64,000 bases of DNA from Cutaneotrichosporon cavernicola (Eukaryota > Basidiomycota > Tremellomycetes > Trichosporonales > Trichosporonaceae). Positions 1 to 64,000 of this stretch are shown here, piece after piece. The stretch covers positions 2,542,001 through 2,606,000 of the forward strand of contig NC_083395.1 in the NCBI RefSeq assembly GCF_030864355.1. The letters run 5' to 3'. The notes under the pieces are model-generated. The model was not told the origin of the DNA, did not search any database, and saw only the letters and a list, made by a program, of their open reading frames with translations. The position numbers and the translations under genes are program-made. Position 1 is the first letter of the stretch. Every line of letters starts with the position of its first letter.

Positions 1-1012
1 CGTCGGCCCACAGCGTTCCGACGGCTGACAGACACTCGTCCTCGTCACAGCACATATCTGATCGGGATCGAGTATGGGCCAGAGTGACAAAGCAAGATAC
101 GACTCACAGCGATCCACGTCACCCGGGTTTTGATGCTGTGGTCATCTCGAGATCCAGCGATCCAGCCATCCAGCGATCCAGCAATCCAGCGATGCTGTCA
201 TCACAAGGATCGAGGCCACACCTCGGCGATCTGATCGGCAATCGTTCACACCAATTCAACCAACATACTCTTCTCTCTTATTCATCGTCCACCACCAAGC
301 AAACGCCATCCGTCCGCCTGGCCGCGTTTCGAAAGGGATCGTACCGCGTTGCAGGCGGTGCAGGCAGTGCACTCATTCTAACAGAGAGGCTTGATTGTGG
401 TAATACTCGACAATGCCTGCTCGGAGCCGTAGGGAAGCAAGGTACCTGACTCTCTGATGAGCATGATCAAACATTCCTACTCCCCTCTTCAGATCTATCT
501 ATTCGGTTCTCCAAGGCGCAGGTGAGACCGACAGGCCTTTAGCGCGAACATGGGCACATCTCTGCATCTCTGGAGTTTGGCGAATCCCACCCCGGGACTG
601 ACGAGCGCCGCATGCATGGTGTACTCAAGGGGTACAGACGCAATCCGAGCAATAGACAGGTCACCTTTGACACGTTCTGGCCAGACTGATGCCTCACCTC
701 GTCTATCACCGATCTAATCGGTGGCCGAGATGAGCTTGTAACACTTTGTGGCCCTCGTGACTTTGGATCTGTCAACTTGCCGCATCATATGTGGGCGATC
801 CTTGGCAAAGAGGCAAGTTGTTGATTGTCCCAACTTACGAGCTTGGCATAGCTTGAGATAGATCAAGCAGCTTGAATGGCTTTGCTCCTTCCCTCTTTAC
901 ACACGACGTTGCGTTCTTCCTCCTCCACCAGTCCATCCCACCTCTTTCAACACTACTTCTTCATCCTCTATTCCACCCACAATCCATACCCCAAAATTTG
1001 TTGTGGCCCCTC
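1..1012. other. Intergenic, no supported gene
   Basis: No open frame here has coding character that I can defend. The region holds a short degenerate direct repeat around 151-198, where the phrase gatccagc/aatccagc recurs five times at 8-9 bp spacing. The last 150 bases are pyrimidine-rich (tccctcttt, cctcctccacc) and look like the leader of the gene starting at 1013. Confidence 0.6.
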
Positions 1013-2797
1013 ATGGCGCCTCTCCTGCAAAAACTCGGGGTTGCCATCGTCCTGGTCGTGTCGAGTGCCTCTGTAGGCCTCTCCATCCTCATGCTCTTCA
1101 CACTGCGTCTAGTTAGCATCTCCGTGGCCGACAAGTGCACCCCAGGAGGTGGTTGCACTGTGCCTTCCTGGGTCCGTGGATCGCCCGAAGCCAAAATATT
1201 GCTGTGGGGTGAGCACTAGTTTTGTTACTCTTCCCTGCCTGGGCTGACCACAGATCGCATGGAGACTGCTCGCCTCGCTGAGATCAACGGGCGCTGGATC
1301 CCTCTCACATACGCATGTATCGCTTACAGCGTACTCGCCCTCGTCTACCTCCTCATCTAGTAGGTTTGATACTTGAGCAGTCTAACAACAGCCTGTACAC
1401 GCATGTTGTTGCCCCGCTGGAGAACATCTGGACCTGGGCTGGGTGCGATGCCACTCTCCAGTTCCTCCTTGGCGGGGCTGGCATCGCCGTAGCCACTCTG
1501 CACCTGATGGTACATTGGAACTATGGCTGGTTCGATTCCGACATCTTCTCGTCGCGAGCGTGTGACGAGTTTGGGCCATATTGCTCGTATGTCGCTGTGC
1601 AATCCTGCGGTAGCTGATTTCCAGACACGTACGGGCGACCTTTGCAACAATCCTGGGGCTAGGGTTTCTGGTGGGGTACTGTGGCAAGTACGGCTCTGAC
1701 TGTAGTTTCTCTTTGTATCAATCGTCCAGGTATACTACGTCCAATATCGCCGTCTCTCCTTCCGAAACAGCCTCGCGTCCATGGCCAAAGCGTACTACGG
1801 CTTCGACTCCAAGACCTCACAGGGGAGTAGCAGTCAACAAACATCCCGAGTTGTCTTGAGGAGTTCCTATCCCGCCACTTCTTTGAATCAGCCACCCGAT
1901 CGACGCGAGAGCCGACAGCTGCATGACGTCGTGGTACCCCCGCGGACAGGCAATCTGCCCAATCGCTCCTCTCGATCCAGCGTGTACAGCACATCCATCG
2001 CCACAGCTTCTTCCAGTCGGCAACACTCGCCCTTTCCGCAAGAGATTCCCACCCAACACCGCCTCGCCCCATCGTCTAGCAACCCCAACCGTCTCTCCGC
2101 ATCAAGCGACATGAGCGCAAGTGACGCCAACCGCCTATCGACCGGAAGCCTCGGATCATCTGGAATCACGGCCCCCGCATACCACTCCCAGCCGAAGAAC
2201 CCCTCCCGCTTACGAGAGACAGTCATCTATTCCGCCTACGATGCCCACATGGCCGCCAACCCCGAGGATTTCGAACCGGTCCGCGATCCCGAGCGCGATC
2301 CCGATGTCCCGGTCCCTGACAAGTTGTGTGACAACCACTCGGACACGAGTCCGGCCATCACCGTCACTCGACCAAACACCTCCTCACAAGGCCACGACCC
2401 ACTTACCTCGAGCACCTGGCTGCTCGGGACCTTGGGGCACCGATCTACTTCCCATGCGTCCAGAATCCGTGGTCGTAGCCGTCCCACGTCGCTCGTCTCC
2501 AACTATTCGAGCCGCCCGTCCTCGTTCGCGGTATTCGCAGCACTCGATGACCTGCAAGAGGTTCTCGCAGCGCCAAGCCTAACCCCTGACGTGATCCAGA
2601 CCCTGCAGACACGCATCGCTGCTCTCCACTTCCTCGCTCGTCCACCGGCTGAAAGCCTCCCACTTACGCCTCCACCCAGCGACGATTCCACCCCATCGCT
2701 TCCTGCTTTGTCTATCCATTCGGACTCGCATAGCGCCCTTGACCCCTCGAGCCCTCGTAGGAGCCTTCCTCTCCGCGGTCGACACGCTCGCGCCTAG
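1013..2797 (+). CDS. Four-TM membrane protein with long disordered cytoplasmic tail, function unknown
   Basis: Five exons: 1013-1208, 1254-1359, 1392-1586, 1625-1670 and 1730-2797. The introns are 45, 32, 38 and 59 nt, all GT-AG, and phase is consistent throughout, giving 536 residues. The start at 1013 (MAPLLQKLG) puts a hydrophobic helix first; an upstream in-frame start at 872 would add a leader-like stretch. Four hydrophobic segments are visible: about residues 8-30, then exon 2 (YACIAYSVLALVYLLIYL), exon 3 (LQFLLGGAGIAVATLHLMV) and the exon 4/5 junction (FATILGLGFLVYYV). Cysteines cluster in the loops. From about residue 200 to the end the protein is Ser/Pro/Arg-rich and low in complexity, with repeated NRLS motifs, as expected for a cytosolic disordered tail. 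I do not recognise a named family. A role as a plasma-membrane or cortical scaffold is only a guess. Confidence 0.72.
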
Positions 2798-3222
2798 GTC
2801 TACCCGGGCTATGCTCGACCCCATCGCTAACTATATAGATCCGTGTGGAGAAAACCACAAGGACCGCGTTATAAAACTTCATCGTGGATAGCATTCCATG
2901 ACTTACTTCTGTAGTATCGAGGGATGATGGATTAGTATGTGGCATCGTCGGTACGATGGGCTCGCCAGATTACTGTATATGCCCTTGGACAATCGTGATT
3001 TTGAGGGGACTGAACACGCTCGGTCTTTGGGAGACGATTTGGTGGTTAGTCACGTGGCCCCACTTAGATAACGCGTCGCATCGAGATGACAATGTAAGCT
3101 GTCCCAGGCGACCCTGGCCAATCGGAACGCCCAACGACGTCATGGCCAGTCACCGAACCCCACTGTTCACCATTACTCATTCTCTGTCAACTCGTGGCGA
3201 CTTGTCATCACATACCCTCGCC
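2798..3222. other. Intergenic spacer
   Basis: No gene seen. It holds the 3' flank of the membrane protein and the promoter and leader of the acetyltransferase. An in-frame ATG at 3141 could extend the acetyltransferase by 27 residues, but the extension (MASHRTPLF...) has no domain character. Confidence 0.5.
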
Positions 3223-3972
3223 ATGCAAGTTGTCAAGCAGCTGACGTCGCTTGAGCCGGCTGCGATCGAGGGTCTGGCCAAGCTGCTCGCCTCGTGCTTT
3301 GACTTGAACGACGACCTCTACGCCGCTCTGTACGGCTCTGTACTGGACCCCGAGGCGTTTCTCGACCTCTACTTCCGCAGCCGGGGATATGAGAGCGTGC
3401 GCGACGACGAGGTATACGTCGTGGAGGCGGCGGGCTTGATCGTCGCTGCGGCGGTGGTTGTTCCTCCTGGACCAAAGCAGTGAGATTTATCACGGGTTTG
3501 GTTAATGGCAGAAAGCGGGCGGATACACCTTACTCGGACGAGCTGAGGCGCAATACGCCTGACGATGTTGCGGATAAACAGAAACTGGTGAGTTTATTTG
3601 GCTATAGACGCTAATCCAGTTCCACGAGGTCGTGGATGAGCTGGAGACGGAGGCGTTTGGGGACGAGACGTACTACGTCTCGTTCATCGGCGTTGCTCAT
3701 TGGGCGCGCGGGAAGGGCTTGGCCGGCGCCATCCTCCGCCATGTCCTTAATAGGGCGCGCGCGGATGGCCGCCTGGTGACTCTCACCACGACAACCAAGG
3801 GAAATGTGAGTCGGCCCAGTGTTGGACCAGTTCAGCAAAAGAGAACTGATTGCAGATCCCGATGTACGAAAAGTTCGGTTTCAAGGTCATTCAGACGGCA
3901 GAGGTCACGCTGGCCCGGACGCGCCTGGACATCTGGGCGATGGACAATGCCGAGTCCGAAGGACACTTGTAG
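3223..3972 (+). CDS. GNAT-family N-acetyltransferase
   Basis: Four exons: 3223-3479, 3512-3587, 3620-3805 and 3856-3972. The introns are 32, 32 and 50 nt and the spliced frame encodes 211 residues. The C-terminal half carries the GNAT core. A strand (YYVSFIGVA) leads into the acetyl-CoA pyrophosphate-binding loop HWARGKGLAGAIL, a good match to R/Q-x-x-G-x-G/A, then a helix (LRHVLNRARADG), the strand LVTLTTTT and the late motif IPMYEKFGFKVIQTAEV typical of GNAT motif B. The substrate cannot be told from sequence. A small-molecule or stress-related acetyltransferase is the usual assignment for stand-alone fungal GNATs of this size. The gene converges on the F-box-like gene that ends at 4106. 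Confidence 0.85.
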
Positions 3973-4105
3973 ACGGTTGCCCAGATGCTCGGCCCACTGG
4001 TGCACCGGCCGGCAAGCTGCAAGCTGCAAGGTGGACTACGCTACATCGCATGTACAGTACTATCAGAAATCGTATGATTGTCGAGATACATTCGTTCCTT
4101 CCGTC

Positions 4106-5401
4106 TTAAAAGCGTTCATCGCCGAAAGGGTTCCAGTCGTCCAGATCGAAATCGCCGTGGTCCTCTTCAAGCCACGTTTCACGGTCCTTGAAATACACCT
4201 TGCACAGTGCATCCTGTACTGCCTCCTCTCCCATGCCACCAATCCTCGGGGATTCACGTAGGTATTCCGTCACCTTGCCGTAGAACCACTTCTCCACCTC
4301 TGCGGCGTTGTCCGCGCCAGACTTGAGCGGACGCACAAATGGCATGCCAATATCCGGCCCAGCCACCTCGTCAAGTCCAACAAGGGTCAACGTCAGGTGG
4401 TCGAGAGCACATAGGAGGCGGCTCACGACGTGGGTGAGGTATCCGAACCGACTCTGCACGGCGTTCCCAAAGCGCCGATCCGCGGAAAACCCTGCTTCGG
4501 GCCAATACCCGTGCTGGCAAAACACTACCGTCACAGACTTGAGGTTTGGGCCGGGTACGAACATGAGAAAACTACGCCCGACTTCGTGGATGGGAACGAA
4601 GAGTGTGAGATCCTCCGTCCCAGGCCAAACACGCGGAACCGATGAGATGGGATGGCGATGTGTCACTAGCCACTGCATGATTGGATTAAGAGGGGCCGAG
4701 GCAACCCCACCAACAGCAGGTGCAAGTGGAAGTGAAAGGGCCCCCATTACTGGGGCTAGGGACGGATGCACATTGAAACCTGCAGGTGGAAACGGGGACC
4801 CGGGACGATGCAGGTCTTCGACTTCGAGGGTAGTGAAGACCTTCTTTGCAGGTGGAAGCTGTTGGACCCGCCGTCCACTCCAGTCTGCTCGAACACGTGC
4901 TACCTCCAACCTCTTAAATGCAGAGTAGTCTCCGTCTGGAAATGCGTTGCCGATCACGTCCAGAACTCGTACCTTGTGGGCCGCCTTGAAGGCTGCTGCA
5001 GGAGTCAGACCAGGCCCACATAGGCAATCGTCGCCAAGACACAAGGGGCGGCTAGGCTTCCAGCTCGGGAAGTCCGACTCGTACTCCCATGGCTCCAGGC
5101 AATACTCGTGGGTGACGCCGGCAAATGTGGTTGCGCCGTACATGGTACGGGTGACACGGAGGTGGCGGGAGAGTTGCAGTTCAGCTTGGGCGCGGACGTA
5201 GCGCGAGACGTCGTGGAGATTGACCAGGGCGAGGATGGGAGCAAGTTCGATGATGCGGTCGAGGATGTGGGGGAAGCGGCTTCCATCCAGGGTTGGTGGA
5301 TTTGGGGAAGTATTCGGCGAATGCTGTACGTCGTTGTGATCGCTCATGGTAAAGTTGGCGTTACAGTCGTCGACAGGGTGAGTGGGAGCGTCGGCGTCCA
5401 T
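4106..5401 (-). CDS. F-box-like/LRR-like family protein (family member A)
   Basis: A single exon of 431 residues, starting at ATG 5401; Met at 5347 is an alternative. The family N-terminal block lies at residues 38-90 (DGSRFPHILDRIIELAP, then LVNLHDVSRYVRAQ and LSRHL), resembling an F-box in spacing: hydrophobic-Pro, Ile-Leu, then Leu and Val-Ser-x-x-x-Arg. The middle has VRVLDVIGN, DLTLFVPIHEV, LKSVTVVF and LTLTLVGLDEVAG, which align with the same strands in the paralogues and read as irregular leucine-rich repeats. The C-terminal block is degenerate (DRETWLEEDHGDFDLDDWN). By analogy with F-box proteins it may be a substrate receptor for an SCF ubiquitin ligase, but Skp1 binding is not shown. 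Its nearest relative in style is the next gene, 5888-7051. Confidence 0.8.
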   Translation of the reverse strand: MDADAPTHPVDDCNANFTMSDHNDVQHSPNTSPNPPTLDGSRFPHILDRIIELAPILALVNLHDVSRYVRAQAELQLSRHLRVTRTMYGATTFAGVTHEYCLEPWEYESDFPSWKPSRPLCLGDDCLCGPGLTPAAAFKAAHKVRVLDVIGNAFPDGDYSAFKRLEVARVRADWSGRRVQQLPPAKKVFTTLEVEDLHRPGSPFPPAGFNVHPSLAPVMGALSLPLAPAVGGVASAPLNPIMQWLVTHRHPISSVPRVWPGTEDLTLFVPIHEVGRSFLMFVPGPNLKSVTVVFCQHGYWPEAGFSADRRFGNAVQSRFGYLTHVVSRLLCALDHLTLTLVGLDEVAGPDIGMPFVRPLKSGADNAAEVEKWFYGKVTEYLRESPRIGGMGEEAVQDALCKVYFKDRETWLEEDHGDFDLDDWNPFGDERF

Positions 5402-5887
5402 GCGAACTGGAGGCGGATGGAGACGGGCGGAGTGGATGCTGCGCTGTTGAGAGAATGTCGAACAGAGAAAGAGGTCTTTTTTACCTTATGAATGAAGGAC
5501 AAAATTGAGATGATGCAGGATGAAGATGAGAGATGCTGAATGAGAGAGAAATTTGTTGAAGTAGTCAAGTCGTAACGGTCACACCTATGGAGTCGACTCA
5601 ACGCAATTGCCGTTTCGAGAGCCGTCTCAAAAAAGAGTAAAATACAATGATAAAATGCAAGACGTCAATTCATTCGGCGAAAGCCACAGCGTCAAGCCAT
5701 CAGACCGCTGCGGTCTAGGCCCAGCACTCGGGGCAGCACTCTGTGTCACCTCTCGATCCCATTAATGGCTGCGCACAGCCTCTGTAGACAACTCTCCCAT
5801 TTAGTCACAACTCTCATTCGAGCGCCACATCGCCTGTCTTCCGTTAATTGATTGAAGCCGTCAAAGTGTCCTTACATGACCGCCATC
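5402..5887. other. Intergenic spacer between two F-box-like genes
   Basis: No gene seen. An AT-richer stretch around 5620-5670 (aaaaagagtaaaatacaatgataaaa) is the most notable base-composition change. The spacer must hold the promoter of member A (minus strand) and the 3' flank of member B. Confidence 0.5.
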
Positions 5888-7051
5888 TCATATGCGGACA
5901 ACTGAATCAGACACGTTTGGGTCTCCGGTGGGATTCCACGACGTCAACACCCCGTCATTGACCTCAGCCTTCCAAGCCGCATGGTCCAGAACTCGCACAT
6001 TGTTGATCGCGCGTTCCGTTTTCTCTTCGGCCCATCCCTCCTCGGCCGCCTGGTGGCGGATCGCGCGGGTCATCTTGCGCAGAAATTTGGTCTTGAGGAC
6101 GGAGCGAATGAAGTCTAGGATGTACTGTTGCCTAATGGAGGACCACCAGTCAAACGAGAACGCTTCTAGAATTTGCTCGAGCGTCTCGGGGTAAGAGGGA
6201 ATGAGGTTGAAGCCAGGCCCAAAGTCGTCTTTGATGTTGACCAGCGTGAGACGAACTGTGTCTAGGTGAGGAATGACCCCTTCGATGAGGTCTGAAGGAA
6301 CACCGAAGGAGTCAGAATGGCGCGGTTCCGATTCGATGACATACCGGGTGACGAATCCTACCAGGACCACGGTCACGGATCGAAGAGCGGCACCGAGGAC
6401 GAGAGCGCGTACGGTCGCCGCATGGCTGGTACGCCACACGGTAATCGAGACGTAGAGCGTCAGGCTTTCAAAGGTTGGCGGCAGGAAGGGAACGTTGAGA
6501 CAGGATGGGAACTCGTCATAGTAGAGGCCCGAGAGACTCGTAGCGGCAAACAGATGGGGAACAGTGATAGGGGGCCCTTCGAGGAGCGCAAAAGGAGCGG
6601 AAGATGCTATGCGGAGTACCTTGACATTCGCGAGACCTTGAATTAGAGGGGCAAGCTCCTCCTTGACATCTCCGTTGAGGTCAAGAATGCGGACCCCAGG
6701 GCAAGCCTCGAGGCACCACTCTGCGGCGCGGCTCACATACGCCGCAGTCTTGATGAGCGGCGGTGTCCACTTGTCGAGGATGTCATCAGAGTGTTCGTAA
6801 AACACAAAGACCGGTTTCCTGACTTGATCTTCGTCGACTTGGGTGTAGAAGCGGACGCCGTGGGTGGGTACATTGTCCGTACCAAAGTCGCGAATGGCTA
6901 GGCGATCGCACAGAACACGGTCCACTTGAGCGCGTACGCTCGAGCTCACGCAGCGCCAGCGGACGAGAGACGAGTGTTCGGAGAAGAGGAGAATGGTGTC
7001 GACGATGTGTGGGAAGCTGGCGCCATCGAGCCAGAATCCTGGCGGGGCCAT
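5888..7051 (-). CDS. F-box-like/LRR-like family protein (family member B)
   Basis: A single exon. I choose the ATG at 7051 (MAPPGFWLDG), giving 387 residues, because the family block then begins at residue 8, as in several paralogues. An in-frame ATG at 7225 would add 58 residues of unrelated sequence. The N-terminal block reads DGASFPHIVDTILLFSEHSS, VRWRCVSSSVRAQVDRVL. The middle motifs are WCLEACPGVRILDLNGDV, LTLYVSITVW, LRSVTVVLVGFV and LTLVNIKDD. The end (VRVLDHAAWKAEVNDG, SWNPTGDPN) shares its W-N-P ending with member A, so A and B look like a local tandem pair. Function is unknown; an F-box-like adaptor role is an inference. Confidence 0.8.
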   Translation of the reverse strand: MAPPGFWLDGASFPHIVDTILLFSEHSSLVRWRCVSSSVRAQVDRVLCDRLAIRDFGTDNVPTHGVRFYTQVDEDQVRKPVFVFYEHSDDILDKWTPPLIKTAAYVSRAAEWCLEACPGVRILDLNGDVKEELAPLIQGLANVKVLRIASSAPFALLEGPPITVPHLFAATSLSGLYYDEFPSCLNVPFLPPTFESLTLYVSITVWRTSHAATVRALVLGAALRSVTVVLVGFVTRYVIESEPRHSDSFGVPSDLIEGVIPHLDTVRLTLVNIKDDFGPGFNLIPSYPETLEQILEAFSFDWWSSIRQQYILDFIRSVLKTKFLRKMTRAIRHQAAEEGWAEEKTERAINNVRVLDHAAWKAEVNDGVLTSWNPTGDPNVSDSVVRI

Positions 7052-7225
7052 CGTGCGGGTACAGGTTACAGGAAGGGTGATGGTGGTAGTGATGGAGGGG
7101 AAGGTAGAGTGATGTGAGGTGACAAATGCGTTGAGTGATTGGACGTCGAGCGGAGGCAGATCGAGGATGCGAACAGCAACCCGATGAGCCAGTGACCTGT
7201 GCTCATTTTGTGTGTATCGGTTCAT

Positions 7226-7835
7226 GACACAGATCAGGAGATGGAGAGAGTACTGATGTCAGTGACACCACTGGATCATGTACTGACAGTTTCCATCAGA
7301 CTGGCCACGGCAAGTGATTCTAGCCCATGCCACCCTCCATATCGGTACCCTACACTCTACTCGTCATCACTCACACGTTGTCAACAGGATCGTGGGTCCA
7401 GAGTGCTTGTGGAACAGTGGAACACCGCCGTGGCTGTGCGAGTGTGTGGCCCACAAGTGCCAGAGCCAGATAATGTCAGGGAAGTCGTCAAACAGTTCTG
7501 CTTAGGGAGAGTACGAGTCTGCTGTCTGCTCGTAGAACGCGAATCATGGGAGTGGGAGTGCCTCGCTGTCCGCGACGTTACAGAGGTAGGAACCTGGCAT
7601 GCGTCGGGAGGGCGGCGAGCGGACGACGAGGTGCTCAACGCACCGGCGGACGGAGTGGCCTTGGTTTGTATACGGTAATGCAGTCCACCAAATCAAATGT
7701 TTGGTCCCTCTTGCTAATCGGCAACCTAATCTCGGTCATTCGAGTTGAACACCGGAGATTGCCGGTCTTGTTTGGTTCTGCTCGCGAGCGAGACAACTAG
7801 AGCGATAGAAGCACAACAGCATGCATAGACAACAA
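7226..7835. other. Intergenic spacer
   Basis: No convincing gene on either strand. The open frames here are short, lack homology I recognise and overlap on opposite strands. The interval is the shared upstream/downstream flank of member B and the transglutaminase-like gene. Confidence 0.45.
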
Positions 7836-9730
7836 TTACACCACATCGTACTGTACAAAAGCAACCAGGCTGTATCCAATTCGGCCCTTTAGGCGGAGGA
7901 ACTCTTCCCGTGTCGTGCCCCGCGCGTCAACGCCGTTGACCTTGTCGAGCCCGACAATCATCGTCTTGCCTCGGATCTTGTCTGCTGGGATGTCGATATA
8001 CCACCAGTCGCCATTATACTCCATGGGAAAGTAGTCGTCGTTCGTGTTTACCATCGCGAGTTGCGGGCCGCCCTTGGGAGTGACGACATTGTCACTCCAG
8101 TGATCGCACACCCATGGGACCTGGAAGCGGACTAGGCCTGCCTGCGAGAGTGCGCGCGGCTCGAGGCGGCGCATGGCTGGTTCTAGTCCCGTAGGGTCTA
8201 AGCCCTCATCGTATGCGTTCCCGCAGAACGTTGCCGGTTCGCCGCCGTTGTCGCAGATGTACTCCTCCCATGACATCTCTCGGCCGTCTTCCCGGAACTG
8301 CTCGCTTGGATTCTGGGGGAAGTGGCGGAGGCCGAAAGCGTCGTTGCTCTTAGTAAACTCATTCGGTTTCAGTTTCTGTTCCCACGCGTGATTGACCAGG
8401 CTCCCGGCTCCCCAGCACGCGTCGATCAGCTTCCACCGTCCGTCGTCGAGGACTACCGCGTTCCACGCGTGGTTCGCGGTGAAGGGCGAGATCACACCTG
8501 CCCCAGGCGACTTGTAACCGAACCCCTTTCCGTGTCCGCTCACCCTCACACACTCCATCCCCGCTGCCTGCGCGATCGCTTCATACACGCGGGAGAACCC
8601 GTCACAGACACCCTTTCCGTTGCGGATCGTGTCCTCGGCGGTGTGACCGCGCGGGACGGTATTGGCCAAGAAGTTCGCCACATCGTACTCGATGTTGTGA
8701 TGACACCAAGTGAAGATCGCGCGCGCCTTGTCCGCCAAGTACTCGAAAGGCGAGCAAAGGACGTCGGCCAAGTACGGGATGGGGTCGTGCGGCAGGTTCT
8801 CGCGGGGGTACTGTGCTGCTACTTCGTCCGGCTGCGTGTAGTCGCGGCACACTAGGCAGTTGAGGGGTGGCATGTTGATCGGTCCTCCGGCGGCTGGTGG
8901 AGCAGCAACCGCCGCGGGCGACGACTTCGGCCTAGAACCGAGGGGTACGGGGGGAGGACGTGAATGGAGAGGGATGGGAGGTGGGCCATTGCTGGGATGA
9001 GATGTGGGAGCGGGCGGTGGAGAGGGACCTCGAAGAACGTTTGGCGGTAGAGTACGGCGGGCAAGTTCCGGTGCCGGCTTAGTCTTAGTGGGTGTTGGCG
9101 AGGTTGATAGAGTGTGATCTTCATGCTCGTCCTGTTGGCGAGCTGGGAGGCGCGGCGGCAGTTCGGGCTTGCGACTGGGTAGCGGAGGTGTGGGGCGTGC
9201 CGGTGGCTCGAGCGCCTCGAGGTCACCATCGCCGTTGACGTTGGGGCGCCGCTCAGGAATCGAGGGTGGAATCCGCCCAGCCGATGCGCTCGTTTCGACC
9301 GAAGGCCGTCGCGGGGAAAGTGCCAGCTCGGAGCTCGCCTTGCGTGCAGGAAGCGGCGGCGGTGCTGTGCGTTCTGGGGAATCCGGTATTCGAACAGGGT
9401 TATCGACGCTGGATGTCAGAACCGCAATCAGGACATGACTCACTTGTGGGTGGGGAGGTGGCGGCCTGGAAGAGGATGAGCTGGCTTATTCGCTTTGCTG
9501 GGAAGAGGGGGCTTTGGGGGCAGTGGGGGACGGAGCGGCGTCGGCGCATATGAGGAGGTGGAGGAGACTGCGGACACAGGGGAGGGGTCACGGCACGGGA
9601 TGGGGGCAAACTTCTTGGGCTTGGGTGGCGGTGCTTTCATGGGCACCGGCGCACTGCCCTGCTGAAGGTTGAGAGCGGCGATGCGGTCCTTGAGCGACGT
9701 GAAGACTGGTTCGTCGTCTGACATTGTCAT
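7836..9730 (-). CDS. Transglutaminase-like (Cyk3-like) protein with proline-rich N-terminus
   Basis: Two exons, 9444-9730 and 7836-9408, separated by a 35-nt GT-AG intron; about 619 residues. The Met at 9724 (MSDDEP) is an equally good start. The first ~260 residues are proline-rich and disordered, with many PPLPARK/PPLPSK-type SH3-ligand motifs. The C-terminal domain is a transglutaminase-like fold: the Cys motif KGVCDGFSRVYEAIAQAAG, the His motif NHAWNAVVL and the Asp motif WKLIDACWG supply the expected Cys-His-Asp triad in order. In fungi such proteins include Cyk3, which acts at the bud neck in cytokinesis. Here no SH3 domain is visible and poly-proline ligands are present instead, so the assignment is to the superfamily and a septum role is inferred. 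Confidence 0.82.
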
Positions 9731-11243
9731 GGTGAGATGAGATGGGCAATGTTGATCATCAGCAGCTGAGGGCTGTGGGATGAGAGGCACTGTGTGAATG
9801 ACGTCACGTGACTTGTACCCGTTCCTGGCACGGAATTGCTATTTCCCGCCTTCCAAACGATGGAGATGGAGCGTGTTCGACCCCCAGATCTAGAAGCATT
9901 ATGTTCATTCGCTACAGACCGTATGTACAGTCTCAAGATCCCAGTTTCCCACCAGAGACGTATGTAATAAGTACTGGACATTCAGGGTGAATGTGGTAGT
10001 AGACAACAACTGTTAAGTTATCAACCACACGCGATGGCTGAATGAACAGTCCTGTCAAAGTCGTTGCCATCCATGCCGCTCAGCGCAAGTCAGTGCCGTC
10101 AGCTGGTCATTATATCGTTAGACCGCACACTGCTGTCGTTTGGGGATCTTGGGAGCCGTTTGTGCGAGTCCATGGAGGATGGACAGTGAAGGAAGGTGAC
10201 CTGATGCGTCACGATGCGTTGCGCCCGACAGGCTTATTTTGCTCCCGCTAAACCGCCTCAGTGCCCCGGTGACTCCACCAATGTACGCCTCTTTTGTCCT
10301 TTGGCTAAGCGTAGCATAAGTATCGATGGCAGCCCCCAGAACGCTATTTGATCGATATCTCGATACCATGCTCACATCCTCAAGCCTGGGTATCAGCTTG
10401 CGTCGGGACGTCATCTTTCAACTGTGTGTGTAGCGGCAGGGTGAAAGCAACGGGATGCACGGTTCGTCTTTCCGTGGAAAGTACAGAGTGCAGACAAAAA
10501 CCAGAGGAATCAGTGAGCGGAGGACGCGAGGCGTCGGCGTGGGGAAGGGAGCTTGTGGCGCAGCTTTTTCACCATGCGTGTCTGCCTCGTGTTTCTGTCC
10601 ATCTCATGCATGCAAGACTCTGGAACTCATCTCCTTTGTTTCCGAGAAGGAATGCAGAATATTCTCCAACGTTTCTTAGTGTAAAGGAGTAGAGGAAGGG
10701 ATCACCTGCATGTGTCCTCGCTAACCAGGTCAGTCTGTGATGGAGGGAGGTGAGTGGGTGTGAACGAATTGAGGCGCCACAGTGTGTTTGGTCAATAATG
10801 CTCCCGCCCAAGTCTCAGACCGAAGATTGATCCACCTTCAGCCTCGTTGGTTCTCTCGATCTTTATATCCTTAAACCAAGATACTGTACCTGCCAGTTTC
10901 ATCGAGAAGATGGGGCGGATTTGCTGACCCCGCTCTGCTGTGCTGTTGCTGAGTCGCGACAGTCCTCGGCGATTGAAGAAGAAGACGATCCGCTTGTGAA
11001 ACGCTGTCGAAGGATTGTATGTAGTGCGGGATTTGGGGAGCACTGATCATTAGCGCCCCCATCTAAATCCCTCTCCAACCAAAGTAGGTCAAACCAAACC
11101 ACTTTCGCAACCTTGAGTCACTCTGCCTTTAAACAGCACACTCCCTTTCTTCTTTACTCACCTTCACCACATCTCCCTCATTCTTCTATCCACCCCACTC
11201 ATCTTCATCGCTTGGATCTACCCTTCATCATCAAACACTTAGC
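9731..11243. other. Long intergenic region, no supported gene
   Basis: About 1.5 kb in which the open frames on both strands are under 115 codons and without recognisable domains. Around 11130-11240 the plus strand becomes C/T-rich with repeated cac/ctc words, typical of a leader just upstream of the gene starting at 11244. Confidence 0.5.
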
Positions 11244-12648
11244 ATGTCTAGCATTCCCAACGACCTCGGCGACGCCGTGCTCATCAGCCTGCCTACTCTG
11301 CTCCGCAACGGCGACTTTCCCAACCCCGTTATCATGGCTGACAAGGTCAACCTCGATGGCGTCCCGTTTATCGAAATCAATTCCCACCGCCTAACCTACA
11401 AGAACCACCATATCATCGGGCTTATCGACTTATCAGGAAACATCGATGGTATTTGGGGAATTGCAGGTACATCATTCCCTCCGTCCACCGTTGATTCCAG
11501 TGCCGTTAGACCCGGACGAGCCTACCCCAGCTCTGATGCTCACTGAAACAGACTCGTGCATCATCGACCCTTCCTCTTATCCGGGAATCGTGGACCTCGT
11601 ATTCGGGTATGCCGACGCCAAGGCCCGCCTCGCCCTCTGGGGCACCCATCCGGCCCTCCAGGACCATCTCAACAGCCACTACTATAAGCACGTGGTTAAG
11701 AAGTGCAACGGCTTTACCTCGACCTCTGGCAAACCGCTTCCAATTGCGTCTCGCGGAGTGCCTACACTCGGGGGGGAATTTGAGCTGTTCAGCAACATTA
11801 CCCACTACTGCCGCGTGTTCGACCTCGATTCGACGTGCGACCTAGAGTTGGTGAACGGCCTGCTGACCTCGGGACGTGTCTGCACCCTACGCGCGTACAA
11901 CAATACCGACATCAGCCAGCTCAAAGTCCCCCCCTCAGTCGTTCTCAAATGCAACTGCGTCCCTTCACCAGACACGCCGGAACACTGGACTGGCACTTTC
12001 AATCTCACTCCACCCGGTAGAGTCCCCGCAACCGTGCGCTTGGTGTACAACGTGAAGTATGCTTGGGCGGATGCGCTCTTTGTGTCGATGATGGGTATCG
12101 AGACTCTCCCCGAGAGCGTCAAGGAGCTCGTCGTACACTTCAAGTTTGTTCCTGGAGAGCGCCCTCGCTACTTTCTCTGCGAGGCTACCGCGCCTGGCTC
12201 ACACAAAATCGTCTCGGCCCACAGCACGACTGCCCCGATTCCAGAGCTCAAGGATAACGAGCACCTCGACCTGGTCTTCTTTCCCTGGTTGATTGACAGC
12301 AGTCTCTTCAAGAACATTGTCAAGCTGTACCGTCCAGGGCTGAAGATTACCCTGGTCGGTCTAGACGAGTTTGACGGGGCCCGTGAGGCTGACGCTGCCG
12401 GGGACCCCGCTTGGGAGGCCATTTACGACTCTCTTCCGTGGCAGGGATTTATGCCTCCTCTCCGTCCTCGTCCCTCTTTCACCTCGGTCGCGGACACGTT
12501 CGTTGACGATCTCGTCAAGACCTTGCATCGGAAGAAGAAGGCTCAAGCGCGTCGCGACGTGCGCGTGCTCACCTCGACAGAGTATCTCAAGCTTGGACAT
12601 GACGATGAGGAGGATTGGTGGCCGACAGGCCAGCCCCCGGGGTGCTAG
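11244..12648 (+). CDS. F-box-like/LRR-like family protein (family member C), spliced
   Basis: Two exons, 11244-11448 and 11501-12648, around a 52-nt intron; 450 residues. The first exon encodes 68 residues not found in other members (FIEINSHRLTYKNHHIIGLI), so this gene has gained a new N-terminus or begins within exon 2. From residue about 90 the family block appears in divergent form (IDPSSYPGIVDLVFGYAD, LALWGTHPALQDHL). It is followed by YCRVFDLDSTCDLE, VKELVVHFKFVPGERP, LKITLVGLDEFDG and the C-terminal VRVLTSTEYLKLGHDDEEDW. The strand order is the same as in the intronless paralogues. No function is known. The extra exon makes it the most structurally distinct of the canonical members. Confidence 0.72.
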
Positions 12649-12972
12649 AGGTATGTATAGTCGCTTGGTTGATAGCACAGCGTGGGTGATGTGACATCAG
12701 AGAGTAAATGGCCCTTTGGCGGTCGGGGATTCGGGAGATATACGAGGTATGGGGTCCCAAAGGATTTAAGGATTTGTATAAAAACTACGTTATCTTTTGG
12801 ACAAAAGTGTTCCACTCGTAAGTCCTGCTGATCATGTTAACCTTGGCGCCAGTGTCGAAAACCCCTGCTTCCCGCACCTTTGCAGCATTGTCTGCATTCT
12901 TGACACTATTCGGCCCTATTCGCTAATGTTATCTACAGTAGGGACCAGCACAGATTCGAGTAGAGCACGCGC

Positions 12973-13728
12973 TCAGAAAGGCACGCCGACGGGCGAGGTC
13001 GTCCAGACCTGGTTAGTGTTTCCGGCGCCGCAACCCCAAACCTGGAGCGGGTTACCGTTCCAAGTCTGGCCGTTGGGGAGGTCAAGGCAAAGCCCGCGAC
13101 CCTGCGATCAGCTTGTCCTACACTCACTCACCGTCATGGCGATACGGTTATCGTCGGTGTACCACCATTCCTGGCGGAGGCTGCGGTTGCAACGGCCAAT
13201 CGTAACCTGTCCGCCATTCTTCTCTCCCTATCAGCTCAGTTACTTGCACACTCACCCTCAATAGCCTCGAGGCAGAGGGCAGTGTCGCCGACCATGATCT
13301 GGCCATTACCGCGCGACAGGCGGAAACGCTGCGCCGGAGTCGCGTTGCAGTCCCAGCTACTGTCAGGTGGGGAGATGGGGCACTCACATCCGGACCTGGG
13401 TGCCGGGCTCGAGCTTGCCGCCGGCAATGTCGACACACTTGCCCTTGTTGCCGTTGGGGTGGATGAAGACGAGGTCGTTACGCTCCGGACCACCGGGGCC
13501 ACACGGGCCGCCGATGCAGGGCTTGTGGCCGTGGTCGTAGTCGTGGCAGTCACCCTTGTCGCCGTGGCCGTGGCCGTCACCCTTGTGACCGCCACCGCCA
13601 CCCTTGTAAGCGTCGTAGTCGCGCTTGTGGCTCTCGTAGTATCCCTCGACGTCGCGCTTCGCCTCACAGACAGGCACCGGGGTCGCGATCGCGAGGCCGA
13701 GGAGGACGGTGTAGAGAATAGCGAGCAT
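12973..13728 (-). CDS. Secreted ricin-B-type (beta-trefoil) lectin-like protein
   Basis: Four exons: 13388-13728, 13256-13359, 13132-13223 and 12973-13101. The introns are only 28, 32 and 30 nt; all junctions keep phase and the protein has 221 residues. A signal peptide is clear (MLAILYTVLLGLAIATPVPV). A Gly/His/Asp-rich linker follows at residues 30-80 (repeats of HGHGDKGD character). The rest is a beta-trefoil with Q-x-W-type repeats: CVDIAGGKLEPGTQVRISWDC, QRFRLSRGNGQIMVGD with CLEA, then RCNRSLRQEWWYT, and CLDLPNGQTWNGNPLQVWGC ending NTNQVWTT. The paired CLD...Q-x-W pattern is characteristic of ricin-B lectin domains, which bind sugars. No enzyme domain is attached, so a secreted carbohydrate-binding protein is the simplest reading. 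Confidence 0.85.
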
Positions 13729-13810
13729 GTTAGTTGAAGCTGGTAGGGGTTGCTGTTGGAGGTGGGTGTTGGAGGTGGGTGCTGTTGATGCTGAGAGGGA
13801 TGGAGTTGGG

Positions 13811-13818
13811 AATATATA
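13811..13818 (-). promoter_or_regulatory. TATA box of the ricin-B lectin gene
   Basis: On the minus strand this reads TATATATT, about 85 nt upstream of the start codon at 13728. The intervening leader is C/A-rich and free of ATG. Position and context fit a TATA element for a highly expressed secreted protein. Confidence 0.55.
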
Positions 13819-14316
13819 CCCCTCTGACCCTCTGACCTTCTGGGGAGGCCAGCACCGCTTCCGCCACAACCACTGTCATCGATCTCGAGAACACGGTCGC
13901 ACGCGTCCACGCTCACATGATGCCATTGTGCCGTCGTCGGCGGCCTAGGTGTACGGCTGGTTCCGAATCACACAGCGGAGGTGTGGCTGGGATCTGGTCT
14001 GTTTCGACCAGTGGGAAGGGAAGTTACCGTCTCGACATCATGCGCATTCAACATTACTTCTGTATTTGCAAAAGCCAGGACCTCACCATGTGATCGGTGA
14101 CTCTTCATCCATCGCTTGGCAAGTAGGCAGACTGTCCGGCAACGCGTTTGGGAGCTGCATTGCTCACAAATAGTGGCTCTCATCCGAGGTCCGGCAAAAA
14201 CGGCAAATTACCGTGCCTGCGTTGGTCATGATTCCCGCCGAGATTTCGGCGTCGATCACTCAACACGCTCATATCATGATGCACATTCTTGCACTGTCCA
14301 CATCACTTCGAAAGTC

Positions 14317-15533
14317 ATGATGACGCCTAACGGTAACGACAGCGGAGACGACCTTGGCGGCCTCAACGGTATGGCAGATGCCGTCCTGTCTCCGTGCCCC
14401 GAGTCCGAGAGCAACACTCAACGTTCGTCTTCGGTGTTGACATCGGGACGCTCTGCTGGCAAGATTTTGGAGGCCTTTGACACGGCCGAAGGCGTTGGCG
14501 CGCGTGTCCTGCGTTCTATTGGGACACCGGCGCTATGGAATCTCTCGCCTTTCCTCATCCTCGACCACGCGAGTGTGGGCCAAGGCGCCGGGTTTCCCGA
14601 CCACCCGCACCGCGGGATGGCGACCGTGACCTACGTGCTAGAGGGGTGAGTTTGAGTCATGCGAAAGTCCCGCTGACGCACAGCACGATGCAGCACGAAG
14701 ACTTTATGGGTAACTACGGTCGGCTGTCGCGCGGCGACGTGCAGTGGATGACTGCCGGGCGTGGGGTCGTGCATGCCGAGATGCCGGTTGTGGATCCGGC
14801 CCATCCTGTGGATGCCGTCGCTCTGCAGTTGTGGCTCGATTTGCCGGCCGCAAAGAAGATGGTCAAGCCGAGCTACAAGGAGAAGAAGGCCGACGCGCTA
14901 GCACGCGCGACGTTCCCCGGCGGAAACGTGGTTGTCGTGAGCGGCCAGAGCCACGGCGCGGTTGGACCAATCAGGCCCATCGCCGGTTGTTGGTTCCTCG
15001 ACTTTACGCTGGAAGCCGGCGGCGAGGTGTGGCAGCCGATCCCTGAAGGATGGACTGCGTGCATCTACGTCCTCGAGGGCGCTGTGGCAGTCGGTGACGC
15101 AGGAAAGGAAGTGGCTAAACAGAACGTCTGCGTCCTCTCCGCTGTGGTTGGGGAGGAGGGTGTGCAGATACGTTCGCGTCCGCGCTCAGGGAGCCGCTTC
15201 GTCCTCATTGCCGGCGAGCCGCTTGACCAGCCGATGGTCCTACAGGGTCCCTTTGTCTCCACGAGCCGGGACGGCGCAGCACAGGCACTCCGCGACTACC
15301 AGAGTGGAAGGAACGGGTTCGAAAAGGCACTGGGCTGGCGTAGCGACATTGGGAAGGATGTGGGCATGGTGCGCCGCAAGCCTCGCCGGAAGGGAGAGGA
15401 GGAGTGGGAGGAGCGCGACCCTCGCGAGAAGGGACGTGGAGGGAAGCGGCGCGAGGACAAGGACGACAGCGAGGTGGACGCAGGAAGAGGAGGAAGCAAA
15501 GGCAAGGGCAATGGCAGGAGCGGCCGGCGGTAA
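14317..15533 (+). CDS. Pirin-family protein with basic C-terminal tail
   Basis: Two exons, 14317-14645 and 14684-15533, with a 38-nt intron; 392 residues. The N-terminal cupin contains the pirin signatures: FLILDHASVG, then FPDHPHRGMATVTYVLEG and, after the junction, MQHEDFMGN, GDVQWMTAGRGVVHAEMP. These hold the three His and one Glu that bind the metal (H, H, H of the DHPHRG/QHED region and E of HAEMP). The second cupin half follows (IYVLEGAVAVGD, IAGEPLDQPMVLQGPFV). Fungal pirins average about 300 residues. Here ~55 extra residues, almost all Lys/Arg/Glu/Asp (KPRRKGEEEWEERD), end the protein and could carry a nuclear localisation signal. Pirins are iron-binding nuclear cofactors or quercetinase-like enzymes; which applies is unknown. 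Confidence 0.88.
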
Positions 15534-15846
15534 AGACTAGATAGAAATTACACGTGTTGTTGTACCGCAACGGCGAATACGACAGTGTCGCTGTCGCTCG
15601 GGCTACGACCCGCCCACTGCGAGCATTAGTCCAACCGCACTTTCATGGCGTCCCTGTCCCTTGAGGGCCGTGTTGTGACCAGCCAGAGTGGAAAGTGGGA
15701 GTGTTAACCCGAGAAGAGACGCCAGGCTAGTGGGATTCTTCGCTCAGACTGACAGGACCCCCAACACGGAAGTCCGTGCTTTGAACGCAACAAAGTGATC
15801 TTGTATCTTATCATGTTGCTGCGTCGTCAGGGCAGAACCATTGGTA

Positions 15847-17283
15847 TTACTCACTACATAACGTCGTCTCCAGAGTCGTGTCACACGGCTTCCCGCTCGC
15901 CCGCGCCTCGGCCTCCCATTCCTGGCTGTCCATGGCCCGCACGTTGGCAAAGCGCTCCATCCACTCCAGGCCGTGGTACTTACGTACCTTTTCCGCGACC
16001 ATATCCAGGAACTTGTCCCTCAAGATTGTGCACAGTTCGTCCCAGTACCAGGACTGGTACGACTGGGTCCTTCCGTCGGCCGTCTTGTTCTTGGCCATAT
16101 CCTCATCGGGCCTGAATGCCACTTTCGCAACGCCAAGAGCCAGGCTAGAGGCCGGGTCGATTCCCACAACCGTCAGCCGCGTGGTTGCGAGGTTGGGAAC
16201 AAGTTTCTCAATCATGTCTGCAAGAATACCACACGGGCGACTGTGTGGTATCGCCTCTGGCGTGTTCTCGTTGTAGTGTTTCAGGACCACCACAACGTCC
16301 CGCAGGCCGTAGTATGGCACGAACCCCCGGATTACCTGGCCCTCGTGTGGCGAGTGTGCATAGATTCTCACCCACAAGGTCAAGCGGCGCACGTCCCACG
16401 GGTACGCCGAGATCAGTGCGAGCGGACCCCGGTTGGATGCCAGGTTCAGAAACGTGTTGCCTTCCCTCCAATGGTACCTGTTATGGAGGGAGATGTCGAG
16501 GAGGAGGTTGTGGCAGGAGATATTTACGTCGTACATCTGCTCATACTTATCCGGGAACGCACGCACGGTATGGGGGTTCAGGCGGAGGTGTTCGAGCGCG
16601 GCCGACACGTTGCCTTCGATGTCGAGGACCTTCGTGGTCTTGAGGGCCTCATTGCACCATTCCTTGGCGCGGTTCACGCGAGGCTCAGAACGTCCGGCTT
16701 CCTTACCCCCCATCGGCTTAAAAGGAGAGATCCGTCGGTCGGAATTGTTCCATTCGAACCAGGAAATCCAGTCGATGTGGTAGTCCACCGAGGCCTCATG
16801 GAACGCGAAGCCGGGGATACGAAGATTGTGTACCGGCTCACACCACTTCTGCGCCGCGATAGTGTGTAAGTGGAGATTGTCTCGCGTCCCATACCGCTTC
16901 GGCGCCGTCATAGTGTAAAAGTGGTGTCCTACCTCTCGATCGTCTTTCGGCTCACTGATGACGAGGTGTGCGCAGAGGCGTGCGTCAACGCGCCGCCGCG
17001 TCGAGTGGCTGGTGGCGCGCAGCAATAAGAGGGAGCTGTATGGGGCCAGCTGGATTATGTTGTCGAGAATGGTCGGGTAGGCCTGCGAGTCGAGCACGTT
17101 GAGTGCGCCTGTCTTGGCATCCCTGCCAGGGTCGGCCCCCGTCGTGGGTCCGGGTGGCCAACCTGCTTGAGCGTCTGGGATCTGGACATGCGCAGCTTCA
17201 TCGACGATATCCGAGCTGGGCGCGCTGGGTGGTCCCGAGGCCTTGAGCCTGACCAGTCTGCGTTGAAAAATCTTGTTGAACAT
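15847..17283 (-). CDS. F-box-like/LRR-like family protein (family member D)
   Basis: A single exon of 478 residues from ATG 17283. The family N-terminal block begins at residue 64 (LDSQAYPTILDNIIQLAP, LLLLRATSHSTRRRVDARLCAHLVI). A basic, Pro-rich 60-residue leader precedes it. The middle motifs are WCNEALKTTKVLDIEGNV, NPHTVRAF, VRRLTLWVRIYA, LRDVVVVLKHY and ATTRLTVVGIDP. The C-terminal block reads VRAMDSQEWEAEARASG. Its start lies 333 bp from the start of member E on the other strand, with a tRNA gene between them, so the two form a head-to-head pair. It is among the best-preserved members, and its strand motifs most clearly show the LRR-like rhythm. Function is not known. Confidence 0.8.
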   Translation of the reverse strand: MFNKIFQRRLVRLKASGPPSAPSSDIVDEAAHVQIPDAQAGWPPGPTTGADPGRDAKTGALNVLDSQAYPTILDNIIQLAPYSSLLLLRATSHSTRRRVDARLCAHLVISEPKDDREVGHHFYTMTAPKRYGTRDNLHLHTIAAQKWCEPVHNLRIPGFAFHEASVDYHIDWISWFEWNNSDRRISPFKPMGGKEAGRSEPRVNRAKEWCNEALKTTKVLDIEGNVSAALEHLRLNPHTVRAFPDKYEQMYDVNISCHNLLLDISLHNRYHWREGNTFLNLASNRGPLALISAYPWDVRRLTLWVRIYAHSPHEGQVIRGFVPYYGLRDVVVVLKHYNENTPEAIPHSRPCGILADMIEKLVPNLATTRLTVVGIDPASSLALGVAKVAFRPDEDMAKNKTADGRTQSYQSWYWDELCTILRDKFLDMVAEKVRKYHGLEWMERFANVRAMDSQEWEAEARASGKPCDTTLETTLCSE

Positions 17284-17398
17284 GTTATGAAGTTGTGATG
17301 TTGCGATGCATCGCCTCGAAGAACAGCAGGGTCCACAGGGTAAGCGGGGTGGTCATTCAAATTCCTTGTTGTTTGTGGACGCAAAAAGAAATCATTTA

Positions 17399-17494
17399 CG
17401 ATGACAGAGAGATTCGAACTCTCGAGCCCGAAGGCACGACCTCAGTTGTGAAAACTATAGCAAGGTCGCGGAATAACCACTATCCGATGTCACC
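17399..17494 (-). tRNA. tRNA with long variable arm, probably tRNA-Ser(GCT), intron-containing
   Basis: A 96-nt cloverleaf on the minus strand. The acceptor arms GGTGACA and TGTCATC pair (one G-T). The T arm is GAGAG-TTCGAAT-CTCTC. The variable arm is a stem-loop (GCC-TTCG-GGC), which marks a class II tRNA (Ser or Leu). The anticodon stem CGACC/GGTCG encloses 22 nt, so 15 nt would be intron if the loop is TT-GCT-A. GCT then reads AGC/AGT serine codons. The D arm and the exact intron boundary are less certain, so the isotype call is weaker than the tRNA call. Confidence 0.7.
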
Positions 17495-17615
17495 TGTTCA
17501 ACTCCGTTTACCGCCGCAGACTGACGACACGTGACCCTTATGGCCACCGAGTTGAAGAGTCTTCGTCAACAATGCTCCGTCAACTCACCATCACTCCATT
17601 GCCCACTCAACAACG

Positions 17616-18905
17616 ATGCCCGCCCCACAACCACCACAGAGCAAACCCGCATACCCGCGCCCAGCGCCATATAACCTCCATGGTCGACGAAAACGCAAGC
17701 GAAAGGACGCGGTGCCGCATCCACCGCGGAAGCCCGAACCAGCCGCAATCGACTCTGTGATGCTCCCGCACATTGTCGAGCGGATCTTGGAGCTCGCACC
17801 GCACGAAGCCCTCGTGGTATTAAGGGGTGTGAACCGTGCCCTCCGGGAGCGCGCCGATGCGCGGCTGGCAGAACACATTGTCCTCCGCGCACCCCATCCC
17901 CTCAAGATGCACGGCGTCTACATTCACTCGCGAGGGCAGCTCCCGACAGAGTTTTACGGGTCTGTCAGTGACGACATCAAGCTTCCCGGCTTTGCGTTTT
18001 TCGACGGTAACGCTCGCGAACCCTACTCGGCCGCGGTACAGGAGCGTGAGAAGCTTACCAACCACAACTATAAACCGGCCCGGCCAAGGGAGCACCGCCC
18101 ACTGTCACTTCCTGCCCGCCTACTTCTGAACCAAAAGGAAAGAGAAGAGAAAGAGGAGCGAGAGCGGCGGAGTAAGCTCACCGCGCGCGCGAGGGACTGG
18201 TGTCTAGCTGCTCTCGCTCACACGCGCGCTTTCGACTTGCATGGATTCAATGCAAAAGTCCTCCCCATGTTCTACGCATTGGAGAAGCATACGGGCAATG
18301 TCGAGGTCGTGCGCGTCGCCAACGACTGCGGCTTACGTTCCACAGACTGGCCGGGGGAAAGCGCACATCACTTGATCACGTCCATTGATGTGCGGACGCC
18401 CTGGCCCCACTTCGCTCCTCAGCCAAGTTACTCGATGCGAACAATGACGTTGTTCATCGACGTTCCAGCAAGGAGAAAGAGTGCTGCCCGGGTCCACTGT
18501 TACGACCCCTCTATGTGTGTGAGCGACATCACGGTGGTTTTGCGGGCCGTTCCCGCCACTTCGCCCCCTCTTCACGGTCCCCTCCAGGAGTTTGGGGTTC
18601 TGCTCTGGAGTGGCCGCGTGTATGAATGCGCAACAGAACCCCGAATCACGTTTGTCAACATCTCCAAAGACACGCAGTTCGCCGTCGGGCTGGAGCTCGA
18701 GGATGATCAAGGTGCCAACGGAGGCTACGAGGCGGCGTTCATGCGTGCGCTTGAGCAATGTGCGATCCGCCAGTTTGAACCTCTACACTTCCCAGCGGTA
18801 GATCCGGTGGAAGTCTTGCACCGTTGCGTACGTGTGCTGAGTATGGAGGACTGGATGGCCGAGGCGTCCAAAGACGACCGCGAGGCCTGCTTGACATTCT
18901 GGTAG
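17616..18905 (+). CDS. F-box-like/LRR-like family protein (family member E)
   Basis: A single exon of 429 residues. It opens with a basic cluster (GRRKRKRKD, residues 23-31) that could be a nuclear localisation signal. The family block follows at residues 45-92 (IDSVMLPHIVERILELAP, LVVLRGVNRALRERADARLAEHIVL); the Leu-Pro here is the closest of all members to a classical F-box opening. A charged insert (KEREEKEERERRSK) precedes the middle block WCLAALAHTRAFDLHG. Then come VEVVRVAND, MRTMTLFIDVPA, VSDITVVLRAV and RITFVNISKD, ending VRVLSMEDWMAEASKD. It is transcribed away from member D across a tRNA gene. A substrate-adaptor role is inferred only from the F-box resemblance. Confidence 0.8.
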   Translation: MPAPQPPQSKPAYPRPAPYNLHGRRKRKRKDAVPHPPRKPEPAAIDSVMLPHIVERILELAPHEALVVLRGVNRALRERADARLAEHIVLRAPHPLKMHGVYIHSRGQLPTEFYGSVSDDIKLPGFAFFDGNAREPYSAAVQEREKLTNHNYKPARPREHRPLSLPARLLLNQKEREEKEERERRSKLTARARDWCLAALAHTRAFDLHGFNAKVLPMFYALEKHTGNVEVVRVANDCGLRSTDWPGESAHHLITSIDVRTPWPHFAPQPSYSMRTMTLFIDVPARRKSAARVHCYDPSMCVSDITVVLRAVPATSPPLHGPLQEFGVLLWSGRVYECATEPRITFVNISKDTQFAVGLELEDDQGANGGYEAAFMRALEQCAIRQFEPLHFPAVDPVEVLHRCVRVLSMEDWMAEASKDDREACLTFW

Positions 18906-18949
18906 AAGGGTTAGGGGCGCCCGTCTACGATGCTGCAATCGGATTATGC

Positions 18950-19560
18950 AGCCACAGCGGTACGTCTGAAGCTTTGCATTCCATTATCCAGTCTGTCTAC
19001 TGTAACGTCCAAGAACCCAGGTCTGCCGTTAACGCATCCTCGCCTCGGACACACATGGCTGGCGTTGTAGTTGGGACACTTCCACACCACACCTGGATCG
19101 GTGCGCCACTGTCCCGCTCGAGGCACATGTGGCCCGTCTGCATACTTATCCCGTCGAACTGGTACGTGTTCTCCCAGTGTAGGATCCACGCTTCGCGCAC
19201 GTTCGATCGGCACTTGCTTCACATAACGGCAGTGCCGTTGGGCAGCCCAGGATGGAGTAGCTGGAGTGTAACCACGGTTTTGGAATGAATTTAGAGATTA
19301 TGGGATGTCAATCAGGCACCAACCACAGGCGTAAAAACACTTCGTGACGAGCGACGCGGATTGTTCCATCGCCAATTAAGAGCCTGCGGCGGTTGAAAAG
19401 CGGAAGTGTCGGCTTTCTCCAAGGTGTTGGATGCCCATGCCTCGATAGTACCAGCCAAACCTTGGCGGGAAGACAGCGACAGGGCAGACGATATGGAGCC
19501 ACGCATTCCACGGCCATGTCTGATGCGCTTTCGGGCATCTAATCTCCTGATCTCTTGCCC
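18950..19560 (-). pseudogene. Decayed ricin-B-type lectin gene
   Basis: No intact frame, but minus-strand fragments in different frames follow the order of the lectin at 12973-13728. Around 19370-19480 there is GTIEAWASNTLEKA followed by an F-x-x-x-x-G-x-L-I-G-D-type stretch; around 19250 PNGTAV then a stop; and at 19040-19200 NVREAWILHWENTYQFDG with MCLERDSGAPIQVW. At that last Q-x-W the frame breaks: the strand carries an extra copy of a five-base TGTGG unit, after which KCPNYNAS continues in another frame. The frameshift plus an in-frame stop argue for a pseudogene. It lies between member E and the MFS carrier. Confidence 0.5.
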
Positions 19561-19797
19561 GTCGCATGGTCGTGGCAGATACTGACTCCAAACGATTTTT
19601 GGAAGGCTCCACTTTGTTCATCCACATGCTTATACAACTTCTTCTCCTATTCACACACTCCCCTCTAAATACTATGACAATGCCCTAATATTCCTTGATA
19701 CTTGTTCTCTTGCAAACCTAGCCACTCCCCCCGCCGCTTTCTACGCCCATCACATCCCAAGAGCCCACTCCCAAGCATGTTCCCCTTCGTTGGCTTC

Positions 19798-21464
19798 TTA
19801 TGCCTGGTAGCGGAAACCGGGGTGGTCCTGGAGGATGATCTCGCCGGCGTCGGCGCGGCGGTTCTGGCGCGCGAACCAAATCTTGAAACCGGCCGCAGCG
19901 ACGACAACAAAGCTGTTGAGCCCAACGGTCGACCAAATACCGGTGGGATAGCCCTGCTTTGCCTCCTCCTGCATGAAGAGGACACCGGCGAGGATACCGC
20001 CGACGCCGCCCCAAGCGACGAGGAGGGCGGCGGTGAACGCGCGCTTGGACTGGGAGCGGATCGAGGTCTGGGTCCACGAGAGAACGAGAGGAACGTTCAT
20101 GGTGGCACCGCCATAGGCGAGGAAAGTGCCGGCGTAGCGAGCCTCCTTCTGGTTGTTCTTGAGCTGCGAGAACATGATGGTACCGATGACGAGGATGGTG
20201 GCGCTGAACATGACGGAGGCGGCGCGCTGGCGAGTCTTGTCACACCAGTAGGCGAGGAACATGCCGGGGAAGATGGCCCAGATCTTGGGCGGCGCATACA
20301 GGAGCTGCGAGAGCATGTTGCTGAAGCCCATACCCTGAAGAATGGTCGGGAGGAAGTATGCCATCGAGTAGGCTGAGAGAGTGGTGGCCATAAACATAAT
20401 ACCGAAGATCCAAGGCTGGGGCTCCATGGCGTACTCGCGCATCTTGGCGAGGGTGAGAGGGTCGTGGGTGGCGTCGCCACGGTCGCGCTCAATGCGGGTG
20501 CGGACAATCTCCTTCTCCTCCTCGGTCAGGAACTTGGCACGGTCGGGGAACTCCTGCAGGAAGATGAAGCCGATGATACCAATCATAATGGTCATAAGAC
20601 CCTCAAGGATGAAGATCCAGCGCCAACCCGACTTGCCTGCCGTGCCGTGCATCTGCGAGATTCCCCATGCGAGGATGGAAGAGAGACCGCCAACGGCCGT
20701 CGAGCTAAAGTAGAAAGCAGTGTTGCGAGTCGCCATCTGCTTGCGAGGGTACCAACAGGCGATGAGGTACGCTGCACCGGGGAAGAGGGTCGACTCGAAA
20801 GCGCCGAGGAGAGCACGAAGACCAACAAGACCCTGCCAGCTGTTGAGGAAACCGAAGCACATCTGATAATCAGCGACTGCGAAGAAAAAAATCAAAAAAA
20901 TTCCTCACCATCACGACGCCCCAGAGGAAGCATGAGAGCGAGAGCCAGATCTTGGGACCAAAGTAGCGCAGACCGATCTGGGACTGGATGTCAGTGTTCG
21001 AAACATGGTGCTTTGGCAGGTGTGATGGCCGATTTGTGGCACAGTTCAAATGACTCTAAACGAAGCCTTTTGTTCGTGATACTCACAGGAATTTCCAGAA
21101 TAATGTAGGGGATGAAGAAGATCATTGTGGCAAGCGAGTAGTGGTTGCCGACGTCGAGTTGAAGCTCCTTGTTCATGGCCTTGTCGTTGGCCGCACGCGC
21201 CATCGACAGGTTGGTGCGGTCAATAAGCGAGATACAGTACATGAGTGCTAGGACAGGGATGACGCGGAGGTCGATCTTGCGGACGATGGCCAGGACGACC
21301 TTGGGGTCGAACCCCTCATCGATGTCGGCATAAGTACGGGGGGTGCTGTCGTTGATCTCCGAGGCGGAGTCGCGTGCCTCCTCGATCGACTCGAAGTGCT
21401 TTGCCTTGAACTTCTCGTCGACCGTGTCGTGCGAGTCGTTCCGGATCGGTTGCTGGGCAGACAT
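19798..21464 (-). CDS. MFS transporter, anion:cation symporter (allantoate-permease-like) family
   Basis: Three exons: 21087-21464, 20909-20983 and 19798-20862. The introns are 103 and 46 nt, and the protein has 505 residues. The start at 21464 (MSAQQPIRN) gives a normal ~60-residue cytosolic N-terminus. The family marker is LMYCISLIDRTNLSMARAA in TM1 and the loop after it (D-R-x-N-[LI]), typical of Dal5/Tna1/Vht1-type carriers. Further hydrophobic segments are LATMIFFIPYIILEIP, KIWLSLSCFLWGVV, GLVGLRALLGAFES, a long cytosolic middle loop (FPDRAKFLTEEEKEIV) and WIFGIMFMATTLSAYSMAYF. The end is hydrophilic. Likely substrates of this family are carboxylated nitrogen compounds or vitamins (allantoate, nicotinate, biotin precursors); which one cannot be read from sequence. 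Confidence 0.88.
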
Positions 21465-22613
21465 GGCTTGGATGGAGAAGATCGATACCAACGACCAAGC
21501 CTTAAGTATCTCTGTGTGTCTCTGCATATCTGCATCTCTATCATTGAACACATCCGGGTAATCTTACCGCCAAGAAAACGAATCGGGATGTCAAACTAAC
21601 ATCCCAAAACGTCATGATCACCACGACGACGTGGGCTACAGCGCCGCGCCAGCGGCATCCACCCCCCCTGCCCCCGGATGAAAAAGGGCCGACGTGGGGA
21701 AGTATGGGGCACTATGGGGCACTATGGGGCACCGTGGAGAAGTGAGGGGGTAAGTGATCTCAAGACCGGTCCGGGACCTGTGCTCCACTTGAGATTTTAC
21801 AGGGAATAGGGACGCCGAACATGACGCCGAAACCGAAGTCCGGAGATTTGGATTAACGATAAGTTCTGTTGTGCATGTTCGGTATGTGGTGGATGTTCGG
21901 CATTCAGTGGCATGTGGGCTGAGAAACAGGCACGTTGTGGCTGCAGCCAAGCCAAGCATCCAGGGCATCCGTCTAATCTTACCTGTTTGTGAGCGCTCAA
22001 GCTTACAGGGCACAGAGGTAAGCGAACAAGGCAGCTGGGCCCAGGAGGGCCATGTGGATATGCGCCGACATCCTGCTGCGGCCTGTGAGTGGCTCGGGAT
22101 CTCGGTGGACGCGGGGTGTGGGGTGTGGGATCTCGAACGATCGTCCACCTCAATCGCGGGCAACCGGGCAAGCGGAACGGTCCGGAAATTCCGCCTCCAA
22201 CCCCGTGTCATCGTCTTCTTGTCCAAGTGACGTCTACAGTGTTGCGTGAGGATATTCCAGAATGCAAAGTCCGACGTCCATGTCATTGTGATTGTGAGGC
22301 CGGGAATAAATATCGCAGCATCCTTGGCGTTATATTCCCGCTTGGTGTGTTCATGTGATGATGCCTATACGAATGTAGCCAAGTCCGCAGCGGAATTGGA
22401 TCTGAATCGGATTCACAGTGTCCGTCAAGTCGATCAGCTGGTCTCTGGCGTTGCATAAAACGAACCCGCCGCGCGTCGTGGTACCACTGGCTAGAATACT
22501 TCTGTGCACGACTGGTCACGCGGGCGTGAAGGCGCATATTACGGCGCCAACTAACAGTCGCGCCCTGTTTCCGCCAAGCAAACAACCTCTGAGGCACGAC
22601 CTCCGGACTTGTT

Positions 22614-22765
22614 GATACCGAAACGCGTCCTTGCGAGTCCTTGATGATGCCGAAACGCGTCCTTGCGAGTCCTTGATGATGCCGAAACGAGTCCTTGCGA
22701 GTCCTTGATGATACCGAAACGCGTCCTCGTGAGTTCTTGTGGATACCGAAATGCGTCCACGTAAT
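22614..22765. repeat. 32-bp minisatellite, about 4.7 copies
   Basis: The word gaaacgcgtcc or a close variant starts at 22620, 22652, 22684, 22716 and 22748, exactly 32 bases apart. The units contain cttgcgagtccttgatgat. The first three copies are nearly identical; the last two have diverged (cctcgtgagttcttgtgg), so homogenisation is stronger at the left end. Confidence 0.95.
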
Positions 22766-23009
22766 CCCACTGCTCGGCGGTTATCTTTGCCATGTTAGAC
22801 TCTCTGATGCTCTCGGATGCTCTCGGATAACTAGTCCCCATAGTTGCCTTCCAACGGTGGATATCGCGACGCCGTTGGGCCCGAGTTATATGTCGGCCAC
22901 TCTCACCAGCGTGTATGACGTATGACAGAGCTTCTAGCTCTTCAAACGCACAGACCGCCACTAAAACTTCCGGCCCACGTCGTGGCAAGTAAAAGATGCG
23001 TTCAGCTAC

Positions 23010-23116
23010 TTCCCCACCAGGGAGTTGAACCCTGCTCTTTCGCGATGATGCCAGGACGTGAGTCGCCGGCGCTCTCGATTGAGAGGCGAATATACTAACC
23101 GATATACTAGTGAGGA
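23010..23116 (-). tRNA. tRNA-Glu(CTC), intron-containing
   Basis: A 107-nt gene on the minus strand. The acceptor arms TCCTCAC and GTGGGGA pair (one T-G), with discriminator A. The T arm is CAGGG-TTCAACT-CCCTG. The D region (GTATATCGGTTAGTATAT) resembles fungal Asp/Glu tRNAs. The anticodon stem TTCGC/GCGAA encloses CTCTCA...C, so the anticodon is CTC and an intron of about 35 nt follows position 37. It lies in the gene-poor region. Confidence 0.88.
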
Positions 23117-24316
23117 TGGATGGAAAACACGTTCTCGAGCTCCATCCACGAGCGCCGGGCACAACGCGTCGGGATCATCACAGTGCGGAGAGCAGGGAGG
23201 TGTATCATGATGGTGCAATGTGTTTCGCCTCTCCATGTATTTGGGCCGGTATGACGTAACCTCCACGTGCTGTGCTTGCGACATGTGCTTCACTCTCGAT
23301 CCCATTCCAATCCTACATGTCTGCGGCTCGTGCCTTCCTGGTCTGTGCCGGGGCGTTTCGCTAGACGGTGGAAAGGCTCGACTCCTCTGGCTCAGCAGGC
23401 GTGATTACTAGTCAGGCATTTCTTCGGCAGCCCATCAGAGAGGTAGATAGAGTCTCCATAGGAGTACATGCATGTCACTACTCGTTTATGATCGGCCTAT
23501 CAATAGTCGATGGTGCATGTCGTGCTGGCATCCACGACGCCATATTGCATCCGTGTGCCTCGGATACAGCTTCACAACGGCGCCGCCTCGCTTCCTCGCC
23601 TGATCGCCTGGTGGTCTTTAGTCTTGAGTTGGGTTAGTTTGTGCCACGTGGGGCTACATAAAGAAGTGGACCTTGTGGTCCTGTGGGAAGGCAAGGTCAT
23701 TCAACATGAATAAGGGCCATTCCGGGAGCGTTCCTCGCTGCGCAAGCTTAAGTCGACCCTATGTCTCTGACGAGTCCTTGCGCTAGGAATGACGGATTCA
23801 CCCTACGTCAAGTTAATGACAATAAAATTACGAGCACATGAGCATATGAGCAGAGGAATTTGATTTAGGTTTACCAAAATCTAGAGTCTGGTGGGTGGGG
23901 GTATACCAGGTTGTGAGCGGGTGCCTAATTGGGTATAGGTTGACTGTTGAGTGTCAGCCATCCCTCTGAGATCCTGATCACAAGTCCATGACACATTCAA
24001 GCGCCATTCAGCTAATTGAGACGTTGAGATGAGACTGTAATTCTCAAAGACAACCAGACAAGCAGACAAGCCCAACGCATGCATGCCGCGCAATTCAAGT
24101 CCATGTTTCTTTGGCAGGTGATCTGTGGAACGCCATCTTGATCTGTCGTCACAACCCCATTCACCATAGCAACACAAGCCACCAACACAGCCCCCAACCT
24201 ATTGGATCTGTCTGTGCACATATCCCAACTCTTCTTATCACTCACTTCATTGCCCAACATCTGCTCTTCATCTTTTCACATCATTCTCATACAGCGGCGG
24301 CCGCAGCCTCGGTCCT

Positions 24317-24895
24317 ATGCGCGTCCTCGCTCTCCTCTGGGCTACAGTGGCGTTGTCCCTCCCGCTCGCTGCCCCTGGTGGGCAGTCTCAATCTCCCGTG
24401 CAGCTGGTTCTGCATAGCAAGCCCGACAGCGTCGGGCCTTTTGTCATCGAGCACATTTCCGACTCCCACTCCCGTGTTCCCTCTCCTCCTCTCCCCTCGC
24501 ATGTCCAACCTCCACCTCCGCCTTCCCCTCCGCCGCACCGCTTGCCACCCGAGTTGCGGCTGCCGACAAAGCAACGCCTTCCCCCAGGGTACGCCGAACT
24601 GGATCGGCCAGAGCGCAAGCTCGAGCGCTCAGACAACACAACTGAGCCAGACGCCGACGCCGACGACACGGACGTAAGTCTCTGCATCACGCTTGCGGCA
24701 CTCGCGGCCCTCGCTGGCGACGCACACGAACAGGGCGAGGTGCGCCTGTGCATGGGTGCCGACACGAGCCCCGCGCGCAGGGTGTACACTCGGTTTATAA
24801 AGTGGGCTGCACAGCACCCTGCCTACTCTCATCCGGTAGACCTCGCCCGAGCTTGGGCCTCGGTCGTCCAACAAGCCTTCATCGACATGTTGTAG
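24317..24895 (+). CDS. Small secreted protein, function unknown
   Basis: A single open frame of 192 residues. A textbook signal peptide opens it (MRVLALLWATVALSLPLAAP). Residues 50-90 are proline-rich (PPPPPSPPPHRLPP), then comes a basic-acidic linker (DRPERKLERSDNTTEPDADADD). The C-terminal ~70 residues are a predicted helical domain with two cysteines (SLCITLAALAALAGD, VRLCMGAD) ending in WASVVQQAFIDML. A perfect donor-like GTAAGT lies at about 24672 inside the frame, so an alternative spliced form is possible, but the frame stays open and compositionally protein-like beyond it. I do not recognise the family. Confidence 0.55.
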   Translation: MRVLALLWATVALSLPLAAPGGQSQSPVQLVLHSKPDSVGPFVIEHISDSHSRVPSPPLPSHVQPPPPPSPPPHRLPPELRLPTKQRLPPGYAELDRPERKLERSDNTTEPDADADDTDVSLCITLAALAALAGDAHEQGEVRLCMGADTSPARRVYTRFIKWAAQHPAYSHPVDLARAWASVVQQAFIDML

Positions 24896-25732
24896 TCGAG
24901 TGGTGAGCTGGCAGCCGTCGGCGCCAACACCACCCCGACTAGCAGATGGGCACGTATCTTGTGCGGGTCGAAACTTGCACCTCGGCCATCTATAACACTG
25001 GCGATCTCAATCATCCTTGTCATCATTTGGCCTTGACTCGCGGGGTCGGCCTCGACATGAACGCAACCACACATTCCAAAACTTTTGTATATCGCACATG
25101 GTAGCGCCATCACATATGATCCACCACCTGACTTTCGTACGCTGTACCACCCTGTTTTGTAGTAAGATGCAAGTGGTTGTGACTCTGGCGGACAGGTCCA
25201 GTGTGTCGACGATGTGATCCCAACTGGCCTCATCATAAATCATGTCAGTGGCAACGGCTCACGACTCGACCCCCTTGGGGCAACGGTCGCACGGCTTTTG
25301 GAGACATTGCCCGCCCAGTGTTCGGGACCGACGCAAAACCCCTCTGGACCCTGTTGTCCTCCCTTCTACCTGAGGCACTGACAAGTACGTGCTGGTTCAA
25401 GGCAATGTCCTTGCCAACGCTGCTCTTCTTGCAGCAGCAGGAACTTGTTGTCCTGTGCCTTCCACCATCTCCCGCTCCGCGCATCCATCCCTCTGTATAT
25501 ATTGTCAGAACCATGGTCCATCCTGTCCGGCCGAAAATGCCAGCGTGGCACACGAGTACATACCGGAAACCTGACCCGATATGCTCATCCAGATATCCAG
25601 ATACCAATGCAAGATTCATTCTCGAGCCTACGAGCGAGGATCACTTCTCCGTCCGTGACTACCATGACTATAATTACACCTACTGGCCACATGCGGCCAG
25701 CTTTACACCCTGCAACACACAGCCGACCGCAT
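24896..25732. other. Intergenic spacer
   Basis: No supported gene. A 187-codon plus-strand frame and 124-135-codon minus-strand frames overlap each other and lack domains. The region separates the convergent 3' ends of the secreted-protein gene and the acyl-CoA oxidase gene. Confidence 0.4.
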
Positions 25733-27975
25733 TTAGAGCTTGGCCTGGCGGTCCACACGCTTGATGAGCGTGTCCGAGCTCGGGTAGGGGTCGAAGACGA
25801 GGTCGTTGACCGGGTTGGTTCGTGCGCGAGCGAACAGGTCCTCGTACACGGCACCGTCCTTGCGGCCGAGCGACGAGTTGAGAACGTAGTCGCTGAACGA
25901 CCAGGCGTCGACAAGGTTGACGGCGTGGGGCCGGATGGCGTCGAGGAGTGCGCTGATGCCCTTGGTGCGGGTAAGCGAGATCTGGGCAGTGGTGACGGCG
26001 CCAGAGGTGAAGAACTCGGCACCGTTGGCCTCAAAGGTGGTGAGAGCGTACAGGCGGTAGAGGTCAATGAGGGCCTTTGCGGTGGGCTCGCCGACCTGGG
26101 CGACGACAGCCTTGTGGTCCCGAACGACGGCGTCGTAGAAGTTGCGGACGACGAGGTACTGCGAGTGGGCAGTGGAGAGGCGCCAGAAGTGGACGAGGAG
26201 CGAGTTCCACGACTGCTTCTCCTTGTCGCGAAGACGGAGAGCCTCCATGGTGAGGTAGGCAGTGCGCCAGGCAAATGCGGCGACAATGTCCTGGTCGTTG
26301 TTGAGGACGTCGAACGCGGCGCCAGTGTCCTTGCGAGCGAGGTAGTGCTTGAGAATGCGGGCAGTCTCGTTGTCGGGAGCAGTGCCGTTGAGGACGCCAC
26401 GAGCAGTCTTGAGCATGTAGCGCGCGACTTGCTGGGTGAGCATGTAGTTGTCGCCCTCCCAGGTCGCGGTCGGGAGGTAGTCCGAGTACCAAGGGCCGAT
26501 GCCAGAGTACGACGAGTAGCCGTGACCACCACAAGCGCGGCGGCACGCCTCGAGACCGTCGACGGCGATGGTCGAGCCGAGGGCCTTGAGGCCACACGAG
26601 GTCGAGTGGAGGTCGGCAAGGAGGTCAGCTCCGGGGTTGAGCTCCTCGGGACCAGCCGAGCGCTTAGAGGTTCCTCCAGCCAGGTTCTTCTTCATGGCCT
26701 CCTGGTTGGCGTTGTAGAGCTCCATCATGCCGCGGCCAGTGAAGTGGAGGCCGTACGAGGCAGCGAGGAGGGGGAGGAGACGAGCCTGCACCATCTTGTA
26801 GTTGAGAACGGGGGTCTCGCCGCCGATGCCAGCCTCCTCGGCGTCACGGTCCTGGAACTGACGACGGACCGCGGCGTAGCGGGTCGCAATGGCGACACCA
26901 CGGGCGAGCGAGGAACCCGAGTCGAGGACAATGTGGGAGCGGACCCAGGTGAGAGTGCCGTAGATGAGCGAGGGCGAGCCGACGCGGCGGTACTCCGAGG
27001 TCACGGGGTCAACAAAGTTGAAGCGGGCCAGCATGTTGGCGTGGGGGATCTTGACGTGGTTGAACAGGAGGAAACCATTGTCCATCGAGCTGATGTCAGC
27101 GACAGTTGCATAATCGGCGGATTGGCGGTGTACACTGCCAAGCCCAAGCGAGTGTAGATCGCCTGGGCATGTGCGCCCACTTTTTGGTGCACAGACATGG
27201 AGTGTTGAGTCACCAGAAACGAATCAGCTACTCACTTGTAACCAAACTTGGGCCCAATGTCACCGACGTAGATGTTCTCGAGGGGCTCGTGGGTCTTGAG
27301 GTCACGAATGTGGACGACAAAGGGGTGCGGGCCGTGGTTCTTGCCGTTGACAAAGAGCTGAGCCATGACGACTGCGTGGTTGGCGACCTTGCCGAGCGAG
27401 CCAATCCACCACTTGGAGGCGGTAAGGTGGGGCGAGTGGATGACAAACGTCTTGTCCTTGGGGTCCCACGTAGCGGTAGTCTCGAGGCCGCGGACGTTGG
27501 AACCGTGGCCAAGCTCGGTCTGGGCGTAGCAGCCAATGTACTCGGACCGCTCGGCCTTCTCGAGGAAGAGCTTGTGCTGCTCTGGAGTGCCCTGCTCACG
27601 GAGAGTGACGAGGAACATGCCATCGTGGAGGCCATAGACGTTGGGCTCGCCCGAAATGTTGGCAGCAACCTTGTACTCCTCCTTGGACCACTGGTGCTTG
27701 TCGCTGAGACGCTTGAGCGTCTTGCCGCGAGCGAGCGAGCGCTGGATACGGTCGACACGGCCCATCGAGAGGAGCTCGTTCTTGTCAAAGACCTTCTCTG
27801 CCGAGATGATCTTCTCGATGCGGTCCTTGAGTTCAAGGTCCTCCTTGCCGTGAAGGAGCTGGGCGAGGCGGTCAGAGTCGACCTGCGAGCCCGAACGCTC
27901 GGCGGCGAGGAGGTCTTGGCCGCGAGGCGAAGACGGAACGAGCTTCTGAACCCATGCGGGGGGAGGGGGCGCCAT
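25733..27975 (-). CDS. POX1: Peroxisomal acyl-CoA oxidase
   Basis: Two exons, 27236-27975 and 25733-27089, with a 146-nt intron; 698 residues, the usual size for the family. It oxidises acyl-CoA to trans-2-enoyl-CoA with FAD, passing electrons to oxygen, as the first step of peroxisomal beta-oxidation. Signatures visible: GCYAQTELGHGSNVRGLETTA (FAD/substrate-binding region of the middle domain), ASKWWIGSLGKVANHAVV, the junction-spanning GDIGPKFGYNSMDNGFLLF, and in the C-terminal FAD domain ACRRACGGHGYSSYSG, which bears the Glu-Ala-Cys-Arg and Gly-Gly-His-Gly elements near the catalytic Glu. The protein ends in AKL, an accepted variant of the SKL peroxisomal targeting signal. The start (MAPPPPAW) matches exon phase. 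The POX1 symbol is used in the general sense. Confidence 0.93.
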
Positions 27976-29059
27976 GATTGAGATGATAAGTGGGCGTGAG
28001 AGGAATGGGGGCAACACCGCTACAACACCCAGGTTAAATAACGTCGCGATACGTTGCAAGATTCAAAGTAAAGTGCCCCCCCCCCCTGTCAATCTCGCTA
28101 CGAAAAGGCCCACCTAGGCCTAGCCTCGGCCGAGGACACGAAATGGTAGCCGGCCCTTCCGGCCCCACATCCCACTATACCCGGGTGGGCAGATCCCTGC
28201 GGACATATCCGCAGGTCGTTGCTTTTGCAGGCAATGCATGAGGGAGCGTGTATGCATGTAGAGGGGTCTGCTCGCTGCTCGCTGATATCCTTGATCTGCA
28301 GAATGCATGCATGTAGATCATCAATCTTCATATGAGTGGAGAGACTAGTGTAGATTTTGATAATGCCCACTTGCTGGTCAGGTGGGTACACCGTGCTATC
28401 TCTCTTAAGCCCCACAACAAACCGATATCCGCGACCTGGTTGTGCGCCCTGTGCCGCCAGCTGAACTCTTCAGAAACTTCTGGCGACGAGCGGAACTGGA
28501 ACTTTGCGGGCATTAATTGGATACCCGGCTGACCCTGCCCTCGGTTCAGTCCGGCTAACATTCCAGGAATCGCCTGGGCTAATCAGCCCGACCTCCAATA
28601 AGGTCAAGTTGGGAAGGGCCGACTCGTCACCCCAAGCACTCATTATCGCTCGAGGATGAGGTAGGCCCTTGCCAGCGTACTGCAGAACAATGAGAGGAGA
28701 GGCTTCATCAAGGTGCGTTTCCGGATAGAGCGGTCCGGCGACGTCGATCTGTGGGGGCTCCACCTCCACATTGCCCACCAGAGATCCATCCATCCTCGGA
28801 GCCACAACATGCTTGCCGACGACGAGCAGCACGGCCGTCTCTCACGTATAAGTGTTGGACAGAGCCGAGGCCGCGAACCCCCCAAAGTCCGATGGTCCAT
28901 GGTGTGATGATCTTGACCTTTGTCATTGCCAGCGGAAGCATTCTGGCCAGATTGGACGGTGTCTGCTGACGTAGCATCTCCTACATCACCACCACTCTTC
29001 TCGCCACCCACATCGCCAGATACTCCGGATCACAACCGACCACCCAACACCATGCCAGC
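27976..29059. other. Intergenic region
   Basis: About 1.1 kb with no supported gene. Near the oxidase start there is a run of 12 C at about 28076-28087. The remaining frames are under 125 codons, overlap each other and have no recognisable domains. This interval holds the divergent promoters of the oxidase and of member F. Confidence 0.5.
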
Positions 29060-30112
29060 ATGACGCCGTCCCCACTGCGCCTTTCTTCGGTCATCAACTC
29101 GGAGCGCACAATTCGGCTCGAGGCCGACGTCGACGCCCACTTACGAGCTCTGAGCCTGGCAAATTCCCATACAGGCGCCTCAGCATCCCGCACGCCGGCC
29201 CTTGACCACTCTGCCTTTCCGCACTTGATCGACCGCATCGCCCACTTCGCCCCACCGCCGACTATCTTCGCGATCGCAAGTACGTCGCGCGCTCTACGCG
29301 CTCGCCTCCTCCCCAAGCTGTACGCACATGTGTCCCTCCTGACCTCTCGGGGCGACACGTACACCCTCCGCAGCGCGGCGGGCACAACTCTCTCAGGACA
29401 TGCACACCGCCCAGACACGATGTGGAACGAGGACGACCTGCCACGCCTACCAGGCCCGACCCGCGTTCTAGACCTCCATCCCGGCCGGAGCTGCCCGTAC
29501 CTCCCACCCGGCGTGATACGCTTGGTCAAGCCCACAATGGTGCGCCTCCGCCTTGTTGAGTTGTTGGCTCAGACCCGTCCCTTGGGACGCTTTATGCGCC
29601 TCCACAGTCCCGTTGACAACGAGATGCGCCTCGTCGTCATGGTCGAGCGCGACGTCTGGCTCGACGTGGACGAGTGGCGCTTCGACGCGCCCGTCTCCAC
29701 CCTCGTCGTCCACTTCTCTCGCGCCTGGTGTACTGGATACCGCCAGAATCCGGCGTTCGCACTACCCCACCTCCCAAGCACCAAGGAGCGCGAGATTGTC
29801 CTCATCTTCGACTACCTCGAGGGCGTTCGGACATTAGCGCTTGTTCCCGCCCTCGCGGACATTGTTGCCCACGCCTGTCGTCCCCACAGCGCAGAGACGC
29901 ACGTCACGATCGTCGGTGACACGGACGACACCAGGTGGTTGGAGCGCACAGTCAGTGCCATGCGCGCGCAGCTCGATGCATACGAGGACGACCGCGTCGA
30001 GTTTGACGGCACATGTCCCCTCAATCTCGTGTCACGTGCCGAGTACGCTGCTCGTATCGGCGGCGAGGCGTGGGCTATAGAGACAGACCCATCGTACCGG
30101 TATATTGGGTGA
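29060..30112 (+). CDS. F-box-like/LRR-like family protein (family member F)
   Basis: A single exon of 350 residues, the first of eight family genes in a row on the plus strand. The N-terminal block is at residues 47-88 (ALDHSAFPHLIDRIAHFAP, IASTSRALRARLLPKLYAHV). Then come TRVLDLHPGRSC, VKPTMVRLRLVE, VSTLVVHFSRAW, REIVLIFDYLEG and THVTIVGDTDD. The C-terminal block is well kept (LVSRAEYAARIGGEAWAIETD). Its start codon overlaps the stop of a three-codon upstream frame beginning at 29052 (ATG CCA GCA TGA), so the main ATG sits in an ATGA overlap. Function is unknown; an F-box-like adaptor is the working inference. Confidence 0.8.
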   Translation: MTPSPLRLSSVINSERTIRLEADVDAHLRALSLANSHTGASASRTPALDHSAFPHLIDRIAHFAPPPTIFAIASTSRALRARLLPKLYAHVSLLTSRGDTYTLRSAAGTTLSGHAHRPDTMWNEDDLPRLPGPTRVLDLHPGRSCPYLPPGVIRLVKPTMVRLRLVELLAQTRPLGRFMRLHSPVDNEMRLVVMVERDVWLDVDEWRFDAPVSTLVVHFSRAWCTGYRQNPAFALPHLPSTKEREIVLIFDYLEGVRTLALVPALADIVAHACRPHSAETHVTIVGDTDDTRWLERTVSAMRAQLDAYEDDRVEFDGTCPLNLVSRAEYAARIGGEAWAIETDPSYRYIG

Positions 30113-30466
30113 ATACAGGGGAACCTGTGAGGGGATGGCGAGTGTTCGTGCTCGTGGCATATCCCGTGCTAGCCGAGTTGGGCTCGTATGTAGCTGTACT
30201 CGGGATCTGGTCGTTCGCGGAAGAGTCAGCGGTGGTTGGCATCGTCTCACTGGCGAGGCCAGAAGCGGGCTCGTTCCCGTTGCTCAAAGCACCCGTGGTG
30301 GAAGAAATGGGAGCCTGATCATTGCGATGACGAGGTGTCTGTCTGCCTGCCGAGCTTGTGTCTTTGCGTACTGTCGACAGCCTTGGGTGAAACGCAAATG
30401 TGTAATGCGTTCGAGATGCCTTGCGTTACCAATTGTATCCGACAGGACCTAACCAAACCATCAAAT

Positions 30467-30563
30467 GCCTCCTTATATCAGTCGGTAGATTAAATGACTC
30501 TTAATGCGGACTCTACAGTTCCGGTTGATCATTCGGTCGTGGGTTCGAGCCCCACACGAGGCT
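30467..30563 (+). tRNA. tRNA-Lys(CTT), intron-containing
   Basis: Acceptor arms GCCTCCT and ACGAGGC pair except for one C-C mismatch at 6-67. The anticodon stem AATGA/TCATT encloses CTCTTAA, so the anticodon is CTT. About 24 nt of intron follow before the last loop base. The T arm is GTGGG-TTCGAGC-CCCAC. Base pair 10-25 of the D stem is also mismatched (T-T). The two mismatches hint that the copy may be drifting, but the isotype is clear. Confidence 0.82.
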
Positions 30564-30772
30564 TCTCTTTTGCCATCTCCAGCCATGCATGACGAGTTCC
30601 AGCGTCTCTCGGCAAGTCCACTTCATCTCCACTCTCTATCTATCTTCAATGTCATGCGCTCTCCGCTGAACACACGTTGAGCGCACGGCCCGGCGTACAT
30701 GGCAAGCGATCCCACCCCTCCGTCTTCCCTCTTCCCGCTTCCTCCTCCCTCTGCACTCTACACTCCACCACA

Positions 30773-31924
30773 ATGCTCGACGCCTCAGCCTACCCACACA
30801 TCCTCGATACTGTCCTCGCGCACGCCGACTACACCGCTCTCCTATCGCTGCGCACCATCTCCAGAGACGTCCGGGACGCAGCCGACGCGCGCCTCGCCAC
30901 CCATGTCCGTCTCCACATTCCGTGTGGAGTACACGTCCACTCTCCCGGCCCACTAATGGATGTCAAGATAGACGTGCGCCTTCTCCGTGAACGTATGCGG
31001 TGCCTCGAAGTACGCTCGCTCATCTCTCCCGGCGGTAAATTGCCAGTGTTCATGGACTGGGCTGGGGCCATTGCCCCCGTCCGCCGCTCTCCCCGTCCCC
31101 AACCCCAACCCCACCCCCCATATCCCGACGCCTCCACGCCGGCCGACGACGCGCGACGACTTGCCGCGCGTCGCTCCCGGCGGGCAGTGAGGGTGCGATG
31201 TGCCGCCGCCTTATCGCGCGCCAAGGTCGTGGATGTCACATCCTTCCCGGCCGCGTGGATGCGCGACGGCGCGCCCGACCTCGTCAAGGCACTCAAGGCG
31301 GATACGTATCGGTTCCAAGAACCGTGGTGCGCTTGGGGTCGGCCACTCGATACGGCGGCCGGCGTGGTCTTCACTCCCCTCCTAGGGCGATTTGGGGAGT
31401 GGGTCATTCCCATCCCGTTCACGACTTTCCGCGGACCACGCCTCACCATCAACCTCACTGGTTTCCGGGTTCTCAACCCCGACGAAGCCGCGGTGTTTCC
31501 TCCAACAGCCGACGCACTCGTCTCGGCAGCTGAGATCGTCGTCAATTTCACTGCTCTTGCCGGTAAGGATATGCCGGCAGGCCATCTTGGCCTGGTGGTC
31601 CCGATGGCGCGCGTCGTGTTTCGTAACCCGACAGCGCGATTCATTCTAGTTGGTGCCGAAACTGTTGACCCATCCATTCTAGTTGGTGCCGAAACTGTTG
31701 AACCCCTCGTCTTTGGATATGAGTGTGCAGAACGCCAGGACCCCGACCAACTCCGAAGCAGTATTGTCAATGTAATCAACGTCTACGGTCTTACCAGCTG
31801 GTACCCGAATTACTGGAATGCTGAAGCCATCGAAACCCTCCCGAACCGCATCGCCATCCGCACACTCGAAGAGTACAAGGCAGAGATTGGCGAGCAACAG
31901 TACGCCCTCGAGACTACATTATAG
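30773..31924 (+). CDS. F-box-like/LRR-like family protein (family member G)
   Basis: A single exon of 383 residues. The ATG at 30773 is chosen because the upstream in-frame extension has no ATG and the family block starts at once (MLDASAYPHILDTVLAHA, LLSLRTISRDVRDAADARLATHVRL), the cleanest copy in the window. The middle motifs are AKVVDVTSFPAAW, LKADTYRFQ, AEIVVNFTALAG, ARVVFRNP and ARFILVGAETVDP. An 11-residue unit (ILVGAETVDPS) is then repeated in tandem with one change, from an exact-phase 33-bp duplication (31643/31676). The C-terminal block is intact (IRTLEEYKAEIGEQQYALETTL). It lies between tRNA-Lys and member H, with which it shares the SYPHILD opening. Confidence 0.85.
   Translation: MLDASAYPHILDTVLAHADYTALLSLRTISRDVRDAADARLATHVRLHIPCGVHVHSPGPLMDVKIDVRLLRERMRCLEVRSLISPGGKLPVFMDWAGAIAPVRRSPRPQPQPHPPYPDASTPADDARRLAARRSRRAVRVRCAAALSRAKVVDVTSFPAAWMRDGAPDLVKALKADTYRFQEPWCAWGRPLDTAAGVVFTPLLGRFGEWVIPIPFTTFRGPRLTINLTGFRVLNPDEAAVFPPTADALVSAAEIVVNFTALAGKDMPAGHLGLVVPMARVVFRNPTARFILVGAETVDPSILVGAETVEPLVFGYECAERQDPDQLRSSIVNVINVYGLTSWYPNYWNAEAIETLPNRIAIRTLEEYKAEIGEQQYALETTL
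31643..31708 (+). repeat. In-frame 33-bp tandem duplication inside member G
   Basis: The sequence attctagttggtgccgaaac recurs 33 bases later (31643 and 31676). The two units differ by very few bases, so the duplication is recent. It doubles the conserved LVG-A-E strand of the family fold without breaking the frame. Confidence 0.95.
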
Positions 31925-32087
31925 ATTGGAATCAAGGCAATGCATCATCGGCTGACCACATGAGAGAGGTTTCCAAGACATGAGAGAGATCATTTCGGCA
32001 AAGTCCGTGGATCTAGATCTAGGGATGACGCGCAGAGTTGGCTCCACTCAACGCCTACCGGCTCGCAGCGTTTGACCATTCCACATC

Positions 32088-33380
32088 ATGCCGACACTAA
32101 CTTGCCTCGACGCTGCATCGTATCCTCACATCCTGGATGGTGTCCTCGCTTATGCACAGTACCCGGCTCTCCTTCTCCTCCGACGTGTGTCATGGTCTAC
32201 GAAACGCAAAGCCGACGCTTGTCTCGCTACCCATGTCATCTTGCACATGCCCGATTTCGGTCCACCAGTGTCCACTGGCGAGCGCTATCTCCGCGAGTAC
32301 GACCCCATATACTGCTGCGACCGCGTGCGCAGTCTAACGGTCCTGTCCTGTGCACCTGGAGTGCACCCACAAGCGCCTAGTGTTGCGCCGCCACTACGCA
32401 ACACTGGGCCCTCTGTGCTGAGCCCAGGAGCCGCTGGTGAGGCCTACACCGCGCGCTTCCCACGCCCGCTCTTGCCTCCCGCGAGCCGCTTGCCTGGGCT
32501 TATGAGTTGGCGCGACGTGGCCACCCCAGAGCAAGAAATGCGAGCCCAGCGAGGCCTGCGCGCGGGTATGGTTATGGACGTGTGCGTACTGGACTCTCGC
32601 CGACGAGCACGCAAGACGGCGCTCGAGCGCTGTCTACGCGCCATCGAAGGAGTGCGCATCGTCGACGTCCCTGCACTGGAGGCGGCCCATCTGTCGCGCG
32701 GGGCGGGATTCGGCGCCATTGACCTACTAGCTGTCATCAAGCCCAATATCGTGCGATTCCACTCCGCATGGGGACCCGGGCCGGACCGCTGGGACTTCTT
32801 CCCAACAGCGCAACGTCGCGTACTGTTTGCTCCACTACTGAGGGTGGATGGCGGGAGGTGGTTCGTACCGACAGGTGATATCCCTGCGGTAGAGCGGGTG
32901 AAAATGCCTGCGAAGGACATTGTGATCCATTTCACCGGCGCGGCAGCGATACCGGCAGGGATTCAGACCCCCTTGCACGTGGACCGACGGACGATGACGC
33001 TCACGAAGATCGTGCTCATCTTCTCTGACGTTGGTGGAGGGGAGGGAGAGTCGGTCGGCGAAGATAGGGCAGAGGGAGAGGAAGGCGAGAGGGTCAACCC
33101 GTGGCTGAACGCCACAGCCGCGCTAGTCGCGTTCCTCATACACGGCGACATTACGCTGGTCGACTCGTCTCCCGTCTTGGGTACCAGGGGGGAGATTGTG
33201 GCAGCTTTAGAGAAGGCGGCGATGAAGAGGCGACAAGACAACGCCGCGCCCAACTGGCGTAATGACGACGGCGAAGAAGACGATCTGGCGCGCGTCCGGC
33301 TACTCTCAAAGGAGGAATACCGCGAAGTGGTTGGTGACCAGATGTTTGCGTTCGATATGGTCGGGCTCTCGGGAGCTTGA
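32088..33380 (+). CDS. F-box-like/LRR-like family protein (family member H)
   Basis: A single exon of 430 residues. The N-terminal block is at residues 7-55 (LDAASYPHILDGVLAYA, LLLLRRVSWSTKRKADACLATHVIL), closest to member G. A longer Pro/Arg-rich insert follows (residues 95-160). The middle has EGVRIVDVPALEA, IKPNIVRFHSAW, AKDIVIHFTGAAA, LTKIVLIFSDVGG and GDITLVDSSPV, with an acidic loop (GEDRAEGEEGE) between. The C-terminal block is conserved (VRLLSKEEYREVVGDQMFAFD). It stands 163 bp downstream of member G on the same strand, so the two probably arose by tandem duplication. Confidence 0.83.
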   Translation: MPTLTCLDAASYPHILDGVLAYAQYPALLLLRRVSWSTKRKADACLATHVILHMPDFGPPVSTGERYLREYDPIYCCDRVRSLTVLSCAPGVHPQAPSVAPPLRNTGPSVLSPGAAGEAYTARFPRPLLPPASRLPGLMSWRDVATPEQEMRAQRGLRAGMVMDVCVLDSRRRARKTALERCLRAIEGVRIVDVPALEAAHLSRGAGFGAIDLLAVIKPNIVRFHSAWGPGPDRWDFFPTAQRRVLFAPLLRVDGGRWFVPTGDIPAVERVKMPAKDIVIHFTGAAAIPAGIQTPLHVDRRTMTLTKIVLIFSDVGGGEGESVGEDRAEGEEGERVNPWLNATAALVAFLIHGDITLVDSSPVLGTRGEIVAALEKAAMKRRQDNAAPNWRNDDGEEDDLARVRLLSKEEYREVVGDQMFAFDMVGLSGA

Positions 33381-34087
33381 GCGGCCAGTAGCTCGTCCCA
33401 TTATGTCACGCAGCACCGGTGAGGTGCAAGCAAAAATGCACTGACGGGTCAACTGATGTTACTGGTGGGCCAGTTCAATCGGCGCCGGGCTCACAGACAC
33501 TAAATACCTGCTGACGATGACGATGGTGAATTGGGAGATGGCAAATATGGGGAAGATGAGAGGAAGGCGATGACTTGGAGTGCGAGTTGAGGAGTAGAGA
33601 CCATGACCTTTGTGAGGATGGGGAGGGTGAAAGGGGAGGTGAGAGCAGCAGGAGCCGCGAGAGGGGGTGACGGCTGCAGCAGTAGCGGCATGGGGTCCCA
33701 AGGCGGATTGGGAAGGATATCCACGCCAAGTCAGTGTGGATGTAGCGCAGGTGAGATCTCGGTGGAAGTTCTTCAAGCCAGGGGAGGATGGGGTGAGTAC
33801 ATGTAGAACCAGTGAAGGAGATGGTGACAGACTGTGTGCAGTGTGGGCGATGAGTTTAGTTGCCAACGCTGACTCCCATTTGGGTAGGAGGCGAATCGAG
33901 TAACCCACAAGCCTTTCAGTATCAATCCGCAGGCTGGGCGATTTTGGCTAACTATTGACTCGCATCCACTATTGAAAAGGCAACTCAATTGAACCGACTC
34001 TGACCAGTCAGACAGCTCTCACACTTTATAAGCTCTACCTCTCTTACAACTTCACATCGTCTTGGACACAGTGCACAGACTATAGTC
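33381..34087. other. Intergenic spacer
   Basis: No supported gene. A 149-codon minus-strand frame (33459-33908) is Ser/Pro/His-rich and looks like the complement of a G/A-rich spacer rather than a protein. The interval ends with the promoter of member I. Confidence 0.45.
34026..34032 (+). promoter_or_regulatory. TATA-like box of member I
   Basis: The word ttataag lies 56 nt upstream of the ATG at 34088. A pyrimidine-rich stretch (ctctacctctcttac) follows it before the start codon, as expected for a transcription start region. Confidence 0.4.
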
Positions 34088-35098
34088 ATGTTTATCGGAG
34101 CAGCAACGAACGACAACACCATGGTCGCTGAGCGCTCAAACCCGTCCACCTCGTCGGAATCCAACACGACCGACACGCCTCCCTCCACCTCGCCCCCTTC
34201 CAGATCGCTGAGCACTCTCGCCTCATCACGCGGCCCAACGAGGTGCAGTATCGACGAGCTGCTACGGGGCCAAGAAGTCGGGTCCATGCGCACGAGCATC
34301 GACGGTACCCTCGACCACCTCGTCTTACACGCGCACACAGGCGTGGGGTATCTTGTTTGCGATCGCCGCGCTCCAGAGGACGAGATCGAGCTCGTCCTCC
34401 CAAACCCTGAGCAGCGGCGTGGTCTGCAACACCCGACGTCGAGTGAACGATCGACCGCACCCGCGCCCCGCCTTGCATCTGGCGTACTGCAGATCCCTGC
34501 AACGCTTGCTCTCCCCCGGCAGCTCGTGCAGAATCTGGCCCGTCACCTCCAGCCACGCACGCTCCTCGTCCCAGCATCCCTTGCCGTGGAGTATATCAAC
34601 GCTTTCCGGCCGCACACGGCGGTAGTGACCGCGTCTGCAGGGGTGAATCAGCTACGCATCCCCAGGATACACACTGTCGAGCTCCATGCACCCCTTGCTG
34701 TCCGCTCACAATGTGGGCGCCAGCCGGCGCAGGTGTTCGAGCTCGTCATAGATGCTGTTGATGTGTCGGCCTGTCTTGCCCAAGACGGCGATTGTGCCAC
34801 CTGCGTCAGCCACGCACCGCACTACGGGCGGGCCACGGCCGACGAAGAGCCGTGTCCCCAGATTCGACTCTGGGCATACATTGAGAGCCTTATTCCCCAA
34901 CTACGGGCGGGCCTGATTGTTGTGGTTGGGCTGGAAAGGTGGGGCCACGTGGACTGCGCCGAGCGAAACTGGGTCGACATGCGGGCGAGATATCGCGACA
35001 AGTGGGACGTGCCTAGCGTCATCGTGCGGACCGCCGACGAACATCGCCGGTACCGAGAGGACCAGACGTGGTGGGAGTCGATGGGGCTGGCGTGTTAG
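34088..35098 (+). CDS. Divergent F-box-like family member (I), N-terminal block lost
   Basis: A single exon of 336 residues; Met at 34121 is an alternative start. The first 60 residues are Ser/Thr-rich, and no Y-P-H-I-L-D block is present. Only weak echoes remain (SIDELLRG, SIDGTLDHLVLH). The later part keeps the family order: VVTASAGVNQLRIPRIHTVELHA, AQVFELVIDAVDV, GLIVVVGLERWG (matching x-T-L-V-G-x-[DE]), and the end VIVRTADEHRRYREDQTWWESMG, matching the C-terminal block with W in place of Y. So it appears to be a family member that has lost or remodelled the F-box-like part. If the N-terminal block mediates Skp1 binding, this protein would not act in SCF, or could compete with those that do. 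Confidence 0.7.
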   Translation: MFIGAATNDNTMVAERSNPSTSSESNTTDTPPSTSPPSRSLSTLASSRGPTRCSIDELLRGQEVGSMRTSIDGTLDHLVLHAHTGVGYLVCDRRAPEDEIELVLPNPEQRRGLQHPTSSERSTAPAPRLASGVLQIPATLALPRQLVQNLARHLQPRTLLVPASLAVEYINAFRPHTAVVTASAGVNQLRIPRIHTVELHAPLAVRSQCGRQPAQVFELVIDAVDVSACLAQDGDCATCVSHAPHYGRATADEEPCPQIRLWAYIESLIPQLRAGLIVVVGLERWGHVDCAERNWVDMRARYRDKWDVPSVIVRTADEHRRYREDQTWWESMGLAC

Positions 35099-35143
35099 AT
35101 GGGTACGGCCGATTAGGCAGCTAGGCAGAGGAGTACATGGGAA

Positions 35144-35360
35144 GCGAGCTTCGAAGAATCTCAGACCAATTGAAATAGCCTGTAAATTCCACTGTATGTG
35201 TTACACACTGTATAATGACCACCATCTGAGCGAGAGGCTGAATGGGTTACTGTAGTGAGCGAGCTCGAAGAATCTCAGACCAATTGCATTAGCCTGTAAA
35301 TTCCACTGTATGTTACACACTGTATAATGACCACCAATCTGAGCGAGAGGTTGGATGGGC
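35144..35360. repeat. Tandem duplication of a ~105-bp 3'-flanking segment
   Basis: Two copies, 35144-35246 and 35257-35360. Both contain cgaagaatctcagaccaatt, cctgtaaattccactgtatg and cactgtataatgaccacca, with small indels and substitutions between them. The segment follows the stop codon of member I, so the duplicated unit may include its polyadenylation region. Confidence 0.93.
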
Positions 35361-35498
35361 TAGTGAGACGAAGGTGCGAAGTGACGTCGCAGCAATTCAC
35401 AACAACAACTGAAAATCAACCGCAGATTGAAACGGCCAGGCAAGACATCGACCGATATCGACTCGTATTCTTAGCTGCTACCCAACATCGCACACTGA

Positions 35499-35504
35499 TA
35501 TAAA
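35499..35504 (+). promoter_or_regulatory. TATA box of member J
   Basis: A perfect TATAAA 83 nt upstream of the ATG at 35587. It is followed by a C/T-rich leader (tctttccctctcaatcttcatcttc, split here only in description) without ATG. Confidence 0.6.
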
Positions 35505-35586
35505 CTCGGTTCTTTCCCTCTCAATCTTCATCTTCACTCTCTCGCATCGCACCACCAATCTTTTGCCGCCCTCATCTTCACTCGCC

Positions 35587-36684
35587 ATGATCCACGCTCG
35601 TCCATTCGGCACCCTCCCCACCAGTCCCATCGCCCCATCCATGCCCGGCGAACTCTCCTACCCTCCCCTCGACCCAGGACGTTTAGAGGCTTTCTTTGTC
35701 GCTTTCGGCGGTGAGATGAGGCGTCGGGAAGGAGCAGACGGCCTCATCGACCTACGTGAGCCACCTGTCGAGTTGGAGCGTTGCGTCCGAAAACGCTATT
35801 TCCATCTGATCGCCCGCGGGGCTATGCCGGGTCTGATGGCCTCTCACCGAGTGTACCAGGACGGAGCTCTCCGCACTCCCTCAGGTGCAGCCGTTCGCGT
35901 TGACCATGCTTGTTGTCGAGTGCTCGACAGTGTGCTTGATTTCAGCGTGGGCGATTGGTACGCTCTGGCTGCTACTGGTCCGGAAGTAGCGCGGTTATTC
36001 GGTCTGTCCATGGCGCGCATTCAGTGCGCATTGCGGATCTTGAGTCCACAGGCAGCAGTGTGTGTACCTCGTAAGCCTGCCTCTGATCGTGATACCTGTC
36101 TCCGCCTGCCATCGTCGGTCACGTCGTTGATCCTGCATACCAACCTCGGGTATGCTCCAGTGGTTCCGTTGGGCGACAAGTTGTGTCATCTGACACTCGT
36201 GATTCCAGTCGGGAGTCACCAGGTGCCTGCGAGAGCACAGTACCTGCGTCAGCTTGTTTCGTCGTTGCCGGACGCGGTCATCATCATCGTGGCTCCGGTT
36301 GCAGCTGTACCGGCGCTTAAGCGCCTCTGTATCGCTGCCGTCAAGTCGTTGCACTTGGCGAAACCCGTGCACATCGAAATCCGATCCAGAGAGGAGCATT
36401 ACCATTCGATCGGGAAGAAGTGCTGGGAATTGGAGATGATGTTCGGACACGACGACAGCGAGGCGCATGATTACGACGCCCGCGGCTCCGGCCAAGCCAT
36501 GCTGAACGACGGAAGCGACATCTCCGACGACGACACGGCCGAACCCCGCGAGATCGAAGACCATGCCGGGATCCTCAAAATCGACGAAAACGTGGCGGCC
36601 GAGATGGATCGCGTCCTCGGGACAACGAGGTCGATGAGCCTGCCTGGACGAAGGCTTCCAGAATCCTGCGCGCGAGGAGAATAG
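35587..36684 (+). CDS. Divergent F-box-like family member (J), N-terminal block lost
   Basis: A single exon of 365 residues from the first ATG at 35587; the frame is open 24 bases further upstream but only with TTG. A Y-P-P-L-D-P remnant of the opening survives (residues 24-29), but the helix after it (LEAFFVAFGGEMRRR) is not alignable with an F-box. The later strands are kept: ATGPEVARLFGLSMARIQ, LCHLTLVIPVGS, AVIIIVAPVAA and, exactly in family style, VHIEIRSREEHYHSIGKKCWELEMMFG for the C-terminal block. About 75 extra acidic residues follow (DDSEAHDYDA, SDISDDDTAE), unique to this member. It is the neighbour of member I, the other one lacking the N-terminal block. Confidence 0.7.
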   Translation: MIHARPFGTLPTSPIAPSMPGELSYPPLDPGRLEAFFVAFGGEMRRREGADGLIDLREPPVELERCVRKRYFHLIARGAMPGLMASHRVYQDGALRTPSGAAVRVDHACCRVLDSVLDFSVGDWYALAATGPEVARLFGLSMARIQCALRILSPQAAVCVPRKPASDRDTCLRLPSSVTSLILHTNLGYAPVVPLGDKLCHLTLVIPVGSHQVPARAQYLRQLVSSLPDAVIIIVAPVAAVPALKRLCIAAVKSLHLAKPVHIEIRSREEHYHSIGKKCWELEMMFGHDDSEAHDYDARGSGQAMLNDGSDISDDDTAEPREIEDHAGILKIDENVAAEMDRVLGTTRSMSLPGRRLPESCARGE

Positions 36685-36775
36685 ATGAGAGTCATTGTAG
36701 ACGCCACGTTACGACATGATATGACAGTCCATAATTCTCCAGTTGCTCTGTGTATACTTCTGACACTCCTCCACA

Positions 36776-40099
<3,324 letters not shown>

Positions 40100-40268
40100 C
40101 GTTCGAGTGAGTGGAGAGTTGAGCGCGTGACGTCGTGCGTCATCGGCGTTGGCCGGGGATGGGCCGGAATGCCAGTTCCATGTGGTGACCAAAGCAGGAA
40201 CAACGCATGTCAACATCAACTTCCACCCCCCAAGAGCTCAATCACACCCACTTCTCCTACCAAGCGCA
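40100..40268. promoter_or_regulatory. 170-bp bidirectional promoter between beta-galactosidase and member K
   Basis: Start codons at 40099 (minus) and 40269 (plus) are 169 bp apart, so both transcripts must initiate in this interval. No CGG-N11-CCG Gal4-type site is present. The C-rich stretch acccccc at 40227 onwards belongs to the leader of member K. Confidence 0.5.
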
Positions 40269-41453
40269 ATGACATCCGCGGCCACCACAGCCGCTGACTC
40301 CGCTTCGGCACCCATATCTGAGGCGATGGCCACCAGCTCCGCTCCTGAACCAGCGCCAGCGCTAGAGTCCGCCACTAATCCCGACCGTGCAGCCCTCAAC
40401 ATCACTGCCTATCCTCACATCTTCGATTCGATCCTCGCATTCTGCCCCGCGCACTACGACACAATAAAAGCCTTACGCTCCACCTGCCATGCGGCGCGCA
40501 ACGCGATCGAGGCCAACCTCGCGCGCCACATCACGGTCAAATCGACCTCGACGAAAGAAGGCAAGTTTCTTCACATCCGCAGCGCGTCTGGCGTACCGAT
40601 CCCAGGCGTCCGTGCGCGCGACTATCTCGCCCTCGCACAGGCTCGTGAGTCAGCTATCCCACCGGCGCGGCCCAAGAGACCCGGACCATCGCTGGAGCCG
40701 AGCTCGCCGGGGGACGTGACTCCCGAGCAGGCTCTGGCCACCATCGCCCGCGTGTTGGCCCATACGCGCGTGCTCGACGTCGGCGGGTTTGTTGGGGGAG
40801 ATGTCGTTGTCCAACTCGCTCCATGGCTCAAGCTCGATGTTGTGCGCCTCCCCACCTACCGCATGGCGGGAGCAAACGACAATAACACTACCCTCAACGC
40901 GAACACTGTTGTCCTCTCCCCATCCTGCGCAGGGGCCTACCGCTCAACATACGTGCTCATCGTGCCGCCTGGGACGCGGCGGTTCGTGACCCACGAGTTC
41001 ACAGACCTCGCCCCAGACACTTGGGCGACTGTGTCGTGTGGGTGTCGCGAGGGCTCTCCGCAGCCAGGCTACGCATGCCAGACCCTCGAGGAGGTGGTCA
41101 TCGCGTTCGTCCAGCGTCGCCCGGCCAAAGGAACGAGCGACATGGAGTTCGGGTATACGCCGGACCGCATAACCGCTCTTCGTAGGACTTTTCCGAACGC
41201 GCGTTTCGTGCTCGTTGGTGCGGAAGGGAGTCGGCTTGGCAAAACTCCACCAGCTCAGCGTCCGTTCGGCGAATCGAGCGAATATATCAAGCGCCTGATC
41301 CTCGAGAGTGAGAATGCTGCCAAACTGGGGGATTTCGAGTGCTTCAAGCTCGCCGAGTGGCGCAAGGTCATCGGCGAGAAGCGGTGGGCGCTCGAGATGG
41401 GACTCGGCGACACGCAGGTGCTGAACCGCACCGAGGGGAGTTGGAGTGAGTAG
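40269..41453 (+). CDS. F-box-like/LRR-like family protein (family member K)
   Basis: A single exon of 394 residues. An Ala/Ser/Pro-rich leader of 40 residues precedes the family block (ALNITAYPHIFDSILAFCP, IKALRSTCHAARNAIEANLARHITV). The middle motifs are AHTRVLDVGGFVGG, LKLDVVRLPTYR, TRRFVTHEFTDLA, LEEVVIAFVQRR and ARFVLVGAEGS. The C-terminal block is conserved (FKLAEWRKVIGEKRWALEMGLG). It is transcribed divergently from beta-galactosidase. A hypothetical F-box-like adaptor; the family function is not known. Confidence 0.82.
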   Translation: MTSAATTAADSASAPISEAMATSSAPEPAPALESATNPDRAALNITAYPHIFDSILAFCPAHYDTIKALRSTCHAARNAIEANLARHITVKSTSTKEGKFLHIRSASGVPIPGVRARDYLALAQARESAIPPARPKRPGPSLEPSSPGDVTPEQALATIARVLAHTRVLDVGGFVGGDVVVQLAPWLKLDVVRLPTYRMAGANDNNTTLNANTVVLSPSCAGAYRSTYVLIVPPGTRRFVTHEFTDLAPDTWATVSCGCREGSPQPGYACQTLEEVVIAFVQRRPAKGTSDMEFGYTPDRITALRRTFPNARFVLVGAEGSRLGKTPPAQRPFGESSEYIKRLILESENAAKLGDFECFKLAEWRKVIGEKRWALEMGLGDTQVLNRTEGSWSE

Positions 41454-42025
41454 ACTGTGTTACCGAGTGACTGGGAATGTACGATGTCGAGCTGCCATGC
41501 ATCGTTTCATGACAAGTCTATGCGCTCTATCGCCGTACAAGTTCGATCGCGATGTTGTGGACATCATATACAGTTTGGTGGGGTCGACGCGACGCGTCTG
41601 GGCACGTGCACCTGCCCTGTCGTTTCCGGCATTCTCCGTCCCCATGTTGCCTGTTGATGTGGATGTCACCCATGCATGAAACAATGAGTACCTCCATCGA
41701 GCTATGCATGAGCAGCTGTCCAGCCTTTCGAGTCGGTCACGGTCACGCCTGCAATGAATAATTGAACATGAGAGGATGCTACGTGAGGCGCGTGAGGTTA
41801 GATGTAGCCGACACTGTCAAAATCCAAAATCAGGCGCGTGACAGGTCCAGGCGTCACCCGTCACATTCGTCCGCCCTCAACATCAACACCCAACACTGAC
41901 TACGCACTCCTCCTTCCATTCTGAACCTCAGCTCATCTCTCATCTCCTCCTATCTCCTCCTCTTGCCACTTCATCTCTTCCTCGCTACGTTCACCAACCC
42001 CACACATGCTCCGCCATCCCCACCC
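41454..42025. other. Intergenic spacer
   Basis: No supported gene; the frames are under 80 codons. The right end (41890-42025) is C/T-rich leader for member L and contains an upstream ATG at 42006. Confidence 0.45.
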
Positions 42026-43480
42026 ATGAGCGTCAACAGCGCCCTCGTCACCTGGAACATTGCCCAGGTCGCCCTTGTCGCGGTCCACGCCTCCTTCGTG
42101 CTCACCCAACCCGCGCCGACTTCCGCCCAACTCGTCCTCGTCCCGACGCATGCGCTTCTAGCCGTGCTGTTGAGTCCTGGGTTGCTGCCACCCATCGATG
42201 ATCCACCGGTTAGACCCAGCCGGACAAAGAAGCCTATCTCAGCCCCGTCGACACCACGCAAGCCGCGTATCGTAACCCCCGACACACCACCCCACACGCC
42301 CACCCCCAAGACTCCGCGCCGCCGCCCACCAGCCACTCCATCCAAACCGCTCTCGCCATGGCGCCCAACAGTCACCCCACAACCATATTCGCGCGTGCGC
42401 CGCACGCGAACAGCCCCTTGCCCACCTCCAACCCTCCCCCTAGAGTCGGTGCTATCCTACCTCGACTACGCCGACCTCCTCACCCTCCGCATCGTGAACA
42501 GAGAATACCGCGTCGCCGTCGATGCGCACTTCCACCGCGCACTGCAGCTCAACCACATAGGGTCGCGCGCGCACGGTCGCTCCCTCGCACCGCGAACTTG
42601 GGGCCGGCGTATCCCGCGCCTCGCACTCCCACGATCCCTCTCACAGCCGTCGCCGGTACGCGCACTGCACTTGGTGAATGGTGCTGCGCCGTTGCGCGTC
42701 CTCCGCGGCCTCGAGGTTCTGCGCGTAGGGCCTGTGCAGAATGTCACCCACCCCGCACCTACCACCATCGTCATGGCAACGCCCGTGGTAGCAGGAGCGG
42801 AGTGGGCACTCGCACCACGATACGAGTGGCCCGACCTCAGTGACGGGGTGCACAAGCTCGTCAGCACGATGCTGTATGTCCACTCGTCTCTCATTGGGAG
42901 CGAGGACGCGCCGCACACCCTCCTGCCCTCCCACATTTCTGAAGTTGTCCTGCACATCTGCCGATCTTCTCACCCGAGCCGATCTCGGCCGCTCTCCGAC
43001 CGCACCAACCTGTTCTCTAACGGCACGCCCTCCATTCTCGTCGTGCGTGGCCTGCACGGACGCGGACCACGACACGTCCTCCGCCTCGTGAACAGCACCG
43101 CCCGGCCCCGACTCCGGAATGGCACGGTCTCCACTGTCCTCCCCGAAGAACCGGTGTATGATGGCCAGCCCAAGTTGCTCGACGACTGGGCGCGCGCTAT
43201 CGCGCGTAACCTCCCAGGACGCGTGTTTACGCTTGTCGGGTCGGAGGGCTGGCACCCGCTCTGGCTCGCGGCCGGGTACAGCCCGGTGGAGGGCAAGGAC
43301 GTCGTGTGCAACCTTCGCCTCAGGTTCATCGCTGAGATTGCGCGGCTCGCGCGGGCACTGCACGACTGGAGTGTTGAAGAGACAGCACGGGTTGTGGAGG
43401 AAGGTGTGCATTTCGTCACGGTCGCCGAGTACTGTGCCAGCGTCGGACGGACGCAGTACGACCTAGAGACGCGGTGGTGA
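42026..43480 (+). CDS. F-box-like/LRR-like family protein with N-terminal hydrophobic segments (family member L)
   Basis: A single exon of 484 residues, starting at ATG 42026. Residues 5-50 form two hydrophobic stretches (VTWNIAQVALVAVHASFVL and LVLVPTHALLAVLLSPGLL), so this member may be membrane-attached, unlike its relatives. A basic Thr-Pro-rich linker follows (TPHTPTPKTPRRRPP). The F-box-like block at residues 137-170 is shorter (LPLESVLSYLDYADLLTLR, VNREYRVAVDAHF). Next come LRVLRGLEVLRVG, VHKLVSTMLYV, ISEVVLHICRSS and RVFTLVGSEGW. The C-terminal block is intact (FVTVAEYCASVGRTQYDLETRW). The start codon overlaps the stop of a seven-codon upstream frame (42006-42029), forming ATGA as in member F. 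Confidence 0.8.
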   Translation: MSVNSALVTWNIAQVALVAVHASFVLTQPAPTSAQLVLVPTHALLAVLLSPGLLPPIDDPPVRPSRTKKPISAPSTPRKPRIVTPDTPPHTPTPKTPRRRPPATPSKPLSPWRPTVTPQPYSRVRRTRTAPCPPPTLPLESVLSYLDYADLLTLRIVNREYRVAVDAHFHRALQLNHIGSRAHGRSLAPRTWGRRIPRLALPRSLSQPSPVRALHLVNGAAPLRVLRGLEVLRVGPVQNVTHPAPTTIVMATPVVAGAEWALAPRYEWPDLSDGVHKLVSTMLYVHSSLIGSEDAPHTLLPSHISEVVLHICRSSHPSRSRPLSDRTNLFSNGTPSILVVRGLHGRGPRHVLRLVNSTARPRLRNGTVSTVLPEEPVYDGQPKLLDDWARAIARNLPGRVFTLVGSEGWHPLWLAAGYSPVEGKDVVCNLRLRFIAEIARLARALHDWSVEETARVVEEGVHFVTVAEYCASVGRTQYDLETRW

Positions 43481-43854
43481 GACTGGAGTCGATTGTCGTG
43501 TCAGCTGGGTTCTCGGATGCGAGGAGATGTTGTGGACAATGTAGACGTAGAGCTGGAAATGAGTCTGTATGTAAATACTAAGGAGTATTGCTGTATGTAC
43601 TTTGTTACCGGCTGACGGAAGAAGAAGCAGAGGAAGGAAGGAAGCCACAGCTGGTACACGGGCTGTATCCTGCAGTTCTGGTGGCCTGTACCTTGCAACG
43701 AAGCACGTGTCATGTTTCTCACGTGTCTATCCCGGGACCAAACACATCCGGTACCCGCGGAGGGAGACACCGCCCCTCTTGCTCTGACCCGTCTTGCATT
43801 CCGACGCGTCTCATCCCTCTTCTTCATCACTCTTCCTACCTCACTCCCATCCTC
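43481..43854. other. Intergenic spacer
   Basis: No gene seen. The last 60 bases are a C/T-rich leader (catccctcttcttcatcact) before the PPPDE-like gene. Confidence 0.45.
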
Positions 43855-44839
43855 ATGACAACCGAGACGCAAGAACAACGCGAGCGGAAGCGCGACATCG
43901 CCGCGCGCTGGTTCCAAACTGGCCTCACCGAGGGCGAAAGGCGCCTGAAAACCGCAGCAGGCCTCGGCTCAACGCCCAACATCGTCCCCGTCACCGCGCC
44001 GGTCCTCGACGCGCACCCCCGCCCCGTATTCGTTGGCTGGCATCCAGTCGGCGGCTTCGCTGGCAAATGGTTCGCAGAGCAGACGGGACTCGGTAAACTC
44101 ATCACCGAAAAAACCAACAGCTATCCGGACCCAACGCAGCACTGGGGCGTGCTAGTCGGGGAATACGTACATCAGCTATGGATGGTGAGTGACAACGAGG
44201 CTGGACTGACGATAGGACGAGAATTTTGACGTCATCTATACGAATGCGCGTGTGGATCCGGACGAGTGGCAACTGTTCCCGGTTGGAGATACGCGGTTCA
44301 ACGACGACGCGATCCGGCGAGCAGGTGGGTCAAAGGGAGGGAGGGACGCACTTACACTAGGCCAGGCCCTCATTGCTCATATTCGTGAGAAGCAGCCAGC
44401 GTACAACCTCATTACGAACAATTGCCAGACATACGCCCTCCGCCTCCTCGACGCCATCAGCGTGGGGGCGTCTCACTTCCCGACGACACTGAGCGTTTAC
44501 CAGACCCTTATAGGACCGGGTAAGGTTGCGGACCTGTTCAAGCCTCTCGCGGATGGGGAGGGCGCTGTGGAAGGTGATTGCGTAAGCACCGCCACGGCGT
44601 GTATGCAACAACACACGAACCAGGTCGACACGCACGGACCTGCGTATGACCCAATGAATCCACCTCCAACAGACGGTGCGCCGCCCGCCCAGCCACAAGA
44701 TGCGACCCGGGGACAAGCATCAGAGATGGCTGGTGAGCCCGAGGAGGGAGAGGGGAAAGAAGGGGAAGGGGAGGAGACTGACGGAGGAGAGAAGAAGAAG
44801 AAGGGAATGTGGGCGCGCGTGTTCCGCAAGAACAAGTGA
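43855..44839 (+). CDS. PPPDE/NlpC-P60-like cysteine-peptidase-fold protein
   Basis: Two exons, 43855-44184 and 44216-44839, with a 31-nt intron; 317 residues. A second possible intron (44325-44360, 36 nt, in frame, GTGGGT...ACTAG) would shorten it to 305. The papain-like permuted core is visible: the His motif TQHWGVLVGEYVHQLWM (residues 96-110) comes first and the Cys motif PAYNLITNNCQTYALRLLD later, the order of PPPDE/DeSI and LRAT-type enzymes. The N-x-N-C-Q-x-Y/F signature is common in fungal members. An acidic tail ends in a basic patch (KKKKGMWARVFRKNK). DeSI-type PPPDE proteins remove SUMO or ubiquitin; that activity is possible here but not shown. It sits inside the F-box-like array between members L and M. 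Confidence 0.7.
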
Positions 44840-45110
44840 GCCTACAAGTGTTGCAGTGTACAAGATACCCATACTCGACGTGTATATCCTCGCTTGTTTT
44901 GCTGCTCGGTTTGTATAATGCATTTGATTGATTTCATTTTGATTGAGGGGTGGATAATGTGCAGGGATTCTGCCGATCTGCCGATCCGATCTGATCGGCA
45001 TCATGTGCGTCTGTGCGTCATCTCACCCTGGCATCAGAATCGCCACCAAACTTGAACTTGACACTCATCCATCTCCCATCTCTCAACCTCCCTCGTATCC
45101 TCAACGCATC

Positions 45111-46475
45111 ATGTCAGCTCCGACTCTTGATGCCACAGCCTTCCCCCACCTCCTGGAAGCGGTTATTACGCAGGCGCCCCCCGCCTCTCTCCTTGCCCTC
45201 CGCGCAGCCTCTCGCACCTGCAAAGCGCGCGCCGACGCACGTCTGGCTGCCCACCTAGTCCTAGAAGATAGAGGCATGGGTGGTCGCTGGTTTGCGGCCT
45301 GGCACGCCTCCCTCAACCCGTCTCTCCTCATCGCCCCATCATCTCCAAGCGACATCCTAGCGGCAACATTCAACGCCTACTCGGTCTACACCCACGTGGG
45401 ACGTATGCGCGTCCTTGGCGCTCCACCCAGTGATACGCACTACAACTGGAACCAATTCGCCCGGCCTCATGGCCCCTTCGTAAAGGGCGCACAAGCATTC
45501 TTACCCCTCGTACGGGTGCTCGATCTACGCGGTGATATTGGCGTGTTGGCGGACACGACGGCCTTCAACCACGAAATTCCGCTCACCCGCCTCCTCCCTG
45601 GCCCAAGTGGGGAGATGGAAGAACGACCGCCTCTCTCTCGCACTCTCGCCCTCTTTCCCAGTCCGGGTGATATGGAACCAAACCACATCGCGGACGTGTA
45701 TCCCCGTTGTCGGCGGGTGGTGCTCAACGTCAGATGGCACAATGCGCCGGGGTTGGTGAGGGCGCGATTGCGCGACCTCGAGGGCGGAGACGAGGTCGTC
45801 ATTTCCTTTTCCGGATGGCACGCCCCGCCCAACGCCGAGGTCAGGGGAGTGGTGGAAGGGAGACCTACCCTTCTCCACGGGCCAGAATCGTTTACTCCGG
45901 CGTACTTTGAGGGCGTCAGCGAACCGGAGGAGGAGGAAGAGACGCTACCATGGCACCGACTCGGGCCGCGCGAGAACGATAATCTCCGATGGCAGGAACT
46001 CGCGTTCCTCGTCGCACTAAGTCTGTCTTGCGGCGCCAAGGTCACCATTGTCGACCTGGACCGCGTCGATCCCGGATGGCTTGATCCCGACTTTGCCCCA
46101 CCTGGCCTGAGCCCGACTGATGCCACACCACTCAACCCCACTCCCGCATCTCTCCTCAACCCCCCAGATCCTAATGATGACCACGAGGAACACGACGATA
46201 CGACCTTCGTCGCGGACCATCCCGACGATCTCGTCGACGTGCCCGTTACCGCACATTCTAGGGCCACGCTGCACGACCTCAAAGCCACACTTCGGGGGTT
46301 GCGGATCGCGCGCCGCGAAATGCCGAGCTTCTGGCTTGTCAATGGTCTGCGGGTGTATGGCCTGTGCACCGTTGTCATGCCGCAGTCTACGCGGGGCGTG
46401 CGTTTCATCACCGCCGAGCAGTATGCCGCTGAGGCGGACCCGCTCGAGACGGACGCGAGCGCATATGCGCTGTAG
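45111..46475 (+). CDS. F-box-like/LRR-like family protein (family member M)
   Basis: A single exon of 454 residues from ATG 45111; an in-frame ATG at 45003 would add 36 residues. The N-terminal block is at residues 6-50 (LDATAFPHLLEAVITQAP, LLALRAASRTCKARADARLAAHLVL). The middle motifs are PLVRVLDLRGDIG, CRRVVLNVRWHNA, GDEVVISFSGWHA and AKVTIVDLDRVDP. An insert of about 90 residues, Pro/Asp-rich and disordered (NDDHEEHDDTTFVADH), separates these from the C-terminal block (VRFITAEQYAAEADPLETD), which is partly eroded. It is the last family gene of the run. Confidence 0.82.
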   Translation: MSAPTLDATAFPHLLEAVITQAPPASLLALRAASRTCKARADARLAAHLVLEDRGMGGRWFAAWHASLNPSLLIAPSSPSDILAATFNAYSVYTHVGRMRVLGAPPSDTHYNWNQFARPHGPFVKGAQAFLPLVRVLDLRGDIGVLADTTAFNHEIPLTRLLPGPSGEMEERPPLSRTLALFPSPGDMEPNHIADVYPRCRRVVLNVRWHNAPGLVRARLRDLEGGDEVVISFSGWHAPPNAEVRGVVEGRPTLLHGPESFTPAYFEGVSEPEEEEETLPWHRLGPRENDNLRWQELAFLVALSLSCGAKVTIVDLDRVDPGWLDPDFAPPGLSPTDATPLNPTPASLLNPPDPNDDHEEHDDTTFVADHPDDLVDVPVTAHSRATLHDLKATLRGLRIARREMPSFWLVNGLRVYGLCTVVMPQSTRGVRFITAEQYAAEADPLETDASAYAL

Positions 46476-47429
46476 CTGCTGAATGCATGGCAACATGCAA
46501 CCCACGACTTACCTGCAGGCCACGCGGAAGGAGACGACTGTCTTAAAGCACGAAAAGGCGATGGCGATGTACCAGATGTGTGGATGCGCCGATGGAACGA
46601 GGTTGGGGATCATGGCTGATGATGGAATTGGTTGTTGAATGGTAGAAAACAGTGCAAGGAAAGTCGAGTCAAGGTACAGCGTCGAGTTACATGGCCCTGC
46701 GCCACCTACTCACTAATTCACACCTACAGTCGCTAACACATTCTTACCTCGCGAACCCCACCGCCTCCAACAACGTCTTCTCAGGTGCATCTCGAACTTC
46801 CACTGCGCATCCCTGAGGGCGTGCCAGTGAGGGAGAAGTGGTGGTTGAGCAGCGCGCCAGCATGCCCGAGCGAGCTCTCTCTGATCAGTTCGGTACACGC
46901 CATGGCGTGCATGGCGGATGACAAACGGCGACAGGCGAAGAGCTCCTGCCAGCTAGCCGCGACGGCATGTGTGCTACCCCGTAGCATGGTCGGAGCTTCC
47001 ATCCTACTGGAATTCCAGAACGGAATAGGCACATGCCGTCCAGCGCACGCTCCGCTGGCGGAAACTGCATGCTGAACCCTAGCGGGCGGTGCACACGGCC
47101 AGGATCCGCACGACCACTCGCTCACGTCCTAACCTCCCTAACCCCCCTTGACGGAGTTACGAGCCACCTTCGGCGCAGGAGCACGTGGCGACCGTATCCC
47201 GTCCGACGCCCAGGCGTCGTCTTCCACGCTGTAGGACAACGCTAAACTCGAGCGCGTCTGCGCGCGGCGAGGAACGCGCGGCTGCCAGTCTCTACGTCTT
47301 TCGCTGTACTGGGGCTGCCGCTCAACCTCTATTCATTTCCTGTCCACACACACCATACACTGATCAACTGGAACAACAACACACCTAGACATATATCTGC
47401 ATCCAGACTGTCTAAACTATTCCTTACTC
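46476..47429. other. Intergenic region with possible relics
   Basis: No intact gene except a possible 34-codon frame (listed separately). Minus-strand frames around 46720-46900 contain ALRDAQWKFEM, reminiscent of a Q-x-W lectin repeat, but nothing else in the neighbourhood supports a lectin. Confidence 0.35.
46509..46613 (-). CDS. Possible 34-residue membrane micropeptide
   Basis: ATG at 46613 in a good context (atcagccATGatc) after an A/C-rich leader without other ATGs in the last 60 bases. The frame encodes one hydrophobic helix (HIWYIAIAFSCFKTVVSF) followed by Arg/Cys, then stops at TAA. The stop lies within caggtaagt, a perfect splice donor, so this could instead be the first exon of a spliced gene whose next exon I cannot find; continuing leads antisense into member M. 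I do not recognise the peptide. Confidence 0.25.
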   Translation of the reverse strand: MIPNLVPSAHPHIWYIAIAFSCFKTVVSFRVACR

Positions 47430-47721
47430 TTAGCTGCACTGGCAGACCTGCCAGGCGAACCCACCGCAACTGCCGCTCGACGCGCCACACTCATGCTTGC
47501 AGTGGCTGATGTCAGTGTCAGTCCGCTGGGCTAACAACTCAACGGAGTACGTACTGGTCACAGTTGTCGTTCTTATCGATTCCAGCGCACACGTGGCCAT
47601 ATCCGCAATCGCGCTTGGCCTTGGCGATAGACGCAGCAGCCTCTGCCTCAGGAACCGGGTTGGCAAGGACCGACGAGACGGACGCGAGCAAAGCGAGGGT
47701 GAGAGAGGTGGCGAACTTCAT
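47430..47721 (-). CDS. Plectasin-like (CS-alpha-beta) defensin precursor, secreted
   Basis: Two exons, 47555-47721 and 47430-47505, with a 49-nt intron; 80 residues. A signal peptide (MKFATSLTLALLASVSSVLA) is followed by a short acidic-to-basic propeptide that ends in Lys-Arg, a Kex2-type site at residues 36-37. The predicted mature peptide has 43 residues and eight cysteines. It contains C-x3-C (CDHHC), then G-S-C-G-G, then C-x-C (CQC) at the end, which is the CS-alpha-beta framework. The central CDHHCK resembles the C-x-x-x-C-K of plectasin-type fungal defensins. Two extra cysteines (positions 8 and 25 of the mature peptide) could form a fourth disulfide. The spliced join is what creates the C-x3-C motif, so the intron call matters. 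A role against bacteria is inferred from the fold family. Confidence 0.78.
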
Positions 47722-47820
47722 TTCGATTTGATGAGAGAGCAAGCGGTTGGAGCAAGGTTGAGAGGAGCTTGATGAGGACGCAAGTAAGTGTCGATGAAGA
47801 TACAGACGAGTTGGAGAGAG

Positions 47821-47830
47821 GTTTATATAT
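47821..47830 (-). promoter_or_regulatory. TATA box of the defensin gene
   Basis: On the minus strand this reads ATATATAAAC, about 100 nt upstream of the start codon at 47721. The leader between is C/T/A-rich and lacks ATG. Like the lectin gene at 13 kb, the secreted-peptide gene has a clear TATA element. Confidence 0.6.
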
Positions 47831-50800
47831 CCGAGAACAGCTGGATGGTAACCAGGAGCGTAACGAGGGCATACTGTGTCGCTATCAACGCGTTGTTCAA
47901 GGTTGGTCGTCATGGTCAATAGGTTGATGGGGACATGCTTCGCAGAAGTGAATCCGAAGTAACAACTGTCAAGAAATCGCGCTGCCAGATGGTAGAAAGT
48001 CACGGGATTTCCCAATGTTACGAGTTGGCCACGAGCACAACATGGCATTACAGTTTACATAAGAGGCACTAGTCTATAACTCTGTAGCTTCTAAGCGTTT
48101 CAGCTTCCCATTTTCTCAGGCCTCTTTTGAGAACGTGAGAACTGCATCCGTTAGTTGATCAATCTGACAGTTCGGTACTGGTCATAGACATTGAGGAGCT
48201 GGATGAACTCGCTGCAAGGTTCCGGGGGAACGAAGCTTGCTTGGGGCAGTCTCTGCCAATGGTTCGACCCCATGGGGCCGGCGTCTCTCGCGGACACCCC
48301 ATCTCCGGTCGCACGGACGCACATGGCGCCTGTGCCGCAGTCAGCTATCCCGTCGAACGCGAACATTAAGCACAGCACACCGCAGGGGCCTGGCACGAGC
48401 GCGCGCGCAACGGCACCGCACACAGCTCCCCTCGAGCATTGGAGTTGGAGGGGCATCCGAGCAGGCTTCGGTGGGACGCGGGGTTGGCGGAGCAGCAGCG
48501 GACGACAGAGGAGAACGGCAGCATCCCATGCCCCGAACGCAGTACGGTATCATGACGCGAAGAGCACCGCACAGGACGAGCCACGCTTCCCCAAGACGCA
48601 CCATCGCGATAATATGCACGTGGTGCAGGACCATTCTCTGGACCACTCTACGATCTCCATCATCTGGAATACCGGCCGAGGACGACAGTATATTCGAGGG
48701 AGACGACTTCAACGCGTGCGTGAATGTGATTCAAGGGGGTGGAGAGAGCCGGAGCCACAAGGCAGACACGGTGACCGGCCCGGAGGTCCAGCCGGACGGA
48801 ACGGCCCAGGCACAGTACTGTACTGTATCTCCCCGATGGATGGTCAGTTAAACCTCGATGTCGACGCGTGTGCAGTTCTGGCTCGGGATATAGCCTAGCT
48901 TGCAGTCCCACGAAACGGGAGGCAGCCGCGCAGTATGTCGACCACTAGCCGCGAGAAAACGCCATAGGTGGCGGTACCTCGTAGTGAATTGAGACTCTTC
49001 AGCGCAACGACAATTGGTATATTGACATGCCGGCTTTGGAGAGCGCCAGCAGCGAAGTGGGCAAGGATGCTGCGGTCGGCTTTGCGGCGCATCTGGCTGC
49101 GTTTCGGGGTTGGTGGCTCGGCAATCTTAAGCAGGCGAAGGTGGAGGCGTGCCGTCGGCAGTTGTTATGGGAATGCAGTACCTCGTAGTCGAGCGACATG
49201 ATAGAGTTTGGGGTGGGTTCAAGTCGAGTTTATCAAGGGATACGCAACGCGTTGTGTCAAGTGCGAGCCAACAGCTGTGGAGGCTGAGGTTGCGATAGGA
49301 AAGGAATGGTTGATTCGTTGTTAGAATGCGTACAGAAAGACTTGGGGACATACTCTGCCCAAATCTCAAAGGAAGTGGGTTTGCCCCGATTCCGAACGCC
49401 GCAACCTTTGAAAGGACTAATGGAGACAGGCACTGGAAAACTCACAGATGGATGTAGTGCAGTCTTGTGCACCACTGAGAGTGTACTCCCAACTTCATGC
49501 AAGTGGGTTAATTTCACTACTTTCAGCCGTATGTAGTTTTGAGATTGCCCAGATTGCTGTCTCGGGGTTGATATACCGAACCAGTTGGACCGTATTCAGC
49601 GAAATCTACCATTTGACGTCCTGCATGTGCTGGAATGGGGTGTATTCTTTGCATGTACAGGTTGAGAAGCCCATATGTAAGCTTAGCCGCTTAGCTAACA
49701 GAATATACCATTGAATGAAGATGGCCCTCACAGTAACTTGGTGAGAAATGGCTCTTGAGAGCCAAAGTGGCTTCCAGGATGGCATTTCGCTATCTGTCCG
49801 AGAGTCATTGTAGGTACATGTAAGCTGTGAGACGGGCGGGTACGAGTCATGGTAGGCTGAGTCCCTGTGTAGATTGCGGGGCGACTGAAAGCCGGAGCGG
49901 GGCCAAAGAAAGACGGTTCACGACCCACGGAGGGGGTGCGGACGACTTTAGGTGGGTTGTCAGCGGTGTGTAAAGGGATGAGGAATGGACCGCTCTACAG
50001 GAAGGTTTGATTCCCGGAATGCGCCACGGAACCCACGTAATGCAACCTCAATCCATTTGATCGCTCTCATCTTGCATTTTGGAGATGAGATCCTGGTCGA
50101 AAGGCTATTATGCGAGATGGTTATGATGCAGCAATGCGCTCGTTCACCGTTTGGCTACGGTGGACAAGATACTCGTCACGACAACGGAAAGGCGTCCCGG
50201 TGGAGCACGTGCGGTCCCTCAACGTGGCAGTGGAGATCATGTCACCATGGTGTCCGTGTCAGTGGAGATCATGGCGCCATGATGTCCGTGACAGTGTCGG
50301 TGTTGTGAGGCTGGATCACGAACGGGTGCCTGGCTTACGGCATCTTTGCTCTAACATGGTCGTCAACTCCACTTCTACTTCTGACACTTTCACATTCATA
50401 TCTTCTGATACTTTCACATCCATATCTGCTGCACTTTTTGAGCAGACACACTCATCCCAGCGTTCGCTGCGTAATGTCTCGCGATTCGGGTATGTACTCG
50501 TCCCACTTCCTCGCATGATGAACCACAACTCCTAGCATATAGCGACACTCATGAGCGCAACATTATATCTGAACCGTCTTTCCGTTTACCTCTTTCCGTT
50601 TACCTGGGCGTAGCTGACGGCAGACTTGGTGGATGAGGCGTGATCCAGGTGAGTGCCTCGTTCTAGGTGGGATGGATCCTATGCTTCTAGAGGGATGTCC
50701 CGGCGTCTGGAAACCCGCTGCGCTTGCTACGCGTTGAGTTGTGTCTCTAACGTGGACATATAGGCGTTTGGGCATCCGCACACCTGCCACACTCAGCGAG

Positions 50801-51064
50801 ACCAGGGATCGACGTCGGATCTGCACGCGTGGCGCCGCCACACTGTCATGCCTTCGCGGTTGAGAGTCGGGCAGGGACAGCCGTACCGATTAGGATGGCT
50901 CTCTGACTCATTAGGCCCATCCTAATGACAGAACTCTGTTACAAAGTGGACTCCCACGGGAACAGGGACGGAAGTACAATGGTACCAGAGGGAGTGGGGC
51001 AGGGTTCATCTGCTTGCACTTGGGTCCGATTCATGCACACTACACCAGTCATAATTCGCTCCCG
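47831..51064. other. 3.2-kb region without a supported gene
   Basis: Open frames up to 235 codons occur (48191-48898) but overlap others on the opposite strand, begin without leader-like sequence and show no domains. Small direct repeats are present at 50228-50290 (gtggagatcatg twice, 33 bp apart) and 50385-50435 (actttcacatcc/ttcatatct twice, 24 bp apart). There may be gene relics here that I cannot identify. Confidence 0.4.
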
Positions 51065-51614
51065 CTACGCCTGCCAGGGCGGCGTCGGTCCATTCTCACC
51101 AGTAAAGCCCCACGTCTGAGCCGCTCCCCCGTCGTAACAATCCCAGATCTGGGTCAGCTCGTTCTCAACTCAACCCACCTGGACGGGATTATGCATCCCC
51201 AGCCGCCCATTCTCATTATCGAGGCAGAAGTCTGGGTTCAGCTCCTTCCACGAGTCACGTACTGGTATTGTCATAGCTTAAACGCAATCCGCCGGCGGGA
51301 TGCCACATGATCTCGCCCCATTGTCCGCGGTCTCTCGGGCAGTCACGGAGGTACACGCGGGCGCCGTTCCGCTTGGCGGACGGGGCTGCGCACAAGTTGG
51401 TTCCCTTGAGCTGGAGGATGGAACTCGAGCCGAAAAAGTTCCACTCTTGCCGGAACGTGCCAGTGCAGCCCTCTACGCCGAGCTGGGTCCCGCTGCGGGG
51501 AGTGACGGCGAGGGCGTGGATACACCAGGCCGTGTTGTTGGTTGGGTGGACGCGGCGGGCTGCCGCGAAAGAGAGGGAGACGAGGAGGAGGGCGAGGTGG
51601 ATGAGGTGGAGCAT
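51065..51614 (-). CDS. Secreted ricin-B-type (beta-trefoil) lectin-like protein, second copy
   Basis: Three exons: 51263-51614, 51179-51231 and 51065-51148. The introns are 31 and 30 nt; 162 residues. A signal peptide opens it (MLHLIHLALLLVSLSFAAA). The rest is a ricin-B fold: WCIHALAVTPRSGTQLGVEGC, FRQEWNFFGSSSILQLKG, LCAAPSAKRNGARVYLRDC, QWGEIMWHPAGGLRL and, made only by splicing, FCLDNENGRLGMHNPVQIWDC ending AAQTWGF. These are the C-x-D...Q-x-W repeats of the family. It lacks the Gly/His linker of the lectin at 13 kb but shares the tiny-intron gene structure, so the two are distant paralogues. Sugar specificity is unknown. Confidence 0.83.
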
Positions 51615-52559
51615 GGTGGGTGGATGGAGGTGGGCAAGGCGGCGTGAACAGTACTTGTACTTGTCTGGGACTCGGGAGCGAACCAAACATCTCGCTCGGC
51701 TGCCTGCGCCCGACGTGCATGTGACTCTCCTAGCTGGTCCACTTGACATACGGCCACATGAGGAATGCCGTCACGTCCATTAAGGTTGGTGACGCGTCTG
51801 TGGGTCAGACAAGTTGGTGCCTCGCATTTCAAACAATGGGTGTGGGTGGGGGTGTGGGGCCAGGTGGTGGTGGCGGGCGTCGGGGTCCGGCCCCAAGAAC
51901 TGGGTTAGTGTTCAATCAGTATTGCGGGTAGGGTGTGTTTCATTGCGGTTCTGATGCCAGATTGGACCGTGGTTCATCTATAACATCAGGTGACCTGGAT
52001 CACAGCTGCATGCTTGATCCACAAGACATCCGGCTCAATCTCACTCAGCAGATGTCAAGACAATGGGTTTCGTAAGGTACCCCTGGCGTGCCGTCTGTTC
52101 TGCTCGTACCGTCGGTGGGAAAAATCCTCAACGCCATGCGCTTGGTGACGCCACTGAGAAGCAGGCTGTCAGTGCTGTGCGGGAATTCACGCGGCTTCGA
52201 CCGTGGAGCTGGTCAAGTCAGGCAGCTCGAGATCCTGAAGGATCAGGAGCCCCCTTTCAGATAAGAGCCGGTGAGCGGCGGCGTCCGTTCCAGCGCCAAT
52301 CTGCCAGCGCTGCCAGATAGCGGTGGTGATGGCTCGAGCGCCGCTTATCAGGGCTGTCACCGCACAAGTGTGCTCTTCCATGGGTACAGACCCAGATGTG
52401 CTCCAGAGGCACTCGGCAGTGCTCCGGAGGCACCCGTCACCACTTAGGAGTTTAACGCCGCGAGCCGCGAGGCCGACTGGAGAAACAGCAACCAGTTGCA
52501 TCGATCCGTCAAGTCTTCAGACCACCCTACACCCTCTACAACCCATCTCTGCCTCCCGT
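51615..52559. other. Intergenic region
   Basis: No supported gene. It contains a G-rich stretch (gtgggtgggggtgtggggcc, 51840-51860) and frames under 120 codons on both strands. Confidence 0.4.
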
Positions 52560-53187
52560 TTTAGGAGTTGTCCGCAGCTGAATGGCGTCCTAACCGCGCC
52601 GACGCGGTACGAGTTGAAAATGCTCTTGAAACCCGCCAGTGTCGGACATCTGGACAAACGTGCCGAACACAACGAGGAACGCGTTGAGCGCCACAAGAAA
52701 CCAGTACCCGACTCCCTGGGGAGTCTTGCCAGGCTTCCAGTTGTCGTGCAGTCACGACTTTTATAGCACAGTTTTCAGGAGAAGGCTTACAGGTTCCGAA
52801 GAGTGCGCCGAGGAGGACAACACGCCCACCGCGACGGTGATAATCGCAGCCATGATACTGATGAATCCGACGCAGGAAACGAGGGAAATGCAGCTAAGCG
52901 TCTGGACCGAGGCGACGGAAAAAGACACGACGGCGGCGAGCGCAGCCCATACGACGGTTCACGTCGCTTGCGAGGTGAAGGCATTAAATGCGATGGAGAT
53001 GGGGATGAGACCAGCACCAACAATGGCAATCATGAAACGTACATGGACGAGGCGACTTGGCGGCCCACCTTGCCGGCCAAGACGAAACCAACGTCGCCGA
53101 GCGAGTACACATCCGGATGGTTACTTGAACAGGCCGACCGTGTCGCTCCAAGTTGTGAGGAGGCCAATACAACAGCAGTTGCGGGGT
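52560..53187 (-). pseudogene. Broken amino-acid permease of the AAAP family
   Basis: The minus strand encodes, in pieces, the middle of an AAAP (Mtr-like) transporter. LLTTWSDTVGLFK is in one frame. VYSLGDVGFVLAGKVGRQVASS is in another. MIAIVGAGLIPISIAFNAF runs to TSQAT, which meets a TGA and then continues with VVWAALAAVVSFSV, VQTLSCISLVSCVGFI and IMAAIITVAVGV. GYWFLVALNAFLVVFGTFV follows after two more stops. The order and spacing match the family, but frameshifts and stops are frequent and both ends of the protein are missing. The upstream end stops abruptly at a 37-bp direct repeat and a longer minisatellite. Confidence 0.75.
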
Positions 53188-53259
53188 CTGGCGACCACGC
53201 ATTTCTCTGGGTGCCACTCTCGGTCTGGCGACCACGCATGCCTCTGGGTGCCACTCTCC
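53185..53259. repeat. 37-bp direct repeat, two copies
   Basis: The word gtctggcgaccacgcat begins at 53186 and 53223, with ctctgggtgccactctc after each. The repeat abuts the point where homology to the amino-acid permease ends. Confidence 0.93.
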
Positions 53260-53423
53260 GCTCCGAGAATCTGAGTTAGAGCTGTATACGCACAACGCTC
53301 ATCACGAGTCCTGGTGTCCCGGGGGGCCGAGCATGCTCTCTCCTGTGGCCCCCTGTCAGATCTCGTTTCCTGGGCCCTATCGCGGAGAGAGAGGTGAGAG
53401 AAAGGGCACGTGAGTACTGAAGC

Positions 53424-53660
53424 ATGGCAGAGGCAACACGCTAGCAGAGGAGCATGCCAGCAGTGCAACACGCTAGCAGAGGAGCATGCCAGCAGTGCAA
53501 CACGCTAGCAGAGGAGCATGCGGCAGAGGCAACACGCTAGCAGAGGAGCAGGAGCATGCAGCAGAGGCAACACGCTAGCAGAGAGCATGCCAGGAGTGCA
53601 ACACGCTAGCAGAGGAGCATGCCGGCAGAGGCAACACGCTAGAGGAGCATGCCGGCACAT
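53424..53660. repeat. ~32-bp minisatellite, about seven copies
   Basis: The core caacacgctagcagaggagc recurs with units of 30-38 bp, joined by variable linkers (atgccagcagtg, atgcggcagagg, atgccggcagagg). The third-from-last and last units carry small deletions. It lies 200 bp from the broken permease. Confidence 0.95.
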
Positions 53661-54216
53661 GACTGGAACGGCGCTGATGTGATTCGGACGAGACCCTTCG
53701 TGGGGTGCCGCCGACCACGGCAGTCTGGGACGAATGACCACAGGACAGCGTTATCAGTTGCGCGGTCATGAGGAAGGATCGGGGCCTGGGCGAGATAGAT
53801 AAGTTGTGGCGTGTACCAGACTTTGGGACCTGGAGGGATGCATGTTTCGGTTTGTACCGCTAAGCCCGCCTCGTTGAATATGGTCATGTGACATGGGACA
53901 GAAGCGCCGTCAGTACGCACCAACTCCAGGCGATTTTGCCGAGAGTGGTCCGACTTATCCCTCTACTCCGCCGATCCATGCGTAAGAACAGGTCACCAGC
54001 TCTGCGCACATAAGTAGACGTCGTCGTATCGGCCGCGACTTGGCCTCGTACCCAACCTGGAGAGGCCCAAAACGCCCCCTGAGGTAACAATAAGCTGTGC
54101 TGAAAGCTTGGACACGTCCCTGTACCAACTGTGATTCTGTTTGGCTGGACTAACACGACGCGAGGACAGTAAATACAGAAGAACTGCATATCAGTGTCCG
54201 GTATGGCTAACAATGC
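53661..54216. other. Intergenic region
   Basis: No supported gene. Two minus-strand frames of 94 and 109 codons have no recognisable domains. They may be relic sequence upstream of the permease, but nothing alignable to its N-terminus is present. Confidence 0.4.
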
Positions 54217-55195
54217 TTAGAAGAGGGCGAGGACGGCGCCGGCGACGAGAGCGAAGAGCGAAGGCACGGTCTTGCCAGTCCCCGAGGTGTTGGTGGAAGC
54301 GGGGGCCGAAGGGCTACCGCTCGCGGCCGACTTGGACGCGCTCTGGCTCTGCGAGCCCGAGGCGGCTGCCGAGCCCGACGACGCGGCACCGGACGACGCG
54401 GCGGCGGACGACGAGGCGCTCGAGCTGGCGACGGAGAGGGTGGCGGGGTCGACCGACGTAGTCTGCGCAACGGAGACCGAGGCAACACCGTTCTCAACGG
54501 TGAAGTAGTTGGCGGCGACGAGGTCGAGGCCGGCGGCGGTGGCGTAGTCGCCGACCTTGAAAGGGATGACGTCCTCGATGGTGGCGGAGAAGCCCTCGGG
54601 AGCCGTGAACTGGGCAGGCTGACGGTACATGAGCAGGACGTAGCGGTGGGCGCCCGAGCCGGCGGCAGGGCCGGGACCAGCGTAGGAACGGATGTCTGTG
54701 GCCGCAGTGTAGTCGGGCGTCGAGGTACCGTTGCCGCTGAGGGTCACGCCGTTGGTGAGCCAGTGGAGGTTCTGGCTGTCGGCCCAGCCAACGATGTTGG
54801 CGTCGACCAGGAGGAGCGAGTAGTTGCCCTATTGGTCAGCGGGAAGTTGGGATTAGGATAGGAGGGGGGAGGGGACTTACAGAGGCATCAAAGGCATCAC
54901 CGGCGTCAACTGTAAGCTCAGGACGCGTGCCCGCAGTGTCCTGGGTCACGGGCTGGCCGATAGCGACCTTGGAAGAACCGAAAGACGCGTCAAGGACAGC
55001 CTCGGGAGCGAACGAGGGGAAGACGGACCCGAGGCCGGCATCTGAAGTTAGCCCGAGGGGAAAGGAAGGAGGGGTGAGGAGAAGGGGTTGCGTGCCAAGG
55101 CTGGAGAACGCACTCTCAAAGTTGGCAGCGACATAGGCGAGGTCGGTGGTAGTCGCGGCCGAGGCGGCAGTAGCGAGGAGGAAGAGAGGGAACAT
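54217..55195 (-). CDS. GPI-anchored PEBP-family (phosphatidylethanolamine-binding-like) protein
   Basis: Three exons: 55114-55195, 54881-55041 and 54217-54828. The introns are 72 and 52 nt; 284 residues. Intron 1 is in frame without stops; I call it because removal gives NFENAGLGSVFPSFAPEAVL, which matches fungal secreted PEBPs better. A signal peptide (MFPLFLLATAASAA) opens the protein. The PEBP core follows: LLLVDANIVG, LHWLTNGVTL, YAGPGPAAGSGAHRYVLLMYRQPAQF, the last containing the G-x-H-R-Y motif of the ligand pocket. After residue ~210 comes a Ser/Ala-rich stalk and a hydrophobic tail (FALVAGAVLALF) typical of GPI attachment. It is probably a wall-bound or surface lipid-binding protein. 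Confidence 0.85.
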
Positions 55196-55797
55196 GATGT
55201 CAACGAGTGTGTGTCGGCCGACGTGTGAGAGTGAGATGAAGAGAAGTGGTTATGAAGTATCAAGAAGGGTGGACACGGTGTCAACTTGGGTTGGGGTTGG
55301 GATTCAAGAGGCTTCAGGGAGAAACGCGTGGGTGCGCCTCTTCACGTCCCTTGGCGTCAGGAATGGGGGTAGCACAGCTCTCAAGCGCGCGTAAGATCCG
55401 GATACTGGACGTGATACATGCAGGTAAGGTAAACAACACTGGATTGTTGAATTGGAGAATGGAATCCGTTTCGAGAGCTGTATTGTTAAAGTTGAGTCAA
55501 CAGTCGGCAGCGGTGCGATCGATGGAGCAAACAGTTTGGATCAGCCACATCTCGCACGGACATTGTACCGGCGCCCAAGTTAACGAGTAAGCGACGCAGA
55601 TGCACCATGTATGTGTGCGTCAGTAAAGCAGTGGGGATGTGCGACACAGCAGAAGCACGCATCAACAGCGCACAGCTCATACTTTTACCTGTGCTTGGTG
55701 CACTTGGTAGCGGTGCCAAGCCCAATTTCGCGACGCCAAGGACGCCCGGTGGAGGTTGTCAAAAAGGTGTGGACAGCAAAAGATAGTTTGAATCACG
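55196..55797. other. Intergenic spacer
   Basis: No supported gene. Short overlapping frames only; it holds the promoter of the PEBP gene at its left end. Confidence 0.4.
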
Positions 55798-55880
55798 CTC
55801 TCTGTCGGAGAATTGAACTCCGGTCTCCCGCGGTCAGTCTTAATGACAAGCGAGCATACTAGCCACTATACGAACAGAGA
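55798..55880 (-). tRNA. tRNA-Asp(GTC), intron-containing
   Basis: An 83-nt gene on the minus strand. Acceptor arms TCTCTGT and ACAGAGA pair perfectly; discriminator G. The D arm GTAT-AGTGGCTAGT-ATGC is of Asp type. The anticodon stem CTCGC/GCGGG (one T-G) encloses TT-GTC-A and an 11-nt intron. The T arm is CCGGA-GTTCAAT-TCTCC-like, with the usual loop. Confidence 0.88.
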
Positions 55881-56069
55881 TTGCTGATTGGTGAATTTTA
55901 TGGTTACCTATAATCCCAACTCTGGGCCCAAAACGCGCGTTCCCGAACGAATGTTTCATGACACACACGAGCCCCAGTTCTGCACAACCAAAGGTCCCGC
56001 ACGCTCGGGTCGACAAGCGACGCCTCTCATTCCACGATCACTAGATCCCATAAACTCCAAACAATACTC

Positions 56070-57762
56070 CTACACTTCTCCCCCCTCCCTCCGTCTCCTG
56101 CGCCACATAACAACGCCCGGCACACTTAGCACAGCAGTAGACAAGCAGAACTGGAGCGCATTCCACAGGCCCGCCCACTTATACGTCCCATTACCCACCG
56201 TGATGAGCTCACCGGAAATAACAGGCCCGACAAGCATGGTGACCGACAGCACAGTCCACAGCAATCCCAAACGCATACCGATCTCGTGGGCTGGCGAGAT
56301 GGTCGCCGTCACGGCCGGGATGAGAGTCACGTGTCCGCCTGAGACGCAGCCGTAGATGGCTAATCCGGCGACGGTGGCGGGTGTGTTTAGGGGGACGATG
56401 AAGAAGCCGAAGAGGGTTATTGCGGAGAGGGCGGCGAAGAGGACGAAGATTAGCCAGGTGCCGAAACGGTCGGCTAGGGGCCCGCTGGCCATGCGGCCGA
56501 CAAAGTTTCCCGCTTGGAGGATGGCTACGGCGTAGCCTACGACTGTGGGAGAGGCGTGGTTCGCACGCGCGTAAAGCGATGCGTTGAAGTAGGGCGAGAA
56601 GACGCTGGTGTTAGATTGGGTGGGTGGGGGTTAGAAGAAACTCACGCAAGAGAGGTGAGCGACTGTCCAACGATGAGGAAGCAATACCGGAAATCCTTCC
56701 ACGGTTTAGCCAACGCGCGAACCGGCACTGGCGGCCGATTCGGCAACCGTTTCTTCATAAACAAACACCCCGGAAGCATAAGTACAAAATGGATCCCCGC
56801 GAGGATGAGGATAGCGTCGCGCCATACTACTATTAGCCCCAACTCTCATCCCAGCCCAAAGCGTACCAAAGCGGTCAGTCAAGTTCTTGATGAGGATCGG
56901 GTATATGACGCCGCCGGCCCCCGCGCCGGACATGATGACTGCCACGGCTGTTCCTCGGCGACGGAGGAACCAGTGCGCGGCGATGCCTGTTGCTGGCGAA
57001 TACACGATGGCGGCCGATACGCCAAACGCAGCGTGGGAGAGTAGGAACTGGTAGTATGTCCTCGAGACTGGGTTAGAGGACGAGTGCGGGAGAACGTACA
57101 TGCCACTGCTACCAGGGAGCCGAATTGGCCAAGCGTGGAGAGCATGACTAGTGGATGGGCGGAGTAGGCGTCGAAGAGGGCTCCAGAGATGACCGCGCCG
57201 CCGAAGGTGAGCGTGATTTGGATACTTGCTAGCCATCTGTTGTCAGCGGGGGGTGGGGGGGGGGGGGGGGGGGGATGAGGCTGTTGTTGTTAGGCCGTTG
57301 TTGTTGTTGGGGAAGACGAAGGAAGACGCAAGCAGACACTCACGCAACTTTGGCAGTAGAATACCCCTTCAACTGATGTGCGAGATAATACGCCTGAAAC
57401 TGCCCTGCTCCCGTAACGAGACCCAGCACACAGAAAATAGAAAATGCCGAGCCGATAACCACGAGCCATGCGCGCATCCCTCCATCCGGTGGTGGCCCGA
57501 TATGTCCTGCCGTGGCATGCTCTTTCCCTCCTTCTTCCGGTTGCTCTTTCCCCCCTTCTTCCGGCTCCTCTCTCCCCTCGAAAGGTTCTTGCTCTTTCCC
57601 CTCGGATGTGGCTTGGGATTCAGAGACCTCCTCCGCCAACTCGACGGCCAGGGCAGAGTCCTCACTCGTCCGTAGGCGCGGCGAGATGGAGCGGATGTAC
57701 GCCAAGTCTGCTGCCGGGTCGCTGTCGCGTCTTGATCGTGAGCGAGGTCGTGGTTGTGTCAT
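56070..57762 (-). CDS. MFS transporter, monocarboxylate-porter-like family
   Basis: Five exons: 57344-57762, 57100-57236, 56867-57067, 56646-56826 and 56070-56604. The introns are 107, 32, 40 and 41 nt; all phases agree and the protein has 490 residues. A 95-residue N-terminus is polar, with repeated EEGGKEQ/EEGGKEH units. The family marker PPDGGMRAWLVVIGSAF begins TM1. Twelve hydrophobic segments can be followed, among them WLASIQITLTFGGAVISGALFD, SAAIVYSPATGIAAHWFLRRRG, AVAVIMSGAGAGGVIYPILI, VGRMASGPLADRFG and GCVSGGHVTLIPAVTATISP. Fungal members (Mch-type) carry carboxylates, riboflavin or other organic acids; the substrate here is unknown. Intron 1 contains a long G run on the plus strand. 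Confidence 0.88.
57248..57277. repeat. Poly-G tract inside an intron of the MFS gene
   Basis: Twenty or more consecutive G on the plus strand after ggggtg; on the coding strand it is a C run in the first intron of the MFS gene. Length may be uncertain in the assembly. Confidence 0.9.
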
Positions 57763-58446
57763 GTTGTGTGGGGATCGTGAGTGTAGTCGCGTGGTGGGAG
57801 GGATTGAGGATGGCAGGGTTAAGCGTTAAGAGAAGAGTCGGAAGACAAGTAACGATGCCTCGGCGATCGGAAAAGATATGCCATGCCCGGGGTATCCGTT
57901 CCTGCTCCGCTGCTCCGCTGCCCTACTGCCCCGCTTTTGGCTGCTGATAACTCGGCCGCCCTGAAATTACTCGGCCAGAAATCTCTTCCGTCACCGGGCC
58001 GATCGGATGTATATTTAGCAGAGGATGTCTGTGTCAGTTGAGCCATGTGAGTCGACGATAGGTGCTTGGTCGGTGCGTTGGGAGATGGAGAATCCGATGG
58101 CGGCGGACATGGGCGGCTGGGTTGGAGGCCTACTGATATGCGGATCGTACGCCGAAGTGGAGGTTTGTCCACGAGCGATCCACGACTTATCAGCATGTGG
58201 CGAGATACGCGAGGCTCAAGTCGGCACCAGCCAGTGTTTCATCATTGCAATCCAAGAGGTCAAGGCGGTCTTGTTTAACGAGTTTGTCAATATACTACCA
58301 GTCCGTGGACATATGGTCATAGCCGATGTAAAAGTATACAAAGCGCACAGCGCTACAATCGAACAAAATATCCACAATGCGACTCCTCCATGCTCGTCCT
58401 CATGCTACCCCCTCCACTCCATGTGCGCTCCCTCCACCACAAACCC
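57763..58446. other. Intergenic spacer
   Basis: No supported gene. The interval holds the promoter of the MFS carrier (minus strand) and the 3' flank of the large disordered protein. The frames present are under 145 codons and without domains. Confidence 0.4.
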
Positions 58447-61099
58447 CTAGCTCGTCGCCGGCTGCCCCAGCCCAATGCCATACGGCCGTCGCTCCTTTAA
58501 TTCGCGACCTTCCGCAGCAGCCGCGGCAGCCCGGATACCGACGCCCTGCCCTCGCTTCTGGACTTGGCGGAAGAGGGTCATGAAGTGGTCGAGGGTCGGC
58601 TCGTCGTCGTCGGCCTCGTCCTTCGACGCCATCGGCGCGGTGACAGAGCGGCCGTTCCCAGGACGCAGGTTACCGGTCGAAGGCATTCTCGGCAGGCCCT
58701 TGTCCATCCGTGGCGATTCAGGACGCGTAAGCGAGCGCGAGAGCTGGGGCTTGCTGGGCGTCGAGACGGAGCGGCTGGGCTTGAACGGCTCGTGCTGCGC
58801 AGGCGTGTGGATCTGCTGGCTCGGCGGAGTGGCGTCAGGCGTGTACAACTCTGGAACACCAGGCGAAGGTGCCAGGATGGCTGGTAGACGAGGCGGTGTC
58901 TGAGGCAATGGGGTTGGTTTAGGAGTAACGTTGTCGCTTGGGACGCTGGCCCGCGCCGAGCCCTGAGCGGTCTCGCTCTCAGCCACTGCGCCGAGCCGCT
59001 GTCCACGCGCCACGTCCTCCTCACCCAGCACACTGATACTGGTCGGGCGCGGGAGTGCGCCGAAGGTACTTGTCCCGGGCAAGCTTCCGAACGTCTGCGT
59101 GCTCGGCAAGCGGGTCGGCGTCCCGAGGAGCTGCGCGTCATGGCCAGACATAGGGCGATCCATGAACGCGCTTGTCGGACGGGCCGCGTCCACGCTAACC
59201 CGCACCTCCGACCATGGACGATCGACGAGCTGTTCGGTCGACGCCCCCCAAGTTGAGGTCGAGGCACGGTGCGGAAAGCCGACAAGGTCAGTCGAGATGG
59301 GCTGGGCGTCTGATACCTCAGACGCGTCGTCGGCGATCTCCTCGCTCTCGCCGGCGCCAGCGGTCTTGGGGTCGACAGTGAGCTCCTCCTTGCCGTGATC
59401 GACAGCGGCCTCCTCACCATCCTTAGCTGCCGCCTCGTCCTTCGTGTCCTCAGCCTGGACGCCGCCCTCCTGCTTGTCGTTCCCTGCTTCTTCCTTAGCC
59501 TTCTCCTCCTGGTAGGTGTAGCTGCTTTCCCACACGCCCTGAATCTTGGCCGGTCCACCCATTATCGGCGGCAGTTCGGGAACACGAGATGCAACAGGTG
59601 CAGGTGGGGGGGCCAGCTCTGGCAACTGTGGTTCAGGCGCCGGCTGTACTGGCGAAAACTCAGACTTAGGCTCGGGCTTGGACTCAGAGAGTTGCTCGTC
59701 TGCCGCGCTTTCGAACACAGCCTGGATCTTGGCCGGGCCGCCCATGATAGGGGGAAGCTCTGGCGCGCGAGATCCGACTGCGGGCTCAGGCTGGGCGACA
59801 GGCTGGGTGTGCGGCTCCTTGGCTGTCGGCTCCGCGCTTTTTGTTGCCTCCTTCACCGCGTCCGCGGGCGCTGATGAGGACACGGCACTCACAATGGTGG
59901 CCTGCGCAATCCGTCCAGCCATGGGTCGGTTGAGGACGTCGGGCAGGGGCACCATCTCGACATTGGTCGGTGGGAGGTTGCGATAACTGCTCGACTGTGC
60001 AGTAGGCGCGGCCGGAGAGTCAGCAGAGCTGGACGACGCTGTGCGAATGCTAGCACTCTTTGGCGGCTCGAACGTGGCCGAAGTCACACTCCTACGTGAG
60101 CCCTTCGACGGTTGAGGGAGCTCAGCACCGAGCAACGTCTTCCCCGTCGGCGAGAGAACGGGGCTATCGACCTCGGGCATTCCAGAGCTCGCCGCTCGTG
60201 GGTCCAGAGCCACGTGCTGGCTCGTGGCGGGTTGGGCGAGACCGGGGAAAGGTAACGGCTTGTCGAGCGCCGGAAGACTGTTGCGCTTGTTGACCGTAGG
60301 GCTAGCGAACGAGGAAGGTGGGACACGCGAGCTGGGCTGCGCAGTCGCCGGCTGGGTGAGGCTGGATCCGAGATCAAGAGTGCCAATCGCGTCCAAGCGG
60401 TCCAGGGCGTCAAGGGCCGTGAAACGGCCAGCGCCGAGGTCCGGCGGGCTGTCAGGCAGCTCGCCGCCTCGAATGTCGTCCAGCTGGACGGCTCCGAGCG
60501 GCTCTGTCCGCGGCAACTTTGCTGGTGGGTTGGTCTTGGTAGGGACGACCGGGACGGGAGGGACAGGGGGGACGGGTGTCGCGGGCGTCCCCGTGGGGGT
60601 GGCGTCGCCGGCCCATGCGCTCGGCGGCGCCTTACGCGGGACGAGGCTCTTACGCTTGCGCGGGGCGGGGTCAAGCTTCGCCGGGGGAGTGGACGCTGCG
60701 CCGTTCGGAAGAGGGGGCACGGGGGGCGCGGTGTCTCTATCGAAACGCAGGGGGGGAACGGAGAAGGAGCTGGCGCGCTTCCGAGCCTTATCCTTATCCT
60801 TGTCCTTGTCCTTGTCCTTGGCCAGGCCGATGGTCTGGAAGAATGACTTGCGGCGGCCTACGTGTTAGAAAGGTGGGAGGTAGAGATGGGAGGGAAGGTG
60901 AGAACGCACGGATCTTCGGGGCCTCGCTTGGTGTGCTTGCCGTGCTCGGGCTCGACGGTTGCGGGTAGACAGAGCTCGATGAGCGTTGCTGCGTCGCAAA
61001 GTGGGAATGTCTTGGGCTTGGGAGCGGAGGTGGTATCGAGGGAGGGGGCGTGTCTGCTGCCAGCGTGTTACGCCGCCGCTTGAGCCACTTGAACGCCAT
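58447..61099 (-). CDS. Large disordered proline/serine-rich protein with repeated P-E-L-P-P-I-M-G-G motif
   Basis: Two exons, 60910-61099 and 58447-60857, with a 52-nt intron; 866 residues. It opens MAFKWLKRRRNTLAAD, then a Ser/Pro-rich stretch. The exon join gives APKIRRRKSFFQTIGLA followed by a lysine-aspartate run (KDKDKDKDKDK). Most of the rest is disordered, with Pro/Ser/Thr and phospho-site-like motifs. A 14-residue motif occurs twice, about residues 400-415 and 460-475: RAPELPPIMGGPAKIQ and RVPELPPIMGGPAKIQ, each followed by an aromatic/acidic tail (AVFES, GVWES). The C-terminus has a short helix (EPTLDHFMTLFRQVQKRGQG), perhaps the only folded element. No enzymatic domain is seen. A cell-cortex or signalling scaffold is plausible but unproven. 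Confidence 0.75.
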
Positions 61100-62380
61100 G
61101 GCGGCTTGAGATCAAGACCTGGGTGGAGGTGGAGGTGGAAGTGGAGGGAGCGATGAAAGGAGTGACTACTAGTTGGAGGGAGTGAGTGGTAAGTTGTTTA
61201 TGACATGTGTAGTGGATAGAGTATAGAAGAGGGATAAAGATGAAGAGAGGATGAGAAGAGTTGTAAAAGGAGAGTGAAGTGCGTGTGAGAGAGAGAGTGA
61301 GATGGGGGTGACAGGTACAGGCAAGAGGGAGGGGAAGGTGGATGTCACGCCAGTTGGAACGTAAGCCTTGAGGGTAGTGACCCTACTAAACAGCTTTGGA
61401 TGATAAACTACTCCCTTTAACAGGTTCAGAGACTTATCAGAAACGATAATTGAGAGCAGCGAGATGGAATGGATGCTTCATGTTGCGTGTTGAATGTTAC
61501 TTTGTGCTTCGTGGTGATTGTAAAAGAGCTCCAAGCGGAGTGCACGCGTCGCGTCGCGATCTCATCTCCATCCCGATCACCGCTTCCTCTTTGTCTCAGT
61601 TTACCTCCACTCACCCCTCTTGCCGACAAACACGTAGGTTGCCAGGTTCCTGGTGCCAGTTAGGTCCCCTACCAGTTGCTAGTTGTCAGTTGCAAGACAG
61701 CTGGGCGGTCGTTAGAGGATGTTTACGAGGATGTGTACGAGGTTGTTTACGAGGTTGTTTACGTGGGATGCGTACGCCCAAAGGGTTGATTCCAGGTCGC
61801 GGGTGCAACTCTGGAACATGGACACGACGTGTCTTACGACATCCAGCACGCATCTCCCAAACCGCCGAGCTCCGCTCCAGCATCTCTCCGCCAGGTCCAC
61901 ACAACACAAACATCAAACCCCAATGCATGTCCCAGACTGTTGGTGCAGGCACTCGGAGTTTGGCAAGTTTGACGATCAGGAGAGTGGAGCGATGCAAGGT
62001 CAACTGTCCATGGCTCAGACTGCCGACACGTAGACAAAGGCACTCCTATGTTGTCTGATCGGCCGCGTTCGAGCTTGGACACGTCTGGGACCTATTCCTG
62101 GCTACCCAACGCCAACGCCAATGCCATCCACGCTCTTTCGCCCACGCCATATCCTCATCGATACTACACTACTACAATGACCGACGAGTGTCAGAGAGTC
62201 CAGAGACGAGAAAGCTGTCTGTAAAAATAAACCGTATAGTGGGTGCGTGCATGCGTTTGGAGCGGCCGACCAATGTCACGCTGGGCCAGCGCGCGGATTA
62301 AGCCAGCCCCCGAGGAGGAGGCTGGCAAGTGGAATTAGAGAGGGCTGGGATGTGGATGGATGGATGGATGGGGGCAACAA
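61100..62380. other. Intergenic region
   Basis: No supported gene. The left part (61120-61330) is A/G-rich on the plus strand and is the leader/promoter of the disordered-protein gene. A 12-bp repeat (gttgtttacgag/gatgtgtacgag, about four copies) lies at 61714-61765. At 62353-62372 tggatggatgga is a short microsatellite. Confidence 0.5.
61714..61765. repeat. 12-bp tandem repeat, about four copies
   Basis: Units gaggatgtttac, gaggatgtgtac, gaggttgtttac, gaggttgtttac follow each other without gaps. The units differ by one or two bases. Confidence 0.9.
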
Positions 62381-63879
62381 CTACATCGCCGACATGGCGG
62401 CCGCCAAGCCGAGGAGCGCACCGGCGCCAATGCCAAGGGCGCTCGGTGTCATCATCTTTGCCGCAGCCACTATGGCGCCGTTGGAGGCTGCCGAGCCGCC
62501 GGCGCCGTTCGCCTCGCCATTGGGGTTGGGGTTAAAGGACGGTACGGCAAATGGCGTCGTCGCTGTGCTGCCCGGTTCCTCACCGGCCGCCTTAATGGAG
62601 AAACCAAACGACTGGCCAAGCTTGGCTGGAGGGTTAGCGCTCGTTTCTGGAGATCTCCCACGACCGACCACGGCGTAGCAGAGGGCCGACGGTCAAGGAG
62701 GCATAAAGATGCTGTGCTACCAAGGCTTTCAGACACAGGTCGGAGCTGGACGCGGGTCAAGACAGGGCAAGGCACGTCATGTTGGTTGCGACCCAGCCAT
62801 CCTGCCCATCCATCCAGCCAGCGTTCTATCCGCCAGCTCCCCCAGTCCTGGTCGCCGACCATGTATGTGGACTCACTGGTCGTACCAGCCTCGACGAGCC
62901 AGACTACATAGCCTGAGCCGACGGGGATGTCGTTGATTGTGACCTTGACGTTCTGGACACCACCGGGAACTGGAGTCAGTACTGGGTGGCAACTAACAGG
63001 CGATAAGAAATGTTGCCGGAGGGGGCTGTGCTGTTTTTAATCTGCAGCGAACCGGCAGCAGTTCCAGGATGACAAGTTGTCGGCGATGGATGTGACGCAA
63101 TCTTGTACACACGCAACAATGTCACTCACTATCCTTGTACACGACCTTCTGGGCAAACTGAGCGTTGGCAGTGTTGACGAGAATGATGTCGGCTGGGTCG
63201 GGGACGGGACTCCAAGCCGCAACATTTGCGATACCATTGACCCCTGTGCAAATGTCAGCGAGTGGTCATGAGTGTGAGTCGAAGAGATGACAGTTGGGTC
63301 CGAGCGAGCGAGCAGTCTCCGGTGTTGTAGATCGGCTGGTTGAGGGACAAGACAGTGATCAGGTCATCCAGTAACCCAAAGCCCAGTAATCCTGGATTCC
63401 AATGATTGGCATCCAATGGTGATGCGCAGTGTAACACACATAGCGAACGGACGCTTCAATTTGATATGATGCCGGATAACGAGCATCCGGCGACGCTTGT
63501 GCACTCGTCCCAGTAAGAAGCACTCACAGTATCCGTCTCTTCTACGGTCAGGCATGTAAAAGTAGGTTGTGTTCCAGTTCGGGTCGCCCGGACGGCCAGC
63601 AGTGCCGTTGGTGCCCGCCGTTCCGTTTGTTGTAACGCCACCAGATGGGACGACTCCGGAATCTGCAGGAGTAGTGCCGGTGGGCGTGGGGCCTGGCGAG
63701 GGTGACATGCCCATGCCTGAGCCGTCTGTCGTGACGCTAGTCCCAGTGTCCCCACCCGTGTCGCCGTCGGTTGTACCAGTGTCGGTATCGGTGCCGTCGG
63801 TGGCTGCTGGATCCTGGGCAGCGACACCGAGTGCGAGGAGGAGGAGTGCGAGGGCGCAAGTGCGGCGGAGGCCGAACAT
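62381..63879 (-). CDS. GPI-anchored cell-surface protein with Kre9/Knh1-like domain
   Basis: Best-fit model with five exons: 63528-63879, 63143-63243, 62994-63041, 62877-62952 and 62381-62625; introns 284, 101, 41 and 251 nt; about 273 residues. A signal peptide (MFGLRRTCALALLLLALGVAAQ) precedes a Thr/Gly/Asp-rich segment. The folded part reads VNGIANVAAWSPVPDPADII, LVNTANAQFAQKV, NSTAPSGNISYRL and VKVTINDIPVGSGYVVWLVE, as in Ser/Thr-rich GPI proteins with the Kre9/Knh1 N-terminal fold. The C-terminus (AKMMTPSALGIGAGALLGLA, then MSAM) is a GPI-attachment tail. The donor of the 41-nt intron (gttgcc) is weak, and the first intron contains an open stretch, so boundaries may be off. A role in wall glucan assembly is suggested by the family. 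Confidence 0.6.
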
Positions 63880-64000
63880 GGTGGAGAGTGATGAAGGGAA
63901 GGGAATTACCTGGTCGAGCGTTTGAATCGACCGATTGTGATGTGGGGGTTGGACAGACAAGTGGGATTTGACAACGGGAGACGACTGCAAGTGAGGATGG

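Follow-up and report, generated by a model that had tools for sequence, protein, structure and literature searches.

Eleven of the 13 open reading frames (ORFs) that we examined in a 64,000-nucleotide stretch of the Cutaneotrichosporon cavernicola genome (the window; C3:2542001-2606000, in a genome of 20.2 Mb on eight contigs) are members of a single protein family. We consider it probable that they encode substrate adaptors of SCF ubiquitin ligases, as part of a large family, expanded in this lineage, whose members have a divergent F-box, probably an LRR-like solenoid, and a conserved C-terminal tail. The family is real, large and undescribed in the literature found, and it is of a known kind, that of expanded and diverged F-box adaptor families. 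Observed directly in the genome are the homology of an N-terminal block to F-boxes, the family size, the clustering of the loci, the divergence of the members, and genes for Skp1 and cullins. In the mechanism that we propose, the divergent F-box would dock on Skp1, the repeat region, probably an LRR-like solenoid, would bind a target protein, and the bound protein would be ubiquitinated. A short conserved C-terminal tail would form the third part of the protein. Separate members would bind separate targets, and the repertoire may have arisen as genes duplicated locally and then diverged strongly. One Skp1 match (PF01466, C4:3070504-3070647) and cullin matches at four places are present in the genome. 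The sole Skp1 match sits inside a cluster of family loci (C4:3.019-3.093 Mb), which may be coincidence.

All 13 ORFs, named A to M, are present in the window with one terminal stop apiece and total 16,587 bp. The original prediction took all of them for paralogs in a single local cluster. Membership holds for A, B, C, D, E, F, G, H, K, L and M and fails for I and J, and the cluster is one part of a family of at least 117 loci. Nine genes score 143-208 bits against a profile of 74 genome members in which they are themselves included, and are linked at E<0.01 by all-against-all BLASTP. Three of these are on the minus strand: A (window positions 4106..5401, 161.9 bits), B (5888..7225, 167.1 bits) and D (15847..17283, 194.7 bits). 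The other six are on the plus strand: E (17616..18905, 183.2 bits), F (29060..30112, 143.1 bits), G (30773..31924, 208.3 bits, frame open from 30593), its tandem neighbour H (32088..33380, 160.5 bits), K (40269..41453, 180.3 bits, frame open further upstream) and M (45003..46475, 157.4 bits). Divergent members C (11446..12648) and L (42026..43480), both on the plus strand, reach 81.9 bits each against the same profile, of which neither is part, although L095, a close relative of L, is included; the best of 250 shuffles reach 5.9 and -2.8 bits for C and L, respectively. The best relative of L is at C4:131095-132204.

The two remaining ORFs, also on the plus strand, are unsupported as members because they fall within their own shuffles and have no clear relatives elsewhere in the genome. 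ORF I (34088..35098) scores -4.7 bits against a best of 8.0 in 250 shuffles, and a genome search with it matches only itself and one further place at E 0.36. ORF J (35587..36684) scores 6.3 bits against a best shuffle of 7.3 among 250 and matches only itself at E<=1. They are two single-copy orphans that lie between members H and K (34088-36684). Ordinary genes also lie between members, at window positions 7836-9443, 19798-20895, 25733-27085 and 36776-40219; they comprise a transglutaminase-like gene, an MFS transporter, an acyl-CoA oxidase and, spread over two frames, a GH2 beta-galactosidase.

That I and J are indeed unrelated to the rest, and that identities are low (median 21%), could suggest a mixture of unrelated families sharing a chance motif. 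This reading is hardly credible given the long BLASTP matches between members, such as B with its closest neighbour in the tree, D (E 3.6e-21 over 414 positions), and G with H (E 2.6e-16 over 449 positions). Against it stand also the scores of C and L with a profile that contains neither, and the finding that 65 of 74 members, whose rows belong to the block profiles, have their F-box and C-terminal blocks within a single unbroken frame. Long matches and shuffles rule it out for the 11 genes, in the case of C and L the profile alone.

The N-terminal block has the consensus LDASAFPHILDAILAHAPHESLLALRATSRALRDRADARLFRHLVL across the 74 full-length members and is found in every one of them, partly by construction, as the loci were found largely through this block. 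The PH[IL] motif predicted for all 13 ORFs is seen by eye in the translations of eight (A, B, E, F, G, H, K and M) and is missing from the others; C has PGI and D has PTI at this place, and L carries the most ordinary F-box of the window (Pfam F-box E 0.0042, below cut-off). In gene A, the altered block is near residues 37-83 (57.6 bits). The resemblance of this block to an F-box, which had been proposed from the window, is supported by profile comparison with F-boxes of the same genome, by weak Pfam matches and by a predicted three-helix N-terminus. Using hhalign, the family block aligns in register over 43 columns with ordinary F-boxes (the 8 best of 32 F-box-like matches in the genome) at 91.6% probability and a score of 31.2; 200 column shuffles of the block reach at most 7.9% and a score of 15.8, and the C-terminal and middle blocks of the family give 0.1%. 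Taken together, these comparisons support homology of the block to the F-box for the family as a whole. The alignment opens a one-position gap adjacent to the conserved P in the LP(x)E region, where ordinary F-boxes are one residue longer.

Standard domain searches overlook most of the members examined. None of the 13 window ORFs gives a Pfam match above the curated cut-off, either to F-box or F-box-like or to any other family. Among the 74 members at E<=0.1, F-box-like is matched in 12 and F-box in 12 (best E 5.7e-6), leaving 62 with no F-box-like match; each of eight other listed Pfam families is found in one member only, and LRR families are absent from these sequence-based matches. In single-member Pfam scans, 2 of 10 genome members are above the curated F-box cut-off. 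Four of the 32 F-box-like matches in the genome are family loci (C3:206853, C3:196958, C1:3542543 and C4:3019417), all of which exceed the cut-off, two narrowly, and 28 lie outside the family loci. A sequence search of the PDB at E<=1 returned two FBXO22 sequences only, matched weakly across the F-box (E 0.52 and 0.61).

The gap beside the conserved P and the 62 members with no F-box-like match could also be expected of F-box-derived proteins outside SCF, in which an altered helix 1 would no longer bind Skp1 and which would act as stand-alone binding or scaffold proteins, or persist mainly through drift. Frames shorter than 250 aa at 11 of the 117 loci are compatible with decay, and equally with introns. 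We regard this alternative as unlikely: in the relatives of F and G that were compared, the altered block is conserved better than the rest of the protein, suggesting that it retains a function.

A structural model is available for one member, G. It predicts helices at residues 8-17, 20-26 and 31-41, with pLDDT 75-91 in the helical block within residues 8-41 and 89-91 for residues 11-40. F-box/LRR complexes are among the best structural matches of the model, with weak Z scores (3.6-6.3); going by the entry titles, we take the matched chains to be SKP2, FBXL3, FBXL5, COI1, D3 and Dia2. The three-helix fold and the strand/helix repeat that follows it are thus predicted only, and the LRR-like strands in fixed order described in the original prediction are a lead, given by a single medium-confidence model. 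Like the FBXL adaptors named above, the family has an N-terminal F-box followed by a repeat of strands and helices, here a predicted one. It differs from them in the one-position gap relative to ordinary F-boxes, the absence of an LRR match by sequence, the extra conserved C-terminal tail and the weak structural Z scores. This tail was initially described for all 13 genes. Of the 11 members, seven (B, E, F, G, H, K and L) match it at E<0.01; the match is weaker in M (E 0.016) and D (E 0.06), and A and C give none at E<=1.

Genome searches at E<=0.01 return 77 matches for G, 65 for D, 83 for M, 35 for A and 3 for L. Merged by place, they define 91 loci outside the window, or 102 with the 11 window members; one of these (C8:243789) is supported solely by similarity to the middle of G. 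Searches with two further members, L034 (92 matches) and L012 (88 matches), add 17 places over all 180 rows, of which 15 are new loci; of the two discounted, one is the distal end of a gene already counted and the other shares its open frame with a known site. The resulting 117 is a lower bound because the count is still rising and only the best candidates were scored, and a few short matches among these loci may be remnants. From part of the loci (the others are mostly on C4-C8), we obtained 82 distinct frames with E<=1e-6 to a first profile of nine members; eight frames shorter than 280 aa were dropped from the alignment, giving the 74 members, and C and L fall below the cut of this set. Most members (65 of 74) have both end blocks in a single frame, and by hand count open frames shorter than 250 aa are found at 11 of 117 family loci versus 14 of the 28 other F-box-like matches. 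The family therefore appears poor in introns; the prior removal of frames below 280 aa biases the first of these counts towards this reading. At C3:330701-331753, two F-box-like sites lie in one 726-aa frame, suggesting the fusion of two tandem copies.

The loci are strongly clustered. Of the 102 loci, 59 are within 5 kb of another (mean 4.9 and maximum 16 in 1,000 random placements) and 54 are within 350 kb of a contig end (27.7 expected). In 25 of 74 cases, a member and its closest relative by the tree are within 20 kb of each other (mean 2.4, maximum 10 in 1,000 shuffles). Clustering and the proximity of tree-nearest relatives on the contig support local duplication. Divergence is strong, with a median pairwise identity of 21% and best-paralog identities of 24-41% across the 74 members. 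In a quick tree with 45 of 82 inner branches weakly supported, the median end branch is 1.25 changes per column, and the path to the nearest paralog has a median of 2.56 and a minimum of 0.99. Paths to relatives in C. spelunceum are much shorter (0.31 between G and P0002, 0.21 between F and P0010). Of the local expansion with fast divergence proposed for the window, strong divergence is thus confirmed and local duplication supported. A recent burst is not supported: no pair among the 74 exceeds 41% identity, and the orthologs of F and G are closer to them than any paralog. Judged from these sequences, the duplicates are either old or fast-changing. Since F and G each have their own close C. 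spelunceum ortholog, the duplications that gave rise to them predate the species split.

Gene F shares 349 of its 350 residues with CcaverHIS002_0309790; its relatives in C. sp. HIS471, C. spelunceum and C. oleaginosum are 70-93% identical. Gene G has the ortholog P0002 in C. spelunceum, and those of its stretches that are kept in CcaverHIS002_0309800 match at 99%. By these matches, the genome belongs to C. cavernicola or a very close relative. The latter protein (P0008, 223 aa) lacks an internal stretch of G that P0002, P0003 and P0005-P0007 keep, so its gene model probably contains a false intron. In C. spelunceum as in C. cavernicola, the locus numbers of F and G are adjacent, which argues that they are old and stable. 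Among the matches listed, the named relatives come from Cutaneotrichosporon species and Apiotrichum porosum, and the rest are metagenome contigs; scoring in these searches is limited to candidates with exact words in common, and in two of the three to about 8,000 candidates, so that relatives elsewhere may be missed.

Relatives of F are 81-98% identical in the F-box and 67-93% in the middle, and those of G 69-85% and 57-76%. The better conservation of the F-box fits adaptors whose docking part is fixed while the part that reads the target varies. In alignments, F and G each show 77% identity to the respective C. spelunceum relative (71% for G in the search listing), where random change without selection, at a reported nucleotide identity of 82%, would leave 65% protein identity. 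F is 93% identical to its HIS471 relative, and P0019 and P0020 are 90% identical, versus 86% expected at the reported 93.4% nucleotide identity. By this yardstick, a rough one and not dN/dS, the comparisons show that F, G and the pair P0019-P0020 are under constraint.

The conflict, recognition or drive roles put forward in the original prediction are unproven. They would come on top of the SCF mechanism and are compatible with it: the adaptors would recognise foreign or selfish proteins (of a virus, a transposon or a competing allele), or act as antidotes in toxin-antidote pairs. Such a role would suit a family of at least 117 clustered loci in which no pair of the 74 aligned paralogs exceeds 41% identity and change is faster outside the F-box. 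Moreover, the matches listed for L034 are confined to C. cavernicola apart from one distant protein; this narrow distribution is only a hint of turnover, as gene models may be missing. A precedent exists in the KSS/KSL family of Caenorhabditis tropicalis (PMC12680543, in the part accessible). F and G point the other way, as both are old and their C. spelunceum orthologs have adjacent locus numbers, and paralog divergence alone also fits drift. We consider a conflict role possible, if somewhat unlikely. Less likely still is the fullest version of this idea, a yeast repertoire of more than 100 SCF adaptors with a modified F-box that largely escapes annotation and destroys foreign or selfish proteins, as a fungal counterpart of the nematode F-box families suspected of immune and toxin-antidote functions.

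The SCF adaptor reading has its closest printed analogy, among those found, in KSS/KSL of Caenorhabditis tropicalis. As described in the accessible part of PMC12680543, these proteins have an F-box barely or not recognised by sequence and a solenoid resembling SKP2 and COI1, form a large, clustered and fast-evolving family, and serve as antidotes of toxin-antidote elements; KSS-1 was purified with an SKP1 relative. The C. cavernicola family is similar in its hidden F-box, its C-terminal solenoid (here predicted) and its size and clustering. It differs in that KSS/KSL belong to a nematode lineage with an expanded Skp1 set, whereas the C. cavernicola genome has one Skp1 locus. The resemblance is thus a likeness of form, not proof of function.

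The sections of PMC7991009 available list 19 F-box proteins in Cryptococcus neoformans and 95 in Laccaria bicolor, the largest fungal entry in its table. A large complement is common to two basidiomycetes, L. bicolor and C. cavernicola; compared with the 19 of C. neoformans, we count at least 117 family loci and 28 other F-box-like matches, by differing methods. F-box genes are also among the mushroom-development orthogroups missing from C. neoformans, according to the available text of PMC8893723. The accessible portion of PMC12062965 holds nothing on fungi outside its reference list, and in the literature searched, which covers subscription journals in part, we found no paper on F-box genes in Trichosporonales. 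In the accessible part of PMC10568926, the assemblies of C. cavernicola comprise seven chromosomes and a mitochondrial genome, and Table 2 gives 7,738-7,796 genes per strain; the word 'F-box' is absent from its main text. At these gene numbers, 117 loci would be about 1.5% of genes. If the members bind Skp1, their number would make a very large set of adaptors by the standards of a yeast, and the small genome would lend itself to studying the purpose of expanded F-box families. The importance of the family, now moderate, would be raised by Skp1 binding, selection or strain variation. Finally, five F-box-like matches in frames of 378-502 aa, missed by the family queries, lie at C6:1943853-2020174 and are perhaps a second local F-box expansion.
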